Source: an uncultured Spartobacteria bacterium (GTDB lineage: Bacteria > Verrucomicrobiota > Verrucomicrobiia > Chthoniobacterales > Chthoniobacteraceae). From it: a stretch of 45,771 nucleotides of DNA. Below are positions 1-45,771 of the stretch, one piece after another. Every line of letters starts with the position of its first letter. Position 1 is the first letter of the stretch. Made by a program: the position numbers and the translations under genes. The notes beneath the pieces were generated by a model, which worked only from the letters and a program-made list of their open reading frames with translations, had not been told where the DNA came from and did no database searches. The DNA lies in the NCBI GenBank assembly GCA_903882875.1, contig CAIRYQ010000075.1, forward strand, positions 1-45,771, given 5' to 3'.

Positions 1-204
1 GCCCACCTGACGCTGAAGCGCCGTGGCCTGTTCCTTGATCGAGTCGAGCAGGCTCGCGCGCTGCGCCATCGCCTGCTTGGCCGCCGCCAGCGTCTTGTTG
101 TCCTCGCTGCCGAAGAGTTTTTCAAAGAGCACCTCGGGCCGAAAAACCGGCCTTGAGAGACCTAATGAGCTTGCAACATCAACTGCGTGGATGCAAACCA
201 AATT
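1..204 (-). pseudogene. Truncated DUF1552 fragment running off the left edge
   Basis: On the minus strand the frame is open from a TGA at 205-207 to base 1. From about base 144 down it encodes a stretch beginning RPEVLFEKLFGSED and continuing into an alanine/glutamine-rich helix. This matches the middle of the DUF1552 family: the complete DUF1552 protein at 38130-39524 has NPKTIFNRLFGEE followed by a similar helix. The roughly 20 codons upstream of the match do not resemble the family, and no ATG is present, so the N-terminal half (Tat signal and first domain) is missing. It could be a gene cut by rearrangement or a misjoined contig end. The homology is clear; the cause of the truncation is not visible. 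Confidence 0.6.
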
Positions 205-641
205 TCAGCAGGTATGATTTTCTAGAGCAAGCCGAAAGGGCCTGTTTCCGTAGGCGGTAATCGTGTGGTGAGATGCAGGAGGCCGTGCCGACGAAATGCC
301 ACTGCGTTCCGTCGTTGCCATTGATGGTAGCCGACGGGCAATCTTTCTGGGTCGTGGATCGGAATTCCGAGGCCGAGTTGGCAGTCAACTCGCTTTGGTT
401 CCTCGGCGGCTACGGAGGATGGACATCAGCCCGACGAGACGGCATCATCTTCATGCACTCACCGATGGAAGTTTTCTGCCTATTACCGCCCCAGCGTAGA
501 GCCTGTTATGCATGCTGGAACATTGTGAATGTAAGAAGGCACTTTCGGAGGTGCAACGTGTATAACAGTATGCTAAACGCAGTACGCTTTAGTTGTCCTA
601 CTTCAGTTCTTTCACTGAATGAACCGTCGCGGGGATCGTCA
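205..641. other. Stretch without a recognisable gene
   Basis: About 440 bases between the DUF1552 remnant and the stop of the large propeller gene. It looks AT-richer than its surroundings. Both strands hold only short open frames, none with a family motif, signal peptide or convincing start. A small inverted repeat (TTCAGT, six-base loop, ACTGAA, 602-619) lies just past the stop of the 642-4655 gene but has no T run on either strand. It may be decayed sequence from whatever removed the 5' half of the DUF1552 gene. Confidence 0.5.
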
Positions 642-3600
642 TCACCGAACGGCGCTTTCCGGCGGTTGCGCGGATAGCTTCAGCGGCCAAAGGTTTTCGG
701 GTGAGGCGCTGAGGCTCAGTCCGACGAGAAATGGCGCATAGCCGGTGCAATAGGCGCGGAACATGACTTGGTTCCAGCCGGCATGCAGTTTCAGCGTCCT
801 TGTGGCTGTGGGTATTTTGGCGTTCTTTTGAACCACGTAATCTGCAGTCTGAATCTGCAGCCGTTCGCCATTCAGGAACCAGCGGATGTGCGTCTGGTTG
901 AAATGGCTTTGGAAGTGGAAATCCAACTCGGTATCCGAGGGCGAATGGATCCACGTCGCACCATACCAGACTTGCCCGCCATCCCCGAGTTTCACGCGCG
1001 TGTCGAGGTCGGCGATGGTAGCGGGCTTCCAGCGCACCTCGCGCGGATCGGGCCAGTAACCGCGGATCATATCTCCGGCATAGATGGCATCCAGTTTCAC
1101 CTTGCCGTCATCGGGAGGATATTTCCCGGCTTCGCAAAATTCGACCACAGCCAGCTTCATGTCAGTCTTCGTCCCCGAAATGTATCCGTTTGGGTCTTGG
1201 ATAAACCGTTCCGTACCCGTGCCGCCAAACGGGCCGCATGTTAGCCAATTGCGGACGGTGACACCTTCCTCGAATCCGCGAAACTGCGCGGCTGCCCACG
1301 AGCCCGGATAAAGCCGGGCCTCGGTCGGTTCGTTATAGGTTTCGCGGCTTGCGGAGCCGTCACTATTAGCCCACCAGAACTTATTGTGACCGCCGAAGGT
1401 CGCCTCGAAATTGACCAAGGTATTCAAGTCACTTCCAAATTGCTTCGTAAGATGCGGAATCGCCGTGCGTGGCAGGACTGCGGTCAGCACAAAGCCCCGG
1501 CCATCCTCGTCCATCCTATGATGGAGCTGCGCACCTTCGACGGGGCCGACGTGGGCAAAACTTGCCGTTCCAACAGGCGACTTATAAGTTTTAGGGGACG
1601 CCTTCTTTCCCTTCGGCCACGCAGGATACATTCCAAGTGCCAGCGGACGCACGTTGTTTTGAGTGGAAAAAATACCGAAAACAAACCGGACATCGCCGGG
1701 GCGCCCCTCCGTCCGGCCATTAGGAGCAGCATCGGGATCGCCCTGAAAATAGAAGCTGAACGTATCGGCCGGATGTTCATGCGTGAAGATTTGTTCCGCC
1801 GCATGGAGCGGTTTGGGGACAAATTTATTTGCCGATCGGGCGTGCCAGCGCAGCAGCAATTGGTCGGGACGGTAAAGGCAGCGCACCTCGATGGTTTCAT
1901 CCTTGTCCGCCTGAAATTTCACTGGTTCGCAGGATTCCCAGCCGCTGATTGCGCCATCGAGTGCAACCTCACCCATCGCGGGTGCAAAGCGCACGACCTT
2001 TGCGGTGCCTGCACCGCCGCGATAGCTAAGGGCGACTTCCGGCGGCCTCGCCGTTTGGGCAGCGGAGAGCGTCACTGCCTTCTGGACGGTATCGAGATGC
2101 CGGACAGGATTGGCAGTGCCTGTCCAGCCGACTGCTTCAAATAACATCGGAGTCGTCTTGCCTAGTGCCAGAATAACCTTTCCGTCGGTGGTGTTGGCAA
2201 AGGCATAGCCGGTGAAGTATTCGCCGGGCTGGGTGTAGGGGCCGGCCTTTTTCCGATCCACCTTGCGTTCGTCGGGGAGAAGCGTGTCCACATACAGTCC
2301 CTCCTCGTTGTATAGCAGCAATCCCATGCGCGTCTGATCCACCTGCGCCACGAGTCCGCCAATGGGAGGAGTGAGGTGAAAGGAACCATAGACTTCACCG
2401 GGCTCCGCAATGCCGTTGATGGCGGCGCGACAGACGCGCCAGAGGAGTCTGTAGCCGCCCTTTCCGTCGGGGACGTAGCGGGAGAGCTTTTGCTGCCCAC
2501 CGAAATTCGCCCCGATGTTGGGCAGGCCGCGATGGTTCACATAAAAACCAGTGCTCATCGAGCCTTCCACGAGGGACCAGTCATTGTTGAAAGCATTCGT
2601 GGTTTCATTGCCGCCAAAAGTTGCCGTCGCATTTCCTTGTTGGCGCGCGGTCAGGATCGGATCCGTGAGCAGCTTCTTCCATCCTTTCGGGTTATAGATC
2701 GGATTGCCATGGGCATCGAAATCCTCGGGTGCGAGCCGCCATACATCGGCGGTGCCGCCCTGAATTGCCACCAATGAAAGGTCATCCAGCCAGGTCTCAC
2801 CCCAGTAACGCAGTGTGCCGGGCGGCGGGTTTGTTGGATAGGGAACATATTCATTTTCCTGCACTTTGCCGTCGCCGTTGGCGTCATTCCAAATATAGTG
2901 CTTCTTCTCATTTCCTGTTCCCTGGGCCAGGATAGCAGCCGAAGGCAGCCAGCGGTTCCCGTCCTCCCGATAGAGGAACTGACCGCGCCCGAAGGCAAGG
3001 TAACGCTGCTCGCCGCGGTAGATCATGCGGGGAAAACCATAGTGCTCGTCATGGAACCATCCTGTGCAAACGTCCGGCCACACCGCCTCCACCTTCCATT
3101 CGCCTGTGGCATAGTTCACGCGAAAGCGCGTGAGCCAGCCGCCATGTCCTTGGATGTAAAATCGATCCGTCTGCCGCGGGTCCACCGCGTAGCCGGTATT
3201 TGCAAAAGTCTGCGCGCTGAGCCATTCGCGCAGCCGGTTTCCGTCGTCCGCGCTCCATTCGCTCACGCGCTGCGGGCCGTGGCGCTCCACGATCACCAGC
3301 CGGTCGTGACCGGCTGCGTCGCGCCAGCACGCGAGCTTTTCCGGCGACATGAAGCTCTCGGGATCATAGGTGCCTGGGCGCTGCGCAGAAAGCCGTCCCA
3401 ACACCCGCAATTCCACGCCACTCGTTGAGAACTGGTGAACCTTGTTCACGCCCGCGTCCGCGATATAGATGCGGCCGTGGCTGTCCACTTCAAGATCGCT
3501 GGGCAGGATGCCGCGCGGCACTGCAAACACTCGCGTGAGATGCGGGGCCGGTATGCCTGCCATCAATGGAGCCGCACTGACTGCATAGCCTTCACCGTCC

Positions 3601-4655
3601 CTGTGCAGTACCCAGAGCCGGTCTCCCCATCGCGCCACGATACCGATCGGTCCGGCAACGTTTAACTCGGCCTTCACTTCCGCGGAATCGCCATCAAGCA
3701 CGACGATCTTGTTAGTCATCTCTGTATTGCTTTCCCTGCGGTTGATGGATTTCGGGAGCGGCTCCAGCATGCGTCCGCGCTCGGCCAGATAGATGAATGA
3801 CCTGCCTGCCGCATTGTCGCGCCATGCGGCCATCGCCGTGATGTGGCCTTCCGGTAAATAGGAGTGGTGGAAATAGCGGCTTTCAGATTGGCCGAATGGT
3901 TTCCTGTCCGTCCGAAATACAAAGCCCTCGTCGGCAAAGGCCCATGACGTGATGCCATCGGTGGCAATGGTCTGCGCCCCGCCTGTGCCGCCTGATCCAT
4001 AATAACCGGTGACTTGCTCATAGTTTACCGGCTTGTTGAAGTCGGCGATGAAATAGTTCCGCACGATTTCAAGATAGGAATAGCAAAAGACCCCGACGCC
4101 GTTCGCCCCGATGTCCACATCGCCGATTGGACTGTTGACGGGATCGCTGGTGAGGATCGGCTCCCGGTTTTCCCCCGGCATTGGCCGCCATGCGTCCGCG
4201 CTGGTGATGTAGCGGGGGACGATGGAATGATATTCGTCATCCACGTCCCATTTTGCGGCCGGCATATAGATACCTTTCACCGCATAAGTGCCTGGAGGCA
4301 CGGGCATGAAATTGTCGTCCAGCCCGTTCCAAATCTCGGCAAATGTCCCGCCATTCTCAGCCGTCACCGTGCGTGCCACACCCGCGGCAAACTGGCTGAT
4401 GATCCAGTCGGGATTCTTCGCATCCACGATAGCGAGAGTGACCCGGTAGGTCTGCGGCAGCGATCCAGTGGTCGGAAGCCGGTAGCTCACCGGAACCCCC
4501 TTCGTCGGGTTATCGCTCACCTCCTGAGCGGGGCATTCAAATGCGGGCAGCAGGCAGAGGAATGCGAAAACCAACGATCGCATCCAGATCGAAATTTGTG
4601 CCGCCCCGTCGCGGAGGCGGAAGCGTGAGGACGCGCGGCTAGGAAACGGGCTCAC
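642..4655 (-). CDS. Large exported protein: FlgD-like Ig, NHL-type propeller, CBM9-like domain
   Basis: A 1337-residue protein. The GTG start at 4655 overlaps the upstream stop in a GTGA arrangement; a second candidate, ATG at 4583 (Met25), directly precedes a textbook signal peptide (MRSLVFAFLCLLPAFECPAQ) and may be the true start. Residues about 45-135 resemble the FlgD/Ig fold that closes with a PPGTY turn. Residues about 190-480 contain NHL/propeller-type strands such as DLEVDSHGRIYIADAGVNKVHQF. Around 890-1130 a CBM9-like beta-sandwich follows (ALDGAISGW...), then a C-terminal domain containing a NGERLQI turn, as in PA14/galactose-binding-like modules. No catalytic motif is evident. It is probably a periplasmic or surface glycan-binding protein. 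It is translationally coupled to the small floA-linked membrane protein. Domain calls come from pattern recognition only. Confidence 0.75.
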   Translation of the reverse strand: MSPFPSRASSRFRLRDGAAQISIWMRSLVFAFLCLLPAFECPAQEVSDNPTKGVPVSYRLPTTGSLPQTYRVTLAIVDAKNPDWIISQFAAGVARTVTAENGGTFAEIWNGLDDNFMPVPPGTYAVKGIYMPAAKWDVDDEYHSIVPRYITSADAWRPMPGENREPILTSDPVNSPIGDVDIGANGVGVFCYSYLEIVRNYFIADFNKPVNYEQVTGYYGSGGTGGAQTIATDGITSWAFADEGFVFRTDRKPFGQSESRYFHHSYLPEGHITAMAAWRDNAAGRSFIYLAERGRMLEPLPKSINRRESNTEMTNKIVVLDGDSAEVKAELNVAGPIGIVARWGDRLWVLHRDGEGYAVSAAPLMAGIPAPHLTRVFAVPRGILPSDLEVDSHGRIYIADAGVNKVHQFSTSGVELRVLGRLSAQRPGTYDPESFMSPEKLACWRDAAGHDRLVIVERHGPQRVSEWSADDGNRLREWLSAQTFANTGYAVDPRQTDRFYIQGHGGWLTRFRVNYATGEWKVEAVWPDVCTGWFHDEHYGFPRMIYRGEQRYLAFGRGQFLYREDGNRWLPSAAILAQGTGNEKKHYIWNDANGDGKVQENEYVPYPTNPPPGTLRYWGETWLDDLSLVAIQGGTADVWRLAPEDFDAHGNPIYNPKGWKKLLTDPILTARQQGNATATFGGNETTNAFNNDWSLVEGSMSTGFYVNHRGLPNIGANFGGQQKLSRYVPDGKGGYRLLWRVCRAAINGIAEPGEVYGSFHLTPPIGGLVAQVDQTRMGLLLYNEEGLYVDTLLPDERKVDRKKAGPYTQPGEYFTGYAFANTTDGKVILALGKTTPMLFEAVGWTGTANPVRHLDTVQKAVTLSAAQTARPPEVALSYRGGAGTAKVVRFAPAMGEVALDGAISGWESCEPVKFQADKDETIEVRCLYRPDQLLLRWHARSANKFVPKPLHAAEQIFTHEHPADTFSFYFQGDPDAAPNGRTEGRPGDVRFVFGIFSTQNNVRPLALGMYPAWPKGKKASPKTYKSPVGTASFAHVGPVEGAQLHHRMDEDGRGFVLTAVLPRTAIPHLTKQFGSDLNTLVNFEATFGGHNKFWWANSDGSASRETYNEPTEARLYPGSWAAAQFRGFEEGVTVRNWLTCGPFGGTGTERFIQDPNGYISGTKTDMKLAVVEFCEAGKYPPDDGKVKLDAIYAGDMIRGYWPDPREVRWKPATIADLDTRVKLGDGGQVWYGATWIHSPSDTELDFHFQSHFNQTHIRWFLNGERLQIQTADYVVQKNAKIPTATRTLKLHAGWNQVMFRAYCTGYAPFLVGLSLSASPENLWPLKLSAQPPESAVR

Positions 4656-5332
4656 CCTTGCAATGCGCGCGGAGGCCCGAGGATTTCCATGACCACAAAT
4701 GCGGCGCGCAGGTCGGCGGGCTTTTGCAGGAGTCTGCGGACGGTCGCCACATGCGGGCTGACGTCGCGTTCGGTGACGCTCGTGGTTCCGGCCGCGCCGC
4801 TTGCGAGGTGCGCGGGCCGATCGAGAGGCTTCATGGGTTCCATCGCGACACGCACGTTCATCGTGCCGAATTCACCGGAGATATTCTCGATGGATGATGC
4901 GGCTTCCTCGATCCGTCCTGCGCGCGGCATCTCCTCGGGCTGGCGTGCGAATAGCGGTTTCGAGACCGGTTTTCCGCGGGCTTTTACGGCGGGCTTTGTT
5001 GAGTGCAGCCGGGGTTCGGCAGTTTGTACGGTGCGCCTCGAAATCTGCTGCTGCGGCCTCGCCACAGTCGGGGCCTGTGCGGGTCTCGGGGCTTGCGGCG
5101 GCTGCTGTGCAGGCTGCGGTACGCCGAGCGATTCCAGGAAACGGCGGAGGCGCTCCTGTTCCTCGGAACCGCCGCGGGGTGCCGATTCCTGCTGGCGGGG
5201 CGGAGTCGGCGCCGTGCCATTTGCCGATTCGCGATCCTTCTTTTTCTTCTCCAGCCACGCGTTGACGATGCCGATGACGACGGCGACGGCCACAAAGATG
5301 AGCTTTGGCTCGATGGCGGCGGCGAGGTTCAT
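4652..5332 (-). CDS. Small membrane-anchored protein coupled to floA
   Basis: 226 residues. One N-terminal membrane segment (about residues 8-26, [17 protein letters not shown]) is followed by a lysine-rich cytoplasmic edge, a long low-complexity Pro/Gln/Ala linker (about 40-110), and a conserved-looking C-terminal helix ending [14 protein letters not shown]. That ending (leucine-rich helix plus ILGPP) recurs, as I recall, in uncharacterised proteins next to flotillin genes in planctomycetes and verrucomicrobia. Its ATG overlaps the floA stop by four bases (ATGA), so it is almost certainly co-translated with floA and may act with it at membrane microdomains. No enzymatic motif is visible. Function unknown. 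Confidence 0.8.
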
Positions 5333-6378
5333 TTTCCGCCCTCGGGGCCGCGCGGCGTGCCGGCGATGGTCTCGCGCATCGAGGTGTCGGCCTGTACGTT
5401 TTTCATCTTCATGTAGTCCATGATGCCCATGTTGCCGCTGCGGAACGCATCGGCCATGGCGAGGGGAATCTGCGCCTCGGCCTCGACGACCTTCGCGCGC
5501 ATCTCCTGCGTGCGCGCGTGCATCTCCTGCTCGGTGGCGACGGCCTGCGCGCGCTGCGCCTCGGCGCGGGCTTGTGCGGTGCGCTTGTCGGCCTCGGCCT
5601 GCTCGGCCTGGAGTTTAGCGCCGATATTTTCGCCCACGTCCACGTCGGCGATGTCGATCGAAAGTATTTCAAACTGCGTGCCGCTATCGAGGCCCTTGGC
5701 GAGCACGGTCTTGGAAATGCGGTCGGGATTTTCGAGCACGTCCTTGTACGTCTCCGATGATCCGATGCTGGTCACGATGCCTTCGCCGACGCGGGCGATG
5801 ATCGTCTCCTCCGTCGCGCCGCCGACGAAGCGATCGAGATTCGTCCGCACCGTCACGCGCGCTTTCACTTTCACGCCGATGCCATCTTTCGCAACGCCGT
5901 CAATCGTCGTGCGCCCGCTCGCGGCATTCGGGCAGTCAATTACCTTCGGATTGATGCTCGTCTTCACCGCTTCGAGTACGGTCTTGCCAGTGCCTTTCGT
6001 CGCGAGGTCAATGGCGCAGGCGCGGTTCCAGTCGAGCGTGATGCCCGCCTTGTGCGCGGCGATGAGCGAGAGGATGCAGTTGTTCACGTCGCCGCCCGAG
6101 AGGTAGTGCGCTTCGATGGGATCGGTTTCGAGTAGGAGGCCGGCCTTGGTCGCGGTGATGCGTGCGTCCACGATTTGCGAGACAGGCACGCCGCGCAGCC
6201 GCATGGCGATCATTGTGAGCATGCCCACGGGCGCGTCGGCGACTTTCGCCCGGACCCATACACCGAGGAAATTGAAAAGGATCAGCGCGACGCCGAGGAG
6301 GAGGACGACGATGACGCCGATGGTGACCGGATGCGTGAGAAGACTGCCGGCGTCTGCGAGGAGGATCGGGATGTTCAT
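5329..6378 (-). CDS. floA: Flotillin-like protein FloA
   Basis: 349 residues, the normal length for the bacterial FloA (YqfA/UPF0365) family. One N-terminal membrane helix (about residues 17-42, [20 protein letters not shown]) is followed by a band-7/SPFH-like region (about 45-230, including the family stretch [20 protein letters not shown]) and a C-terminal Ala/Glu/Gln coiled coil (about 240-310) of the kind that drives flotillin oligomerisation. FloA scaffolds functional membrane microdomains in bacteria. The ATG at 6378 is the only good start near the membrane segment. The gene overlaps the next one by four bases, so the pair is a tight unit. Confidence 0.95.
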
Positions 6379-6448
6379 AAGTTAGGCGGGATTTTAGCCG
6401 TGCGGCATCGCGGACGGAAGGGGAATCGGAATGAGAAACAGGGAGCCG

Positions 6449-7246
6449 TCAGTCCTTGCGGAAACACCACGAGCGGTAGCGCAGATTGCCTTTTTGAATG
6501 GCGACATAAACGCGCGAGCCGGGGACCCCGGCGAAGTCGCGCCCGAGCGCGTGCATGAAGCGCGGCAGCCGCTCGCGGATCAGCGCGAGGCTGCGCTCGG
6601 CGTTGCGCTCCATTCCTTTCAGCACGTTCTGGCCGATGTCGCGCATCTGCACGACGGTCAGCGGCGCGGCGGCGATGTCGCGGTCCCATTCGGCGAACAG
6701 TTCGCTGAACCGGAAATCCGTGTAGAGGAAATGTCCACCGGGGCGGAGCACGCGCGCCACTTCGCGGAGGAAGCGCGGAAAATCGGGATAGCAGTGCGAT
6801 GCCTCGACATTGATCACCGCGTCGAATGATGCATCGGCAAACGGAAGTTTCTGCGCATCGCCCTGCATGAAGCTGAGCCCCGGCACCGCGTGCCGCTGCT
6901 GGCAAAAGCGGATGCCCGTCGGATTCAGATCGAGCCCGGTGTAGCTCGCGGGCTGCATCGTGCGCGTGATCCACGATGCTCCGCCGCCGTGTCCGCAACT
7001 CACTTCGAGGACATTTTTTCCGCACAGATCCACCTGCGAAGCGACGTGGTGGTAGAGCTGGATGCTTGCGCGATTCGGCTCGTCATCAGGCGCGAGCGGC
7101 AGTGCGACGGGCGGCTCGCTGTCGAACGCGTAGTTGAGGAAGAGCACCTCGTCGCCGCGGAGCCGGCGTGTGAGGAAGGGATACCACAGCCGCCAGATGG
7201 CCTTGCGGATGAACCCGATGTTGAGAAGACGTTCGATGATGGACAT
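6449..7246 (-). CDS. SAM-dependent methyltransferase, phthiotriol methyltransferase-like
   Basis: 265 residues from the ATG at 7246. The frame is open back to 7396, but the first 50 codons of that longer version look unlike the family, so I chose the internal ATG. The class I motif EVSCGHGGGASW (residues 81-92) is followed by TGLDLNPTGI, GDAQKLPFADASFD and VEASHCYPDFPRFL, then LRPGGHFLY. This pattern, including the early WYPFLTR and the DEPNRA block, closely follows the mycobacterial phthiotriol/phenolphthiotriol dimycocerosate O-methyltransferases (Rv2952 type) as I remember them. The substrate here is unknown and probably another long-chain hydroxylated lipid. The gene lies between the broken PSCyt gene and floA, all on one strand. 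Confidence 0.85.
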   Translation of the reverse strand: MSIIERLLNIGFIRKAIWRLWYPFLTRRLRGDEVLFLNYAFDSEPPVALPLAPDDEPNRASIQLYHHVASQVDLCGKNVLEVSCGHGGGASWITRTMQPASYTGLDLNPTGIRFCQQRHAVPGLSFMQGDAQKLPFADASFDAVINVEASHCYPDFPRFLREVARVLRPGGHFLYTDFRFSELFAEWDRDIAAAPLTVVQMRDIGQNVLKGMERNAERSLALIRERLPRFMHALGRDFAGVPGSRVYVAIQKGNLRYRSWCFRKD

Positions 7247-7405
7247 GCGCCGCGGTGAATAGGGCAGGGAGAGTGTTGTGTGCCAGCGCCATTCGGTGCG
7301 GATGGATTTTCGGCTGTCCTGAAGTTTGACAAATTCTCGGTGTCGCGTGAGCCGGACGATTTCCTGTCGGGGCACGCAAGGCGCATGCTCCACCAAGGGA
7401 TTTTG

Positions 7406-10153
7406 CTATCGCAGGAAAATGAATTCCTTGGCGTTAAAAAGTGACTGTGCGAAGTCGGCCCATGCTGCCGTGGACTGCATGAGCGTGTCGCCTGTTGCAG
7501 CGGATTCGAGGTACTTTTTTGTCACGGCGATTTCGTGCGTCGAGGGCTCGCGGGAGAATGCCGCGGCGAACATCCGCCGGATGCGCTGCTCAGGATTTGC
7601 GTCGGCCTTTTCCGCGACGAGGCGACCGGCCCATGCGTGCGAGCACTCGATGACGAAGCGATCGTTGAGCAGCGTGAGCGACTGCGCGGGGACGTTCGTC
7701 GCGTCGCGGCGGCCCGTGGTCGTGAATAGTTTCGGAGCGTCGAAGACTTCGAGGAAGGGATTCAGCGCGGTGCGGCGGATGGTGAGATAGACGCTGCGGC
7801 GCTGCTTCTCGCCGCTCGCAGTGTTCGGGAGGCTGGGGCCGGACATCGTGTCGTCGAGCCTGCCGGATACCGCGAGCAGCGAGTCGCGGATCGCCTCGGC
7901 TTCAAGCCGCTGCACGCGCGCGTGCGAGAGCAGATCATTGGCAGCATCGTGCTCGCGCGCCTCGGGCGAGGCGTCGGTGCTGAGCGAAAATGCGCGTGTG
8001 GTGACGAGGAAGCGGAACATCTTTTTCAGCGACCAGTTCTCTTCCGCGAAGCGTGCGGCGAGGTAGTCGAGCAGCTCGGGATGCGTCGGCTTTTCGCCCA
8101 TGTGGCCGAAGTTGTCCGGCGTCGCGACGATGCCGCGTCCGAAAAGATGCAGCCAGATGCGGTTCACCATCACGCGCGAGGTGAGCGGGTTTTGCGGCGC
8201 TGTCATCGCGAGCGCGAGTTCGAGACGACCGCTTTGTTTTGTCAGAAACGACGGCCCGCCGAACACGCTGAGAAATGCGCGTGGCACGCGCTCGGCGGGT
8301 TTCAGGTGATCGCCGCGCGGCAGGAGCGCGGCGTCGAGCGCGACGGACTCCAGCACGCCGGGCGCGTGGCGCGCGGAGGGGACTTCGGATTCGAGCGCGC
8401 GGTATTTTTCCACGAGCGGCTTCACCGTGCCGAGGCGCGCGAGCTTTGTGAGAGAGGCGGGCAGCAGTCCACGGCGGATGAGGAAGTCGAGCAACTGCCG
8501 GTGCGGCTCATCGAGCGTGCCGTCGTGCCACGCGACGAGCGCGCAATGGATCGCGCTTTCATAGCGGTCCGCGAGTTCCTTCGTGGTGCGCGGTGCATTG
8601 CCGATCAATACCGTGGTGCTGGCGCTTTCGCGGTCGCGCGGCCCGTCGCCGTTGTGGCAGACGATCTCGCTCACGCCGAACCACGACGGCTCATGCGCGC
8701 CCTTGTCCTTCACGCTTTTGTCGCGGCGCGTCTGGTCGGCGAGCGTGGCGAATTCGAGATATGCGAGCGAGCCCTTGCGATATTTCGTGTCGAGCTTCAG
8801 CCAGCCGGGCTCGTCCTTTGCGAGCTGCGCCCGCGGGAAAATCGGGTTCGTGCCGAGCGGGTAGCCATCCACGATGAGCCGGCACTGCGCGCCGCCGCCG
8901 CCCCACGCCTTCACGGAAATCCAGTCCGTGTCCACGCGGAACAGGTTCGTCGTGAGCACGCCGTTGTGCTTTGCCGTGAGGCCGTTCGTCGAGACGCCCG
9001 CGGGCATGAGGCCCGTGATGATGTTGTCGCCCGCAGCGGACACGGCGAAGTCACCGCATCCGCCCGGTGCATCCGCGATGCCGGTGCCGTAGTGGAAGCA
9101 CTCGTCAAAGTCGGCGCGTGATTTTGAAAAGTCCCACCGGCGTGCGGTTGGCGGTGCATTGGCAGTCCTCGCGTGTGTTGGCTCCGCAAGTTCATTCCAC
9201 GCTTTCGCCAATTCATCGCCGCTGCGTTTGTGCAGCGCGGCCCATGCGTGGAATGGATTCGCCGCATTTTGTTTCGCGTCCGTCAGCGCTGCGCGCCATT
9301 CTTTTTCCTGCGAGCCGAGCGTGAGTGAGCTGTGCTCCACGCGTGCGACGGTGAGATCGTGCGCGAGTCTATCGCGCTGCTTGCGTTCGTCGGGCGTGAG
9401 CGCCTTCGTCAGCGCGGCAGGATCGATGGAATCCGCATCCGGCCCGGCACGGAAGGATGCGCGCAGTTCGTCAGCCGTGAGCGCACGTTCGTAAAGGCGC
9501 GCCTCCTCGATTTCTCCGGCCAGGAATGCCTTGCCGCCGGAGTTGTGACGTTTGCCGAGGAGGATGTGCGCGTTCCCCGCCGCGAAAGTGATCGGGCTTT
9601 CGGTCGGCGACTTCCACGGCTGGCCGTAAATCTCGCCGTCGCGGAAGACGGCGATGGTGCTGTCGGCACGATACACGACGGCGATGTGGATGAGTTCGCC
9701 GGGCTTTGCGGTTTCCTCGGGGCCGCCTGCGTTTTGCGAACGGCGGAAATTGTTGCTGCCAGCGACCCAGTGCTGCCGCTCCTTTTCCGCGAAGACGACG
9801 GAGTCAAAGACGCTGCCCTTCGTGTCCTCGATGGTGATGACTCCGCCGCCGCGCTGATCCAGATTCGCGAGGCTCACCCAAGCCTCCATCGTCTTCTCGC
9901 GCAGGTCGTGCGCGAGCGGCGCGCTGCGGAAGCACGCGTCGGTGCCGTTCAGCACGAGGCGGCCGTTTCGGATTTTTGCGCCGCCGATCAATTCACCGTT
10001 CAGCGTGCCCGCGGAGTCGCGCGTGTCGCCGTTGAAGCTCCAGCGGGCGAGGGGACGCGGCGCGGTGGAGATGGCTTTCGCGACCGGCGATTTTTCGATG
10101 CGCTCGCGTGCCATCTGATCCAGCGATGCGATCTGCTTTTCGAGCGCGGCCAC
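7406..10153 (-). CDS. 3' half of an interrupted PSCyt2/PSD1 gene: LamG plus DUF1553
   Basis: This frame continues directly from the gene at 10220-11485 across a single TAA codon, so it is best read as the second half of one 1359-codon gene. The open stretch begins at 10219; the first in-frame start candidate is a GTG at 10153, with no ribosome binding site or signal peptide. Residues about 35-235 form a LamG/concanavalin-like jelly roll (ARWSFNGDTRDSAGTLNGEL, GEIEEARLYERALTADEL). A linker region (about 340-600) follows, then DUF1553/PSD1 (about 625-890) with LTSRVMVNRIWLHLFGRGI and HPELLDYLA. DUF1553 is normally joined to DUF1549 in one polypeptide. Without the upstream half it would lack a signal peptide, so export and function are doubtful. 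Confidence 0.75.
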   Translation of the reverse strand: MAALEKQIASLDQMARERIEKSPVAKAISTAPRPLARWSFNGDTRDSAGTLNGELIGGAKIRNGRLVLNGTDACFRSAPLAHDLREKTMEAWVSLANLDQRGGGVITIEDTKGSVFDSVVFAEKERQHWVAGSNNFRRSQNAGGPEETAKPGELIHIAVVYRADSTIAVFRDGEIYGQPWKSPTESPITFAAGNAHILLGKRHNSGGKAFLAGEIEEARLYERALTADELRASFRAGPDADSIDPAALTKALTPDERKQRDRLAHDLTVARVEHSSLTLGSQEKEWRAALTDAKQNAANPFHAWAALHKRSGDELAKAWNELAEPTHARTANAPPTARRWDFSKSRADFDECFHYGTGIADAPGGCGDFAVSAAGDNIITGLMPAGVSTNGLTAKHNGVLTTNLFRVDTDWISVKAWGGGGAQCRLIVDGYPLGTNPIFPRAQLAKDEPGWLKLDTKYRKGSLAYLEFATLADQTRRDKSVKDKGAHEPSWFGVSEIVCHNGDGPRDRESASTTVLIGNAPRTTKELADRYESAIHCALVAWHDGTLDEPHRQLLDFLIRRGLLPASLTKLARLGTVKPLVEKYRALESEVPSARHAPGVLESVALDAALLPRGDHLKPAERVPRAFLSVFGGPSFLTKQSGRLELALAMTAPQNPLTSRVMVNRIWLHLFGRGIVATPDNFGHMGEKPTHPELLDYLAARFAEENWSLKKMFRFLVTTRAFSLSTDASPEAREHDAANDLLSHARVQRLEAEAIRDSLLAVSGRLDDTMSGPSLPNTASGEKQRRSVYLTIRRTALNPFLEVFDAPKLFTTTGRRDATNVPAQSLTLLNDRFVIECSHAWAGRLVAEKADANPEQRIRRMFAAAFSREPSTHEIAVTKKYLESAATGDTLMQSTAAWADFAQSLFNAKEFIFLR

Positions 10154-10219
10154 TTTCTCCGCGGCGGCGGCGGTGCGCGGATCGGGATCGTCCTCGGCGA
10201 TGAGCCGTGCGGCGATTCG

Positions 10220-10222
10220 TTA
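10220..10222 (-). other. In-frame TAA stop splitting a PSCyt2/PSD1 gene
   Basis: Minus-strand codons read GAC GAG CCA TAA CGA ATC GCC. Both sides are in the same frame and keep family-like sequence (WKDEP before, RIAARLIAED after), so one substitution, for example GAA to TAA, would explain the break with no frameshift. The joined gene would span 7406-11485. It could be a true nonsense mutation, strain heterogeneity or a base-call error. Confidence 0.8.
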
Positions 10223-11485
10223 TGGCTCGTCCTTCCACGCTTCTGCGAGCGCGATGTGGATCTGTTTTTTTAGCGCGGTGAGCTCGCCTTTGTTTTTCGC
10301 GAGCAGTTCCGGCGGATCGATCGCGACCATCGCGGGTCGGCTGCTCTCGAAGATTCCGGCGAGCGCGTAGTAGTCGCGCTGGCTGATAGCGTCGAACTTG
10401 TGATCGTGGCAGCGCGCACACGAGACGGTGAGCCCTTGGAATGCCTTCATCGCGACATCAATCTGGCTGTCCGTCACCTTCACCTGCTCGTCGCGCGTGT
10501 CCACCGGCTGAAAGCCGTGCTCGACGAAGCGAAGGTGCGCGGTGCCTAGAATGCTCTCATTGAATTGGTCGTCGCGGTTCATGCGCGGATTCGGCAGCAG
10601 GTCGCCGGCGACGTGCTCGCGGATGAGTTGATCCACCGGCACGTCGGCATTAATCGCGCGGATGAGGTAGTCGCGGTAGCGCCATGCTTCGGGGATTTCC
10701 GGATCGCCTTCGCTACCGTGCGTCTCGGCGTAACGCACGAGGTCCATCCAGTGCCGCGCCCAACGTTCGCCGAAGCGCGGGCTGGCGAGCAGGCGGTCGG
10801 CGGCTTCGCCGATTGCGGATTTCATGTCGTGCGCGGCGGTATCCACAAATGCGTCCACTTCCTCCGGCGATGGCGGCAGGCCTGTGAGCGCGAAGGTGAG
10901 GCGGCGGATGATCACGCGGGGATCGGCGTCGGCGGCGGGCTTCAGGCCGCGCTTCTCGATTTCCGCGAGGAGAAAATGATCCACCGGATGAGCGGACCAC
11001 GCGATGTTCTTGACCGCGGGCGGTTCCGTTTTCCGAATCGGCTGGAGGCTCCACCACGTCTTGCGATCGGCGAGCAGGTTTTCCCACGGCACGGCGGCAG
11101 CGGCCTTCGGCGGTTCGTCGCGCGGGTCGGGCGCGCCGAGCGTGATCCATTTTTCAAAGTCCGCGATGACGGCATCGCTGAGTTTCGGGCGCTTGTCCGG
11201 CATCTTCAGATCGGGATCGGCGTGCCGGATGGATTTGATCAGCAGGCTTTTCGCGGGCTCGCCTGGCACGATGGCATCGCCGGAGTCGCCGCCCTTTTTC
11301 CAGCCGTCGCGGAAGTCGAGTCGAAGTCCTCCCTTTTGCTTTTTCGCGTCGTGGCAATCGGTGCATTCGCTTGAGAGGACGGGGCGGATTTTCTGCTCGA
11401 AAAACTCGGCCTGCTCCGGCGGCAGCGGCGCCGCGGAGGCTGCACCTGCGGCGAGGAGGAAAATGGATGTGCGCGCGAAGGGCAT
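10220..11485 (-). CDS. 5' half of an interrupted PSCyt gene: cytochrome c-like plus DUF1549
   Basis: 421 residues before a premature TAA. The frame is open back to 11770, but the ATG at 11485 begins a clean signal peptide (MPFARTSIFLLAAGAASA), which fixes the start. Residues 41-45 are the haem-binding CTDCH of a planctomycete cytochrome c (PSCyt1) domain, running to about 105 with the usual KKQKGGLRLD and a MPDKRP methionine that could be the distal haem ligand. DUF1549/PSCyt2 spans about 165-395 (HPVDHFLLAEIEKRGL, RRLTFALTGLPPSPEEVDAF, RFGERWARHWMDL). The protein would be exported to the periplasm. In intact relatives DUF1553 follows in the same chain; here it lies downstream of the stop. 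The biochemical role of the family is unknown. Confidence 0.85.
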   Translation of the reverse strand: MPFARTSIFLLAAGAASAAPLPPEQAEFFEQKIRPVLSSECTDCHDAKKQKGGLRLDFRDGWKKGGDSGDAIVPGEPAKSLLIKSIRHADPDLKMPDKRPKLSDAVIADFEKWITLGAPDPRDEPPKAAAAVPWENLLADRKTWWSLQPIRKTEPPAVKNIAWSAHPVDHFLLAEIEKRGLKPAADADPRVIIRRLTFALTGLPPSPEEVDAFVDTAAHDMKSAIGEAADRLLASPRFGERWARHWMDLVRYAETHGSEGDPEIPEAWRYRDYLIRAINADVPVDQLIREHVAGDLLPNPRMNRDDQFNESILGTAHLRFVEHGFQPVDTRDEQVKVTDSQIDVAMKAFQGLTVSCARCHDHKFDAISQRDYYALAGIFESSRPAMVAIDPPELLAKNKGELTALKKQIHIALAEAWKDEP

Positions 11486-11630
11486 CGTGGGTTTCACGAA
11501 TGAATCCGATGCGTGCTGAAATGAAAGGCGGAGTCGCGGATGCACCGGCCAGACATCAAACGACCGAAGCCAGACCTCAAGCACGGCCACGTCCGGTACC
11601 GAGAAAAATCGGTTCGATCCCCGCGCGCGC

Positions 11631-12635
11631 TCACCGCCCGATGCGTCCGCCGCCCGTGCCGCCTGCGAGCGCCTCGATCTCGGCGACGCTCCCGCGATTC
11701 CAGTCGCCGTAAATCGTGTGCTTCCACGCTGCGGTCGCGGCGGCGAATTCGATCGCGCGCGCATTTTCATCGCCGCGGAGCAGCGCGTGGATGAGCCCGC
11801 CGGTGAAGCTGTCGCCGGCGCCGACGCGATCCACGACGGTGATTTCGTGCCGCCGCGAAAATGCGGATGCGCCGCCGCGGTGGATCATCGCGCGGAATGT
11901 GGTGTGCGAGGCGCTGTCGCCCGCGCGGCAGCTCATCGCGACGGTGCGGAAGCCGTGCATCTCCGCGAGCGACCGCGCGGTCGCCGGCAGTCGCTGCTCC
12001 TCGTCGCCCGGCTGCTGCGGGACTCCGAGGATGTCCACGGCGTCGCTTTCACCGGCAACGCACATATCCACGTGCCGCATGAGCGGACGCAGCGTGGCGG
12101 CGGCGGCCTCGCGGCTCCAAAGTTTCGAGCGGTAGTTCACATCGAAGCTCACGGTGAGGCCGAGCCGCTTCGCAGTCGCACACGCCTCCGCGCAGACTGC
12201 CGCGCATCCCGTGCTGAGCGCCGCGGTGATGCCGCTCCAGTGAAACCATTTTGCGCCCGCGAGTACCGCGTCCCAGTCCACCATGCCCGGCTGCATCTCG
12301 CTGACTGCGGAATTTTGCCGGTCGTAGCTCACGCGCCCCGGACGCTGCCCGACGCCGGGCTCGAGAAAATACACGCCGATGCGCGCCCCGCCGCGCAGCA
12401 CCGCGCCCGTGTCCACACCGCGTCCGCGCAATTCCGCGATGCAGCGGTCTCCGAGGCCGTTCTCTGGCAGTCGCGAGACGAACGCGGCGTTCCGGCCAAA
12501 CTGCGCGAGCTGCACGGCGGCATTCGCCTCCGCGCCGCCGAACGCGAGATCGAGCGACGCCGCATCCGCGAGCGTGGAAAAATGCGGGGTGGTCAGGCGA
12601 AGCATGACTTCGCCGAAACAGACGATTTCGGCCAT
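11631..12635 (-). CDS. kdgK: 2-dehydro-3-deoxygluconokinase (PfkB family sugar kinase)
   Basis: 334 residues from the ATG at 12635 (MAEIVCFGEVMLRL); the open frame to 12719 adds residues unlike the family. It starts with the PfkB pattern CFGEVMLRL and GGAEANAAVQLAQFG, has a central FDVNYRSKLW block typical of 2-keto-3-deoxygluconate kinases, and ends with the ribokinase-family signature VDRVGAGDSFTGGLIH, whose Asp is the catalytic base. It phosphorylates 2-keto-3-deoxygluconate to KDPG, which feeds sugar-acid (uronate) breakdown. Other PfkB sugar substrates are possible. It lies downstream of purM on the same strand, about 110 bases away. A sugar-acid kinase fits a polysaccharide-degrading lifestyle. 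Confidence 0.85.
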   Translation of the reverse strand: MAEIVCFGEVMLRLTTPHFSTLADAASLDLAFGGAEANAAVQLAQFGRNAAFVSRLPENGLGDRCIAELRGRGVDTGAVLRGGARIGVYFLEPGVGQRPGRVSYDRQNSAVSEMQPGMVDWDAVLAGAKWFHWSGITAALSTGCAAVCAEACATAKRLGLTVSFDVNYRSKLWSREAAAATLRPLMRHVDMCVAGESDAVDILGVPQQPGDEEQRLPATARSLAEMHGFRTVAMSCRAGDSASHTTFRAMIHRGGASAFSRRHEITVVDRVGAGDSFTGGLIHALLRGDENARAIEFAAATAAWKHTIYGDWNRGSVAEIEALAGGTGGGRIGR

Positions 12636-12746
12636 GTGCGAGAATGGAAATTCGGCGCGGGAAAATGAAGCGCAATCCTGCGCCATCGTTCGTCTGGGAT
12701 GCGAAGACGGTTTCATCACCGTCGCGGACGTGTGGATTGACGGCGG

Positions 12747-13814
12747 CTACTGGAGGCGCACGGTTCCGCTGCCTTTTTCGATGAGGCCAATCACCCGCGC
12801 CTTGAGCTGCTTCGCGACCTTCGCGGCATCCTTCTCCGCGACGACCACGGTCATGCCGATGCCCATGTTGAAGACCTGATACATCTCCGCGTGATCCACT
12901 TTTCCTCCGCGCTCGATGTGCTGGAAGATCGCGGGGACTTTCCAACTCGCGGTCTTGATCACGGCGTCGCACGTCTTCGGGAGCACGCGCGGGAGATTGT
13001 CCGTGAGGCCGCCGCCGGTGATGTGCGCGAGGCCCTTGATGATGCCGTGCCCTTTCGCGGATTGCGAATCCATGAGCTTCGCGAGCGCGGGCTGGTAGTT
13101 GCGGTGAACTCGCAGCAGTTCATCCGCGAGCGTGCCCTTCACGCCGTCGAGCTTGCTCGTGAGCTTGAGGCCCATCTGATCAAAGAGGACTTTGCGCGCG
13201 AGCGTGTAGCCGTTCGTGTGGAGGCCGTTGGATTCCATGCCGAGGATCACGTCGCCCACGCGGATGCGCGAGCCGTCGAGGAGCTTCGGGCGGTCCACGA
13301 CGCCGACGATGGTGCCGGCGAGATCGTATTCGCCGGGCTGATACATGCCGGGCATCTGCGCGGTCTCGCCGCCGACGATGGCGCAGCCCGCGGCCTTGCA
13401 CGCCTTCGCGAAGCCCTTGAGCAACTGCGTGAAGACGGCGGGCTCCAGCTTTTCCGCGCCGATGTAGTCGAGGAAGAACAGCGGGCGCGCGCCGATGACG
13501 GCGATGTCGTTCACGCAATGGTTCACGAGGTCCTGACCCATCGTGTCGTGGCGGCCGGTCATGAAGGCGAGCTTCAGCTTCGTGCCCACGCCGTCCACGG
13601 AGGAGACGAGCACCGGGTCGCGCATCCCGCGGAAATCCGGCCGGAACAGCCCGCCGAATCCGCCGATGCGCCCGAGCACCTCGGGCCCGTGCGTGCCCTT
13701 CACGAGCGCCTGGATGCCGCTCTTCACGCGGTTGCCGAGGTCCACATCCACGCCGGCGGCGGCGTAGGCTTTTTTGGATTTTGGGGCGGATTTGGAATTG
13801 GGGTTTTTGGACAT
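12747..13814 (-). CDS. purM: Phosphoribosylformylglycinamidine cyclo-ligase
   Basis: 355 residues, the usual length for PurM (AIR synthetase), the ATP-dependent step that closes the imidazole ring in de novo purine synthesis. Family motifs are in place: AAAGVDVDLGNRVKSGI near the N-terminus, GGFGGLF, SSVDGVGTKLKLAF, the HCVNDIAVIGARPLFFLDY block, and GGETAQMPGMY. The N-terminus carries a short Lys/Ser-rich extension (MSKNPNSKSAPKSKK). The start ATG at 13814 lies 15 bases past the stop of the ParE-like toxin gene, so purM appears to be transcribed with the toxin-antitoxin/SUKH cluster that separates it from purF. Confidence 0.96.
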   Translation of the reverse strand: MSKNPNSKSAPKSKKAYAAAGVDVDLGNRVKSGIQALVKGTHGPEVLGRIGGFGGLFRPDFRGMRDPVLVSSVDGVGTKLKLAFMTGRHDTMGQDLVNHCVNDIAVIGARPLFFLDYIGAEKLEPAVFTQLLKGFAKACKAAGCAIVGGETAQMPGMYQPGEYDLAGTIVGVVDRPKLLDGSRIRVGDVILGMESNGLHTNGYTLARKVLFDQMGLKLTSKLDGVKGTLADELLRVHRNYQPALAKLMDSQSAKGHGIIKGLAHITGGGLTDNLPRVLPKTCDAVIKTASWKVPAIFQHIERGGKVDHAEMYQVFNMGIGMTVVVAEKDAAKVAKQLKARVIGLIEKGSGTVRLQ

Positions 13815-13829
13815 TGGGAAAATGGGAGC

Positions 13830-14135
13830 TTATTCGTGACCAAGGCGCTTGCGCCATTTTTGCGGGTCTTTCGAGCAGTGGAATACGGAATAGACCGTGA
13901 GGTGATCGCCTGCCACCTCGTAAAAAATCTCGAACGGGAAACGGCGAATCAGCGCGCGGCGAAATTCGTCCACGGCGACGGGGTAAAGCTCCGGGTGACG
14001 CTGGATGCCGAGCACGCAGGCCTCGACACAGCGGAGGAAATCCTCGCCGAGCCCCGGTTCGCGGCTCTCATACCAGTCGTAGGATTCGCCGATGTCGTCG
14101 TCAGCCTCAGGCGTGTAGATGACGCGCTCAATCAT
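13830..14135 (-). CDS. ParE/RelE-family toxin
   Basis: 101 residues with the compact RelE/ParE fold pattern: an N-terminal strand (VIYTPEADDDI), the paired helices (ESYDWYESREPGLGEDFLRCVEACVLGI), then RHPELYP, RRALIRRFPFEIFYEV and a last strand with VYSVFHCSKDPQKWRKR. The FPF-IFYEV block and the late H-DP-W segment are typical of ParE-like gyrase toxins or RelE-type relatives; which activity it has cannot be told. The ATG overlaps the antitoxin frame by eight bases, the classic antitoxin-first type II arrangement. purM begins 15 bases downstream. Confidence 0.88.
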   Translation of the reverse strand: MIERVIYTPEADDDIGESYDWYESREPGLGEDFLRCVEACVLGIQRHPELYPVAVDEFRRALIRRFPFEIFYEVAGDHLTVYSVFHCSKDPQKWRKRLGHE

Positions 14136-14349
14136 GCTGCGAACGAGCGCGCTGCTTCACCTGCTCCCATGTGCGGCCCGATGCGGGATGCGCGGCGAAG
14201 CGCTCCTTGCGCCGCCGCAGTTCGTCGCGCTTCCAATCGGGCACCGGCGACTGCGCATCCTCCTGCGCGATGCTGTCCCACAAGTCCTCGACAAGCTGGA
14301 TCCGCTCGGCCCGTGCGAGCTTGAGGAGCGGTGCGAATTCGGCGTTCAT
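14128..14349 (-). CDS. Addiction-module antitoxin (TIGR02574-like)
   Basis: 73 residues, rich in charged helices. The N-terminal LLKLARAERIQLVEDLWDSI matches the start of the putative addiction-module component family paired with ParE-like toxins. The middle DWKRDELRRRKERFAAHP and the late W-EQVK segment are also typical, as this family usually has a toxin-binding C-terminal tail. It precedes and overlaps the toxin gene. Antitoxins of this kind usually bind and neutralise the toxin and may repress their own operon; no operator could be identified here. It begins 31 bases after the SUKH gene ends. Confidence 0.85.
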   Translation of the reverse strand: MNAEFAPLLKLARAERIQLVEDLWDSIAQEDAQSPVPDWKRDELRRRKERFAAHPASGRTWEQVKQRARSQHD

Positions 14350-14380
14350 GCGGGAGAGGTAGCGGCTTTTTGGGGATGGT

Positions 14381-14710
14381 TCAAGAGGATGCGCCCGCGT
14401 CTTTTCTGATTCGTTGTGCGACTTCGCTCCAAGAATCTCCTATTTTCTGTGCATACTTCGGTTCCATCCCAACCATCGGAAGCATAAACACCGCTCCCGT
14501 CGAATCGAAGGCGAGCAATTCCCCGCCGCCATCACTGCCAAAGCCGAGAAAGCCGGGTGCATAAGTAGAGATGTTGAGTGAAATATTTGATGCCTCAATC
14601 TCGTCAGGGTGCCAAAGCATGAAATAGCCGGGCTCCCCGTCGGTAAAACCTTCGGATACACCGTCACCTTCGATGTAGGCAATATAGTCACTCGGCAGTT
14701 CGATGCTCAT
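14381..14710 (-). CDS. SMI1/KNR4 (SUKH) family protein
   Basis: 109 residues covering the core SUKH fold: LPSDYIAYIEGDG at the N-terminus, then the GYFMLWHPDEIE strand-helix, and the family hallmark APGFLGFGSDGGGELLAFD, ending in a VFMLPMVGME strand. SUKH proteins often serve as immunity proteins against contact-dependent or polymorphic toxins, but some have other partners. No polymorphic toxin gene is visible here. It starts 15 bases after the purF stop and leads into the antitoxin/toxin pair, so it belongs to a small accessory island inside the purine operon. Confidence 0.85.
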   Translation of the reverse strand: MSIELPSDYIAYIEGDGVSEGFTDGEPGYFMLWHPDEIEASNISLNISTYAPGFLGFGSDGGGELLAFDSTGAVFMLPMVGMEPKYAQKIGDSWSEVAQRIRKDAGASS

Positions 14711-14725
14711 TGGCCCAGCATCGCC

Positions 14726-16177
14726 CTATTTCAACTTCCCAAAAAGCTCCGCCTGCGGGCTGGCTTCGGGGGCGAGGCTTTTGCGCTGTTTGCCCATCAC
14801 GTCCTTGCCCGCGCCTTCGGGGACGGGGACGGGGTAGCGCCCATCGAAGCACGCGAGGCAGAAATTTTCCTTCGCGAGTCCGGTGGCCTTCACCATGCCG
14901 GAGACGCTGAGATAGCCGATGCTGTCCGCGCCGAGGTAGCCGGCGATGGCTTCGGGCGTGTGCTGGTTGGCGATGAGCTTTTTCGGATCGGGGAAATCAA
15001 TGCCGTAGTGGCACGCGTGCTTGTGCGGCGGGCAGCTCACGCGGAGGTGGACTTCCTTCGCGCCGGATTCGCGGAGGCTCTCCACGCGGGCCATCGCGGT
15101 GGTGCCGCGCACGATGCTGTCGTCCACGATCACGACGCGCTTCCCGCGCACCATCTCCTGGATGAGGTTCAGCTTCACGCGCACATTGAAATCGCGGATG
15201 AGCTGCGAGGGCTGGAGAAAGGTGCGGCCGATGTAGTGATTGCGGACGAACGCCTGCTCGTAGCGGATGCCGAGTTGCTCGGCGAAGCCGAACGCGGCGT
15301 AGTTCCCGCTGTCGGGCACGGGGATGACGATGTCGGCCTCGACCGGTGTTTCAATGGCGAGCTGGCGGCCCATTTCCGTGCGGACGCGGGCGACGTTGAC
15401 GCCGGAGATTTTCGAGTCGGGCCGAGCGAAATAGACATACTCAAACATGCAGAACGCGCTGCGCACATCGTCGAACGGACGCTCGCTGCGGATTCCTTTT
15501 TCCCCGATGATGACGACTTCGCCGGGCTCGATGTCGCGGATGAACTCGGCCTCGATGAGATCGAACGCGCACGTCTCGCTCGTGAGCACGTAGCCGCCTT
15601 CCTTGAGCTTTCCAAGCGAGAGCGGGCGGAAGCCGTGCGGATCGCGCACGCCGATGATTTCCGTCTCGGTCATCATCACGAGCGAGAACGCTCCCTGCAC
15701 TCGACGGAGCGCGTCGAGGACGTTGCCCGCGGTCGGCTGCGCGAGGAGGTGCAGGATGATCTCGCTGTCCACCGTCGTTTGGAAAATGGATCCCTTCGCC
15801 TCGAGCTCCTCGCGGAGCAGATGGGCGTTCACGAGGTTGCCATTGTGGCCGATGGCGATCTGCCCGCGCGCGCAGTCCACCATGAGCGGCTGCGCATTCG
15901 TGATGTTGCTGCTGCCGGTCGTCGAGTAGCGCACATGACCGATCGCGCGGCTGCCTTGCAGTCGCTCGAGTTCGGGCCCTTTGAAGACCTGCGAGACGAG
16001 GCCCATGTCCACGTGGCGGATGAACTGCGTGTTCGAGCCGTTGGCTGTGACGATGCCCGCGCTTTCCTGGCCGCGGTGCTGGAGGGCGAAGAGACCGTAG
16101 TAGGTCAGCATCGCGGCATTGGGATGGCCGAAGACGGCGAAGACGCCGCATTCGTGTTTCGGGTGGTGGTGGTTCAC
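14726..16177 (-). CDS. purF: Amidophosphoribosyltransferase
   Basis: PurF transfers glutamine-derived ammonia to PRPP, the first committed step of purine synthesis. The frame is open to 16318, but that version overlaps the 3' end of glnD and adds unrelated residues. I prefer the GTG at 16177, which gives 483 residues beginning VNHHHPKHECGVF; Cys10 would be the N-terminal nucleophile exposed after propeptide cleavage, as in the Bacillus-type enzyme. The glutaminase domain (GLFALQHRGQESAG) is followed by the PRPP loop VVIVDDSIVRGTT. CPPHKHACHYG and ENFCLACFDGRYP suggest the cysteines of the [4Fe-4S]-containing class. No clear Shine-Dalgarno sequence supports either start. Confidence 0.95.
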   Translation of the reverse strand: MNHHHPKHECGVFAVFGHPNAAMLTYYGLFALQHRGQESAGIVTANGSNTQFIRHVDMGLVSQVFKGPELERLQGSRAIGHVRYSTTGSSNITNAQPLMVDCARGQIAIGHNGNLVNAHLLREELEAKGSIFQTTVDSEIILHLLAQPTAGNVLDALRRVQGAFSLVMMTETEIIGVRDPHGFRPLSLGKLKEGGYVLTSETCAFDLIEAEFIRDIEPGEVVIIGEKGIRSERPFDDVRSAFCMFEYVYFARPDSKISGVNVARVRTEMGRQLAIETPVEADIVIPVPDSGNYAAFGFAEQLGIRYEQAFVRNHYIGRTFLQPSQLIRDFNVRVKLNLIQEMVRGKRVVIVDDSIVRGTTAMARVESLRESGAKEVHLRVSCPPHKHACHYGIDFPDPKKLIANQHTPEAIAGYLGADSIGYLSVSGMVKATGLAKENFCLACFDGRYPVPVPEGAGKDVMGKQRKSLAPEASPQAELFGKLK

Positions 16178-16251
16178 GCGATGCAGGCGGCGGAGATACG
16201 GGGCAATGTCATGCGCGTCAAGCGATGGGCGAAAAGTTGGCGGAAAAAGAA

Positions 16252-19035
16252 TCAGGGCGCCGGGGGCCGATACTCCGTGACCTTCCGCAGTGCGGCATTC
16301 AGCTCGTGGATCTGCCATGCCGATGTGACTCGCTCGCCGTTGAGGTCGGTGATGTAGAAGCTGTCAATGGCCGCGCCCTTTTCCGTGGTGATGCGCGCGG
16401 CGGCGATGAGAAATTTCGCGTCGCTCACCGCGCGGAGGATTTCGTAGAGCAGGCCGATGCGGTCGGGCGCGGAGATGTCCACGACGGTGTATTTCGGATT
16501 CATGTCCGGTGTGATCGTGATGCGGACGGGGAATTCGAGCGTGCGCTCCCACGATTGCGCGCGGCGCAGGCGCTTCGCGAGCAGCGGCGCAAAGTCGTGG
16601 CGTTCCACCATGAGCGCCTCGTCCAGCAGCTTCTTCACGCGTTGCATGTCGCGCACGTCCTCGACCGCATGGAAGCGCGGCGTCGTCACTCGGAAGATGT
16701 CGAGCACGAGCCCGTCGTGACGCGTGAAGATGTCCGCGCTGAGGATGCTCAGCTCGTTCGCCGCGAGTGCGCCGGAGATGCGCGCGAGGAGTTGGTGCCG
16801 GTCCCACGTGCAGACCCACAGTTCGCTGTGTCCGGCGTTCGGGTGCGGGATCCAGCGCACGACCGGTTCGAGCGTCCCCGCCTCGGCTTCGAAATGTTTT
16901 TCGAGAAATTCGCGGACGAGCTTCAGGTGGCCGACGATTTCCTCGGGCTTGTGAGTCTGGAAATAACGCTCGGGCAGGGACGCGAAATGGGCCTCGATCT
17001 CCAGCCCGAAATCCGCCGGCAATTTTTCCGCGACCGCGGCCTTCAGTTCCTGCCGCTCGACGCTACGCTGCCTGCGGAAGCCCTCGCTGTCCGCGAGGCA
17101 GCGCGACGCCTCGCGGTAGAGCTGCCACGAGAGCGATTCCGTCCAGCCGTTCCAGATTTTTTCGTCGCCCACGCCGAGCCCGTCTGCCGCGGTGAGGAGC
17201 ATGAGCGCGTCGAGGTTTTCCTGGTGACCCACGAGCGCGGCGAAGGACTCGATGGTCGCGGGATCCGAGAGGTCGCGCTGCCTTGCGGTGCGCGACATGA
17301 GGTCGTGGTTATCCACGAGAAAAATGAGGAGCCTGCGCTGTTCACCCGTGAGCTGGAGGCGGCGCGCGACTTTCTGCGCGTTGATCGTGCTCTCGATCGC
17401 GTGGTGGCGGACGTTCGCTGCCTTGCCCGTGTCATGCAAAAGAATCGAAAGATAGAGCACGTACGGATCCTCGAGCTTTTGAAAAAGTTCGCGGTAGCCC
17501 TGATGCCGAGGCTCCTCCGTGTCGAGCAGGCTGTCGAGCTTCTCCACGCAGACGAGCGTGTGCTCGTCCACCGTGTAGCGGTGGAAATATTCGTGCTGCA
17601 CGAGCGCCGTGAGGCTTCCGAATTCCGGCAGCCAGCGGCCGAGGAAATCCACGCGGTGCATCGCGTGCAGGATGTGGCCGACCTGCCCCTTGTGCCGCAG
17701 GATGCTCGCGAAAACCTCGCGGTTCACCTTCCGGTAGCGGAAGGTGTTGTCGAGATACTTCAGCCGCCGCCGCACGAGCTGCCGCAGCTCCGGGCTGATG
17801 CGCAGGCCGCGCAACTGCACATGCTGGAAAAGCCGCATCATGCGCGCGCTGTCCTCCTTGAAAATCTGACGGTCGCGGTAGCCGATCCGGTCGCCGCCCG
17901 CGACGAACCCGTCGAACTCCTCGCGCTTCGACTTTGCCCTCCGCACAAACGGGATGAACCGGAAAAATCCGCCCGGCTTTTTTTCCTCCACCGTCGGCAG
18001 CGCGAGGCGTTCGGAGACGAGTTCCGTGAGTTCGTAGATCGCGCGTGCGTGCCGGTAGTAGTCGCGCATGAGCGCCTCCGTCCGGCGCAGCACGTCGGGG
18101 AATTTCGCCTTGTACCCGAGACGGTCCGCGAGATACTTCTGGTTGCCGACGTGGATGAGATTCACATGCCGCCCCGTGAGGTAGTGCAGCTCCGTGCGGA
18201 GGCGGAAAATGAAATCGTACGCGCGATCCAGTTCGCGCTTCTCGGTCTCGTCGAGGTACTTTTTCTTCACCAGCTCGCCGGTCGTCCGCACGCGGTATTT
18301 GAAGTACGCCATCCAGAGCAAATTCTGAAAATCGCGCAGGCCGCCGCAGCCGTTCTTGATGTTCGGCTCCTGCATGTAAACGGATTGTCCGTATTTCGAG
18401 TGGCGCGAAGCCTGGTCCGCGACACGCGCGGCGAGGTAATCCTCCGTGTGCCCGTCCACGCAGGACTTCATGAACTTCTTTTGGAAATCCGCGAAGAGAT
18501 CTTTGTCGCCCCACAGCAGCCGGGCCTCGAGCATCGCGGTCTTCGACTGCATCTCCTTGTTCGCCTCGGCAATCGTCTCGCTAAGGTTCCGAGTCGAGTG
18601 CCCCGGCGTGAATTCGCACGCGAAAAGCAGGTTCAGCACATCCGTCACCACGGTCTCGACGCCCTCCGGCAGCTTCGTGCGTCCCGCGTGGAGAAAGCCG
18701 ATGTCAATGTCGCTCTTCGGATTCAGTTCGCGCCGTCCGTAGCCGCCGATCGCCATCAGCGTGAGCTTCGGCTGCCTGATGCCCTGCGAGCGTAGGCGCG
18801 TGACGGCGGCGTCCATGAGATGGCAGATGAAATCATCAATCGTATCCGCCCGCAGGTGGCCGGCCTCGATCCCGCCGGTCATGCTCCGGTGCCGGAGATC
18901 GAGCCACTTTTCCTCGACGCGGAGCGCCCTCCGGTACGCGGCCACACGGGCATCGAATGAGGCTTGCCCGTCCGCATCCAGGCGGGACTCGATCTCCGCG
19001 AGAACCTTCGCAAAACGTCGCATCGGTTTTTGCAA
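16252..19035 (-). CDS. glnD: [Protein-PII] uridylyltransferase/uridylyl-removing enzyme
   Basis: 927 residues, full length for GlnD, the nitrogen sensor that adds UMP to PII proteins when glutamine is low and removes it when glutamine is high. The nucleotidyltransferase motif is intact (GGYGRRELNPKSDIDIGFL, residues 97-115, with the metal-binding SDID). A family block containing NIKNGCGGLRDFQNLLW follows. The HD hydrolase domain has HDTGK near residue 530 and DNHDLMS further on. Two C-terminal ACT domains (about 700-920, for example VVDISAPDRIGLLYEILRAV) bind glutamine. It lies 14 bases after pgi and about 75 bases before purF, so the three are probably co-transcribed. No glnB or glnK is in the window. 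Confidence 0.96.
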   Translation of the reverse strand: MQKPMRRFAKVLAEIESRLDADGQASFDARVAAYRRALRVEEKWLDLRHRSMTGGIEAGHLRADTIDDFICHLMDAAVTRLRSQGIRQPKLTLMAIGGYGRRELNPKSDIDIGFLHAGRTKLPEGVETVVTDVLNLLFACEFTPGHSTRNLSETIAEANKEMQSKTAMLEARLLWGDKDLFADFQKKFMKSCVDGHTEDYLAARVADQASRHSKYGQSVYMQEPNIKNGCGGLRDFQNLLWMAYFKYRVRTTGELVKKKYLDETEKRELDRAYDFIFRLRTELHYLTGRHVNLIHVGNQKYLADRLGYKAKFPDVLRRTEALMRDYYRHARAIYELTELVSERLALPTVEEKKPGGFFRFIPFVRRAKSKREEFDGFVAGGDRIGYRDRQIFKEDSARMMRLFQHVQLRGLRISPELRQLVRRRLKYLDNTFRYRKVNREVFASILRHKGQVGHILHAMHRVDFLGRWLPEFGSLTALVQHEYFHRYTVDEHTLVCVEKLDSLLDTEEPRHQGYRELFQKLEDPYVLYLSILLHDTGKAANVRHHAIESTINAQKVARRLQLTGEQRRLLIFLVDNHDLMSRTARQRDLSDPATIESFAALVGHQENLDALMLLTAADGLGVGDEKIWNGWTESLSWQLYREASRCLADSEGFRRQRSVERQELKAAVAEKLPADFGLEIEAHFASLPERYFQTHKPEEIVGHLKLVREFLEKHFEAEAGTLEPVVRWIPHPNAGHSELWVCTWDRHQLLARISGALAANELSILSADIFTRHDGLVLDIFRVTTPRFHAVEDVRDMQRVKKLLDEALMVERHDFAPLLAKRLRRAQSWERTLEFPVRITITPDMNPKYTVVDISAPDRIGLLYEILRAVSDAKFLIAAARITTEKGAAIDSFYITDLNGERVTSAWQIHELNAALRKVTEYRPPAP

Positions 19036-19049
19036 AATGTGCGTGCCCG

Positions 19050-20594
19050 TTACGCGAGCGAAAACGTCCGCTGCGCCGGCGATCCTGCCGTGCCGCTCAC
19101 CTGCGCGTCATTCGCGGCGAGATGCGTGAGCGCGTGAAACACGGCCTCCGGATCCGCGCCTGCGGCCTGCGCGATCTGCTCCGCGGTCCTCGGCTCCTTG
19201 CTCAGTGTCGCGCGCACCTTGAGCTGGAGAGCGAGCACGGTGGCCGCGGCCTTTTTGCCCGCCTCCACGCCCGGCTGGTGATACGCGTTGACGTTCACCA
19301 GTGTCGCGTAGAATCCCACCGCGCGGTCGTAGAGCGCGATGAGCGCACCGACTGTCTGCGGCGTCACCTCGGGAATGCTGATCGTGACGCTGTCGCGCCC
19401 GCTCTCAAACAGCGCCTCGCGCGTGCCGCGCAGGAAGCCCTGCAAATAATCCCCCGCAGTCACGCCCGGCTCCACCTCGATGCCCGCCGCCGCGCGCGCC
19501 TTGCGCACCTCGATGAATGTCGCGAAGAAATTGTTCACGCCGTCGCGGAGCTGCTGCACGTACGCGTGCTGATCGGTCGAGCCCTTGTTGCCATAAACCG
19601 CGATGCCTTGGTGAACTTCCCTGCCATCAAGATCGAGCTTCTTGCCGAGGCTCTCCATCACGAGCTGCTGGAGATACTTTGAGAAAAGCGCGAGCCGATC
19701 CTTGTACGGCAGCACGACCATGTCCTTCGCGCCCTTGCCGCCGCCGGCGAAATGCCAGCTCAGCGCGAGCATCATCGCGGGATTTTTCCGCGTCTCGGTG
19801 CCGCGCGTCCATTCGTCCATCAGCGATGCGCCTTCCAAAATCCCACCGACATCCAATCCCTGAAGCGCAAGCGGCAGCAGGCCCACCGCGCTCATCACCG
19901 AAGTGCGCCCGCCCACCCAGTCCCACATCGGGAAACGCGCGAGCCATTTTTTCTCAGTCGCGTACTTGTCGAGCGGTGAGCCCGCGCCCGTCACGGCGAC
20001 TGCGTGCGATGCGAAATCAATCCCCGCGCGCTTGTAGGCCGCCTCGGCCTCCAGCATCCCGTTGCGCGTCTCCGGCGTGCCGCCGCTCTTGGAAATGGTG
20101 ATGACCAGCGTGTGATCGAGCCGGTGTTCGAGCGTCGCGAGCGTGCGGTCAATTCCGTCCGGGTCCGTGTTGTCGAAAAAGTGCAGCCGCATCCGGTCAT
20201 CGGGCGTCCCGAGTGCATCCGCGACGAATTGCGGCCCGAGCGCCGAGCCTCCGATGCCGATCACGAGCACATCGGAAAAATTCCCGCCCTGATGCGTCCG
20301 CAGCGCAAACTCCCTGATGTTCGCATAGCACGTCACGATCTCCTCGCGCAGTTCGTCGTTTGGCGCGATCTCGGGCGTGCGCAGCCAGTAGTGGCCGACC
20401 ATCCGGTTTTCGTCGGGATTGGCGATGGCACCCTTTTCCAGCTCCGCCATCGCCGCGAACGCCTTCTGCGCCGCGGGCTCCATGCCGGCGAGCCATGCGT
20501 CGTCAAACCGCATCCGGCTCACATCGAGCGACACGCCGAGGTCCCCGTCTGCGATGTAAGACTGCTGAAATTTTCCCCAGAGCGAATTGGACAT
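19050..20594 (-). CDS. pgi: Glucose-6-phosphate isomerase with a C-terminal helical extension
   Basis: 514 residues. Pgi interconverts glucose-6-phosphate and fructose-6-phosphate. Signature segments are present: [27 protein letters not shown], the phosphate loop [28 protein letters not shown] and [14 protein letters not shown], followed by [15 protein letters not shown]. After about residue 450 there is a tail of some 60 residues ([20 protein letters not shown], then a helix with FHALTHLA) that reads like a small winged-helix unit. I believe similar tails occur in cyanobacterial-type Pgi. The ATG at 20594 is well placed, and it is the first gene of the minus-strand unit, divergent from the L,D-transpeptidase. 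Confidence 0.94.
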
Positions 20595-20711
20595 AAGAGG
20601 GCGAATGAAGCGTCCCCAGCCTGCGCACGCAAGCTTCGCAGTGATTGCCCGCGGCGCATTCTTTTCGCCGTCGGTCGTTTGAGTTTCGGTGTCGGCTCCG
20701 CGCAGACGCGC

Positions 20712-20739
20712 TTGACGCCGCGCCCTTCCGCTCTATATG
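20712..20739 (+). promoter_or_regulatory. Sigma-70-like promoter for the L,D-transpeptidase gene
   Basis: TTGACG at 20712-20717 and TATATG at 20734-20739, separated by 16 bases. The start codon follows at 20757, giving a short leader. It sits in the 162-base gap between divergent pgi and the L,D-transpeptidase gene. Sequence match only. Confidence 0.45.
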
Positions 20740-20756
20740 CCCCGCGCTCCGTCTCC

Positions 20757-21365
20757 ATGAAGCTCGTTTCATTTGCCATCGCACTCACCACGCTGCTCGC
20801 GGGATGCGCCACCGATCCGCGCCTGAGCAGCGACACCGTCTATCTCGGCGGGCGCCGCGTCGCGAGCGGCCGCAGCGCCGGCGAGGAAAAACGCATGAAC
20901 TACGACAACGTGTCGTACTGGGACGGCGACCACGCGACCGGCTCGCCGCGCATCGCGATCAAGCTAAGCGAACAGAAGGCCTATTTTTACAAGGGCGACC
21001 AGCTCGTCGGCATCTCGATCATCTCCACCGGGCGCGAGGGATTCGGCACTCCGTCGGGCAGTTTCAAAATCCAGCAAAAGGACAGGGACCACGTCTCATC
21101 GCGCTTCGGCGACTACGTGAGCGCGGCCACGGGCGAGGTGATCAGGAAGGACATTGATCGCGACAAGGATCCCATGCCGAAAGGCGCGAAATACGACGGG
21201 GCGAAGATGCCGTTTTTCATGCGCGTGAACGGCGGCGTGGGCATGCACGAGGGCTTCCTGCCCGGCTATCCTGCGTCGCACGGCTGCATCCGCATGCCCG
21301 GCTTCATGGCCGAGTCGTTCTTCAACAACGTCAGCGTCGGCACGCCCGTGAGCATCTCGCCGTGA
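20757..21365 (+). CDS. L,D-transpeptidase (YkuD) lipoprotein
   Basis: 202 residues from the ATG at 20757; the open frame further upstream is antisense to pgi and is not used. MKLVSFAIALTTLLAGCATD is a lipoprotein signal with lipobox LAGC, so Cys17 would be acylated and the protein membrane-anchored. A YkuD domain follows (about 60-200): IAIKLSEQKAYFYKGDQLVG, TPSGSFKI, and the catalytic histidine segment GMHEGFLPGYPASHGCIRMP with the active-site SHGC at 174-177. Such enzymes form 3-3 peptidoglycan crosslinks or attach proteins to the wall. The stop overlaps the start of the rhodanese gene (GTGA), so the two are coupled. Confidence 0.93.
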   Translation: MKLVSFAIALTTLLAGCATDPRLSSDTVYLGGRRVASGRSAGEEKRMNYDNVSYWDGDHATGSPRIAIKLSEQKAYFYKGDQLVGISIISTGREGFGTPSGSFKIQQKDRDHVSSRFGDYVSAATGEVIRKDIDRDKDPMPKGAKYDGAKMPFFMRVNGGVGMHEGFLPGYPASHGCIRMPGFMAESFFNNVSVGTPVSISP

Positions 21366-21697
21366 GCCACGCAGTCCCGGAAATCTCGGTCAGCGAAGCT
21401 GCGAAATTGCTCGCCGGAAAAAATCCGCCGCGTCTCGTGGACGTGCGCGAGCAGGACGAATGGGACGCCGCAAAAATCCCAGGCGCCGAACTGCTCCCGC
21501 TCTCGCAGTGGCCCGCGGTCGCGCTGCAAAAGCTCACCGACCGATCGCAGTCGCTCCTCATCCAGTGCCACCACGGAGCGCGTTCCGCGCGCGCCGCCGC
21601 GTGGCTGATTCAGCAGGGCTTCACCGACGTGACCAATCTCGCCGGCGGAATTGATGCGTGGTCCGAGGAAGTGGACGCATCGGTGCCGCGCTACTGA
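21362..21697 (+). CDS. Rhodanese-domain sulfurtransferase
   Basis: 111 residues, a single rhodanese domain with little else. The first motif, PRLVDVREQDEWDAAKIPGA (residues 23-42), precedes the active-site loop CHHGAR (Cys69), and GGIDAW lies near the C-terminus. Rhodaneses carry a persulfide on the loop cysteine and pass sulfur to acceptors such as cyanide, thioredoxin or biosynthetic enzymes; the acceptor here is not evident. There is no signal peptide, so it is cytoplasmic, unlike its upstream partner. The GTG start at 21362 overlaps the L,D-transpeptidase stop. Confidence 0.92.
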   Translation: MSHAVPEISVSEAAKLLAGKNPPRLVDVREQDEWDAAKIPGAELLPLSQWPAVALQKLTDRSQSLLIQCHHGARSARAAAWLIQQGFTDVTNLAGGIDAWSEEVDASVPRY

Positions 21698-21925
21698 CGG
21701 CAGCCGCACGCCGCGCGCCGGCGAGTGATTCAAAATGCACTGGCAGTTTGAGCCGCCGCCGTTCTCCGCATCCTTGCGTTGAAAATGAATTTTCGGTGGA
21801 TGCCCGTGTTCAGAGATGGCATGATGAAGGGGCAAAGAACACCCGGCAGGGCGGATTGCTCATTTTGCTCGCCACCGATGCCCGATTTTTACCCAGCAAT
21901 GCACGAACACCCACTGACAGACCGG

Positions 21926-24406
21926 ATGAATCCCTCCGATTCAAAACGAAGCCGCCCGCCGATCCTGCGGGGAACTGCCGCGTGTCTTGCGGGCTCGGTG
22001 CTGGCGTGGCTTTCCCCCGCAGGGATCGCCGCCGACGCGGTGAAGCTGGATGCGAAGGTGGCGGCCTACCTCGATGCGAATTGCGTGAACTGCCACGATG
22101 GCTCGTCGGACAAGACGGATTTCCGGATTGATAAGCTGTCCGCGAAAGTGGGGATCGAGGACACGCCGCAGTGGCTCGAAATGATGGAGCGGATCAATTC
22201 CGGCGAGATGCCGCCGAAGAAGGCGAAACATCATCCGGCTGCTGATGAGAGCGCGAGTGTGGTGGCGTGGATTTCCGCACGGATGAAGGAAGGCGAGGCG
22301 GCGCGCATGGCGGCGCGCGGGCGCGTGTCCTACAACCGCCTCACGCGCGACGAGTATGTGAACACGGTGCGCGATCTGATCGGCGTGCAGTACGACGCGA
22401 AGGATCCCGGCGCACTTCTCGATGATCCGGAGTGGCACGGCTTCGAGCGCATCGGCTCGGTGCTCACGCTCTCGCCGTCGAACATCGAAAAATATCTCGG
22501 CGCCGCGGAGACGATTCTCGCGGAGGCGTACCCGCCCGCGCCGCCGCCGCTGCGGAAAGGGCAGAAGCCGCCGGAGCCGTTTGGCGGCACGAAGCGCGCG
22601 ATTTTGGAGACCCAGGTGCCCGAGCGTCACCGCGAGCGGCTGCGCGAACTCGGGGTGCTGGACAAGGTGCGCTACGAAATGTGGCCGGGAGACAATTTCC
22701 GCTATTCGAATTTGCAGGATCCGCTGCCGGAGTCGGGCATCTACGAGATCAGCTACACGCTCAGCGGGCTGAAGCCGGAGAAGGGGCTCGCGCCGCGGAT
22801 CAAGGTGTATGAGGCGAAGCTGGATCGCGTGCTGTTCGAGCAGGACATCATCGCCCCGGAGGACAAGCCGACCACGGTCACTTTCCGCGCGCATTTGCCG
22901 AAGGGCAGGCCGACGATCGAGGTGTACAACGACGTGCCGGGGCCGTCGAATCTGCCGCGCTCGGGCCGTCACGGCGACGTGCCTTTCATCAGCACAAAAA
23001 TGGGCCGCATTCCCTGGCAGTTGAAGCTCACCGACGAGGAGGGCAAGCCGCGGTATCCGTTTTTGATTATGGATTCGATCACATGGCGCGGGCCGATCAT
23101 CACGGACGAGGAACTGGCGCGACGCGTGGCCTACATGCCGACCGAGGAGGGGAACATGGAGCAGGTGCGCGAATGCTTCGGGCGGCTGGCGCGGCGTGCA
23201 TTCCGCCGCCCGGTTTCGGCGGAGGAGGTGGATGCGTTTGTGGGCATCGTGAAATCCGAACTCGAGGCGAAGGAAAAATTTCCCGACGCGGTGAAGGCCG
23301 GGCTGCTGGCGATCCTCTGCTCGAAGAGTTTCATTTTCATCACCGAGGGCGACGAAAGCGCGAATCGCGACACGCTGAACGACTGGGAAATCGCCTCGCG
23401 CCTCTCGTATTTCCTGTGGAGCACGATGCCGGACGACGAGCTTTTCTCGCTCGCGGAAAAAGGGAAGCTCCGCGACAAGGAGGAACTGCGGCGGCAGTTC
23501 GCGCGCATGATCACCGATCCGCGTGCGGCGCGGTTCAGCGATTCGTTTGCGACTCAATGGCTGCGGCTGCGGAAGGTGGGGATGTTCCCGCCGGACAAGA
23601 AGCTTTTCCCCGACTACGACAAGCATCTCGAGGGAAGTATGATTGAGGAGTCGAAGGCGTTCTTCCGGGAGGTGCTGAACGGCGGGCTGACGCTGCGCGA
23701 ATTTCTGAACTCCGACTGGAGCATGATGAATTCGCGCCTCGCGGAATTCTACGGGCTGCCGGCTGCGGGCATGGCGGGCGACGAATTCCAGCGCGTGTCA
23801 CTTCCGGTGGAAAGCAAGCGCGGCGGCCTCCTCACGCAGGCGGCGATCCTTTCGCTCACGTCCGACGGCACGCGGCACCGCCCGGTGCATCGCGGCGTGT
23901 GGCTGAGCGAGGCGATCTTCGGCAAGACGCCGCCGCCTCCGCCCGCGAATGTCGAGCCCATCGCGACGAATCCCGTGGACGCGCCCAAGGCGACGCTGCG
24001 GATGAAACTCGAGGCGCACATTCACGACGCGAGCTGCGCCGCGTGCCACGCGAAGATCGATCCGCTCGGGCTCGCATTTGAAAATTACGACGCCATCGGG
24101 CGCTGGCGCACCGAGGAGGTCACCGACGGCACCGGTGAGAACCCGAAGGTGAACCCCTCCGGCAAACTTCCTGATGGCCGCGAATACGCGAATGCCGATG
24201 ATTTCAAGAGGCTGCTCCTCAGCAGCCTCGATTCATTCAACGCCGCATTCATCGAGAAGCTCGCGACCTACGGCCTGCGCCGCAGCGTGTCCTTCAGCGA
24301 CCGCGACGATTTGGCCGTGATCGCAAAGGCAAGCAAGGCGAAGGACTGCCGCATGCGCGATCTCATGGAGGCTTTCGTGTGCTCGGAGCTTTTCCAGAAG
24401 CGGTGA
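21926..24406 (+). CDS. Planctomycete-type cytochrome c protein (PSCyt1-PSD3-PSD5-PSD4-PSCyt3-PSD2), copy 1
   Basis: 826 residues from the ATG at 21926; the frame opens at 21779 but the extra codons look non-coding. A signal/anchor segment lies at about residues 15-36. Haem motif CVNCH is at 53-57 (PSCyt1). DUF1587 follows (YNRLTRDEYVNTVRDLIGV), then an inserted beta-sandwich (about 215-345) resembling a carbohydrate-binding module, DUF1595 (RLARRAFRRPVSAEEVDAF), DUF1592 (DWEIASRLSYFLWSTMPDDE), DUF1588 with a second haem motif CAACH at 704-708, and DUF1585 at the C-terminus. It should be an exported dihaem protein. The electron partner and substrate are unknown for the whole family. A DUF1552 gene follows, the usual pairing in this superphylum. 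Confidence 0.9.
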   Translation: MNPSDSKRSRPPILRGTAACLAGSVLAWLSPAGIAADAVKLDAKVAAYLDANCVNCHDGSSDKTDFRIDKLSAKVGIEDTPQWLEMMERINSGEMPPKKAKHHPAADESASVVAWISARMKEGEAARMAARGRVSYNRLTRDEYVNTVRDLIGVQYDAKDPGALLDDPEWHGFERIGSVLTLSPSNIEKYLGAAETILAEAYPPAPPPLRKGQKPPEPFGGTKRAILETQVPERHRERLRELGVLDKVRYEMWPGDNFRYSNLQDPLPESGIYEISYTLSGLKPEKGLAPRIKVYEAKLDRVLFEQDIIAPEDKPTTVTFRAHLPKGRPTIEVYNDVPGPSNLPRSGRHGDVPFISTKMGRIPWQLKLTDEEGKPRYPFLIMDSITWRGPIITDEELARRVAYMPTEEGNMEQVRECFGRLARRAFRRPVSAEEVDAFVGIVKSELEAKEKFPDAVKAGLLAILCSKSFIFITEGDESANRDTLNDWEIASRLSYFLWSTMPDDELFSLAEKGKLRDKEELRRQFARMITDPRAARFSDSFATQWLRLRKVGMFPPDKKLFPDYDKHLEGSMIEESKAFFREVLNGGLTLREFLNSDWSMMNSRLAEFYGLPAAGMAGDEFQRVSLPVESKRGGLLTQAAILSLTSDGTRHRPVHRGVWLSEAIFGKTPPPPPANVEPIATNPVDAPKATLRMKLEAHIHDASCAACHAKIDPLGLAFENYDAIGRWRTEEVTDGTGENPKVNPSGKLPDGREYANADDFKRLLLSSLDSFNAAFIEKLATYGLRRSVSFSDRDDLAVIAKASKAKDCRMRDLMEAFVCSELFQKR

Positions 24407-24422
24407 GCGTTTCTCTCCAATG

Positions 24423-24486
24423 ATTTTCAGTCTCGCTCCTCAAGTAATCAGGCGCTATCCTGCCGGCAGAAAGCTGACCTGAAAAT
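24423..24486. repeat. Inverted repeat in the leader of the first DUF1552 gene
   Basis: ATTTTCAG (24423-24430) and CTGAAAAT (24479-24486) are perfect 8-base inverted copies separated by 48 bases. Between them is a 10-base palindrome, CTGCCGGCAG (24460-24469). The set begins just after the PSC stop and ends about 50 bases before the DUF1552 start. It could fold as an intercistronic mRNA structure or be a protein-binding site; there is no T run to suggest a terminator. Chance is not excluded. Confidence 0.3.
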
Positions 24487-24535
24487 TCTTTCGCCAAATT
24501 CAAAGCCGCACCTTTCACACCAAGACCAAAATACC

Positions 24536-25897
24536 ATGAGCAACCTCATCCTCAACCGCTGGCGCATGAGCCGCCGTCAGATGCTTCGCGGCATCGGCGC
24601 CACCATCGCCCTTCCATTGCTCGACTGCATGGCCGTGCTGCCTGCGCCGTCGAAGCCGAAGCGCAGCGTCTTTCTTTACATCCCGAACGGCGTGAACACG
24701 CTCACCTGGCAGATCGAAAAGGCGGGGCGCGATTTCCAGTTTTCGAAGCCGATGGAATCGCTTGAGCGGCATCGTGCGGATGTCACGCCGATCAGCGGCC
24801 TGCATCACCCGATGGTCATCGGCAAGCATCACAACTGCGAGCGCGTGTGGCTCACCGGCGCGAATGTCCCCGGCGACGGCGGCGCATTCCGCAACACGGT
24901 CTCCGCCGACCAGCTCATGGCCGACGTGCAGGGGCCGTCCACGCGCTTTTCCTCGCTCGAAATGGCCATCGAGGGTGTGTCGCTCGCGTGGTCGAAGGAC
25001 GGCATCCAGATCCCCGCGGAGCGGAACACGCAGCAGATTTTCAACATGCTCTTCGGCGTGGAAAAGGACAGCAAGGAGACCATCCGCCGCCGCCTCAGCC
25101 GCCGTGGCAGCATCCTCGATCTCGTCGCGGATGATGCGAAGCGCATGAACAAAAAAGTCGGCGGCGAGGACCGCTCGAAGCTCGACGAATACTTCACCGC
25201 CGTGCGCCAGGTCGAGGAGCGCACGCGCCGCGCCGACGAGTGGCTGAACGTCCCCAAGCCCGCAATTCCCTCCGAGGAGGCCGCGCGTCTCCAGCGCAAA
25301 CTGAGCATGGCCGAAGCCGGGGAATACTACCGCCTTTTCTACGACCTCATGGTCATGGCACTGCGCACGGATTCCACGCGCGTGATCACCTGCGGCATCG
25401 GCAGCGAGGGCAACACGAGCGGCATCCCCGAGATCGGCATCTCGCAGACGCGCCACGGCCTCTCGCATCACAACGGCGACCCCGAGCAGCTCCGCCGCCT
25501 CACGCAGACGGACACATTCCTCATCGATCAGCTCAGCTACTTCCTCGATCAGCTCAAGTCGCATTCGGAAGACGGACGCCCGCTCCTCGACACCACGCAG
25601 GTGCTCTGGGGCAGCGGCATGGCATACGGCCACAGCCACGGCAACGCGAACCTGCCCATGATCCTCGCGGGCGGTAAAGCGCTCGGCTACAAGCACGGCC
25701 AGCATGTGGATTTCAACCTGCCGAAGGTCACGAAATACGACGTGACGAATTCGCAGGAGCACTACCGCATCTGCTCGCGCCCAGTGGATGGTGACGCGCG
25801 CGTGAGCAACCTGCTTCTCACCATGCTCCAGCGCGTGGACGTGAAGGCGGAAAAATTTCAGGACAGCATCCGTCCGCTGACGGAGTTGGTCGCGTGA
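24536..25897 (+). CDS. DUF1552 protein with Tat-type signal, copy 1
   Basis: 453 residues. The N-terminus carries a twin-arginine-like signal ([19 protein letters not shown]). The body is DUF1552: [47 protein letters not shown], the [11 protein letters not shown] linker, then a conserved C-terminal half with [32 protein letters not shown] and [17 protein letters not shown]. The repeated histidines and acidic residues suggest a metal site, and the fold may be related to DUF1501/alkaline-phosphatase-like enzymes, but activity is unproven. It follows the PSC gene by 129 bases, the usual partnership. Its stop overlaps the next start, so the following protein is coupled. Confidence 0.88.
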
Positions 25898-27174
25898 TGG
25901 CAGTGCCGTTCCGCACGCGCACGTTGATGCGCCCGCTACTCGCCGCCATGAGTGTGTTCCTCATCGCGCCGCTGCTCCATGCGGCGGACGCGCCAAAATT
26001 CCGCACCGATGCCGACGGCCCGGTGAAGGCGGACGAGAAGCGAAAAAATCCGAAGGATCGGAAGCCCGGTGACAAGCCCGACTGGTTTCTGCCTGTGGAC
26101 GGTGAGTTCCCGCCCGAGGGATCGGCGCACGCGATCTCGGGCGAACTCACGTCCGTGGATCACTTGGAGCGTCGCTTCCAGATCCGCGTGGATCGCAACG
26201 ACAGCCAGGATCGCGGCGTGTGGGATCTGCCGCTCGATGCCGGGATGCTGCCGTACGGCACGATCTATTTTCACGATGCATCCGCCGCGTTGCAGGACAT
26301 CCCGATCGGCACGCATCTGCACGGGCTCTTCTACCTCGCTGATCCGAACGACAAGACGCCCGCGCCGCCCACGGCGTACGGCCGCAAGACGCCGGAATAC
26401 GATTTCCGCCGTTGCTTCCGCATCGAGGACGACTTCACTTTTCACGCGCGGCAAAAGCAGCAGTGGAAAATCGAGAGCGTGGATATCGAGGCGAAGAAGC
26501 TCGCCGCCACACTGATCGAAAACGGCAAGCCCGTCGGCGATGGCAAGGCAAAGAATTTCGACCTCCTCTCGAGCACGCGCGTGATGCAGGGCAAAGGTTT
26601 CGCCGAACTCACTTCGCTGCAAGCCGGACAGATCGTTCAGATCAATCTCACATGGGCCACGCTCTACGGGCCGGGCCGCATCACGGACGTGTGGGTGGAC
26701 GACGCGAGCCGTGCGCTCGCCACCGGGCAGCAGCTCGAACGCCACCGCAACCACATCCGCGAGCGCGGGCTCGCCGGCTATGTCACCGCTGTTGAGGACG
26801 AGTCGCAGATCGTCACCATCACGTTTTTCGGCGGCGTGGATGATAAGCTCTTCGACGAACTCACGCTCACGAACAGCGACAAGATCGGCTGGCCGCTTTC
26901 GAAGGAACCCGAAAATCCCTCCGCGCCGAAAGGCACCATCGCCGTCGCGCGCGAGAGCCTCATGACCTACGATCCGGTGAACGACCGCAAGGGCGGCAAC
27001 ATTCTCGACATCAAAAAAATCCCCGCCGAACCCGGCAGCAGCGGCGTGCAGATCCGCGTGAAAGTGGACATGATGCTCGAGGGATACCGTCCGCGCCGAG
27101 TCATCCGCTTTTATCCCGCGACGTGGAAAGTCCAGGCCCTGCCGAGGGAGGAGCAGTTTCAGGGGCGAGAGTGA
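25894..27174 (+). CDS. Exported protein built from repeated OB-like beta modules (paralogue A)
   Basis: 426 residues from GTG 25894, or 425 from the adjacent ATG 25897; both overlap the DUF1552 stop. A signal peptide ends near AADAPKF. No catalytic motif is visible. The body has small beta modules in which a strand pair leads to a D-I/L-x-x-G turn: [20 protein letters not shown], then [20 protein letters not shown], then [20 protein letters not shown], and finally [20 protein letters not shown]. These resemble OB-type modules such as DUF5666. The last two blocks are clearly shared with the next gene (27266-28717), so the two are paralogues. It could be a periplasmic binding or scaffold protein for the PSC/DUF1552 pair. 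Family not recognised. Confidence 0.7.
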
Positions 27175-27265
27175 ACGCAGATTGCCGCGATCTTATTTCG
27201 CAGCCATTTTTCCGGAAAGGATTGCGCAACCCCACTTCTTCCCCTCCGCCGCCCGCTTGACACCC

Positions 27266-28717
27266 ATGAATTTGCCGCAGGTGTTTTCTTTGTTTTCAAG
27301 AGCCGTGCTTTGCTTCGCTTTGCTTGTGTCCGTGCAAGCGGCGGACACGGAGTTCCCTTCGCTCGACAAGACGAAGCGCGTGCGTGGCGAGCTGGTCAGC
27401 GCGGATTTCATTCATCGGGCCGGGCAATTTCGCACGGAGAAAGGCGAGCTGACGGATTTCACAATGCCGCCGTACGGCATCATGAAGTTCCAGGGCGCCG
27501 AGGCGGACCTGCGCGATGTGCCGCTCGGCGCGAAGCTGGAGTTTGTGCTGCTGCCGGATGCGCAGGGAAAATTTTCCCGGCTGGTGACGACGGAGTCTCC
27601 GGGCGAAGCCGACGCATCGTTGCGGAAGAAGTTTGAGGACTTCACGAAGGCTCGCGGTGTGGCGGGGTGGATTGACAGGACCGAGGGCAGGCAGGTGACG
27701 ATCACATTATTCACCGGCGATCCGGTGAGTTTCCAGGACCGCTACGATGCGCTGCTCGTGAAAGGCAAGGAGGCCCGAGTGTGCGTGGCAAACGACGAAC
27801 TGCGCACTTGGAATCCTGGCGTGGACGGCGAGCGCGGATCGATCACCGAGGTCACAAGGATTCCGGCGGATCGCATCGGATGCAGCGGCTATCGCGTGGT
27901 CGTGACCGTGCCGAACATGCTCGAAGGCTATCGCCGGGGACGTGTCGTGCGTGTGTTCCTCGATGGCTGGAAGGCGCGCGATCAGCTCTATGGCGAGAGC
28001 CTGATGGGCTACGGCTACGGCCGACTGCTCGATCAGGAACTCGTGGAGAACGTGGCGAAGGAATACCCCGAGCAGTTCCCGTTTCGCACCGACTACGCGA
28101 ACGAAAAGCTGCCGTGGTATCAGTTGAAACCCGGACAGGAACCGCCGCCATTTTCGGAGCACGTCGTCCACGGCGCGCTGGTGAAGCCGGGGCAGTTTCT
28201 CACGGAGCACACAGGTGAAGCGGCGGACTTCACGCTGATCGAAAAGGCGAAGGTTCGCTACCTCGGCAAGGATACGAAGCTCGAAGACATCCCGTCCGGC
28301 ACGCGCTGCCGTTTTCATTTGTATCAGGACGAGAAGGGCGCATTCACGAGGGCCGGTTTCGTGAGCGACGACTTCAGCCAGCGTGCGAGCAATTCTGTGA
28401 CGCTGCGGATAGACGCGCTGCATTTGGAAAAGGATCGCGTGGAGGCGTCGTGGCTGTTGCCTGAGGTGAAGAACTACAATGGCGACATGGAGCGTCCGCA
28501 GCCAATCGGTCGCTCGCTGTTGCGCGTCACGAAGGACACGCGTGTGTGGAAGCTGGACACGAAAATCGGAATCCGCGACTTGCGACTGAACGATCTCATC
28601 CTCGTGAACACCACCGCGGAAATTCCCGGTGAACCCGCGCAATGCACCGACATCTGGGTCGGTGAGGAGACGATCAAGCAGGTGTCCGCGCCGAACAGGC
28701 AGGCCGCGAAAAAGTGA
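27266..28717 (+). CDS. Exported protein built from repeated OB-like beta modules (paralogue B)
   Basis: 483 residues from ATG 27266, where a signal peptide begins (MNLPQVFSLFSRAVLCFALL); upstream codons to 27182 are unlikely to be used. It contains at least three copies of the small module, with motifs PPYGIMKFQGAEADLRDVPL, ARVCVANDELRTWNP, KVRYLGKDTKLEDIPSGTRC and RVWKLDTKIGIRDLRLNDLI. A block GVAGWIDRTEGRQVTITLF and NMLEGYRRGRVVRVFLDGWK match paralogue A at corresponding positions. The stop falls five bases before the second PSC gene, so it is the bridge between the two PSC modules. No enzyme motif. Function unknown. Confidence 0.7.
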   Translation: MNLPQVFSLFSRAVLCFALLVSVQAADTEFPSLDKTKRVRGELVSADFIHRAGQFRTEKGELTDFTMPPYGIMKFQGAEADLRDVPLGAKLEFVLLPDAQGKFSRLVTTESPGEADASLRKKFEDFTKARGVAGWIDRTEGRQVTITLFTGDPVSFQDRYDALLVKGKEARVCVANDELRTWNPGVDGERGSITEVTRIPADRIGCSGYRVVVTVPNMLEGYRRGRVVRVFLDGWKARDQLYGESLMGYGYGRLLDQELVENVAKEYPEQFPFRTDYANEKLPWYQLKPGQEPPPFSEHVVHGALVKPGQFLTEHTGEAADFTLIEKAKVRYLGKDTKLEDIPSGTRCRFHLYQDEKGAFTRAGFVSDDFSQRASNSVTLRIDALHLEKDRVEASWLLPEVKNYNGDMERPQPIGRSLLRVTKDTRVWKLDTKIGIRDLRLNDLILVNTTAEIPGEPAQCTDIWVGEETIKQVSAPNRQAAKK

Positions 28718-28721
28718 TGCC

Positions 28722-31100
28722 ATGAAATCGTTTCTGATCATCGGGTTCATTGTCGTGTGCGGGGCGCTCCCGTGCGTCGCCGCCACTGCGCCGGAGCCGC
28801 ACGTCGCGACCTTTTTCAAGGCCCACTGCAACAAGTGCCACGACGAAAAAAAACAGAAGGGCGATCTGCGCGTGGACAACCTGATGGTTGATTTTTCCTC
28901 GCCGAAAATCATGGGCAACTGGGAGGAGATCATGAACCGCATCAACTCCGGCGACATGCCGCCCGAGAAGGAGAAACGGCCCAAGCCTGACGACATCGCC
29001 AGCGTCGCGGAGTGGATCGCCGGTCAGCTCCGCGAAGGCGAAGCCGTGCGACAGGCGTCCGGCACGGACAAGGTCGCCTTCCTTAAGCTCACGCGTGAGG
29101 AATATGCGAACACGATCCGCGATTTGCTCGGCGTGACGTTCGAGGTCAAGGGCGCGGCCGGGCTGCCGGAGGATCCGGATTGGAAAGGCTTCGAGCGCAT
29201 CGGCTCCGTGCTCACGCTTTCGCCCACGCACGTCGAAAAATATCTCGCGGCTGCGGAGATGGTGCTCGATGAGGCGCTGTCATTGCGGCCCGAACCGAAG
29301 CGCGACGCCATCGTGTGGACCGCATGGGACATGCGCTGGAAGGGATTCCAAAAGGAATACGAGGCCCGCGGCATCGCCGATCAGGTGCGCATCGAAATCG
29401 TGCCGAACAACTACACGACCGACACTTGGAACCTCGATGTGAAGACCACGGGCGACTACCTCGTGCGCGTAAAGCTGAGCGGCCTGCGGGCGCAGGGCGG
29501 ACGCGCGCCGCGGCTGAAAGTGTATCTTTCAAACGTGGACAAGACGCTCATCGAGCAGGACGTGGACGCCGCCGAGGACAAGCCCGTCACCATTGAGAAG
29601 CGCGTGCATCTCATCGCGGGAAAATACCCCGTGCGAATCATCAACAGCGTGCCCGGCCCGAATCCCGAGGGCCGCCGGTCGCGGCACAGCGGCACGCCGA
29701 ATGCATTCACGAACACGCGCAACCGCGTGCCGTGGCAGATCAAACTTACGGACGACGACTGCAAGCCGATCCAGCCGACGCTCATCATTGATCGTGTGGA
29801 ATGGGACGGCCCGATCGTGGATTCGTGGCCCACGGCGGCGCATCAGCGCATCTTCGCGAGCAAGGACGCGCGCGAAATCGTGTCGAAGTTTGCCGAACGC
29901 GCATGGCGCAGACCCGTGCAAAGCGGCGAGGTAGATCGCCTGATGAAGCTCGTCGAAAAAGCGCAGTCGCTCGGAGATAACTTCGAGGCGTCGGTGCGCA
30001 CGGCGCTTGTTGCCGTGCTGAGTTCGAAGAGCTTCATCTACCTCGAGGAGGGCAGCACGAAAAAGGCGTCGCCGACGCTCAACGACTGGGAGCTGGCTTC
30101 GCGCCTGTCCTACTTTCTCTGGAGCACGATGCCCGATGAGCGCCTCGCCGAACTCGCGCGCACGAACACCTTGCGCGCGCATTTGCAGGCTGAGGTGAAA
30201 CGCATGCTGGCCGATCCGAAGGCGAAGGCATTTGCCGATAGTTTCCCGCGCCAGTGGCTGCAACTGCGCCGCGTCGGGATGTTCCCGCCGGACAAGGTGC
30301 TGTATCCCGACTACGATGAAAACCTCGAGGAAAGCATGGTCGCCGAGACGCTCGCGTTCTTCGCCGATGTGCTGCATCGCAACGGGAGCTTGCGCGAATT
30401 CCTCGACTCCGACTGGACGATGCTCAACGAGCGGCTCGCCACGCACTACGGCCTCGAAGGCGTGCGCGGTGACGACATGCAGCGCGTGTCGCTCAAGCCC
30501 GAAGACCATCGCGGCGGCCTGCTCACGCAGGGCTCCGTGCTCAGTCTCACCAGCGACGGCACGCGGCATCGCCCTGTGCATCGCGGCGTCTGGGTGCTCG
30601 ATTCGATCATCGGAAAGCCCGCGCCTCCGCCTCCCGCGAACGTCCCGGCGCTCAATACTCCGGCTGCCGATCAAAAGAAAACCACCGTGCGTGAAAAACT
30701 CGAACAGCATCGCGCCGATCCGAACTGCAATGCGTGTCACACGAAGATCGATCCGCTCGGCGTCGCGTTCGACAACTACGATGCCATCGGCCGCTGGCGC
30801 ACGGTCGAGGCGGTGAAGGACGGTGTCGGCGAGGATCCGAAGCTCGATGCGAGCGGCACGCTGAACGACGGACGCACATTCAAGAATGCCGCCGATTTGA
30901 AAAAGCTGCTGCTCGCCGACGCCGACAAGTTTGCCTCCGCCGTCACGGAGAAGCTCGCGACGTATGCCCTGCGTCGCGGCACGACTTTTTCGGATCGCGC
31001 CGAGATGAAGCGCATCACCGAGCAATCCAAGGTGGACGAGTACAAGCTGGCCTCGTTGATCGAGGAGATCGTGACGAGCGAGCTTTTTCTCAAACGCTGA
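28722..31100 (+). CDS. Planctomycete-type cytochrome c protein, copy 2
   Basis: 792 residues from ATG 28722, giving a signal peptide (MKSFLIIGFIVVCGALPCVA). It has the same order as copy 1: haem motif CNKCH at 36-40, DUF1587 (KLTREEYANTIRDLLGV), an inserted beta-sandwich (about 215-330), DUF1595 (FAERAWRRPVQSGEVDRL), DUF1592 (DWELASRLSYFLWSTMPDER), DUF1588 with CNACH at 669-673, and DUF1585. The two copies align along their whole length and share near-identical runs such as VGMFPPDK, so they arose by duplication. No DUF1552 gene follows directly; the next one is at 38130, after four putative carbohydrate-active or hydrolase genes. Role inferred as periplasmic electron transfer linked to substrate oxidation. 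Confidence 0.9.
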   Translation: MKSFLIIGFIVVCGALPCVAATAPEPHVATFFKAHCNKCHDEKKQKGDLRVDNLMVDFSSPKIMGNWEEIMNRINSGDMPPEKEKRPKPDDIASVAEWIAGQLREGEAVRQASGTDKVAFLKLTREEYANTIRDLLGVTFEVKGAAGLPEDPDWKGFERIGSVLTLSPTHVEKYLAAAEMVLDEALSLRPEPKRDAIVWTAWDMRWKGFQKEYEARGIADQVRIEIVPNNYTTDTWNLDVKTTGDYLVRVKLSGLRAQGGRAPRLKVYLSNVDKTLIEQDVDAAEDKPVTIEKRVHLIAGKYPVRIINSVPGPNPEGRRSRHSGTPNAFTNTRNRVPWQIKLTDDDCKPIQPTLIIDRVEWDGPIVDSWPTAAHQRIFASKDAREIVSKFAERAWRRPVQSGEVDRLMKLVEKAQSLGDNFEASVRTALVAVLSSKSFIYLEEGSTKKASPTLNDWELASRLSYFLWSTMPDERLAELARTNTLRAHLQAEVKRMLADPKAKAFADSFPRQWLQLRRVGMFPPDKVLYPDYDENLEESMVAETLAFFADVLHRNGSLREFLDSDWTMLNERLATHYGLEGVRGDDMQRVSLKPEDHRGGLLTQGSVLSLTSDGTRHRPVHRGVWVLDSIIGKPAPPPPANVPALNTPAADQKKTTVREKLEQHRADPNCNACHTKIDPLGVAFDNYDAIGRWRTVEAVKDGVGEDPKLDASGTLNDGRTFKNAADLKKLLLADADKFASAVTEKLATYALRRGTTFSDRAEMKRITEQSKVDEYKLASLIEEIVTSELFLKR

Positions 31101-31110
31101 TCGTTCACCA

Positions 31111-32493
31111 ATGAAACCGGCAATTTTTCCGCTGACACTTTGTCTGGCGATATTCGCGTGGTCTCACGCTCACGGTGCGTGGCCACCGGCGATGGACCCG
31201 GTCAACACGACGACGCAGACGAAGGACGGGCGCACCGTCGCGCGATACACGCATGGGCCGCGCGAAACATGGGGCTATGCGCAGGACGCGGCATGGAGCA
31301 CACCGCCGGATCGGGAAACCGGCGTCGATCAGCAGAACCACTGTTGCTTTTACATCGTCGCGCCGAAGCATCCGCGCGAGAACGCGCCGCTGTGCGTGGT
31401 GCTGCATTCGGCGAATCGCACGGCGTTTGATTATCTCGGCTTCGCGTGTCTCGGGCGGCAGATCGAGAACCGCGAAGATCCGGCGACGGTGATGACGAAT
31501 TCGCCGGATGGTTTTTACTCGCTCTATCTCAGCTCGACGAACGCCGAATGGTGGGGCTGGAAGGAGGCAAGGCTGAACGAGTCGAAGCGCGTCAACACGG
31601 CTACGTCCGCCGAGAAGCGTGTGCTCGACACGATCGAGTGGGTCGTGGCGAAGCACAAGATTGACCGCAATCGCATCTACCTCTGCGGCGTCTCGATGGG
31701 CGGCTGCGGCACGCTCGGGCTCGGGATGCCGCACGGTGAAATCTTCGCCGCCATTCGCGCCGATGTGCCTGCGGGCACGGGCTACGCCTCCGCGCGCATG
31801 GGCGGCTTTGCGCCGTCGCCCGCGTCCGATGCATCGCAGGCGGAGCGCGATGGATGGATGTTGCGCGCGGCGGGTGTCGGTCTGCCGGAACCGCCGGTCA
31901 TCGTGGATTTTTCCTCGCAGACGGACAACTGGTCCGTCACGCAGCCCGCGCTCTTGCAGGCCGCGCAAGGCGGACGCCTGCCGCTCGTGCTGGGCTGGGG
32001 GCCGTTCGGCCATGTGACTTTCAGTTCGCTGATTGCGAAGTATCCACCGTGCGATGTCGTGCTGGCTTTTCCGTGGCTGGAGATTCGGAAAAACGAGGCG
32101 TATCCGGTCTTCACCCACGCCTCGTGTGATCAGCGTTCACCGTGGCTGAACGCACCCGCAGATTACGACAACACGGGCCAGATGAACGCCTGGTTCCGCT
32201 GGAAAAATGAGTGCGACACTCCGGCTGAATTTGCGATGCAGATTTGGATCGCGCATCCCGAAATCAAGACGACGGCGGCGATGCCGAACGCCGCGACGGC
32301 GGACATCACGCCGCGGCGCTTGCAGCAGTTCAAAATTGAGCGTGGCAAAAATTATGCGTGGCAGATTTCCCGCGGCGGTGGCGTGCTTGCATCGGGCAAG
32401 TCCAGTCCTGATGCCGCAGGCCTGCTCACGATTCCAAAAGCTCCGCTGGCGACAACGCCGACCGAACTGAAAATCCGCATCGCCGCACCATGA
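31111..32493 (+). CDS. Exported alpha/beta-hydrolase, esterase-like
   Basis: 460 residues with a signal peptide (MKPAIFPLTLCLAIFAWSHA). The hydrolase region (about 80-320) shows an oxyanion-type strand LCVVLHSANRTAFDY and the nucleophile elbow LCGVSMGGCGTLGLGMP, with Ser in GVSMG. A later Asp and His were not assigned with certainty. The C-terminal 120 residues look like a separate beta domain. The pattern fits PHB-depolymerase-like or carbohydrate-esterase-like enzymes; the substrate is not evident. The start is 10 bases after the second PSC stop, and its own stop overlaps the GH5 start (ATGA), so this esterase is produced together with a glycosidase, which favours a deacetylating or de-esterifying role on a polysaccharide. 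Confidence 0.75.
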   Translation: MKPAIFPLTLCLAIFAWSHAHGAWPPAMDPVNTTTQTKDGRTVARYTHGPRETWGYAQDAAWSTPPDRETGVDQQNHCCFYIVAPKHPRENAPLCVVLHSANRTAFDYLGFACLGRQIENREDPATVMTNSPDGFYSLYLSSTNAEWWGWKEARLNESKRVNTATSAEKRVLDTIEWVVAKHKIDRNRIYLCGVSMGGCGTLGLGMPHGEIFAAIRADVPAGTGYASARMGGFAPSPASDASQAERDGWMLRAAGVGLPEPPVIVDFSSQTDNWSVTQPALLQAAQGGRLPLVLGWGPFGHVTFSSLIAKYPPCDVVLAFPWLEIRKNEAYPVFTHASCDQRSPWLNAPADYDNTGQMNAWFRWKNECDTPAEFAMQIWIAHPEIKTTAAMPNAATADITPRRLQQFKIERGKNYAWQISRGGGVLASGKSSPDAAGLLTIPKAPLATTPTELKIRIAAP

Positions 32494-33521
32494 ACACCAC
32501 GCGCCGTGAAGCTTTGAAGGCGCTCGGATCCGCGTTCATCGGTGCCGGCATTTCCTCGGGAACGCTCTTTGCGGATGGAGCCGCAGCGAAGCCCTCGCTA
32601 AACGTTTTTCCCAACTACGGCTGGCTGCGTGGCCTCGGCATCGTGCCGTCGTGGGGCGCGAATATCGTCGAGGCATGGCAGCTTTACGACGGCGCGCGAT
32701 TCCGCGAGGAAGTCGCGCTGGCGCGTAAGATTCACTGCAACTGCATCCGGCTGTGGATCGAGTTCGTGGCGTGGAAGACGGATCCGGAGAAAATCACGGC
32801 GCGTTTTCTCGATGCAGTGGCGGGCATCGCGGAGAAAGGCATGAAAGTGATGCCGTGCCTTTTCAATCGCTGGCACGACAAGAAGCTGGACTACGGCGGC
32901 ACTCCGCTGGCGGGCGACTGGGCGCCGTATTGCGAATATGTGAAAGCACTCGTGACGCCGCTCGTGAACGATGATCGCGTGATGATCTGGGAACTGTGCA
33001 ACGAGCCAAAATCGACGGATGCCGGCACGCAGGAGTTCAAATGGATGAGCGAGATCGCCGCTACGGTGCGCGGCTGCGGAGCACGGCAGCCCATTACGAT
33101 CGGCACGATGCGCGGCAAGAACATCACCACATTCGCACCGCTCATGGACGTGCTGAACGGCCATCCTTACGCGCACAATCGCAAGGCGCTCGAGGTGATG
33201 ATTGCGGGCTACTCGGCCATTCAAAAAGAAATCGGGAAACCATTCATGGTGAACGAAGCCATCCCTGGTGCGCTCGATGATCTTGTGCGTGCGGAGGCCG
33301 TGCGCTTTCATGCGGAGATGCTTTCCGCTGCGGGCTTCGGCTGGATGGGCTGGGTGATTCGCGAGGGCAGGGCCATCGCCACGCGGCGCGATCTGCCCGA
33401 TGGCAACGGCATCAACGGCGGCGGCTACCATCCGTTTTTCACGAAGGAAGGAAAGCTGCGCGACGGTCTCGACTTTCTTGCCGAGAAGCCAAAGCTCCGC
33501 GCGCCGTGGGAGAAAGACTGA
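32490..33521 (+). CDS. GH5-like glycoside hydrolase with Tat-type signal
   Basis: 343 residues. The N-terminus (TTRREALKALGSAFIGAG) looks like a twin-arginine signal. The barrel has the clan GH-A pattern: IHCNCIRLWIEFVAWKTDPE, then MIWELCNEPKSTD with the acid/base Glu172 in NEP, a His/Tyr pair in NGHPYAHN, and FMVNEAIPG with Glu256 as the probable nucleophile. Length fits a single-domain GH5 or a close relative (for example mannanase- or cellulase-like). No binding module is attached. The ATGA overlap with the upstream esterase indicates a two-enzyme unit. The exact family and substrate cannot be assigned by eye. Confidence 0.78.
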   Translation: MNTTRREALKALGSAFIGAGISSGTLFADGAAAKPSLNVFPNYGWLRGLGIVPSWGANIVEAWQLYDGARFREEVALARKIHCNCIRLWIEFVAWKTDPEKITARFLDAVAGIAEKGMKVMPCLFNRWHDKKLDYGGTPLAGDWAPYCEYVKALVTPLVNDDRVMIWELCNEPKSTDAGTQEFKWMSEIAATVRGCGARQPITIGTMRGKNITTFAPLMDVLNGHPYAHNRKALEVMIAGYSAIQKEIGKPFMVNEAIPGALDDLVRAEAVRFHAEMLSAAGFGWMGWVIREGRAIATRRDLPDGNGINGGGYHPFFTKEGKLRDGLDFLAEKPKLRAPWEKD

Positions 33522-33553
33522 CGCTGCAATTTCAAATGGCCTTTTGTCAGCAC

Positions 33554-35491
33554 ATGAAGACCCACACGCTCACCGTGCTCATGTTCATCATCGCGCTGTT
33601 CGCAGCGTCGCAGTCGCAGGCTGCGCAGCTCGCACCCGGCGCGGGCCGATTTGAAGTTTCACACGACGGCCGCACGATTCCCGTTTGGTATTTCCTGCCG
33701 GAAAATGTGCGCGCCGACGCGCCGGTGCTCATCGTCATGCACGGCGTCAATCGCGACGCGGACCGCTATCGCGACGAATGGACGCCGCACGCGAAGAAAT
33801 ACGGATTCATCCTCGTCGCGCCCGAATTTTCCAAGGAGGCGTTTCCCGGCGACGACGGCTACACGCTGGGCGTGAAGGGCGCGTTCGGTTTCATCGAGCC
33901 GGTCTTCGACGCGGTGAAGGCAGCGACGGGAAATCGCAGCGAGCGCTATCATCTTTACGGTCACTCGGCGGGCGCGCAGTTCGTGCATCGCTTTCTTTAT
34001 TTCGTGCCGCAGGCGCGCGTGGCGAAGGCCGTGGCCGCGAATGCCGGCTGGTGGACGATGCCCGATCCCGCGATTGATTTTCCTTACGGGCTGCACAACT
34101 CGCCGGTGGATGACGCCGCGCTCAAATCCGCGTTGCAGCGTCCGCTCACGGTGCTGCTCGGCACTGCGGACATTGATCCAAATCACGTTCATCTGCGCCG
34201 CACGCCCGAGGCGATGGCGCAGGGGCCGTATCGCTTCGCCCGCGGGCACGCTTTTTTCGCAGCGGGAAAAAGCCGGGCTGCGGCGCTCGGCGTGCCGCTC
34301 GGCTGGCAGCTCGCGACCGCGCCCGGCGTGGCTCACGAGGACAAAGGCATGGCGGTGTTTGCAGTGAAGGAACTGTTCGGCCAGCCGCAAATCGTGCCGC
34401 GCGATCCCGCGCACGCGCGCATCCTCTTCGCCGGCGACACGAGCGGCGGCGAGAGTTACCAGGAGGAATACGCGAAGCAGGGTGGCGTGAACATTCTCAC
34501 GCAAAAAGGCTACGAGTATGGCCTCGCGAAACTCCGCCCGCTGCTCGCGGCGGTGGACTTTCGCGTCTTCAATCTCGAAACACCGCTGACCGCGCGCCAC
34601 GACAGCCCGCTCAAGGGCAAGGACTATTTGCACTACAGCGATCCGGTGAAGCTGCCCGCGCTCTTCACGCCGTTCGGCCCGCTTGCCGTTTCGCTCGCCA
34701 ACAATCACAGCATGGACCAAGGCCCCGAGGGACTCGACGACACCCGCGCCGCGCTCAGCGCGGCGGGCGCATCGTGGTTCGGCGCAGGCTGCAATCTCAC
34801 CGAGGCTGCGCGACCGCTGCTCCAGGAATTTCGTTTGGGCGGAAAATCGTTCACGCTCGCCATCTTCGGTGCGTTCGATTTTCGCAAGGAATACGACGAG
34901 AAATTTCACTTCTACGCCGACGCCGACCATCCCGGCGCCGCACCTACCGATGTGCCCGCGGTGAAAAAGGCGATTGCCGAACTGCGGCGCACGAAGCCCG
35001 ATGCGTTCGTCGTTTATTTCGTGCATTGGGGTGACAACTACGTTTGGAAAAACGCGAAGCAAGTGGCGATGGCGCACGCGTTGCGCGAGGCTGGCGTGGA
35101 CCTCGTCGTCGGCGCGCACGCGCACATGATGCAGGAAGTCGAGCACGACGGGCGCGGCTGGATTTTCTACAGCGTCGGCAATCTGATGTTCAATGCGAAG
35201 GGCCGCTACACCGCGCACCACGCACCGCCCTTCAGCCTCCCGCTCGTCGTGGATTTTTCGATGAAGGACGGCCACCTGCAAACAAGCCTGCGCGTGTATC
35301 CCATCGTGAGCGACAACCAGCTCACGGACTATCAGCCCCGATTCGTGACTGAGACCGAGCTGTCGGCGATCGACGCGCTGCTCGCGGAAAAAAGCGGCTG
35401 GGATTCCGCAGCACGCGCCGCGGTGCGACGTGGCACGGATGACATCGGGCCGTGGCTGGAATTCACCACTCCGCAGCACACGGCCAAATAG
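33554..35491 (+). CDS. Fusion of alpha/beta-hydrolase and CapA-like metallophosphatase
   Basis: 645 residues from ATG 33554, which begins a signal peptide (MKTHTLTVLMFIIALFAASQ). The N-terminal half (about 25-285) is an alpha/beta-hydrolase: APVLIVMHGVN, then LYGHSAGAQFVHRFLY with Ser in GHSAG, and late ADID and AHEDKG segments that could supply Asp and His. The C-terminal half (about 290-600) matches the PGA_cap/CapA metallophosphatase family: ILFAGDTSGGESY, FNLETPLT, SLANNHSMDQGPEGLDD, VYFVHWGDNYVW, VVGAHAHMMQEVE and FYSVGNLMF. I do not recall this fusion as a standard architecture. CapA relatives act on poly-gamma-glutamate or exopolymers; the joint substrate is unknown. Confidence 0.82.
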   Translation: MKTHTLTVLMFIIALFAASQSQAAQLAPGAGRFEVSHDGRTIPVWYFLPENVRADAPVLIVMHGVNRDADRYRDEWTPHAKKYGFILVAPEFSKEAFPGDDGYTLGVKGAFGFIEPVFDAVKAATGNRSERYHLYGHSAGAQFVHRFLYFVPQARVAKAVAANAGWWTMPDPAIDFPYGLHNSPVDDAALKSALQRPLTVLLGTADIDPNHVHLRRTPEAMAQGPYRFARGHAFFAAGKSRAAALGVPLGWQLATAPGVAHEDKGMAVFAVKELFGQPQIVPRDPAHARILFAGDTSGGESYQEEYAKQGGVNILTQKGYEYGLAKLRPLLAAVDFRVFNLETPLTARHDSPLKGKDYLHYSDPVKLPALFTPFGPLAVSLANNHSMDQGPEGLDDTRAALSAAGASWFGAGCNLTEAARPLLQEFRLGGKSFTLAIFGAFDFRKEYDEKFHFYADADHPGAAPTDVPAVKKAIAELRRTKPDAFVVYFVHWGDNYVWKNAKQVAMAHALREAGVDLVVGAHAHMMQEVEHDGRGWIFYSVGNLMFNAKGRYTAHHAPPFSLPLVVDFSMKDGHLQTSLRVYPIVSDNQLTDYQPRFVTETELSAIDALLAEKSGWDSAARAAVRRGTDDIGPWLEFTTPQHTAK

Positions 35492-35528
35492 CTCAAGCCA
35501 TCGCACCGAACCGCCACAACCATCCGCC

Positions 35529-38045
35529 ATGAAACATATCCCCGCATTTTTTCTCAGCGCGCTCGCTTTGCTTCGCACAATCGTCCCGTGTCACGCAGCC
35601 GAGCCGCCGAAGCCGGATCGCTACGATGTCAGCCAGTGGGCGATGCCGGAATACACGGAGGATTTTTTCAAGGGGCGCACGGCTTGCGGCGCGGATGCGC
35701 TGACGTTCTGGATGCAGAGCACGGATTATCGCAGCAGACACGACAAGCCGGGGATGAGCCGGACGCAGTTTGAGCGGCTGTGGAGCGGCGATGCCGCGGA
35801 CATCGCGAAGGTGAACGCGGAGATTTTGGCAGACTGCAAAAAGGCGCTCGAAGACATTGCGGCGTTTCGCAAAAACAGGGGCGCGCGTGCGGCGTGGATG
35901 TGGATCATCCTTGCGTTGCGCGCGCACGATCAGCTCACGCCGGAGACGCATCGCGCGATTGAGGAAGTTTTGAGCAAGATGGAACTGACCCATCCCGACA
36001 GCGGCTATGTGAACTGGCTTGAAACGCCCGGCGGCAACGGTGCGAACGTTCACGGTCATCTCACGCCGCTCGCGCTCGGGCCGGAGCTGATCCACGACGA
36101 CCGTGCGCGTGCCGCGGCGTTCGGGGGATTCCGCCGCGAACTGGATCACATGAATTCGACCGGCGACGTGGAGGAGTTCAATCTGCTCGAGAGCCATTGG
36201 ACGGGCACGATTGATTGGGAAATCATGAAGCGCTACATCAGCGATCCGCAGTTGAAGCGCATGGCGCGGATGATCGCGGAGCGTGTGTGGATCAATCGCT
36301 TTCTCACATGGTCGTCCGCGGTCGAGCGCAACACCGGCCCCGGCAGCCGCATGGCTCCGAGCGAATGGCTCGGCTGCGACAACGAGCGTTTCCTTTTCGC
36401 GACTGGTTTGGAAAAACCGATCTGGCTGAATCTTTTCGTGCCGTGGGGTGTGTGGGATGTGCGCGCCGCCCACATGACCTGGCCGGCGACGGAGACGACC
36501 GCGATGGTGCCCGATCTGCCGTCGTATTTGCAGGATCTCGCGTGGCGGAAAATTTTTCCGAATGAAATGCAAAGCGCGCTGACGCACATCCCGATCACGA
36601 ATTATCCGCACCTCGACATGCCCGACGGCGACGTGGCGCGGCCGATGAAATACGTGAATTATCAAACCGAAAACTACACGCTCGGCTCGGCCACTTCGTC
36701 GTGGGGCGTGAACACTTGCAATGTGCAAGCGTGCGCGTTCTGGAACAACAGCCGCGCCGCTGCCGCGCCGCTCGGCAGCCCGGAAAAATTTTGCGTGCTC
36801 TATCCGCACTACGTTTTCAATGGCATGAGCTTTCTCGACAAAGGCGACATTTATTTCGACAAATCCAAAAAGCCCGGCGAGCCGCTGGCCGACGACAAAG
36901 GCGGGCCGCGCGGGCCGTGGATGCGCGAGTTCATCGAGTTTGGGCGCATGGGCACCGTGCAGGATCGCGGCATGCTCATCGCGAGCTACACGGCGAAGCC
37001 CGGCACGCATTACGGGAACCTTGTGAAAAGCAAAGTGCAGCGCGCGTCCGCCGCGATGTTTCTCATGCGCTGGACGGACGGCACGGACGGCCTGTTCGTG
37101 AATCGCGAGCCGGTGAAGCAACTGCCCGTCGAGCTGAAGCCGGGCGACTGGTGGTTCATCGAGGACGGCGATGTTTACGCCGCGGTGCGACCGCTGGAAA
37201 CGACGCGCCTGCGCGGTGGCAAAACGATCCTCGAAAAACGCACGCGCCACGTCGTGCTCTACGAGGACAATGTCGCCGCGGAAAACATCGAAGGCATTTC
37301 GGACGAGGAGTGGGTCAAGGCGCGCAGCGGCTTCGTCGTCGAGATGGGCAGCAGAGCCGAGCACGGATCGTTTACGAAATTTCAGGATCAAATTCTCGCG
37401 GGCAAAGTCACCGACGAAGCCGACGGCTTCACTCGCCACGTCGCATATCAGCGTGGGGATCGCAGCCTCGACATGCGCTGGCATTCTTACACCGAGGAAT
37501 ACGCGAGCCGCAAAATCAGCGGTCACGACGACGCGTGGGTGCGCTTTTTGCAGTCGCCGGAATTCGCCGTGAGCGACTCCGGCAAACTCGCCGTAAAGGA
37601 CGCCACGCTGCAAACCACGCCGGGCAAAACGATGTGGCTGCTCGCGTGTGCGCCTTCGCAAACGTGGGTCGCCTACCAGCCGAACGCCGAGCAGGAACTG
37701 CCCGTGGATTTGACCACTCCCGCCGGCCATCTCACGGCCGCGCGTTTTCCCTTCGGCAAACTCGTGCTGAAAGAAAACGCCGACCACTCGCTGCTCGTGG
37801 ACATTGACGCGAGCTACCAGCCGTTTTCCGGCAGCAACACACGATTGGAGCGCGCGCAACGCACCGGCTGGGTGCCGTCGGAGATCGTGCTTGATTCCAC
37901 CGCGCCGAAAGTGACGGCGCAAATCAACGGCATCCACTACACGATGCGCCATGAAGATCGTGCCGGAAAAAAGGTCTGGGTGTTCAATCCCTACGGCAAC
38001 GCGAAGGCGCTCTCGGAAACAGCACAGTTGCCGCTGCACCAGTGA
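35529..38045 (+). CDS. 838-residue exported protein, possibly a toroid-plus-sandwich lyase
   Basis: 838 residues from ATG 35529, which starts a signal peptide (MKHIPAFFLSALALLRTIVP). I do not recognise the family. The first 400 residues are helix-rich with conserved-looking aromatic and His positions (for example YVNWLETPGGNGANVHGHL and FNLLESHWTGTIDWEIM), reminiscent of the (alpha/alpha)6 toroid of polysaccharide lyases or GH-type enzymes. The last 400 are strand-rich (for example VELKPGDWWFIEDGDVYAAV), as in the sandwich domains that follow such toroids. The arrangement therefore suggests a glycan-degrading enzyme, but no catalytic residue can be named. It lies between the hydrolase-CapA fusion and the second DUF1552. 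Confidence 0.65.
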   Translation: MKHIPAFFLSALALLRTIVPCHAAEPPKPDRYDVSQWAMPEYTEDFFKGRTACGADALTFWMQSTDYRSRHDKPGMSRTQFERLWSGDAADIAKVNAEILADCKKALEDIAAFRKNRGARAAWMWIILALRAHDQLTPETHRAIEEVLSKMELTHPDSGYVNWLETPGGNGANVHGHLTPLALGPELIHDDRARAAAFGGFRRELDHMNSTGDVEEFNLLESHWTGTIDWEIMKRYISDPQLKRMARMIAERVWINRFLTWSSAVERNTGPGSRMAPSEWLGCDNERFLFATGLEKPIWLNLFVPWGVWDVRAAHMTWPATETTAMVPDLPSYLQDLAWRKIFPNEMQSALTHIPITNYPHLDMPDGDVARPMKYVNYQTENYTLGSATSSWGVNTCNVQACAFWNNSRAAAAPLGSPEKFCVLYPHYVFNGMSFLDKGDIYFDKSKKPGEPLADDKGGPRGPWMREFIEFGRMGTVQDRGMLIASYTAKPGTHYGNLVKSKVQRASAAMFLMRWTDGTDGLFVNREPVKQLPVELKPGDWWFIEDGDVYAAVRPLETTRLRGGKTILEKRTRHVVLYEDNVAAENIEGISDEEWVKARSGFVVEMGSRAEHGSFTKFQDQILAGKVTDEADGFTRHVAYQRGDRSLDMRWHSYTEEYASRKISGHDDAWVRFLQSPEFAVSDSGKLAVKDATLQTTPGKTMWLLACAPSQTWVAYQPNAEQELPVDLTTPAGHLTAARFPFGKLVLKENADHSLLVDIDASYQPFSGSNTRLERAQRTGWVPSEIVLDSTAPKVTAQINGIHYTMRHEDRAGKKVWVFNPYGNAKALSETAQLPLHQ

Positions 38046-38129
38046 ACTTTAACGCGCCGTCCAATGCTGGCGGCGGAAATGTTTCGTCAAGAAACTGTGG
38101 TCGGCAGGATATAGTGTAGGACAATCGCC

Positions 38130-39524
38130 ATGAACATTCTCGCCCAACGCTGGCTCCTGAACCGCCGTCATTTTCTGCGCGGCCTCGGCGCGACGGTCGC
38201 GCTGCCGCTGCTCGACGCGATGATCCCGTTGCGCGCGCGTGCGGCTGCACTCGCAAAGCCGAAGCGCAGCGTTTTTGTGTACATTCCGAATGGCGTAAAT
38301 GGCATGACTTGGCAGTGCGCAAAGTCGGGACGCGACTACGAGCTGTCGGAGTCGCTGAAGCCGCTCGCGAAGCACCAGGGCGACTTCACGGTATTCAGCG
38401 GATTGCATCATCCGAACGGTCTCGGCCAGGCGCACGTCTGCGCGGACACATGGCTCACGGGCGCGAAGATTGATGCGCAAAGCGGGCGCAAGTACGAGAA
38501 CACGGTGTCGTGCGATCAGCTCATGGCCGAGACCGTAGGACAGCAGACGCGTTTCTCGTCGCTGGAACTATCTATCTCATCGGGCACGGGACATCCGTTT
38601 GGAACGAACACGCTCGCCTTCTCGCGTGACGGTGTGCCGCTGCCGGCGGAGGACAATCCGAAGACGATCTTCAACCGCCTGTTCGGCGAGGAACCCGGCG
38701 GCATCGCCGCTCAGCGCACGCGGCTCGCGAAGCGCCGTAGCGTGCTGGACGAGGTGCTTGAAGACGCGGGTGCGCTGCGCCGCGAACTCGGCAAGGACGA
38801 CCGCACGAAGCTCGACGAATACCTGCACGCCGTGCGCGACGTGGAGCAGCGCACCGAGCGTCTCGACGCGTGGCTCGACGTTCCGAAGCCCAAGCTCGAC
38901 ATCAAGCTCGCCGCGCCCTTCCAGCGCGATGTGCCGAAGGCGCAGGCGGGCGAGTACTGGCGCACGATGTTCGATATGATCGTGCTCGCGCTGCGCACGG
39001 ACATGACGCGCGTGGTGACGTACATGAATGGCAGCGAGGGCAACGGCCTCGCGATTCCCGAGATCGGCATCACGCAGGCGCGGCACAATTTGTCCCATCA
39101 CAACGGCGATCCCGTCGTGCTTGAGCGCCTCGCGAAGAGCGATGCGTTCATCATGCAGCAGTTCGCGCATTTCCTGGATGAATTGGGCAGCATCAAGGAC
39201 GGCGACGAGGCACTGCTCGATCGTACGATGGTGCTCTTCGGCAGCGGCATGAGCTACGGCCACAGCCACGCGAACAGCAACCTGCCGATCCTGCTCGCAG
39301 GCGGCAAAGGGCTCGGCCTGAAGCACGGCCAGCACATTGACTACAACCGCCCGCACATGAAGGGCGACTACACGTTCAGCTACGACGAATGGCGCGCGCT
39401 CTGCGGCAAACCGAAGGACGAAAAGGCGCGGCTCAACAACGTGCTGCTGACGATGCTCCAGAAGATGGACGTGGAGGCCGGGAAGTTTGTGGACAGCCTC
39501 GGGCCTGTCAGTGCGATCGTGTGA
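38130..39524 (+). CDS. DUF1552 protein with Tat-type signal, copy 2
   Basis: 464 residues. The twin-arginine-like signal (NRRHFLRGLGATVALPLLDA) is closer to the Tat consensus than copy 1. It aligns along its length with the first DUF1552 protein: [88 protein letters not shown] and LFGSGMSYGHSHANSNLP. It appears to be the displaced partner of the second PSC protein. The start lies 84 bases after the previous stop, in a gap that contains a TATAGT at 38110 but no good -35 element. Confidence 0.88.
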   Translation: MNILAQRWLLNRRHFLRGLGATVALPLLDAMIPLRARAAALAKPKRSVFVYIPNGVNGMTWQCAKSGRDYELSESLKPLAKHQGDFTVFSGLHHPNGLGQAHVCADTWLTGAKIDAQSGRKYENTVSCDQLMAETVGQQTRFSSLELSISSGTGHPFGTNTLAFSRDGVPLPAEDNPKTIFNRLFGEEPGGIAAQRTRLAKRRSVLDEVLEDAGALRRELGKDDRTKLDEYLHAVRDVEQRTERLDAWLDVPKPKLDIKLAAPFQRDVPKAQAGEYWRTMFDMIVLALRTDMTRVVTYMNGSEGNGLAIPEIGITQARHNLSHHNGDPVVLERLAKSDAFIMQQFAHFLDELGSIKDGDEALLDRTMVLFGSGMSYGHSHANSNLPILLAGGKGLGLKHGQHIDYNRPHMKGDYTFSYDEWRALCGKPKDEKARLNNVLLTMLQKMDVEAGKFVDSLGPVSAIV

Positions 39525-39583
39525 CGCCCGGTCCGGCTGACGTGGCACCGCCCCTTTTTTACCAACACACCAAACCAACCCCG

Positions 39584-40585
39584 ATGAAAAAACTCCTGCT
39601 CTCCCTGTTCGTGCTGCCCTTTGCCACTGGTGCAATCTTTGCGCTGGATCCCCACGCCGAAGCCGTCACACGCATCGTCGAGGGCGCGAAAGGAAAGGTG
39701 GAAAAGACGGAAGACGGCCAGAGCCTGAAGCTCGTGGATCTCGCCGTGCCAAACACGGGGCCGCACGACAAGCGCGAGAATGATCCGTATGACGCGGCAT
39801 TTTTCGAGCATCTCGGGCACATCGCCACGTTGGAGTCGTTGAACATCATCTCCACGAAATTCAACGACGAGTGGATGCCGAACATCGCGAAGCTCACGAA
39901 CCTCAAGACGCTGCGCTTCACGAACAATGGCAAGCTGACCGATGCGGGCATGGAGCAGCTTGCGGGGTTGAAAAATCTGGAGCTCTTCAATTTTGTCGGC
40001 ACGCAGATCACAGGGCGTGCGTATGCGAAGTTCGACGGCTTCACGAAGCTCGTCAAAGTCAGCCACCGCGGCAGTTCGATTGATGACGCGGGCCTGATGG
40101 AACTCTGCGATCACCTGCCGAACCTCGAAGGCATCAGTCTCGCGCATGCGAAGTTCACGGACGCCGGCGCGGTGCATTTGGAAAAGCTCACGAAGCTCAA
40201 GAGCCTCGAACTCGGCACGCACAATGCCACGCCGAAGGCGCTGCAGCACCTCGCGAAACTACCGCTGGAATATCTCCAGGTCGGCGAGGGATTCGAGTCG
40301 CCGGCGAGCATCCCGTACATCAAGGCCATCCCGAATCTGAACCGCATCACCTTCACGAATGCGAAGGCGCTCACCGACGCCGACCTGAAGCAGATCGCCG
40401 GCATGGGCAATGTGCAGATGCTGGAATTCACCGGCATCGAACTCACCGACGAACGCGTGGAGCATCTGAAGGTGTTCTCCTTGTTGAAATCGCTGAAACT
40501 CCTCAACCGGCCGAAGCCCTACGCGCCGGAGGTGCAGGCGAAGATCAAGGCACTGCTGCCGAAGACGGAGTTGAAATTCGAGTAG
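39584..40585 (+). CDS. Exported leucine-rich-repeat protein
   Basis: 333 residues from ATG 39584, with signal peptide MKKLLLSLFVLPFATGAIFA. Most of the mature protein is built of cysteine-containing-type LRR units: LTNLKTLRFTNNGKLTDAGM, LAGLKNLELFNFVGTQIT, LPNLEGISLAHAKFTDAG and similar, about eight repeats in all. It has no membrane segment beyond the signal and no catalytic motif. Such proteins are usually binding or scaffold modules and are common in planctomycetes and verrucomicrobia next to cytochrome genes. It closes the 19 kb block and is followed by a likely terminator. Confidence 0.85.
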   Translation: MKKLLLSLFVLPFATGAIFALDPHAEAVTRIVEGAKGKVEKTEDGQSLKLVDLAVPNTGPHDKRENDPYDAAFFEHLGHIATLESLNIISTKFNDEWMPNIAKLTNLKTLRFTNNGKLTDAGMEQLAGLKNLELFNFVGTQITGRAYAKFDGFTKLVKVSHRGSSIDDAGLMELCDHLPNLEGISLAHAKFTDAGAVHLEKLTKLKSLELGTHNATPKALQHLAKLPLEYLQVGEGFESPASIPYIKAIPNLNRITFTNAKALTDADLKQIAGMGNVQMLEFTGIELTDERVEHLKVFSLLKSLKLLNRPKPYAPEVQAKIKALLPKTELKFE

Positions 40586-40609
40586 CGCAGGCGGTAGGCG
40601 CAGACGATG

Positions 40610-40638
40610 CCTGCTATGCGCGCAGGACTGGTTTTTTT
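40610..40638 (+). terminator. Probable rho-independent terminator after the LRR gene
   Basis: CCTGC (40610-40614), a seven-base loop and GCAGG (40622-40626), followed five bases later by seven T residues (40632-40638). It lies 25 bases after the LRR stop, between convergent genes, as expected for the end of the plus-strand block. The stem is short, so strength is uncertain. Confidence 0.45.
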
Positions 40639-40701
40639 GCCCACGCTCTGCGCGCAGAGGAGTGACAATGGCACGGCCTCATGCCATCTCATGGCAACGC
40701 G

Positions 40702-41691
40702 CTATCGGTTCTCGTGCTTCGCCTGCTGGAGGTCGGCGTCCACCATGAGGGCGGTGAGTTCGTGGAACTTCACCTTCGGCTCCCAGCCGAGGACGCGCTT
40801 GGCCTTTGCGTAGTCGCCGATGAGGAGGTCCACCTCGGCGGGGCGCTCGTAGCGGGCGTCGAATTTGACGAATTCCTTCCAGTCGAGGCCGACGTGCGCG
40901 AAGGCGACTTCGCAAAATTCGCGGACGGTGTGGGTTTCGTTCGTGGCGAGGACGTAGTCGTCGGGCTGATCCTGCTGGAGGATGCGCCACATGCCTTCGA
41001 CGTATTCCTTAGCGTAGCCCCAGTCGCGCTTGGCGTCGAGGTTGCCGAGGTAGAGTTCCTTCTGGATGCCGAGTTTGATGCGGGCGACTGCGCGGGTGAT
41101 TTTGCGCGTGACGAACGTCTCACCGCGGCGCGGGCTCTCGTGGTTGAAGAGGATGCCGTTGCTCGCGTGCATGCCGTAGCTCTCGCGGTAGTTCACGGTG
41201 GCCCAGTAGGCGTACACTTTTGCGACGGCGTAAGGGCTGCGCGGCCAGAAGGGCGTGGTCTCCGTTTGCGGGACGGCCTGCACTTTTCCGTACATCTCGG
41301 ACGACGACGCCTGGTAAAAGCGCGCCTGCACGCGCGATTCGCGAATCGCCTCCAAAATGCGGATGGTGCCGAGCGCGGTGATGTCGCCGGTGTTTTCAGG
41401 AATGTCGAAGCTCACGCGGACGTGGCTCTGCGCGCCGAGGTGGTAGATTTCATCGGGGCCGATGCGGTCAATGAGCCGCGTGAGGTTCAGTGAGTCGCAG
41501 AGGTCGCCGTGGTGGAGGAAAAGACGGACGCCGTGGATGTGCGAATCCTGGTAGAGATGATCGATCCGCGAAGTGTTGAACGACGACGCGCGCCGGATGA
41601 TGCCGTGGACTTCGTATCCCTTTTCGATGAGCAGGTCGGCGAGATAGCTGCCGTCCTGTCCGGTGATTCCCGTGATGAGTGCTTTTTTCAT
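40702..41691 (-). CDS. gmd: GDP-mannose 4,6-dehydratase
   Basis: 329 residues from the ATG at 41691; the open frame to 41787 is longer but the extra codons do not resemble the family. The Rossmann motif [19 protein letters not shown] sits at residues 7-25, followed by [26 protein letters not shown], and the catalytic set SSSEMYG and [10 protein letters not shown] (Tyr-x3-Lys). The [14 protein letters not shown] and [12 protein letters not shown] blocks are specific for Gmd. It converts GDP-mannose to GDP-4-keto-6-deoxymannose, the precursor of GDP-fucose and related deoxysugars used in surface glycans. No fcl/wcaG reductase is nearby in the window. Confidence 0.96.
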
Positions 41692-41803
41692 GAAAGGCTG
41701 TGCGATTTCGATTGGTTGATGTCCCTGATTTCGTGATTCCTCGTTCCCTGACCGCACGGTGATTCCCGTTAGCGGGGAAAATTGCAACCGAGAAGCGTCC
41801 GCG

Positions 41804-43096
<1,293 letters not shown>

Positions 43097-43130
43097 TATT
43101 GCCTACTATAAGCGGAAACTGTTCCCGATA

Positions 43131-43802
43131 TCAGTCGTTTTTTGGCTTGGTCAGCTCGGCGAAATTCGGGATGTCCTTCCGGGAGTTCACGACTTCGTCC
43201 ACGAGGCCGTATTCCTTCGCCTCGTAGGAGCTCATGTAATAGTCGCGATCCGAGTCGTCGTGGACCTTCTTCTCATCCTTCCCGGTGTGGTGGGAGAGGA
43301 TCTTGATGAGGCGCTTTTTGAGCTTGAACATGTATTCCACCGTGCGCTCGACGTCGCTGGCCTGGCCCTGCGCGCCACCGCTCACCTGGTGGATCATGAT
43401 GTCGCTGTTCGGCAGCGCGTAACGCTTGCCTTTCGTCCCGGCGGAGAGCAGCACCGCGCCCATCGAGGCCGCCATGCCGATGCAGTAGGTGTTCACGTCG
43501 CAGGTGACAAACTGCATGGTGTCGTAAATCGCCAGGCCCGCTGTCACGCTGCCGCCGGGGCTGTTGATGTAAATATGGATGTCCTTCTTCGAGTCATCCA
43601 TCTGGAGGAAGAGGAGCTGGGCAACGACGATGTTGGCGATCATTTCGTCAATCGCCGTGCCGATGAAGACGATACGATCCCTCAGCAGGCGGTCGAAAAC
43701 AGAGTGCCCGCGTTCGCCGCGCGCGTCCGTCTCCCATACCATCGGGACAAAAGGGATATTGGTCGGGGGACGTATGATGCTGCTGTTGGGTTGGATGATC
43801 AT
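43131..43802 (-). CDS. clpP: ClpP protease, proteolytic subunit
   Basis: 223 residues from the ATG at 43802 (MIIQPNSSII). A TTG at 43841 overlapping the tig stop would give 236 residues and cannot be excluded. The Ser-His-Asp triad is present: Ser113 in IGMAASMGA, His138 in DIMIHQVSGG and Asp187 in DRDYYMS. The handle region and GGSVTAGLAIYDTM are typical. It degrades unfolded proteins in the ClpXP complex. It lies between tig and clpX on the same strand, probably one transcript. A short N-terminal stretch (NSSIIRPPTNIPFVPMVWET) precedes the conserved core. Confidence 0.97.
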   Translation of the reverse strand: MIIQPNSSIIRPPTNIPFVPMVWETDARGERGHSVFDRLLRDRIVFIGTAIDEMIANIVVAQLLFLQMDDSKKDIHIYINSPGGSVTAGLAIYDTMQFVTCDVNTYCIGMAASMGAVLLSAGTKGKRYALPNSDIMIHQVSGGAQGQASDVERTVEYMFKLKKRLIKILSHHTGKDEKKVHDDSDRDYYMSSYEAKEYGLVDEVVNSRKDIPNFAELTKPKND

Positions 43803-43837
43803 GGTGTGATTTTCAATCGTGCCTCGCGTGCGATCGG

Positions 43838-45199
43838 TCAAGGTTTCTGCGGTTCCGCAGGCGCGGCCTCTTCTTTCTTTTCCTCCACAACGGGCGTGGT
43901 GGTCGCCGCCTGGCTCGCGACAAAGTCGAGCGCCTTCGCAGTGACCAGCTCCTCGCGGATCTGATCGATCACGCCGCGCTTCTGGAGTTCCTTTAGCATC
44001 TTGTCGAACGTCATCCTCGAGCGCGCTGCGAGCTGCGCGATGCGACGGCGCATGTCCATCTCCGTCACGGAAATTTTCTCCTTCTCCGCGATGCGGAGCA
44101 AAATGAACGTGCCCTTGATCCGTTCGCGCGCGCTCTGTGCGGCGCTGCCCACGAGATCCTTCTCGTGCTCGCGCAGGATTTCGTCGGCGACGCCGCGCTC
44201 CTGGTTTTCCTTCACGATGTCATCAAGGATGCTCTGCGTCTGCTGCCGCACGAGGTTCGTCGGCAGCTCGCATTCCACCTTCGAGGTGAGGTGCGCCATC
44301 ACGCTGCTGCGCTTCGCCGCATCGGCCTCGCGCTGCTTCTGCCGCACGAGTTCCTCGCGGGCGAGCGTGCGCAGTTCGGCGAGCGTCTTGTCCTTCGCGA
44401 TCTTGCCTGCGAACTCATCGTTCACCTCGGGCAGCACGCGCGCTTTCAGCTCCTTCAGCGTCACCTTGTAGTGAATCTTTGCGCCAGGCATCCCCTCGAC
44501 CGGGAAATCCGTGGGCACCTCGACATCAAACTCGCGCGTCTCGCCGATGTTCGCGCCGACGAGATTTTTGCAGTAGCCGGGAAAGAACGCCTCGTCCGTC
44601 ATCTTGATCCAGAAATCCTTGTTGTGCGAAAGTGGCTTGCCTGCCTTCGGGAATTTCACATGCACGGGCTCGCCCTCGATCGTGCCGTCGTAATCCACCA
44701 CGACGTAATCTTCCATCGCCGCCGGACGCGCCGGGGTCACGTCCGGGAAATCCGCCTGCTGCTCGCGCAGGTTCTCGATGGAATCGTCCACGTCCTTCTC
44801 CGACACCTCGGTCGTCGGCACGCTCACGGGGATGCCCTTGTAGTCCGGCACGTCAAATTCCGGCTGCAGCACGAGCTGCGCGCGGAACTTCAGCGATTTG
44901 TCATCGCCCCACTCCACGTCCTCGACATCCGCGAGCTGGAGCACGCGCAGATTGCGCTCCTTGATCGCGTCGCGGCACGCGTCGCTGAGCACCTGGCGCG
45001 TCACCTCTTCGCGGATTTCCTTCGTGAATTTCTTCTCCACCACCGCGCGCGGCGCCTTGCCCTGGCGGAAGCCGGGCAGCCTCGCGAGCTTCGTGTACTG
45101 GCTCGTGATCTCGCCCAGTTTTTTCTGCACGTCCGGCGGAGCCACCTCGATGGTGAGATTCGCGAGACAGTTCGGTAGGGTTTCAAATGCGACGTTCAT
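43838..45199 (-). CDS. tig: Trigger factor chaperone
   Basis: 453 residues, full length for trigger factor. The ribosome-binding domain carries the signature GFRQGKAP (residues about 43-50) followed by RAVVEKKF. The FKBP-like peptidyl-prolyl isomerase domain is next (about 160-245, including VDYDGTIEGEPVHVKFPKAG), then the SurA-like helical C-terminal domain. An acidic, proline/alanine tail (VEEKKEEAAPAEPQKP) ends the protein and is probably disordered. It binds nascent chains at the ribosome exit tunnel. It is the first gene of the tig-clpP-clpX unit, with a promoter-like sequence upstream. Confidence 0.97.
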   Translation of the reverse strand: MNVAFETLPNCLANLTIEVAPPDVQKKLGEITSQYTKLARLPGFRQGKAPRAVVEKKFTKEIREEVTRQVLSDACRDAIKERNLRVLQLADVEDVEWGDDKSLKFRAQLVLQPEFDVPDYKGIPVSVPTTEVSEKDVDDSIENLREQQADFPDVTPARPAAMEDYVVVDYDGTIEGEPVHVKFPKAGKPLSHNKDFWIKMTDEAFFPGYCKNLVGANIGETREFDVEVPTDFPVEGMPGAKIHYKVTLKELKARVLPEVNDEFAGKIAKDKTLAELRTLAREELVRQKQREADAAKRSSVMAHLTSKVECELPTNLVRQQTQSILDDIVKENQERGVADEILREHEKDLVGSAAQSARERIKGTFILLRIAEKEKISVTEMDMRRRIAQLAARSRMTFDKMLKELQKRGVIDQIREELVTAKALDFVASQAATTTPVVEEKKEEAAPAEPQKP

Positions 45200-45551
45200 G
45201 TGTGTTTTCGGATGGATTCGGGCGAATTAAAGGGCGGCGAAAATAGCGGTCTCCGCGCACTTGCCAAGCGGTGATTCCGGGAAAACGCGCGCGCCCCTCC
45301 GCCACACCGCAAGCGGCCCGATTCCATCACCCGTTTGTGCCGGGAGGGACCTGCGGCCCCGGAAAACCGGAGCCCGCCCCGTCCTCAACTTGCGCATCAG
45401 TAACGCGTGTTCCATCCACAACAGCTTCGGCTTCGGCGGCCACAATGCGACGGTGGTGCTGGGGAAATTCGAGCGCTGAACATTTTCGGCGCGCGGCTCC
45501 GGCCATTTAACGCTCGCACGGTGCGGCTGCGCCCGATAGCGTCCGCGCCGC
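45200..45551. other. Divergent intergenic region between tig and the kinase
   Basis: About 350 bases without a recognisable gene. It contains a promoter-like sequence for tig near 45240-45267 and a CCGG-AAAA-CCGG mini-hairpin at 45359-45370. The plus-strand kinase gene starts at 45552; no clear promoter for it was found. Open frames here look like shadows with no family motif. Confidence 0.5.
45240..45267 (-). promoter_or_regulatory. Sigma-70-like promoter for tig
   Basis: On the minus strand, TTGGCA (45267-45262) and TATTTT (45245-45240) are separated by 16 bases. The tig ATG is about 40 bases downstream. Placement is sensible for the tig-clpP-clpX operon; the match is moderate and GC-rich surroundings make chance hits possible. 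Confidence 0.4.
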
Positions 45552-45771
45552 ATGAGTCTCGAAGGCCAGCGCCTCGGCGAATTTGAAATCCTTGAACGCC
45601 TTGGGCAGGGCGGGATGGGCGCTGTCTATAAGGCGCGGCAGGTGACGCTCGAACAGCGTCCGCGCCGCATGAGTCTCGAAGGCCAGCGCCTCGGCGAATT
45701 TGAAATCCTTGAACGCCTTGGGCAGGGCGGGATGGGCGCTGTCTATAAGGCGCGGCAGGTGACGCTCGAAC
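45538..45771 (+). repeat. Exact 117-base tandem duplication at the window end
   Basis: Bases 45538-45654 and 45655-45771 are identical. The unit begins AGCGTCCGCGCCGCATGAGT, so it carries 14 bases of leader plus the first kinase codons. 117 is divisible by three, so the kinase frame stays open across the junction. The second unit ends exactly at the last base, which is suspicious of contig-end assembly behaviour. Confidence 0.9.
45552..45771 (+). CDS. Ser/Thr protein kinase, N-terminal part, truncated by window end
   Basis: The frame opens at ATG 45552 with [19 protein letters not shown], followed by the glycine-rich loop [17 protein letters not shown]. This is the start of a Hanks-type (PknB-like) Ser/Thr kinase, common in this superphylum. 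No lysine/VAIK, HRD or DFG motif is reached. After about 34 residues the protein continues through EQRPRR into a second identical start, caused by the 117-base repeat, so the predicted N-terminus is duplicated. A natural kinase would be expected to continue past VTLEQRP into the ALK strand. Whether the duplication is real or from assembly cannot be decided. Confidence 0.7.

Follow-up and report, generated by a model that had tools for sequence, protein, structure and literature searches.

A secreted-looking PSC-DUF1552 gene block and its recurrent third partner in an uncultured Spartobacteria bacterium

The closest described counterparts of the genes presented here are the PSCyt genes, for which He et al. 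2017 (PMC5615132) have already suggested a role involving carbohydrates. In the accessible portions of that article, carbohydrate-binding domains were noted in some PSCyt proteins, and the densities of PSCyt genes and of glycoside hydrolase (GH) genes were anticorrelated (r = -0.62). No study of PSC or DUF1552 function was found in the literature. The window (the whole stretch of DNA analyzed, 45,771 nucleotides of contig CAIRYQ010000075.1) contains a block of these genes that a sequence-only reading had interpreted as a possible system for the oxidative or redox-linked attack of a polysaccharide.

Gene content and modular structure of the block

The proposed order of eleven genes was borne out, with all 11 located at positions 21926 to 40585 on the plus strand. 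Overlapping stops and starts, described as frequent, were an overstatement: neighboring genes overlapped at 2 of 10 junctions, by 4 bp each, and the remaining gaps were 4 to 129 bp. The N termini, judged by eye, were twin-arginine-like in D1552a, D1552b, and the GH5-type protein and Sec-type in appearance in the others. The head-to-tail modules are probably cotranscribed. A pattern scan returned 2 promoter-like sites (2.9 expected) and 32 terminator-like sites (20.0 expected; standard deviation, 4.3), the latter mostly within genes. Polysaccharide utilization loci combine several glycan enzymes with SusC/SusD or a dedicated transporter; the family hits of the eleven genes included a single GH5 and no transporter family, so the block does not qualify as such a locus. 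Scans of viral contigs with protein B and with alignment A2 produced no relative, and a viral origin was rejected; a 1,337-aa protein encoded at positions 642 to 4655 was likewise dropped as kin of the module cargo, having no phmmer match in six loci.

PSC1 (21926 to 24406) and PSC2 (28722 to 31100) both exceeded the Pfam cutoffs for PSD3, PSD5, PSD4, PSCyt3, PSD2, and PSCyt1, and each contained two CXXCH motifs (residues 53 to 57 and 704 to 708 in PSC1), which supports their description as putative diheme cytochromes at the motif level. Two such motifs were found in 87 of 91 PSC ORFs, and M95 was conserved in 90/90. The central PSC region, considered as a carbohydrate-binding domain, was searched as two pieces and had no Pfam match at E values up to 2. 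The host genome has tens of copies of PSC and DUF1552 genes. Of its 35 above-cutoff PSCyt3 matches, 30 had a same-strand DUF1552 match no more than 5 kb away, so such PSC-DUF1552 pairs are not peculiar to the locus studied here.

The arrangement is best interpreted as a pair of adjacent, divergent modules. Module I would comprise PSC1, D1552a (24536 to 25897), and protein A (25894 to 27174), and module II would comprise protein B (27266 to 28717), PSC2, four cargo genes, D1552b (38130 to 39524), and a leucine-rich-repeat (LRR) protein (39584 to 40585; Pfam LRR_4) that could belong to either module. Each module thus holds a putatively diheme PSC, a DUF1552 protein with a twin-arginine-like N terminus, and a member of the A/B family. 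The second PSC and DUF1552 genes had been read as a duplicated pair pushed apart by four enzymes. That they are mates with four genes between them was upheld, since the subclade of PSC2 in the PSC tree corresponds to that of D1552b in the DUF1552 tree, and relatives of the two genes sit next to each other in four other loci (L083, L091, L117, and L120) and in the more distant L121. An in-place duplication of the first pair was not supported, because PSC1 and PSC2 were 49% identical and D1552a and D1552b 53% identical, whereas closer relatives of each pair (75 to 87% identity) were found in other genomes; the two pairs also occupied different subclades of the congruent trees, and a recent local duplication was therefore rejected.

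Module II occurred without module I in the same five loci. Module I is carried by a relative, Verrucomicrobium sp. BvORR106 (L039). In L089, from another genus, the esterase and GH5 genes stood between PSC2 and D1552b as in the window (identities of 69% for PSC2, 82% for D1552b, 75% for the esterase, 72% for GH5, and 52% for protein B). The D1552b relative in L119 had no PSC alongside. The core recurs widely as a conserved neighborhood, whereas the whole eleven-gene block was met in no other genome examined. An insertion of module II between protein A and the LRR gene of module I was at first favored, as the two are contiguous in relatives, and was then dropped. The LRR gene was not assignable to one module, because the closest relative found (71% identity) is located in L117, two genes behind D1552b, and both settings were intermixed in the LRR tree; LRR relatives recurred with modules of both kinds and stood beside modules in ten loci (L037, L038, L041, L042, L043, L048, L071, L117, L118, and L129).

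The A/B family and the DUF1552 proteins

The main new result is that the A/B family is a constant third partner of one PSC/DUF1552 clade. Among the loci fetched for A/B, a DUF1552 gene was present on the same strand within 4.5 kb of 74 of 84 A/B genes, a PSC gene within 7.5 kb of 77, and both near 71; these genes exclude the window and are not independent, with several loci sharing a genome. Four loci (L034, L035, L036, and L084) were dropped before counting as duplicates of others. Five of the 84 genes lacked a recognized DUF1552 nearby with no obvious contig end or cargo to account for it (L043 2007, L045 9812, two in L070, and one in L081). The A/B-associated genes formed one clade in each tree (support of 1.0 each, read from the bipartition itself and not from the rerooted tree). 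This clade comprised 54 of 90 genes in the DUF1552 tree, 50 of which lay within 4.5 kb of an A/B gene, and 52 of 91 in the PSC tree, 51 of which lay within 7.5 kb of one. The trees exclude DUF1552 matches of fewer than about 330 aligned residues or less than 60 bits and PSC matches of fewer than 500 residues. Four genes falling outside the clade, two of DUF1552 and two of PSC, were set aside, as they owed their A/B label only to an adjoining pair of the A/B clade. Only three of the PSC/DUF1552 pairs of the host genome fell within this clade.

Protein A, which is secreted looking, matched no Pfam or NCBIfam family, and 1 of 13 family members had a weak Pfam CusF_Ec match (E = 0.25). Its structure is predicted to consist of three OB-type barrels, the first, a five-strand barrel in the model, most resembling CusF. 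The top four Foldseek matches were CusF (probability, 1.00; best E = 1.5e-3, with none reaching 0.001), and VIA aligned the model to CusF with Z values of 8.1 to 8.4 over 75 to 83 residues. Protein B matched the first and third barrels, lacked the middle one, and had an extra C-terminal half. CusF-like chaperones bind metal through His, Met, and Trp ligands. Candidate ligands in the first domain of protein A were partly conserved (H90 in 67/73, M118 in 52/73, and H127 in 60/73).

Both DUF1552 (HXXSHH; PF07586) assignments were far above the cutoff of 30 bits (D1552a, 292.8 bits, E = 4.8e-87; D1552b, 326.3 bits, E = 3.2e-97). Twin arginines were present in 88/88 aligned proteins, and a simple RR pattern, as a pattern only, in 84/90. 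An alkaline-phosphatase-superfamily fold is predicted from the AF2 model of D1552a (mean pLDDT, 67.6; pTM, 0.74), in which pLDDT was below 50 in the stretches with H99, H307/H311, and H368. All 50 matches listed by VIA were NPP/ENPP, sulfatase, or phosphoethanolamine-transferase chains (Z, 11.9 to 13.2), reaching residues 32 to 453; Foldseek gave no match at an E value of 0.001 (best, 2.1e-3). Comparison of a DUF1552 profile with 11 sulfatases of the host genome, a test of low power, was negative (hhalign probabilities of 0.2 and 1.4). Members of the alkaline phosphatase superfamily usually carry an Asp-His motif, and none was seen near GSGM (residues 359 to 362) of DUF1552. D125, D195, H307, and H311 were invariant (90/90), and H368 was conserved in 87/90; the four invariant residues are, on conservation, only candidates for a metal site.

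Cargo enzymes and alternative readings

The esterase (EST; 31111 to 32493), an alpha/beta-hydrolase of the PHB-depolymerase/esterase type, matched Pfam and NCBIfam models below cutoff and contained a GVSMG motif. The GH5-type protein (32490 to 33521) had a modest excess over the Pfam cutoff (29.9 versus 23.5 bits), and its PDB sequence matches were mannanases, with both NE motifs present (residues 171 and 255). The next gene (33554 to 35491) had been read as a hydrolase/CapA protein. The CapA part was retained (Pfam PGA_cap; PDB 8gq9/8gqb), and the product is now recognized as a fusion protein, with poly(aspartic acid) hydrolase-1 (PahZ1; PDB 6ve6, E = 1e-70 over residues 26 to 274) as the match of its N-terminal half. 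The nucleophile motif GHSAG, a GTAD, and a late AH were all preserved in that alignment. The matches listed for module loci included no relative of the fusion. A lyase-like nature was not supported for the secreted-looking 838-aa protein (35529 to 38045), for which searches of Pfam (E up to 2), NCBIfam, and PDB sequences (E up to 1) gave no match. Besides itself, three weak partial matches were found in 213 genomes, and the frames of these relatives also gave no name for it.

The four cargo genes occurred together in the window only. Cargo near modules varied, with sulfatase, lactonase, or NHL proteins elsewhere. In a census of neighbors of the host's other pairs, sulfatase was found in 3 of 94 and Glyco_hydro_95_cat, Glyco_hyd_65N_2, and MGH1-like_GH (which may be a single protein) once each; none of these four was among the 25 families listed for 94 control ORFs. 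At most, these neighbors show a slight glycan lean.

An exchangeable cargo beside a constant core is what would be expected of a locus for the hydrolytic use of a polymer that is mixed or contains poly(amino acids), with degradation left to the cargo enzymes and the PSC and DUF1552 proteins serving as a noncatalytic surface scaffold or protection. The PahZ1-like domain with its retained motifs, the CapA domain, the esterase, and the GH5 with both NE motifs are consistent with this reading. However, the conserved Asp and His residues of DUF1552 and the heme motifs point to chemistry in the core, and in two genera the module encloses the esterase and GH5 genes. We consider this reading possible but rather unlikely.

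The oxidative attack first proposed, in which PSC and DUF1552 would act together as a redox enzyme to break or oxidize a glycan and the GH5 and esterases would complete its breakdown, draws on the paired c-heme motifs of most PSC ORFs and on the same placement of esterase and GH5 in two genera. An esterase relative (37% identical) also stands directly behind another PSC/DUF1552 pair of the host genome (L140), GH5 relatives adjoin distant pairs in L086 and L088, and carbohydrate-binding domains are among the published features of some PSCyt proteins. However, GH5 relatives in L085 and L087 had no recognized pair alongside, the family hits of the block included no known oxidase, LPMO, or other redox catalyst except PSC, and the predicted DUF1552 model resembles hydrolases and transferases. 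The match of one cargo enzyme to a poly(amino acid) hydrolase, the slightness of the glycan lean, and the reported anticorrelation of PSCyt and GH densities also argue against oxidative attack, which we regard as improbable.

Upkeep or remodeling of a polymer on the cell's own surface, as opposed to feeding on an external one, with the fusion trimming or anchoring a poly(amino acid) coat, would fit the joining of CapA to a poly(aspartate)-type hydrolase and the absence of catalytic signatures from the LRR and OB-barrel proteins, but it is very improbable given that no polymer synthase was among the family hits of the block and no fusion relative among the matches listed for module loci.

Proposed system and comparison with known systems

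The block may represent two divergent copies of one secreted PSC-DUF1552-A/B system, with a general-purpose core that exchangeable cargo fits to a polymer, an interpretation to which we give an even chance. DUF1552 would be exported folded through Tat and would act on a substrate in the periplasm or at the surface, its alkaline-phosphatase-type fold binding metal through D125, D195, H307, H311, and H368. PSC would be its c-heme partner in electron transfer or redox sensing, and the A/B protein an accessory of OB barrels that binds substrate or metal. The cargo alongside would match this general-purpose core to one polymer, here through predicted ester-, mannan-, and polyamide-cutting enzymes. 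In a more far-reaching version, which we would call a long shot, PSC-DUF1552-A/B would be an undescribed secreted metalloredox system in which the CusF-like protein supplies or holds copper or another metal, the His-rich site of the alkaline-phosphatase fold is redox adapted and wired to the diheme cytochrome, and exchangeable depolymerases direct it to different polymers. Together, the constant third partner of one clade, the predicted DUF1552 fold with its few invariant Asp and His residues, and cargo of recognizable activity define which proteins and substrates to test.

The PSCyt3-type genes of He et al. 2017 (PMC5615132) share with this locus the set of PSC domains, a constant neighbor of unknown function, and a high copy number in Verrucomicrobia. 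That neighbor family is probably DUF1552, because the name occurs three times in the article record, though not in its main text. The system as described in the accessible portions of the article has no named third partner, in which it differs from the modules presented here. The alkaline phosphatase superfamily (NPP/ENPP, MCR-1-type transferases, and sulfatases) resembles DUF1552 in predicted fold and in several conserved Asp and His residues, whereas DUF1552 showed no sequence match to it and not its usual Asp-His motif. The whole chain of CusF, a periplasmic copper/silver chaperone, was matched by the modeled first barrel of protein A, which differs in having three barrels and in lying within a PSC/DUF1552 module. 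PahZ1 (6ve6) and PGA_cap (8gq9) correspond to the N- and C-terminal halves, respectively, of the protein encoded at 33554 to 35491, where they are fused in one secreted-looking protein within such a module.

Block composition and the A/B family

The block comprised eleven genes, all on the plus strand, at positions 21926 to 40585 of the window (contig C75 of the host genome, a 5.78-Mb draft of 129 contigs). Genes with matches above the Pfam cut-off included those for two PSC proteins (PSC1 and PSC2), two DUF1552 proteins (D1552a and D1552b), a GH5, a PGA_cap protein, and an LRR protein, which bears out the observation made in the sequence-only reading. Proteins A (25894 to 27174) and B (27266 to 28717), the esterase-like protein, and the protein encoded at 35529 to 38045 matched no Pfam family above cut-off. 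Two of the ten junctions were overlapping and the remaining gaps were 4 to 129 bp, so the block is suited to one or a few transcripts. Elsewhere in the window, the contig start (1 to 141, minus strand) gave a weak DUF1552 match (30.4 bits), and two minus-strand ORFs, PSCyt1-DUF1549 (10220 to 11770) and LamG-DUF1553 (7406 to 10153), shared one reading frame with a single in-frame stop between them; together (7406 to 11770) they look like one interrupted PSC gene of another type.

The new element of the block is the family formed by A and B. The first and third barrels of A were matched in B, which lacks the middle barrel and has an extra C-terminal half. With the window's genome counted in each case, 20 of the 213 genomes of the order carried A-like genes, 37 of the 384 genomes of the class gave matches to B (many by way of A-type genes), and an alignment profile (A2) matched in 9 of the 387 genomes of the phylum sample. 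The genome collection yielded seven named A/B loci, including those of Prosthecobacter, Verrucomicrobium sp. BvORR106, and two MAGs carrying the label Planctomycetota; in the tree, the DUF1552 genes of both MAGs fell among the remaining sequences, which could reflect mislabelling or transfer. A weak, distant relative of A (128 to 1276, plus strand, of fetched locus L159; C84:53346-53858 in the host genome) scored 33 bits, much weaker than the A genes, and the PSC gene that directly follows it is not a member of the A/B clade; the A/B (OB-barrel) family may therefore reach further.

The same-strand neighbours of 84 A/B genes included DUF1552 within 4.5 kb for 74, PSC within 7.5 kb for 77, and both for 71, figures that describe the placement of A/B genes and not that of PSC genes because the loci were fetched for holding A/B or cargo relatives. 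Among the 13 genes without both neighbours, five were at the end of a stretch or contig (L046, L090, L092, L093, and L118), three belonged to clusters that cargo genes had enlarged (L043 at 7414, L089, and L116), and five had no recognised DUF1552 nearby and neither of these reasons (L043 at 2007, L045 at 9812, two in L070, and L081). The usual order was PSC-DUF1552-A/B, in which A/B was present in one to four copies. Exceptions included B upstream (L089 as well as the window), copies of A on both sides (L066), PSC behind A (L079 and L132), PSC-A with DUF1552 absent (L043 and L045), and a D1552b relative without an adjoining PSC (L119). A protein of approximately 385 to 409 amino acids recurred behind D1552b in L117 (3732 to 4886, minus strand; no Pfam match) and L119 (324 to 1487, minus strand) and approximately 3 kb from the module in L039 (1497 to 2723, plus strand).

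Two modules and their cargo

A/B-associated genes formed one clade in each tree (54 of 90 DUF1552 and 52 of 91 PSC sequences; bipartition support, 1.0). Four of the 54 DUF1552 genes (in L089, L117, and L119 and the window's D1552b) lacked an A/B gene within 4.5 kb on the same stretch; in these, a B-type gene was farther away or on an adjoining stretch. Only three pairs in the host genome scored like this clade, two in the window and one, also with an A gene, on contig C117. The sequence-only reading described a duplicated pair pushed apart, and the adjacency of PSC2 and D1552b relatives in L083, L091, L117, L120, and the more distant L121 is consistent with the separation. Duplication in place is not supported: PSC1-D1552a-A (Module I) and the B-PSC2-D1552b set that encloses the cargo (Module II) shared only 49% (PSC) and 53% (DUF1552) identity, their pairs fell in different subclades, and among 11 loci compared their best identities (PSC1, 77%, and D1552a, 87%; PSC2, 75%, and D1552b, 86%) were to different loci. 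Two modules, one of which carries cargo, describe the block better.

The esterase-GH5 insertion is common to the window and L089, which comes from a different genus within the family, since both genes sit between PSC2 and D1552b in the L089 order (B-PSC2-217 aa-esterase-GH5-581 aa-D1552b). The L089 B protein was only 52% identical to that of the window, and the 581-aa protein had a relative behind the C117 module. In L089 (10043 to 12669, minus strand), the esterase and GH5 copies were each broken into two frames, reflecting decay or assembly error.

The esterase matched LC-Est1C over 57 residues (E = 1.4e-7), with other esterases weaker, and a 37% identical relative lay behind another PSC/DUF1552 pair of the host genome (L140). 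The GH5 matched mannanases across about 60 to 90 residues; counting the window's genome, 7 of the 213 genomes contained relatives of it, which lay beside distant PSC/DUF1552 pairs in L086 and L088 and not in L085 and L087. Residues 26 to 274 of the PahZ1-CapA fusion (33554 to 35491, plus strand) matched poly(aspartic acid) hydrolase-1 (6ve6), and the protein matched PGA_cap structures more weakly; no relative of the fusion was among the matches listed for the module loci. The 838-aa protein (35529 to 38045) was unplaced and, among the 213 genomes, was found only here, bar three weak partial matches. Neighbours of other modules encoded NHL/FlgD-like, lactonase, sulfatase, or PSD1/DUF1501 proteins.

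A census of neighbours covered 94 ORFs in 33 stretches near the remaining pairs of the host genome (window excluded; control, 94 of 193 ORFs). Three ORFs matched sulfatase, and Glyco_hydro_95_cat, Glyco_hyd_65N_2, and MGH1-like_GH had one member each; these three single members may be the same protein, and the 25 families listed for control ORFs included neither sulfatase nor any of the three. DUF1501 (3 versus 3) and PSD1 (3 versus 5) were found in both sets. The census is a weak test because only 25 of 119 (census) and 25 of 98 (control) families were listed, some ORFs may be spurious, and the control regions were hand-chosen.

Predicted folds, putative mechanism, and precedents

The D1552a model (mean pLDDT, 67.6; pTM, 0.74; 11 sequences) had pLDDT values of <50 at residues 91 to 104, 290 to 313, and 362 to 371, which contain H99, H307/H311, and H368. 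Its best Foldseek match was a sulfatase (E = 2.1e-3), with unrelated proteins among the lower rows; the best 50 VIA rows were all from the alkaline phosphatase superfamily (Z, 11.9 to 13.2; 197 to 258 residues aligned; rmsd, 3.9 to 6.0). Profile comparison of DUF1552 with eleven host-genome sulfatases gave nothing convincing. The protein A model (mean pLDDT, 70.1; pTM, 0.69; 13 sequences) had OB-like strands in three runs. Domain 1 matched CusF (Foldseek E = 1.5e-3, probability 1.00; VIA Z = 8.4, rmsd 2.6 over 75 of 75 residues), domain 2 matched cold-shock proteins (VIA Z = 6.5), and domain 3 matched barrels from helicases, ATPases, and other proteins (highest Z, 8.5). A common barrel can by itself produce Z values close to these.

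The haem motifs of PSC were conserved (CXXCH twice in 87 of 91 sequences; M95 in 90 of 90), and D125, D195, H307, and H311 were invariant in 90 of 90 DUF1552 sequences. Conservation numbering of protein A starts at base 25894 and equals model numbering plus 11. The gene partners of the core were constant in the fetched loci, and secretion signals of the block proteins were assigned by eye. DUF1552 may bind a metal, PSC may transfer electrons, and A/B would bind metal or substrate, with exchangeable cargo fitting the core to a polymer; the chemistry may be either redox or hydrolytic. The narrower proposal of the sequence-only reading, redox attack on a polysaccharide, is considered unlikely.

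The host genome contained 35 PSCyt3 matches above cut-off and 35 DUF1552 matches after merging of four rows on contig C84. A same-strand DUF1552 lay within 5 kb of 30 of the 35 PSCyt3 genes, a limit at which a few, including the window's PSC2, were counted against a neighbouring pair's DUF1552, and 28 of the 35 DUF1552 genes had a same-strand PSCyt3 within 5 kb. The literature search, which covered the main texts of one library, found no description of A/B as a clade-specific third partner and no paper with DUF1552 and DUF1592 together, and no functional study was among the matches listed for related names. The name DUF1552 is absent from the available main text of He et al. (PMC5615132) and probably present in its supplementary matter, and it also appears in PMC2754498.
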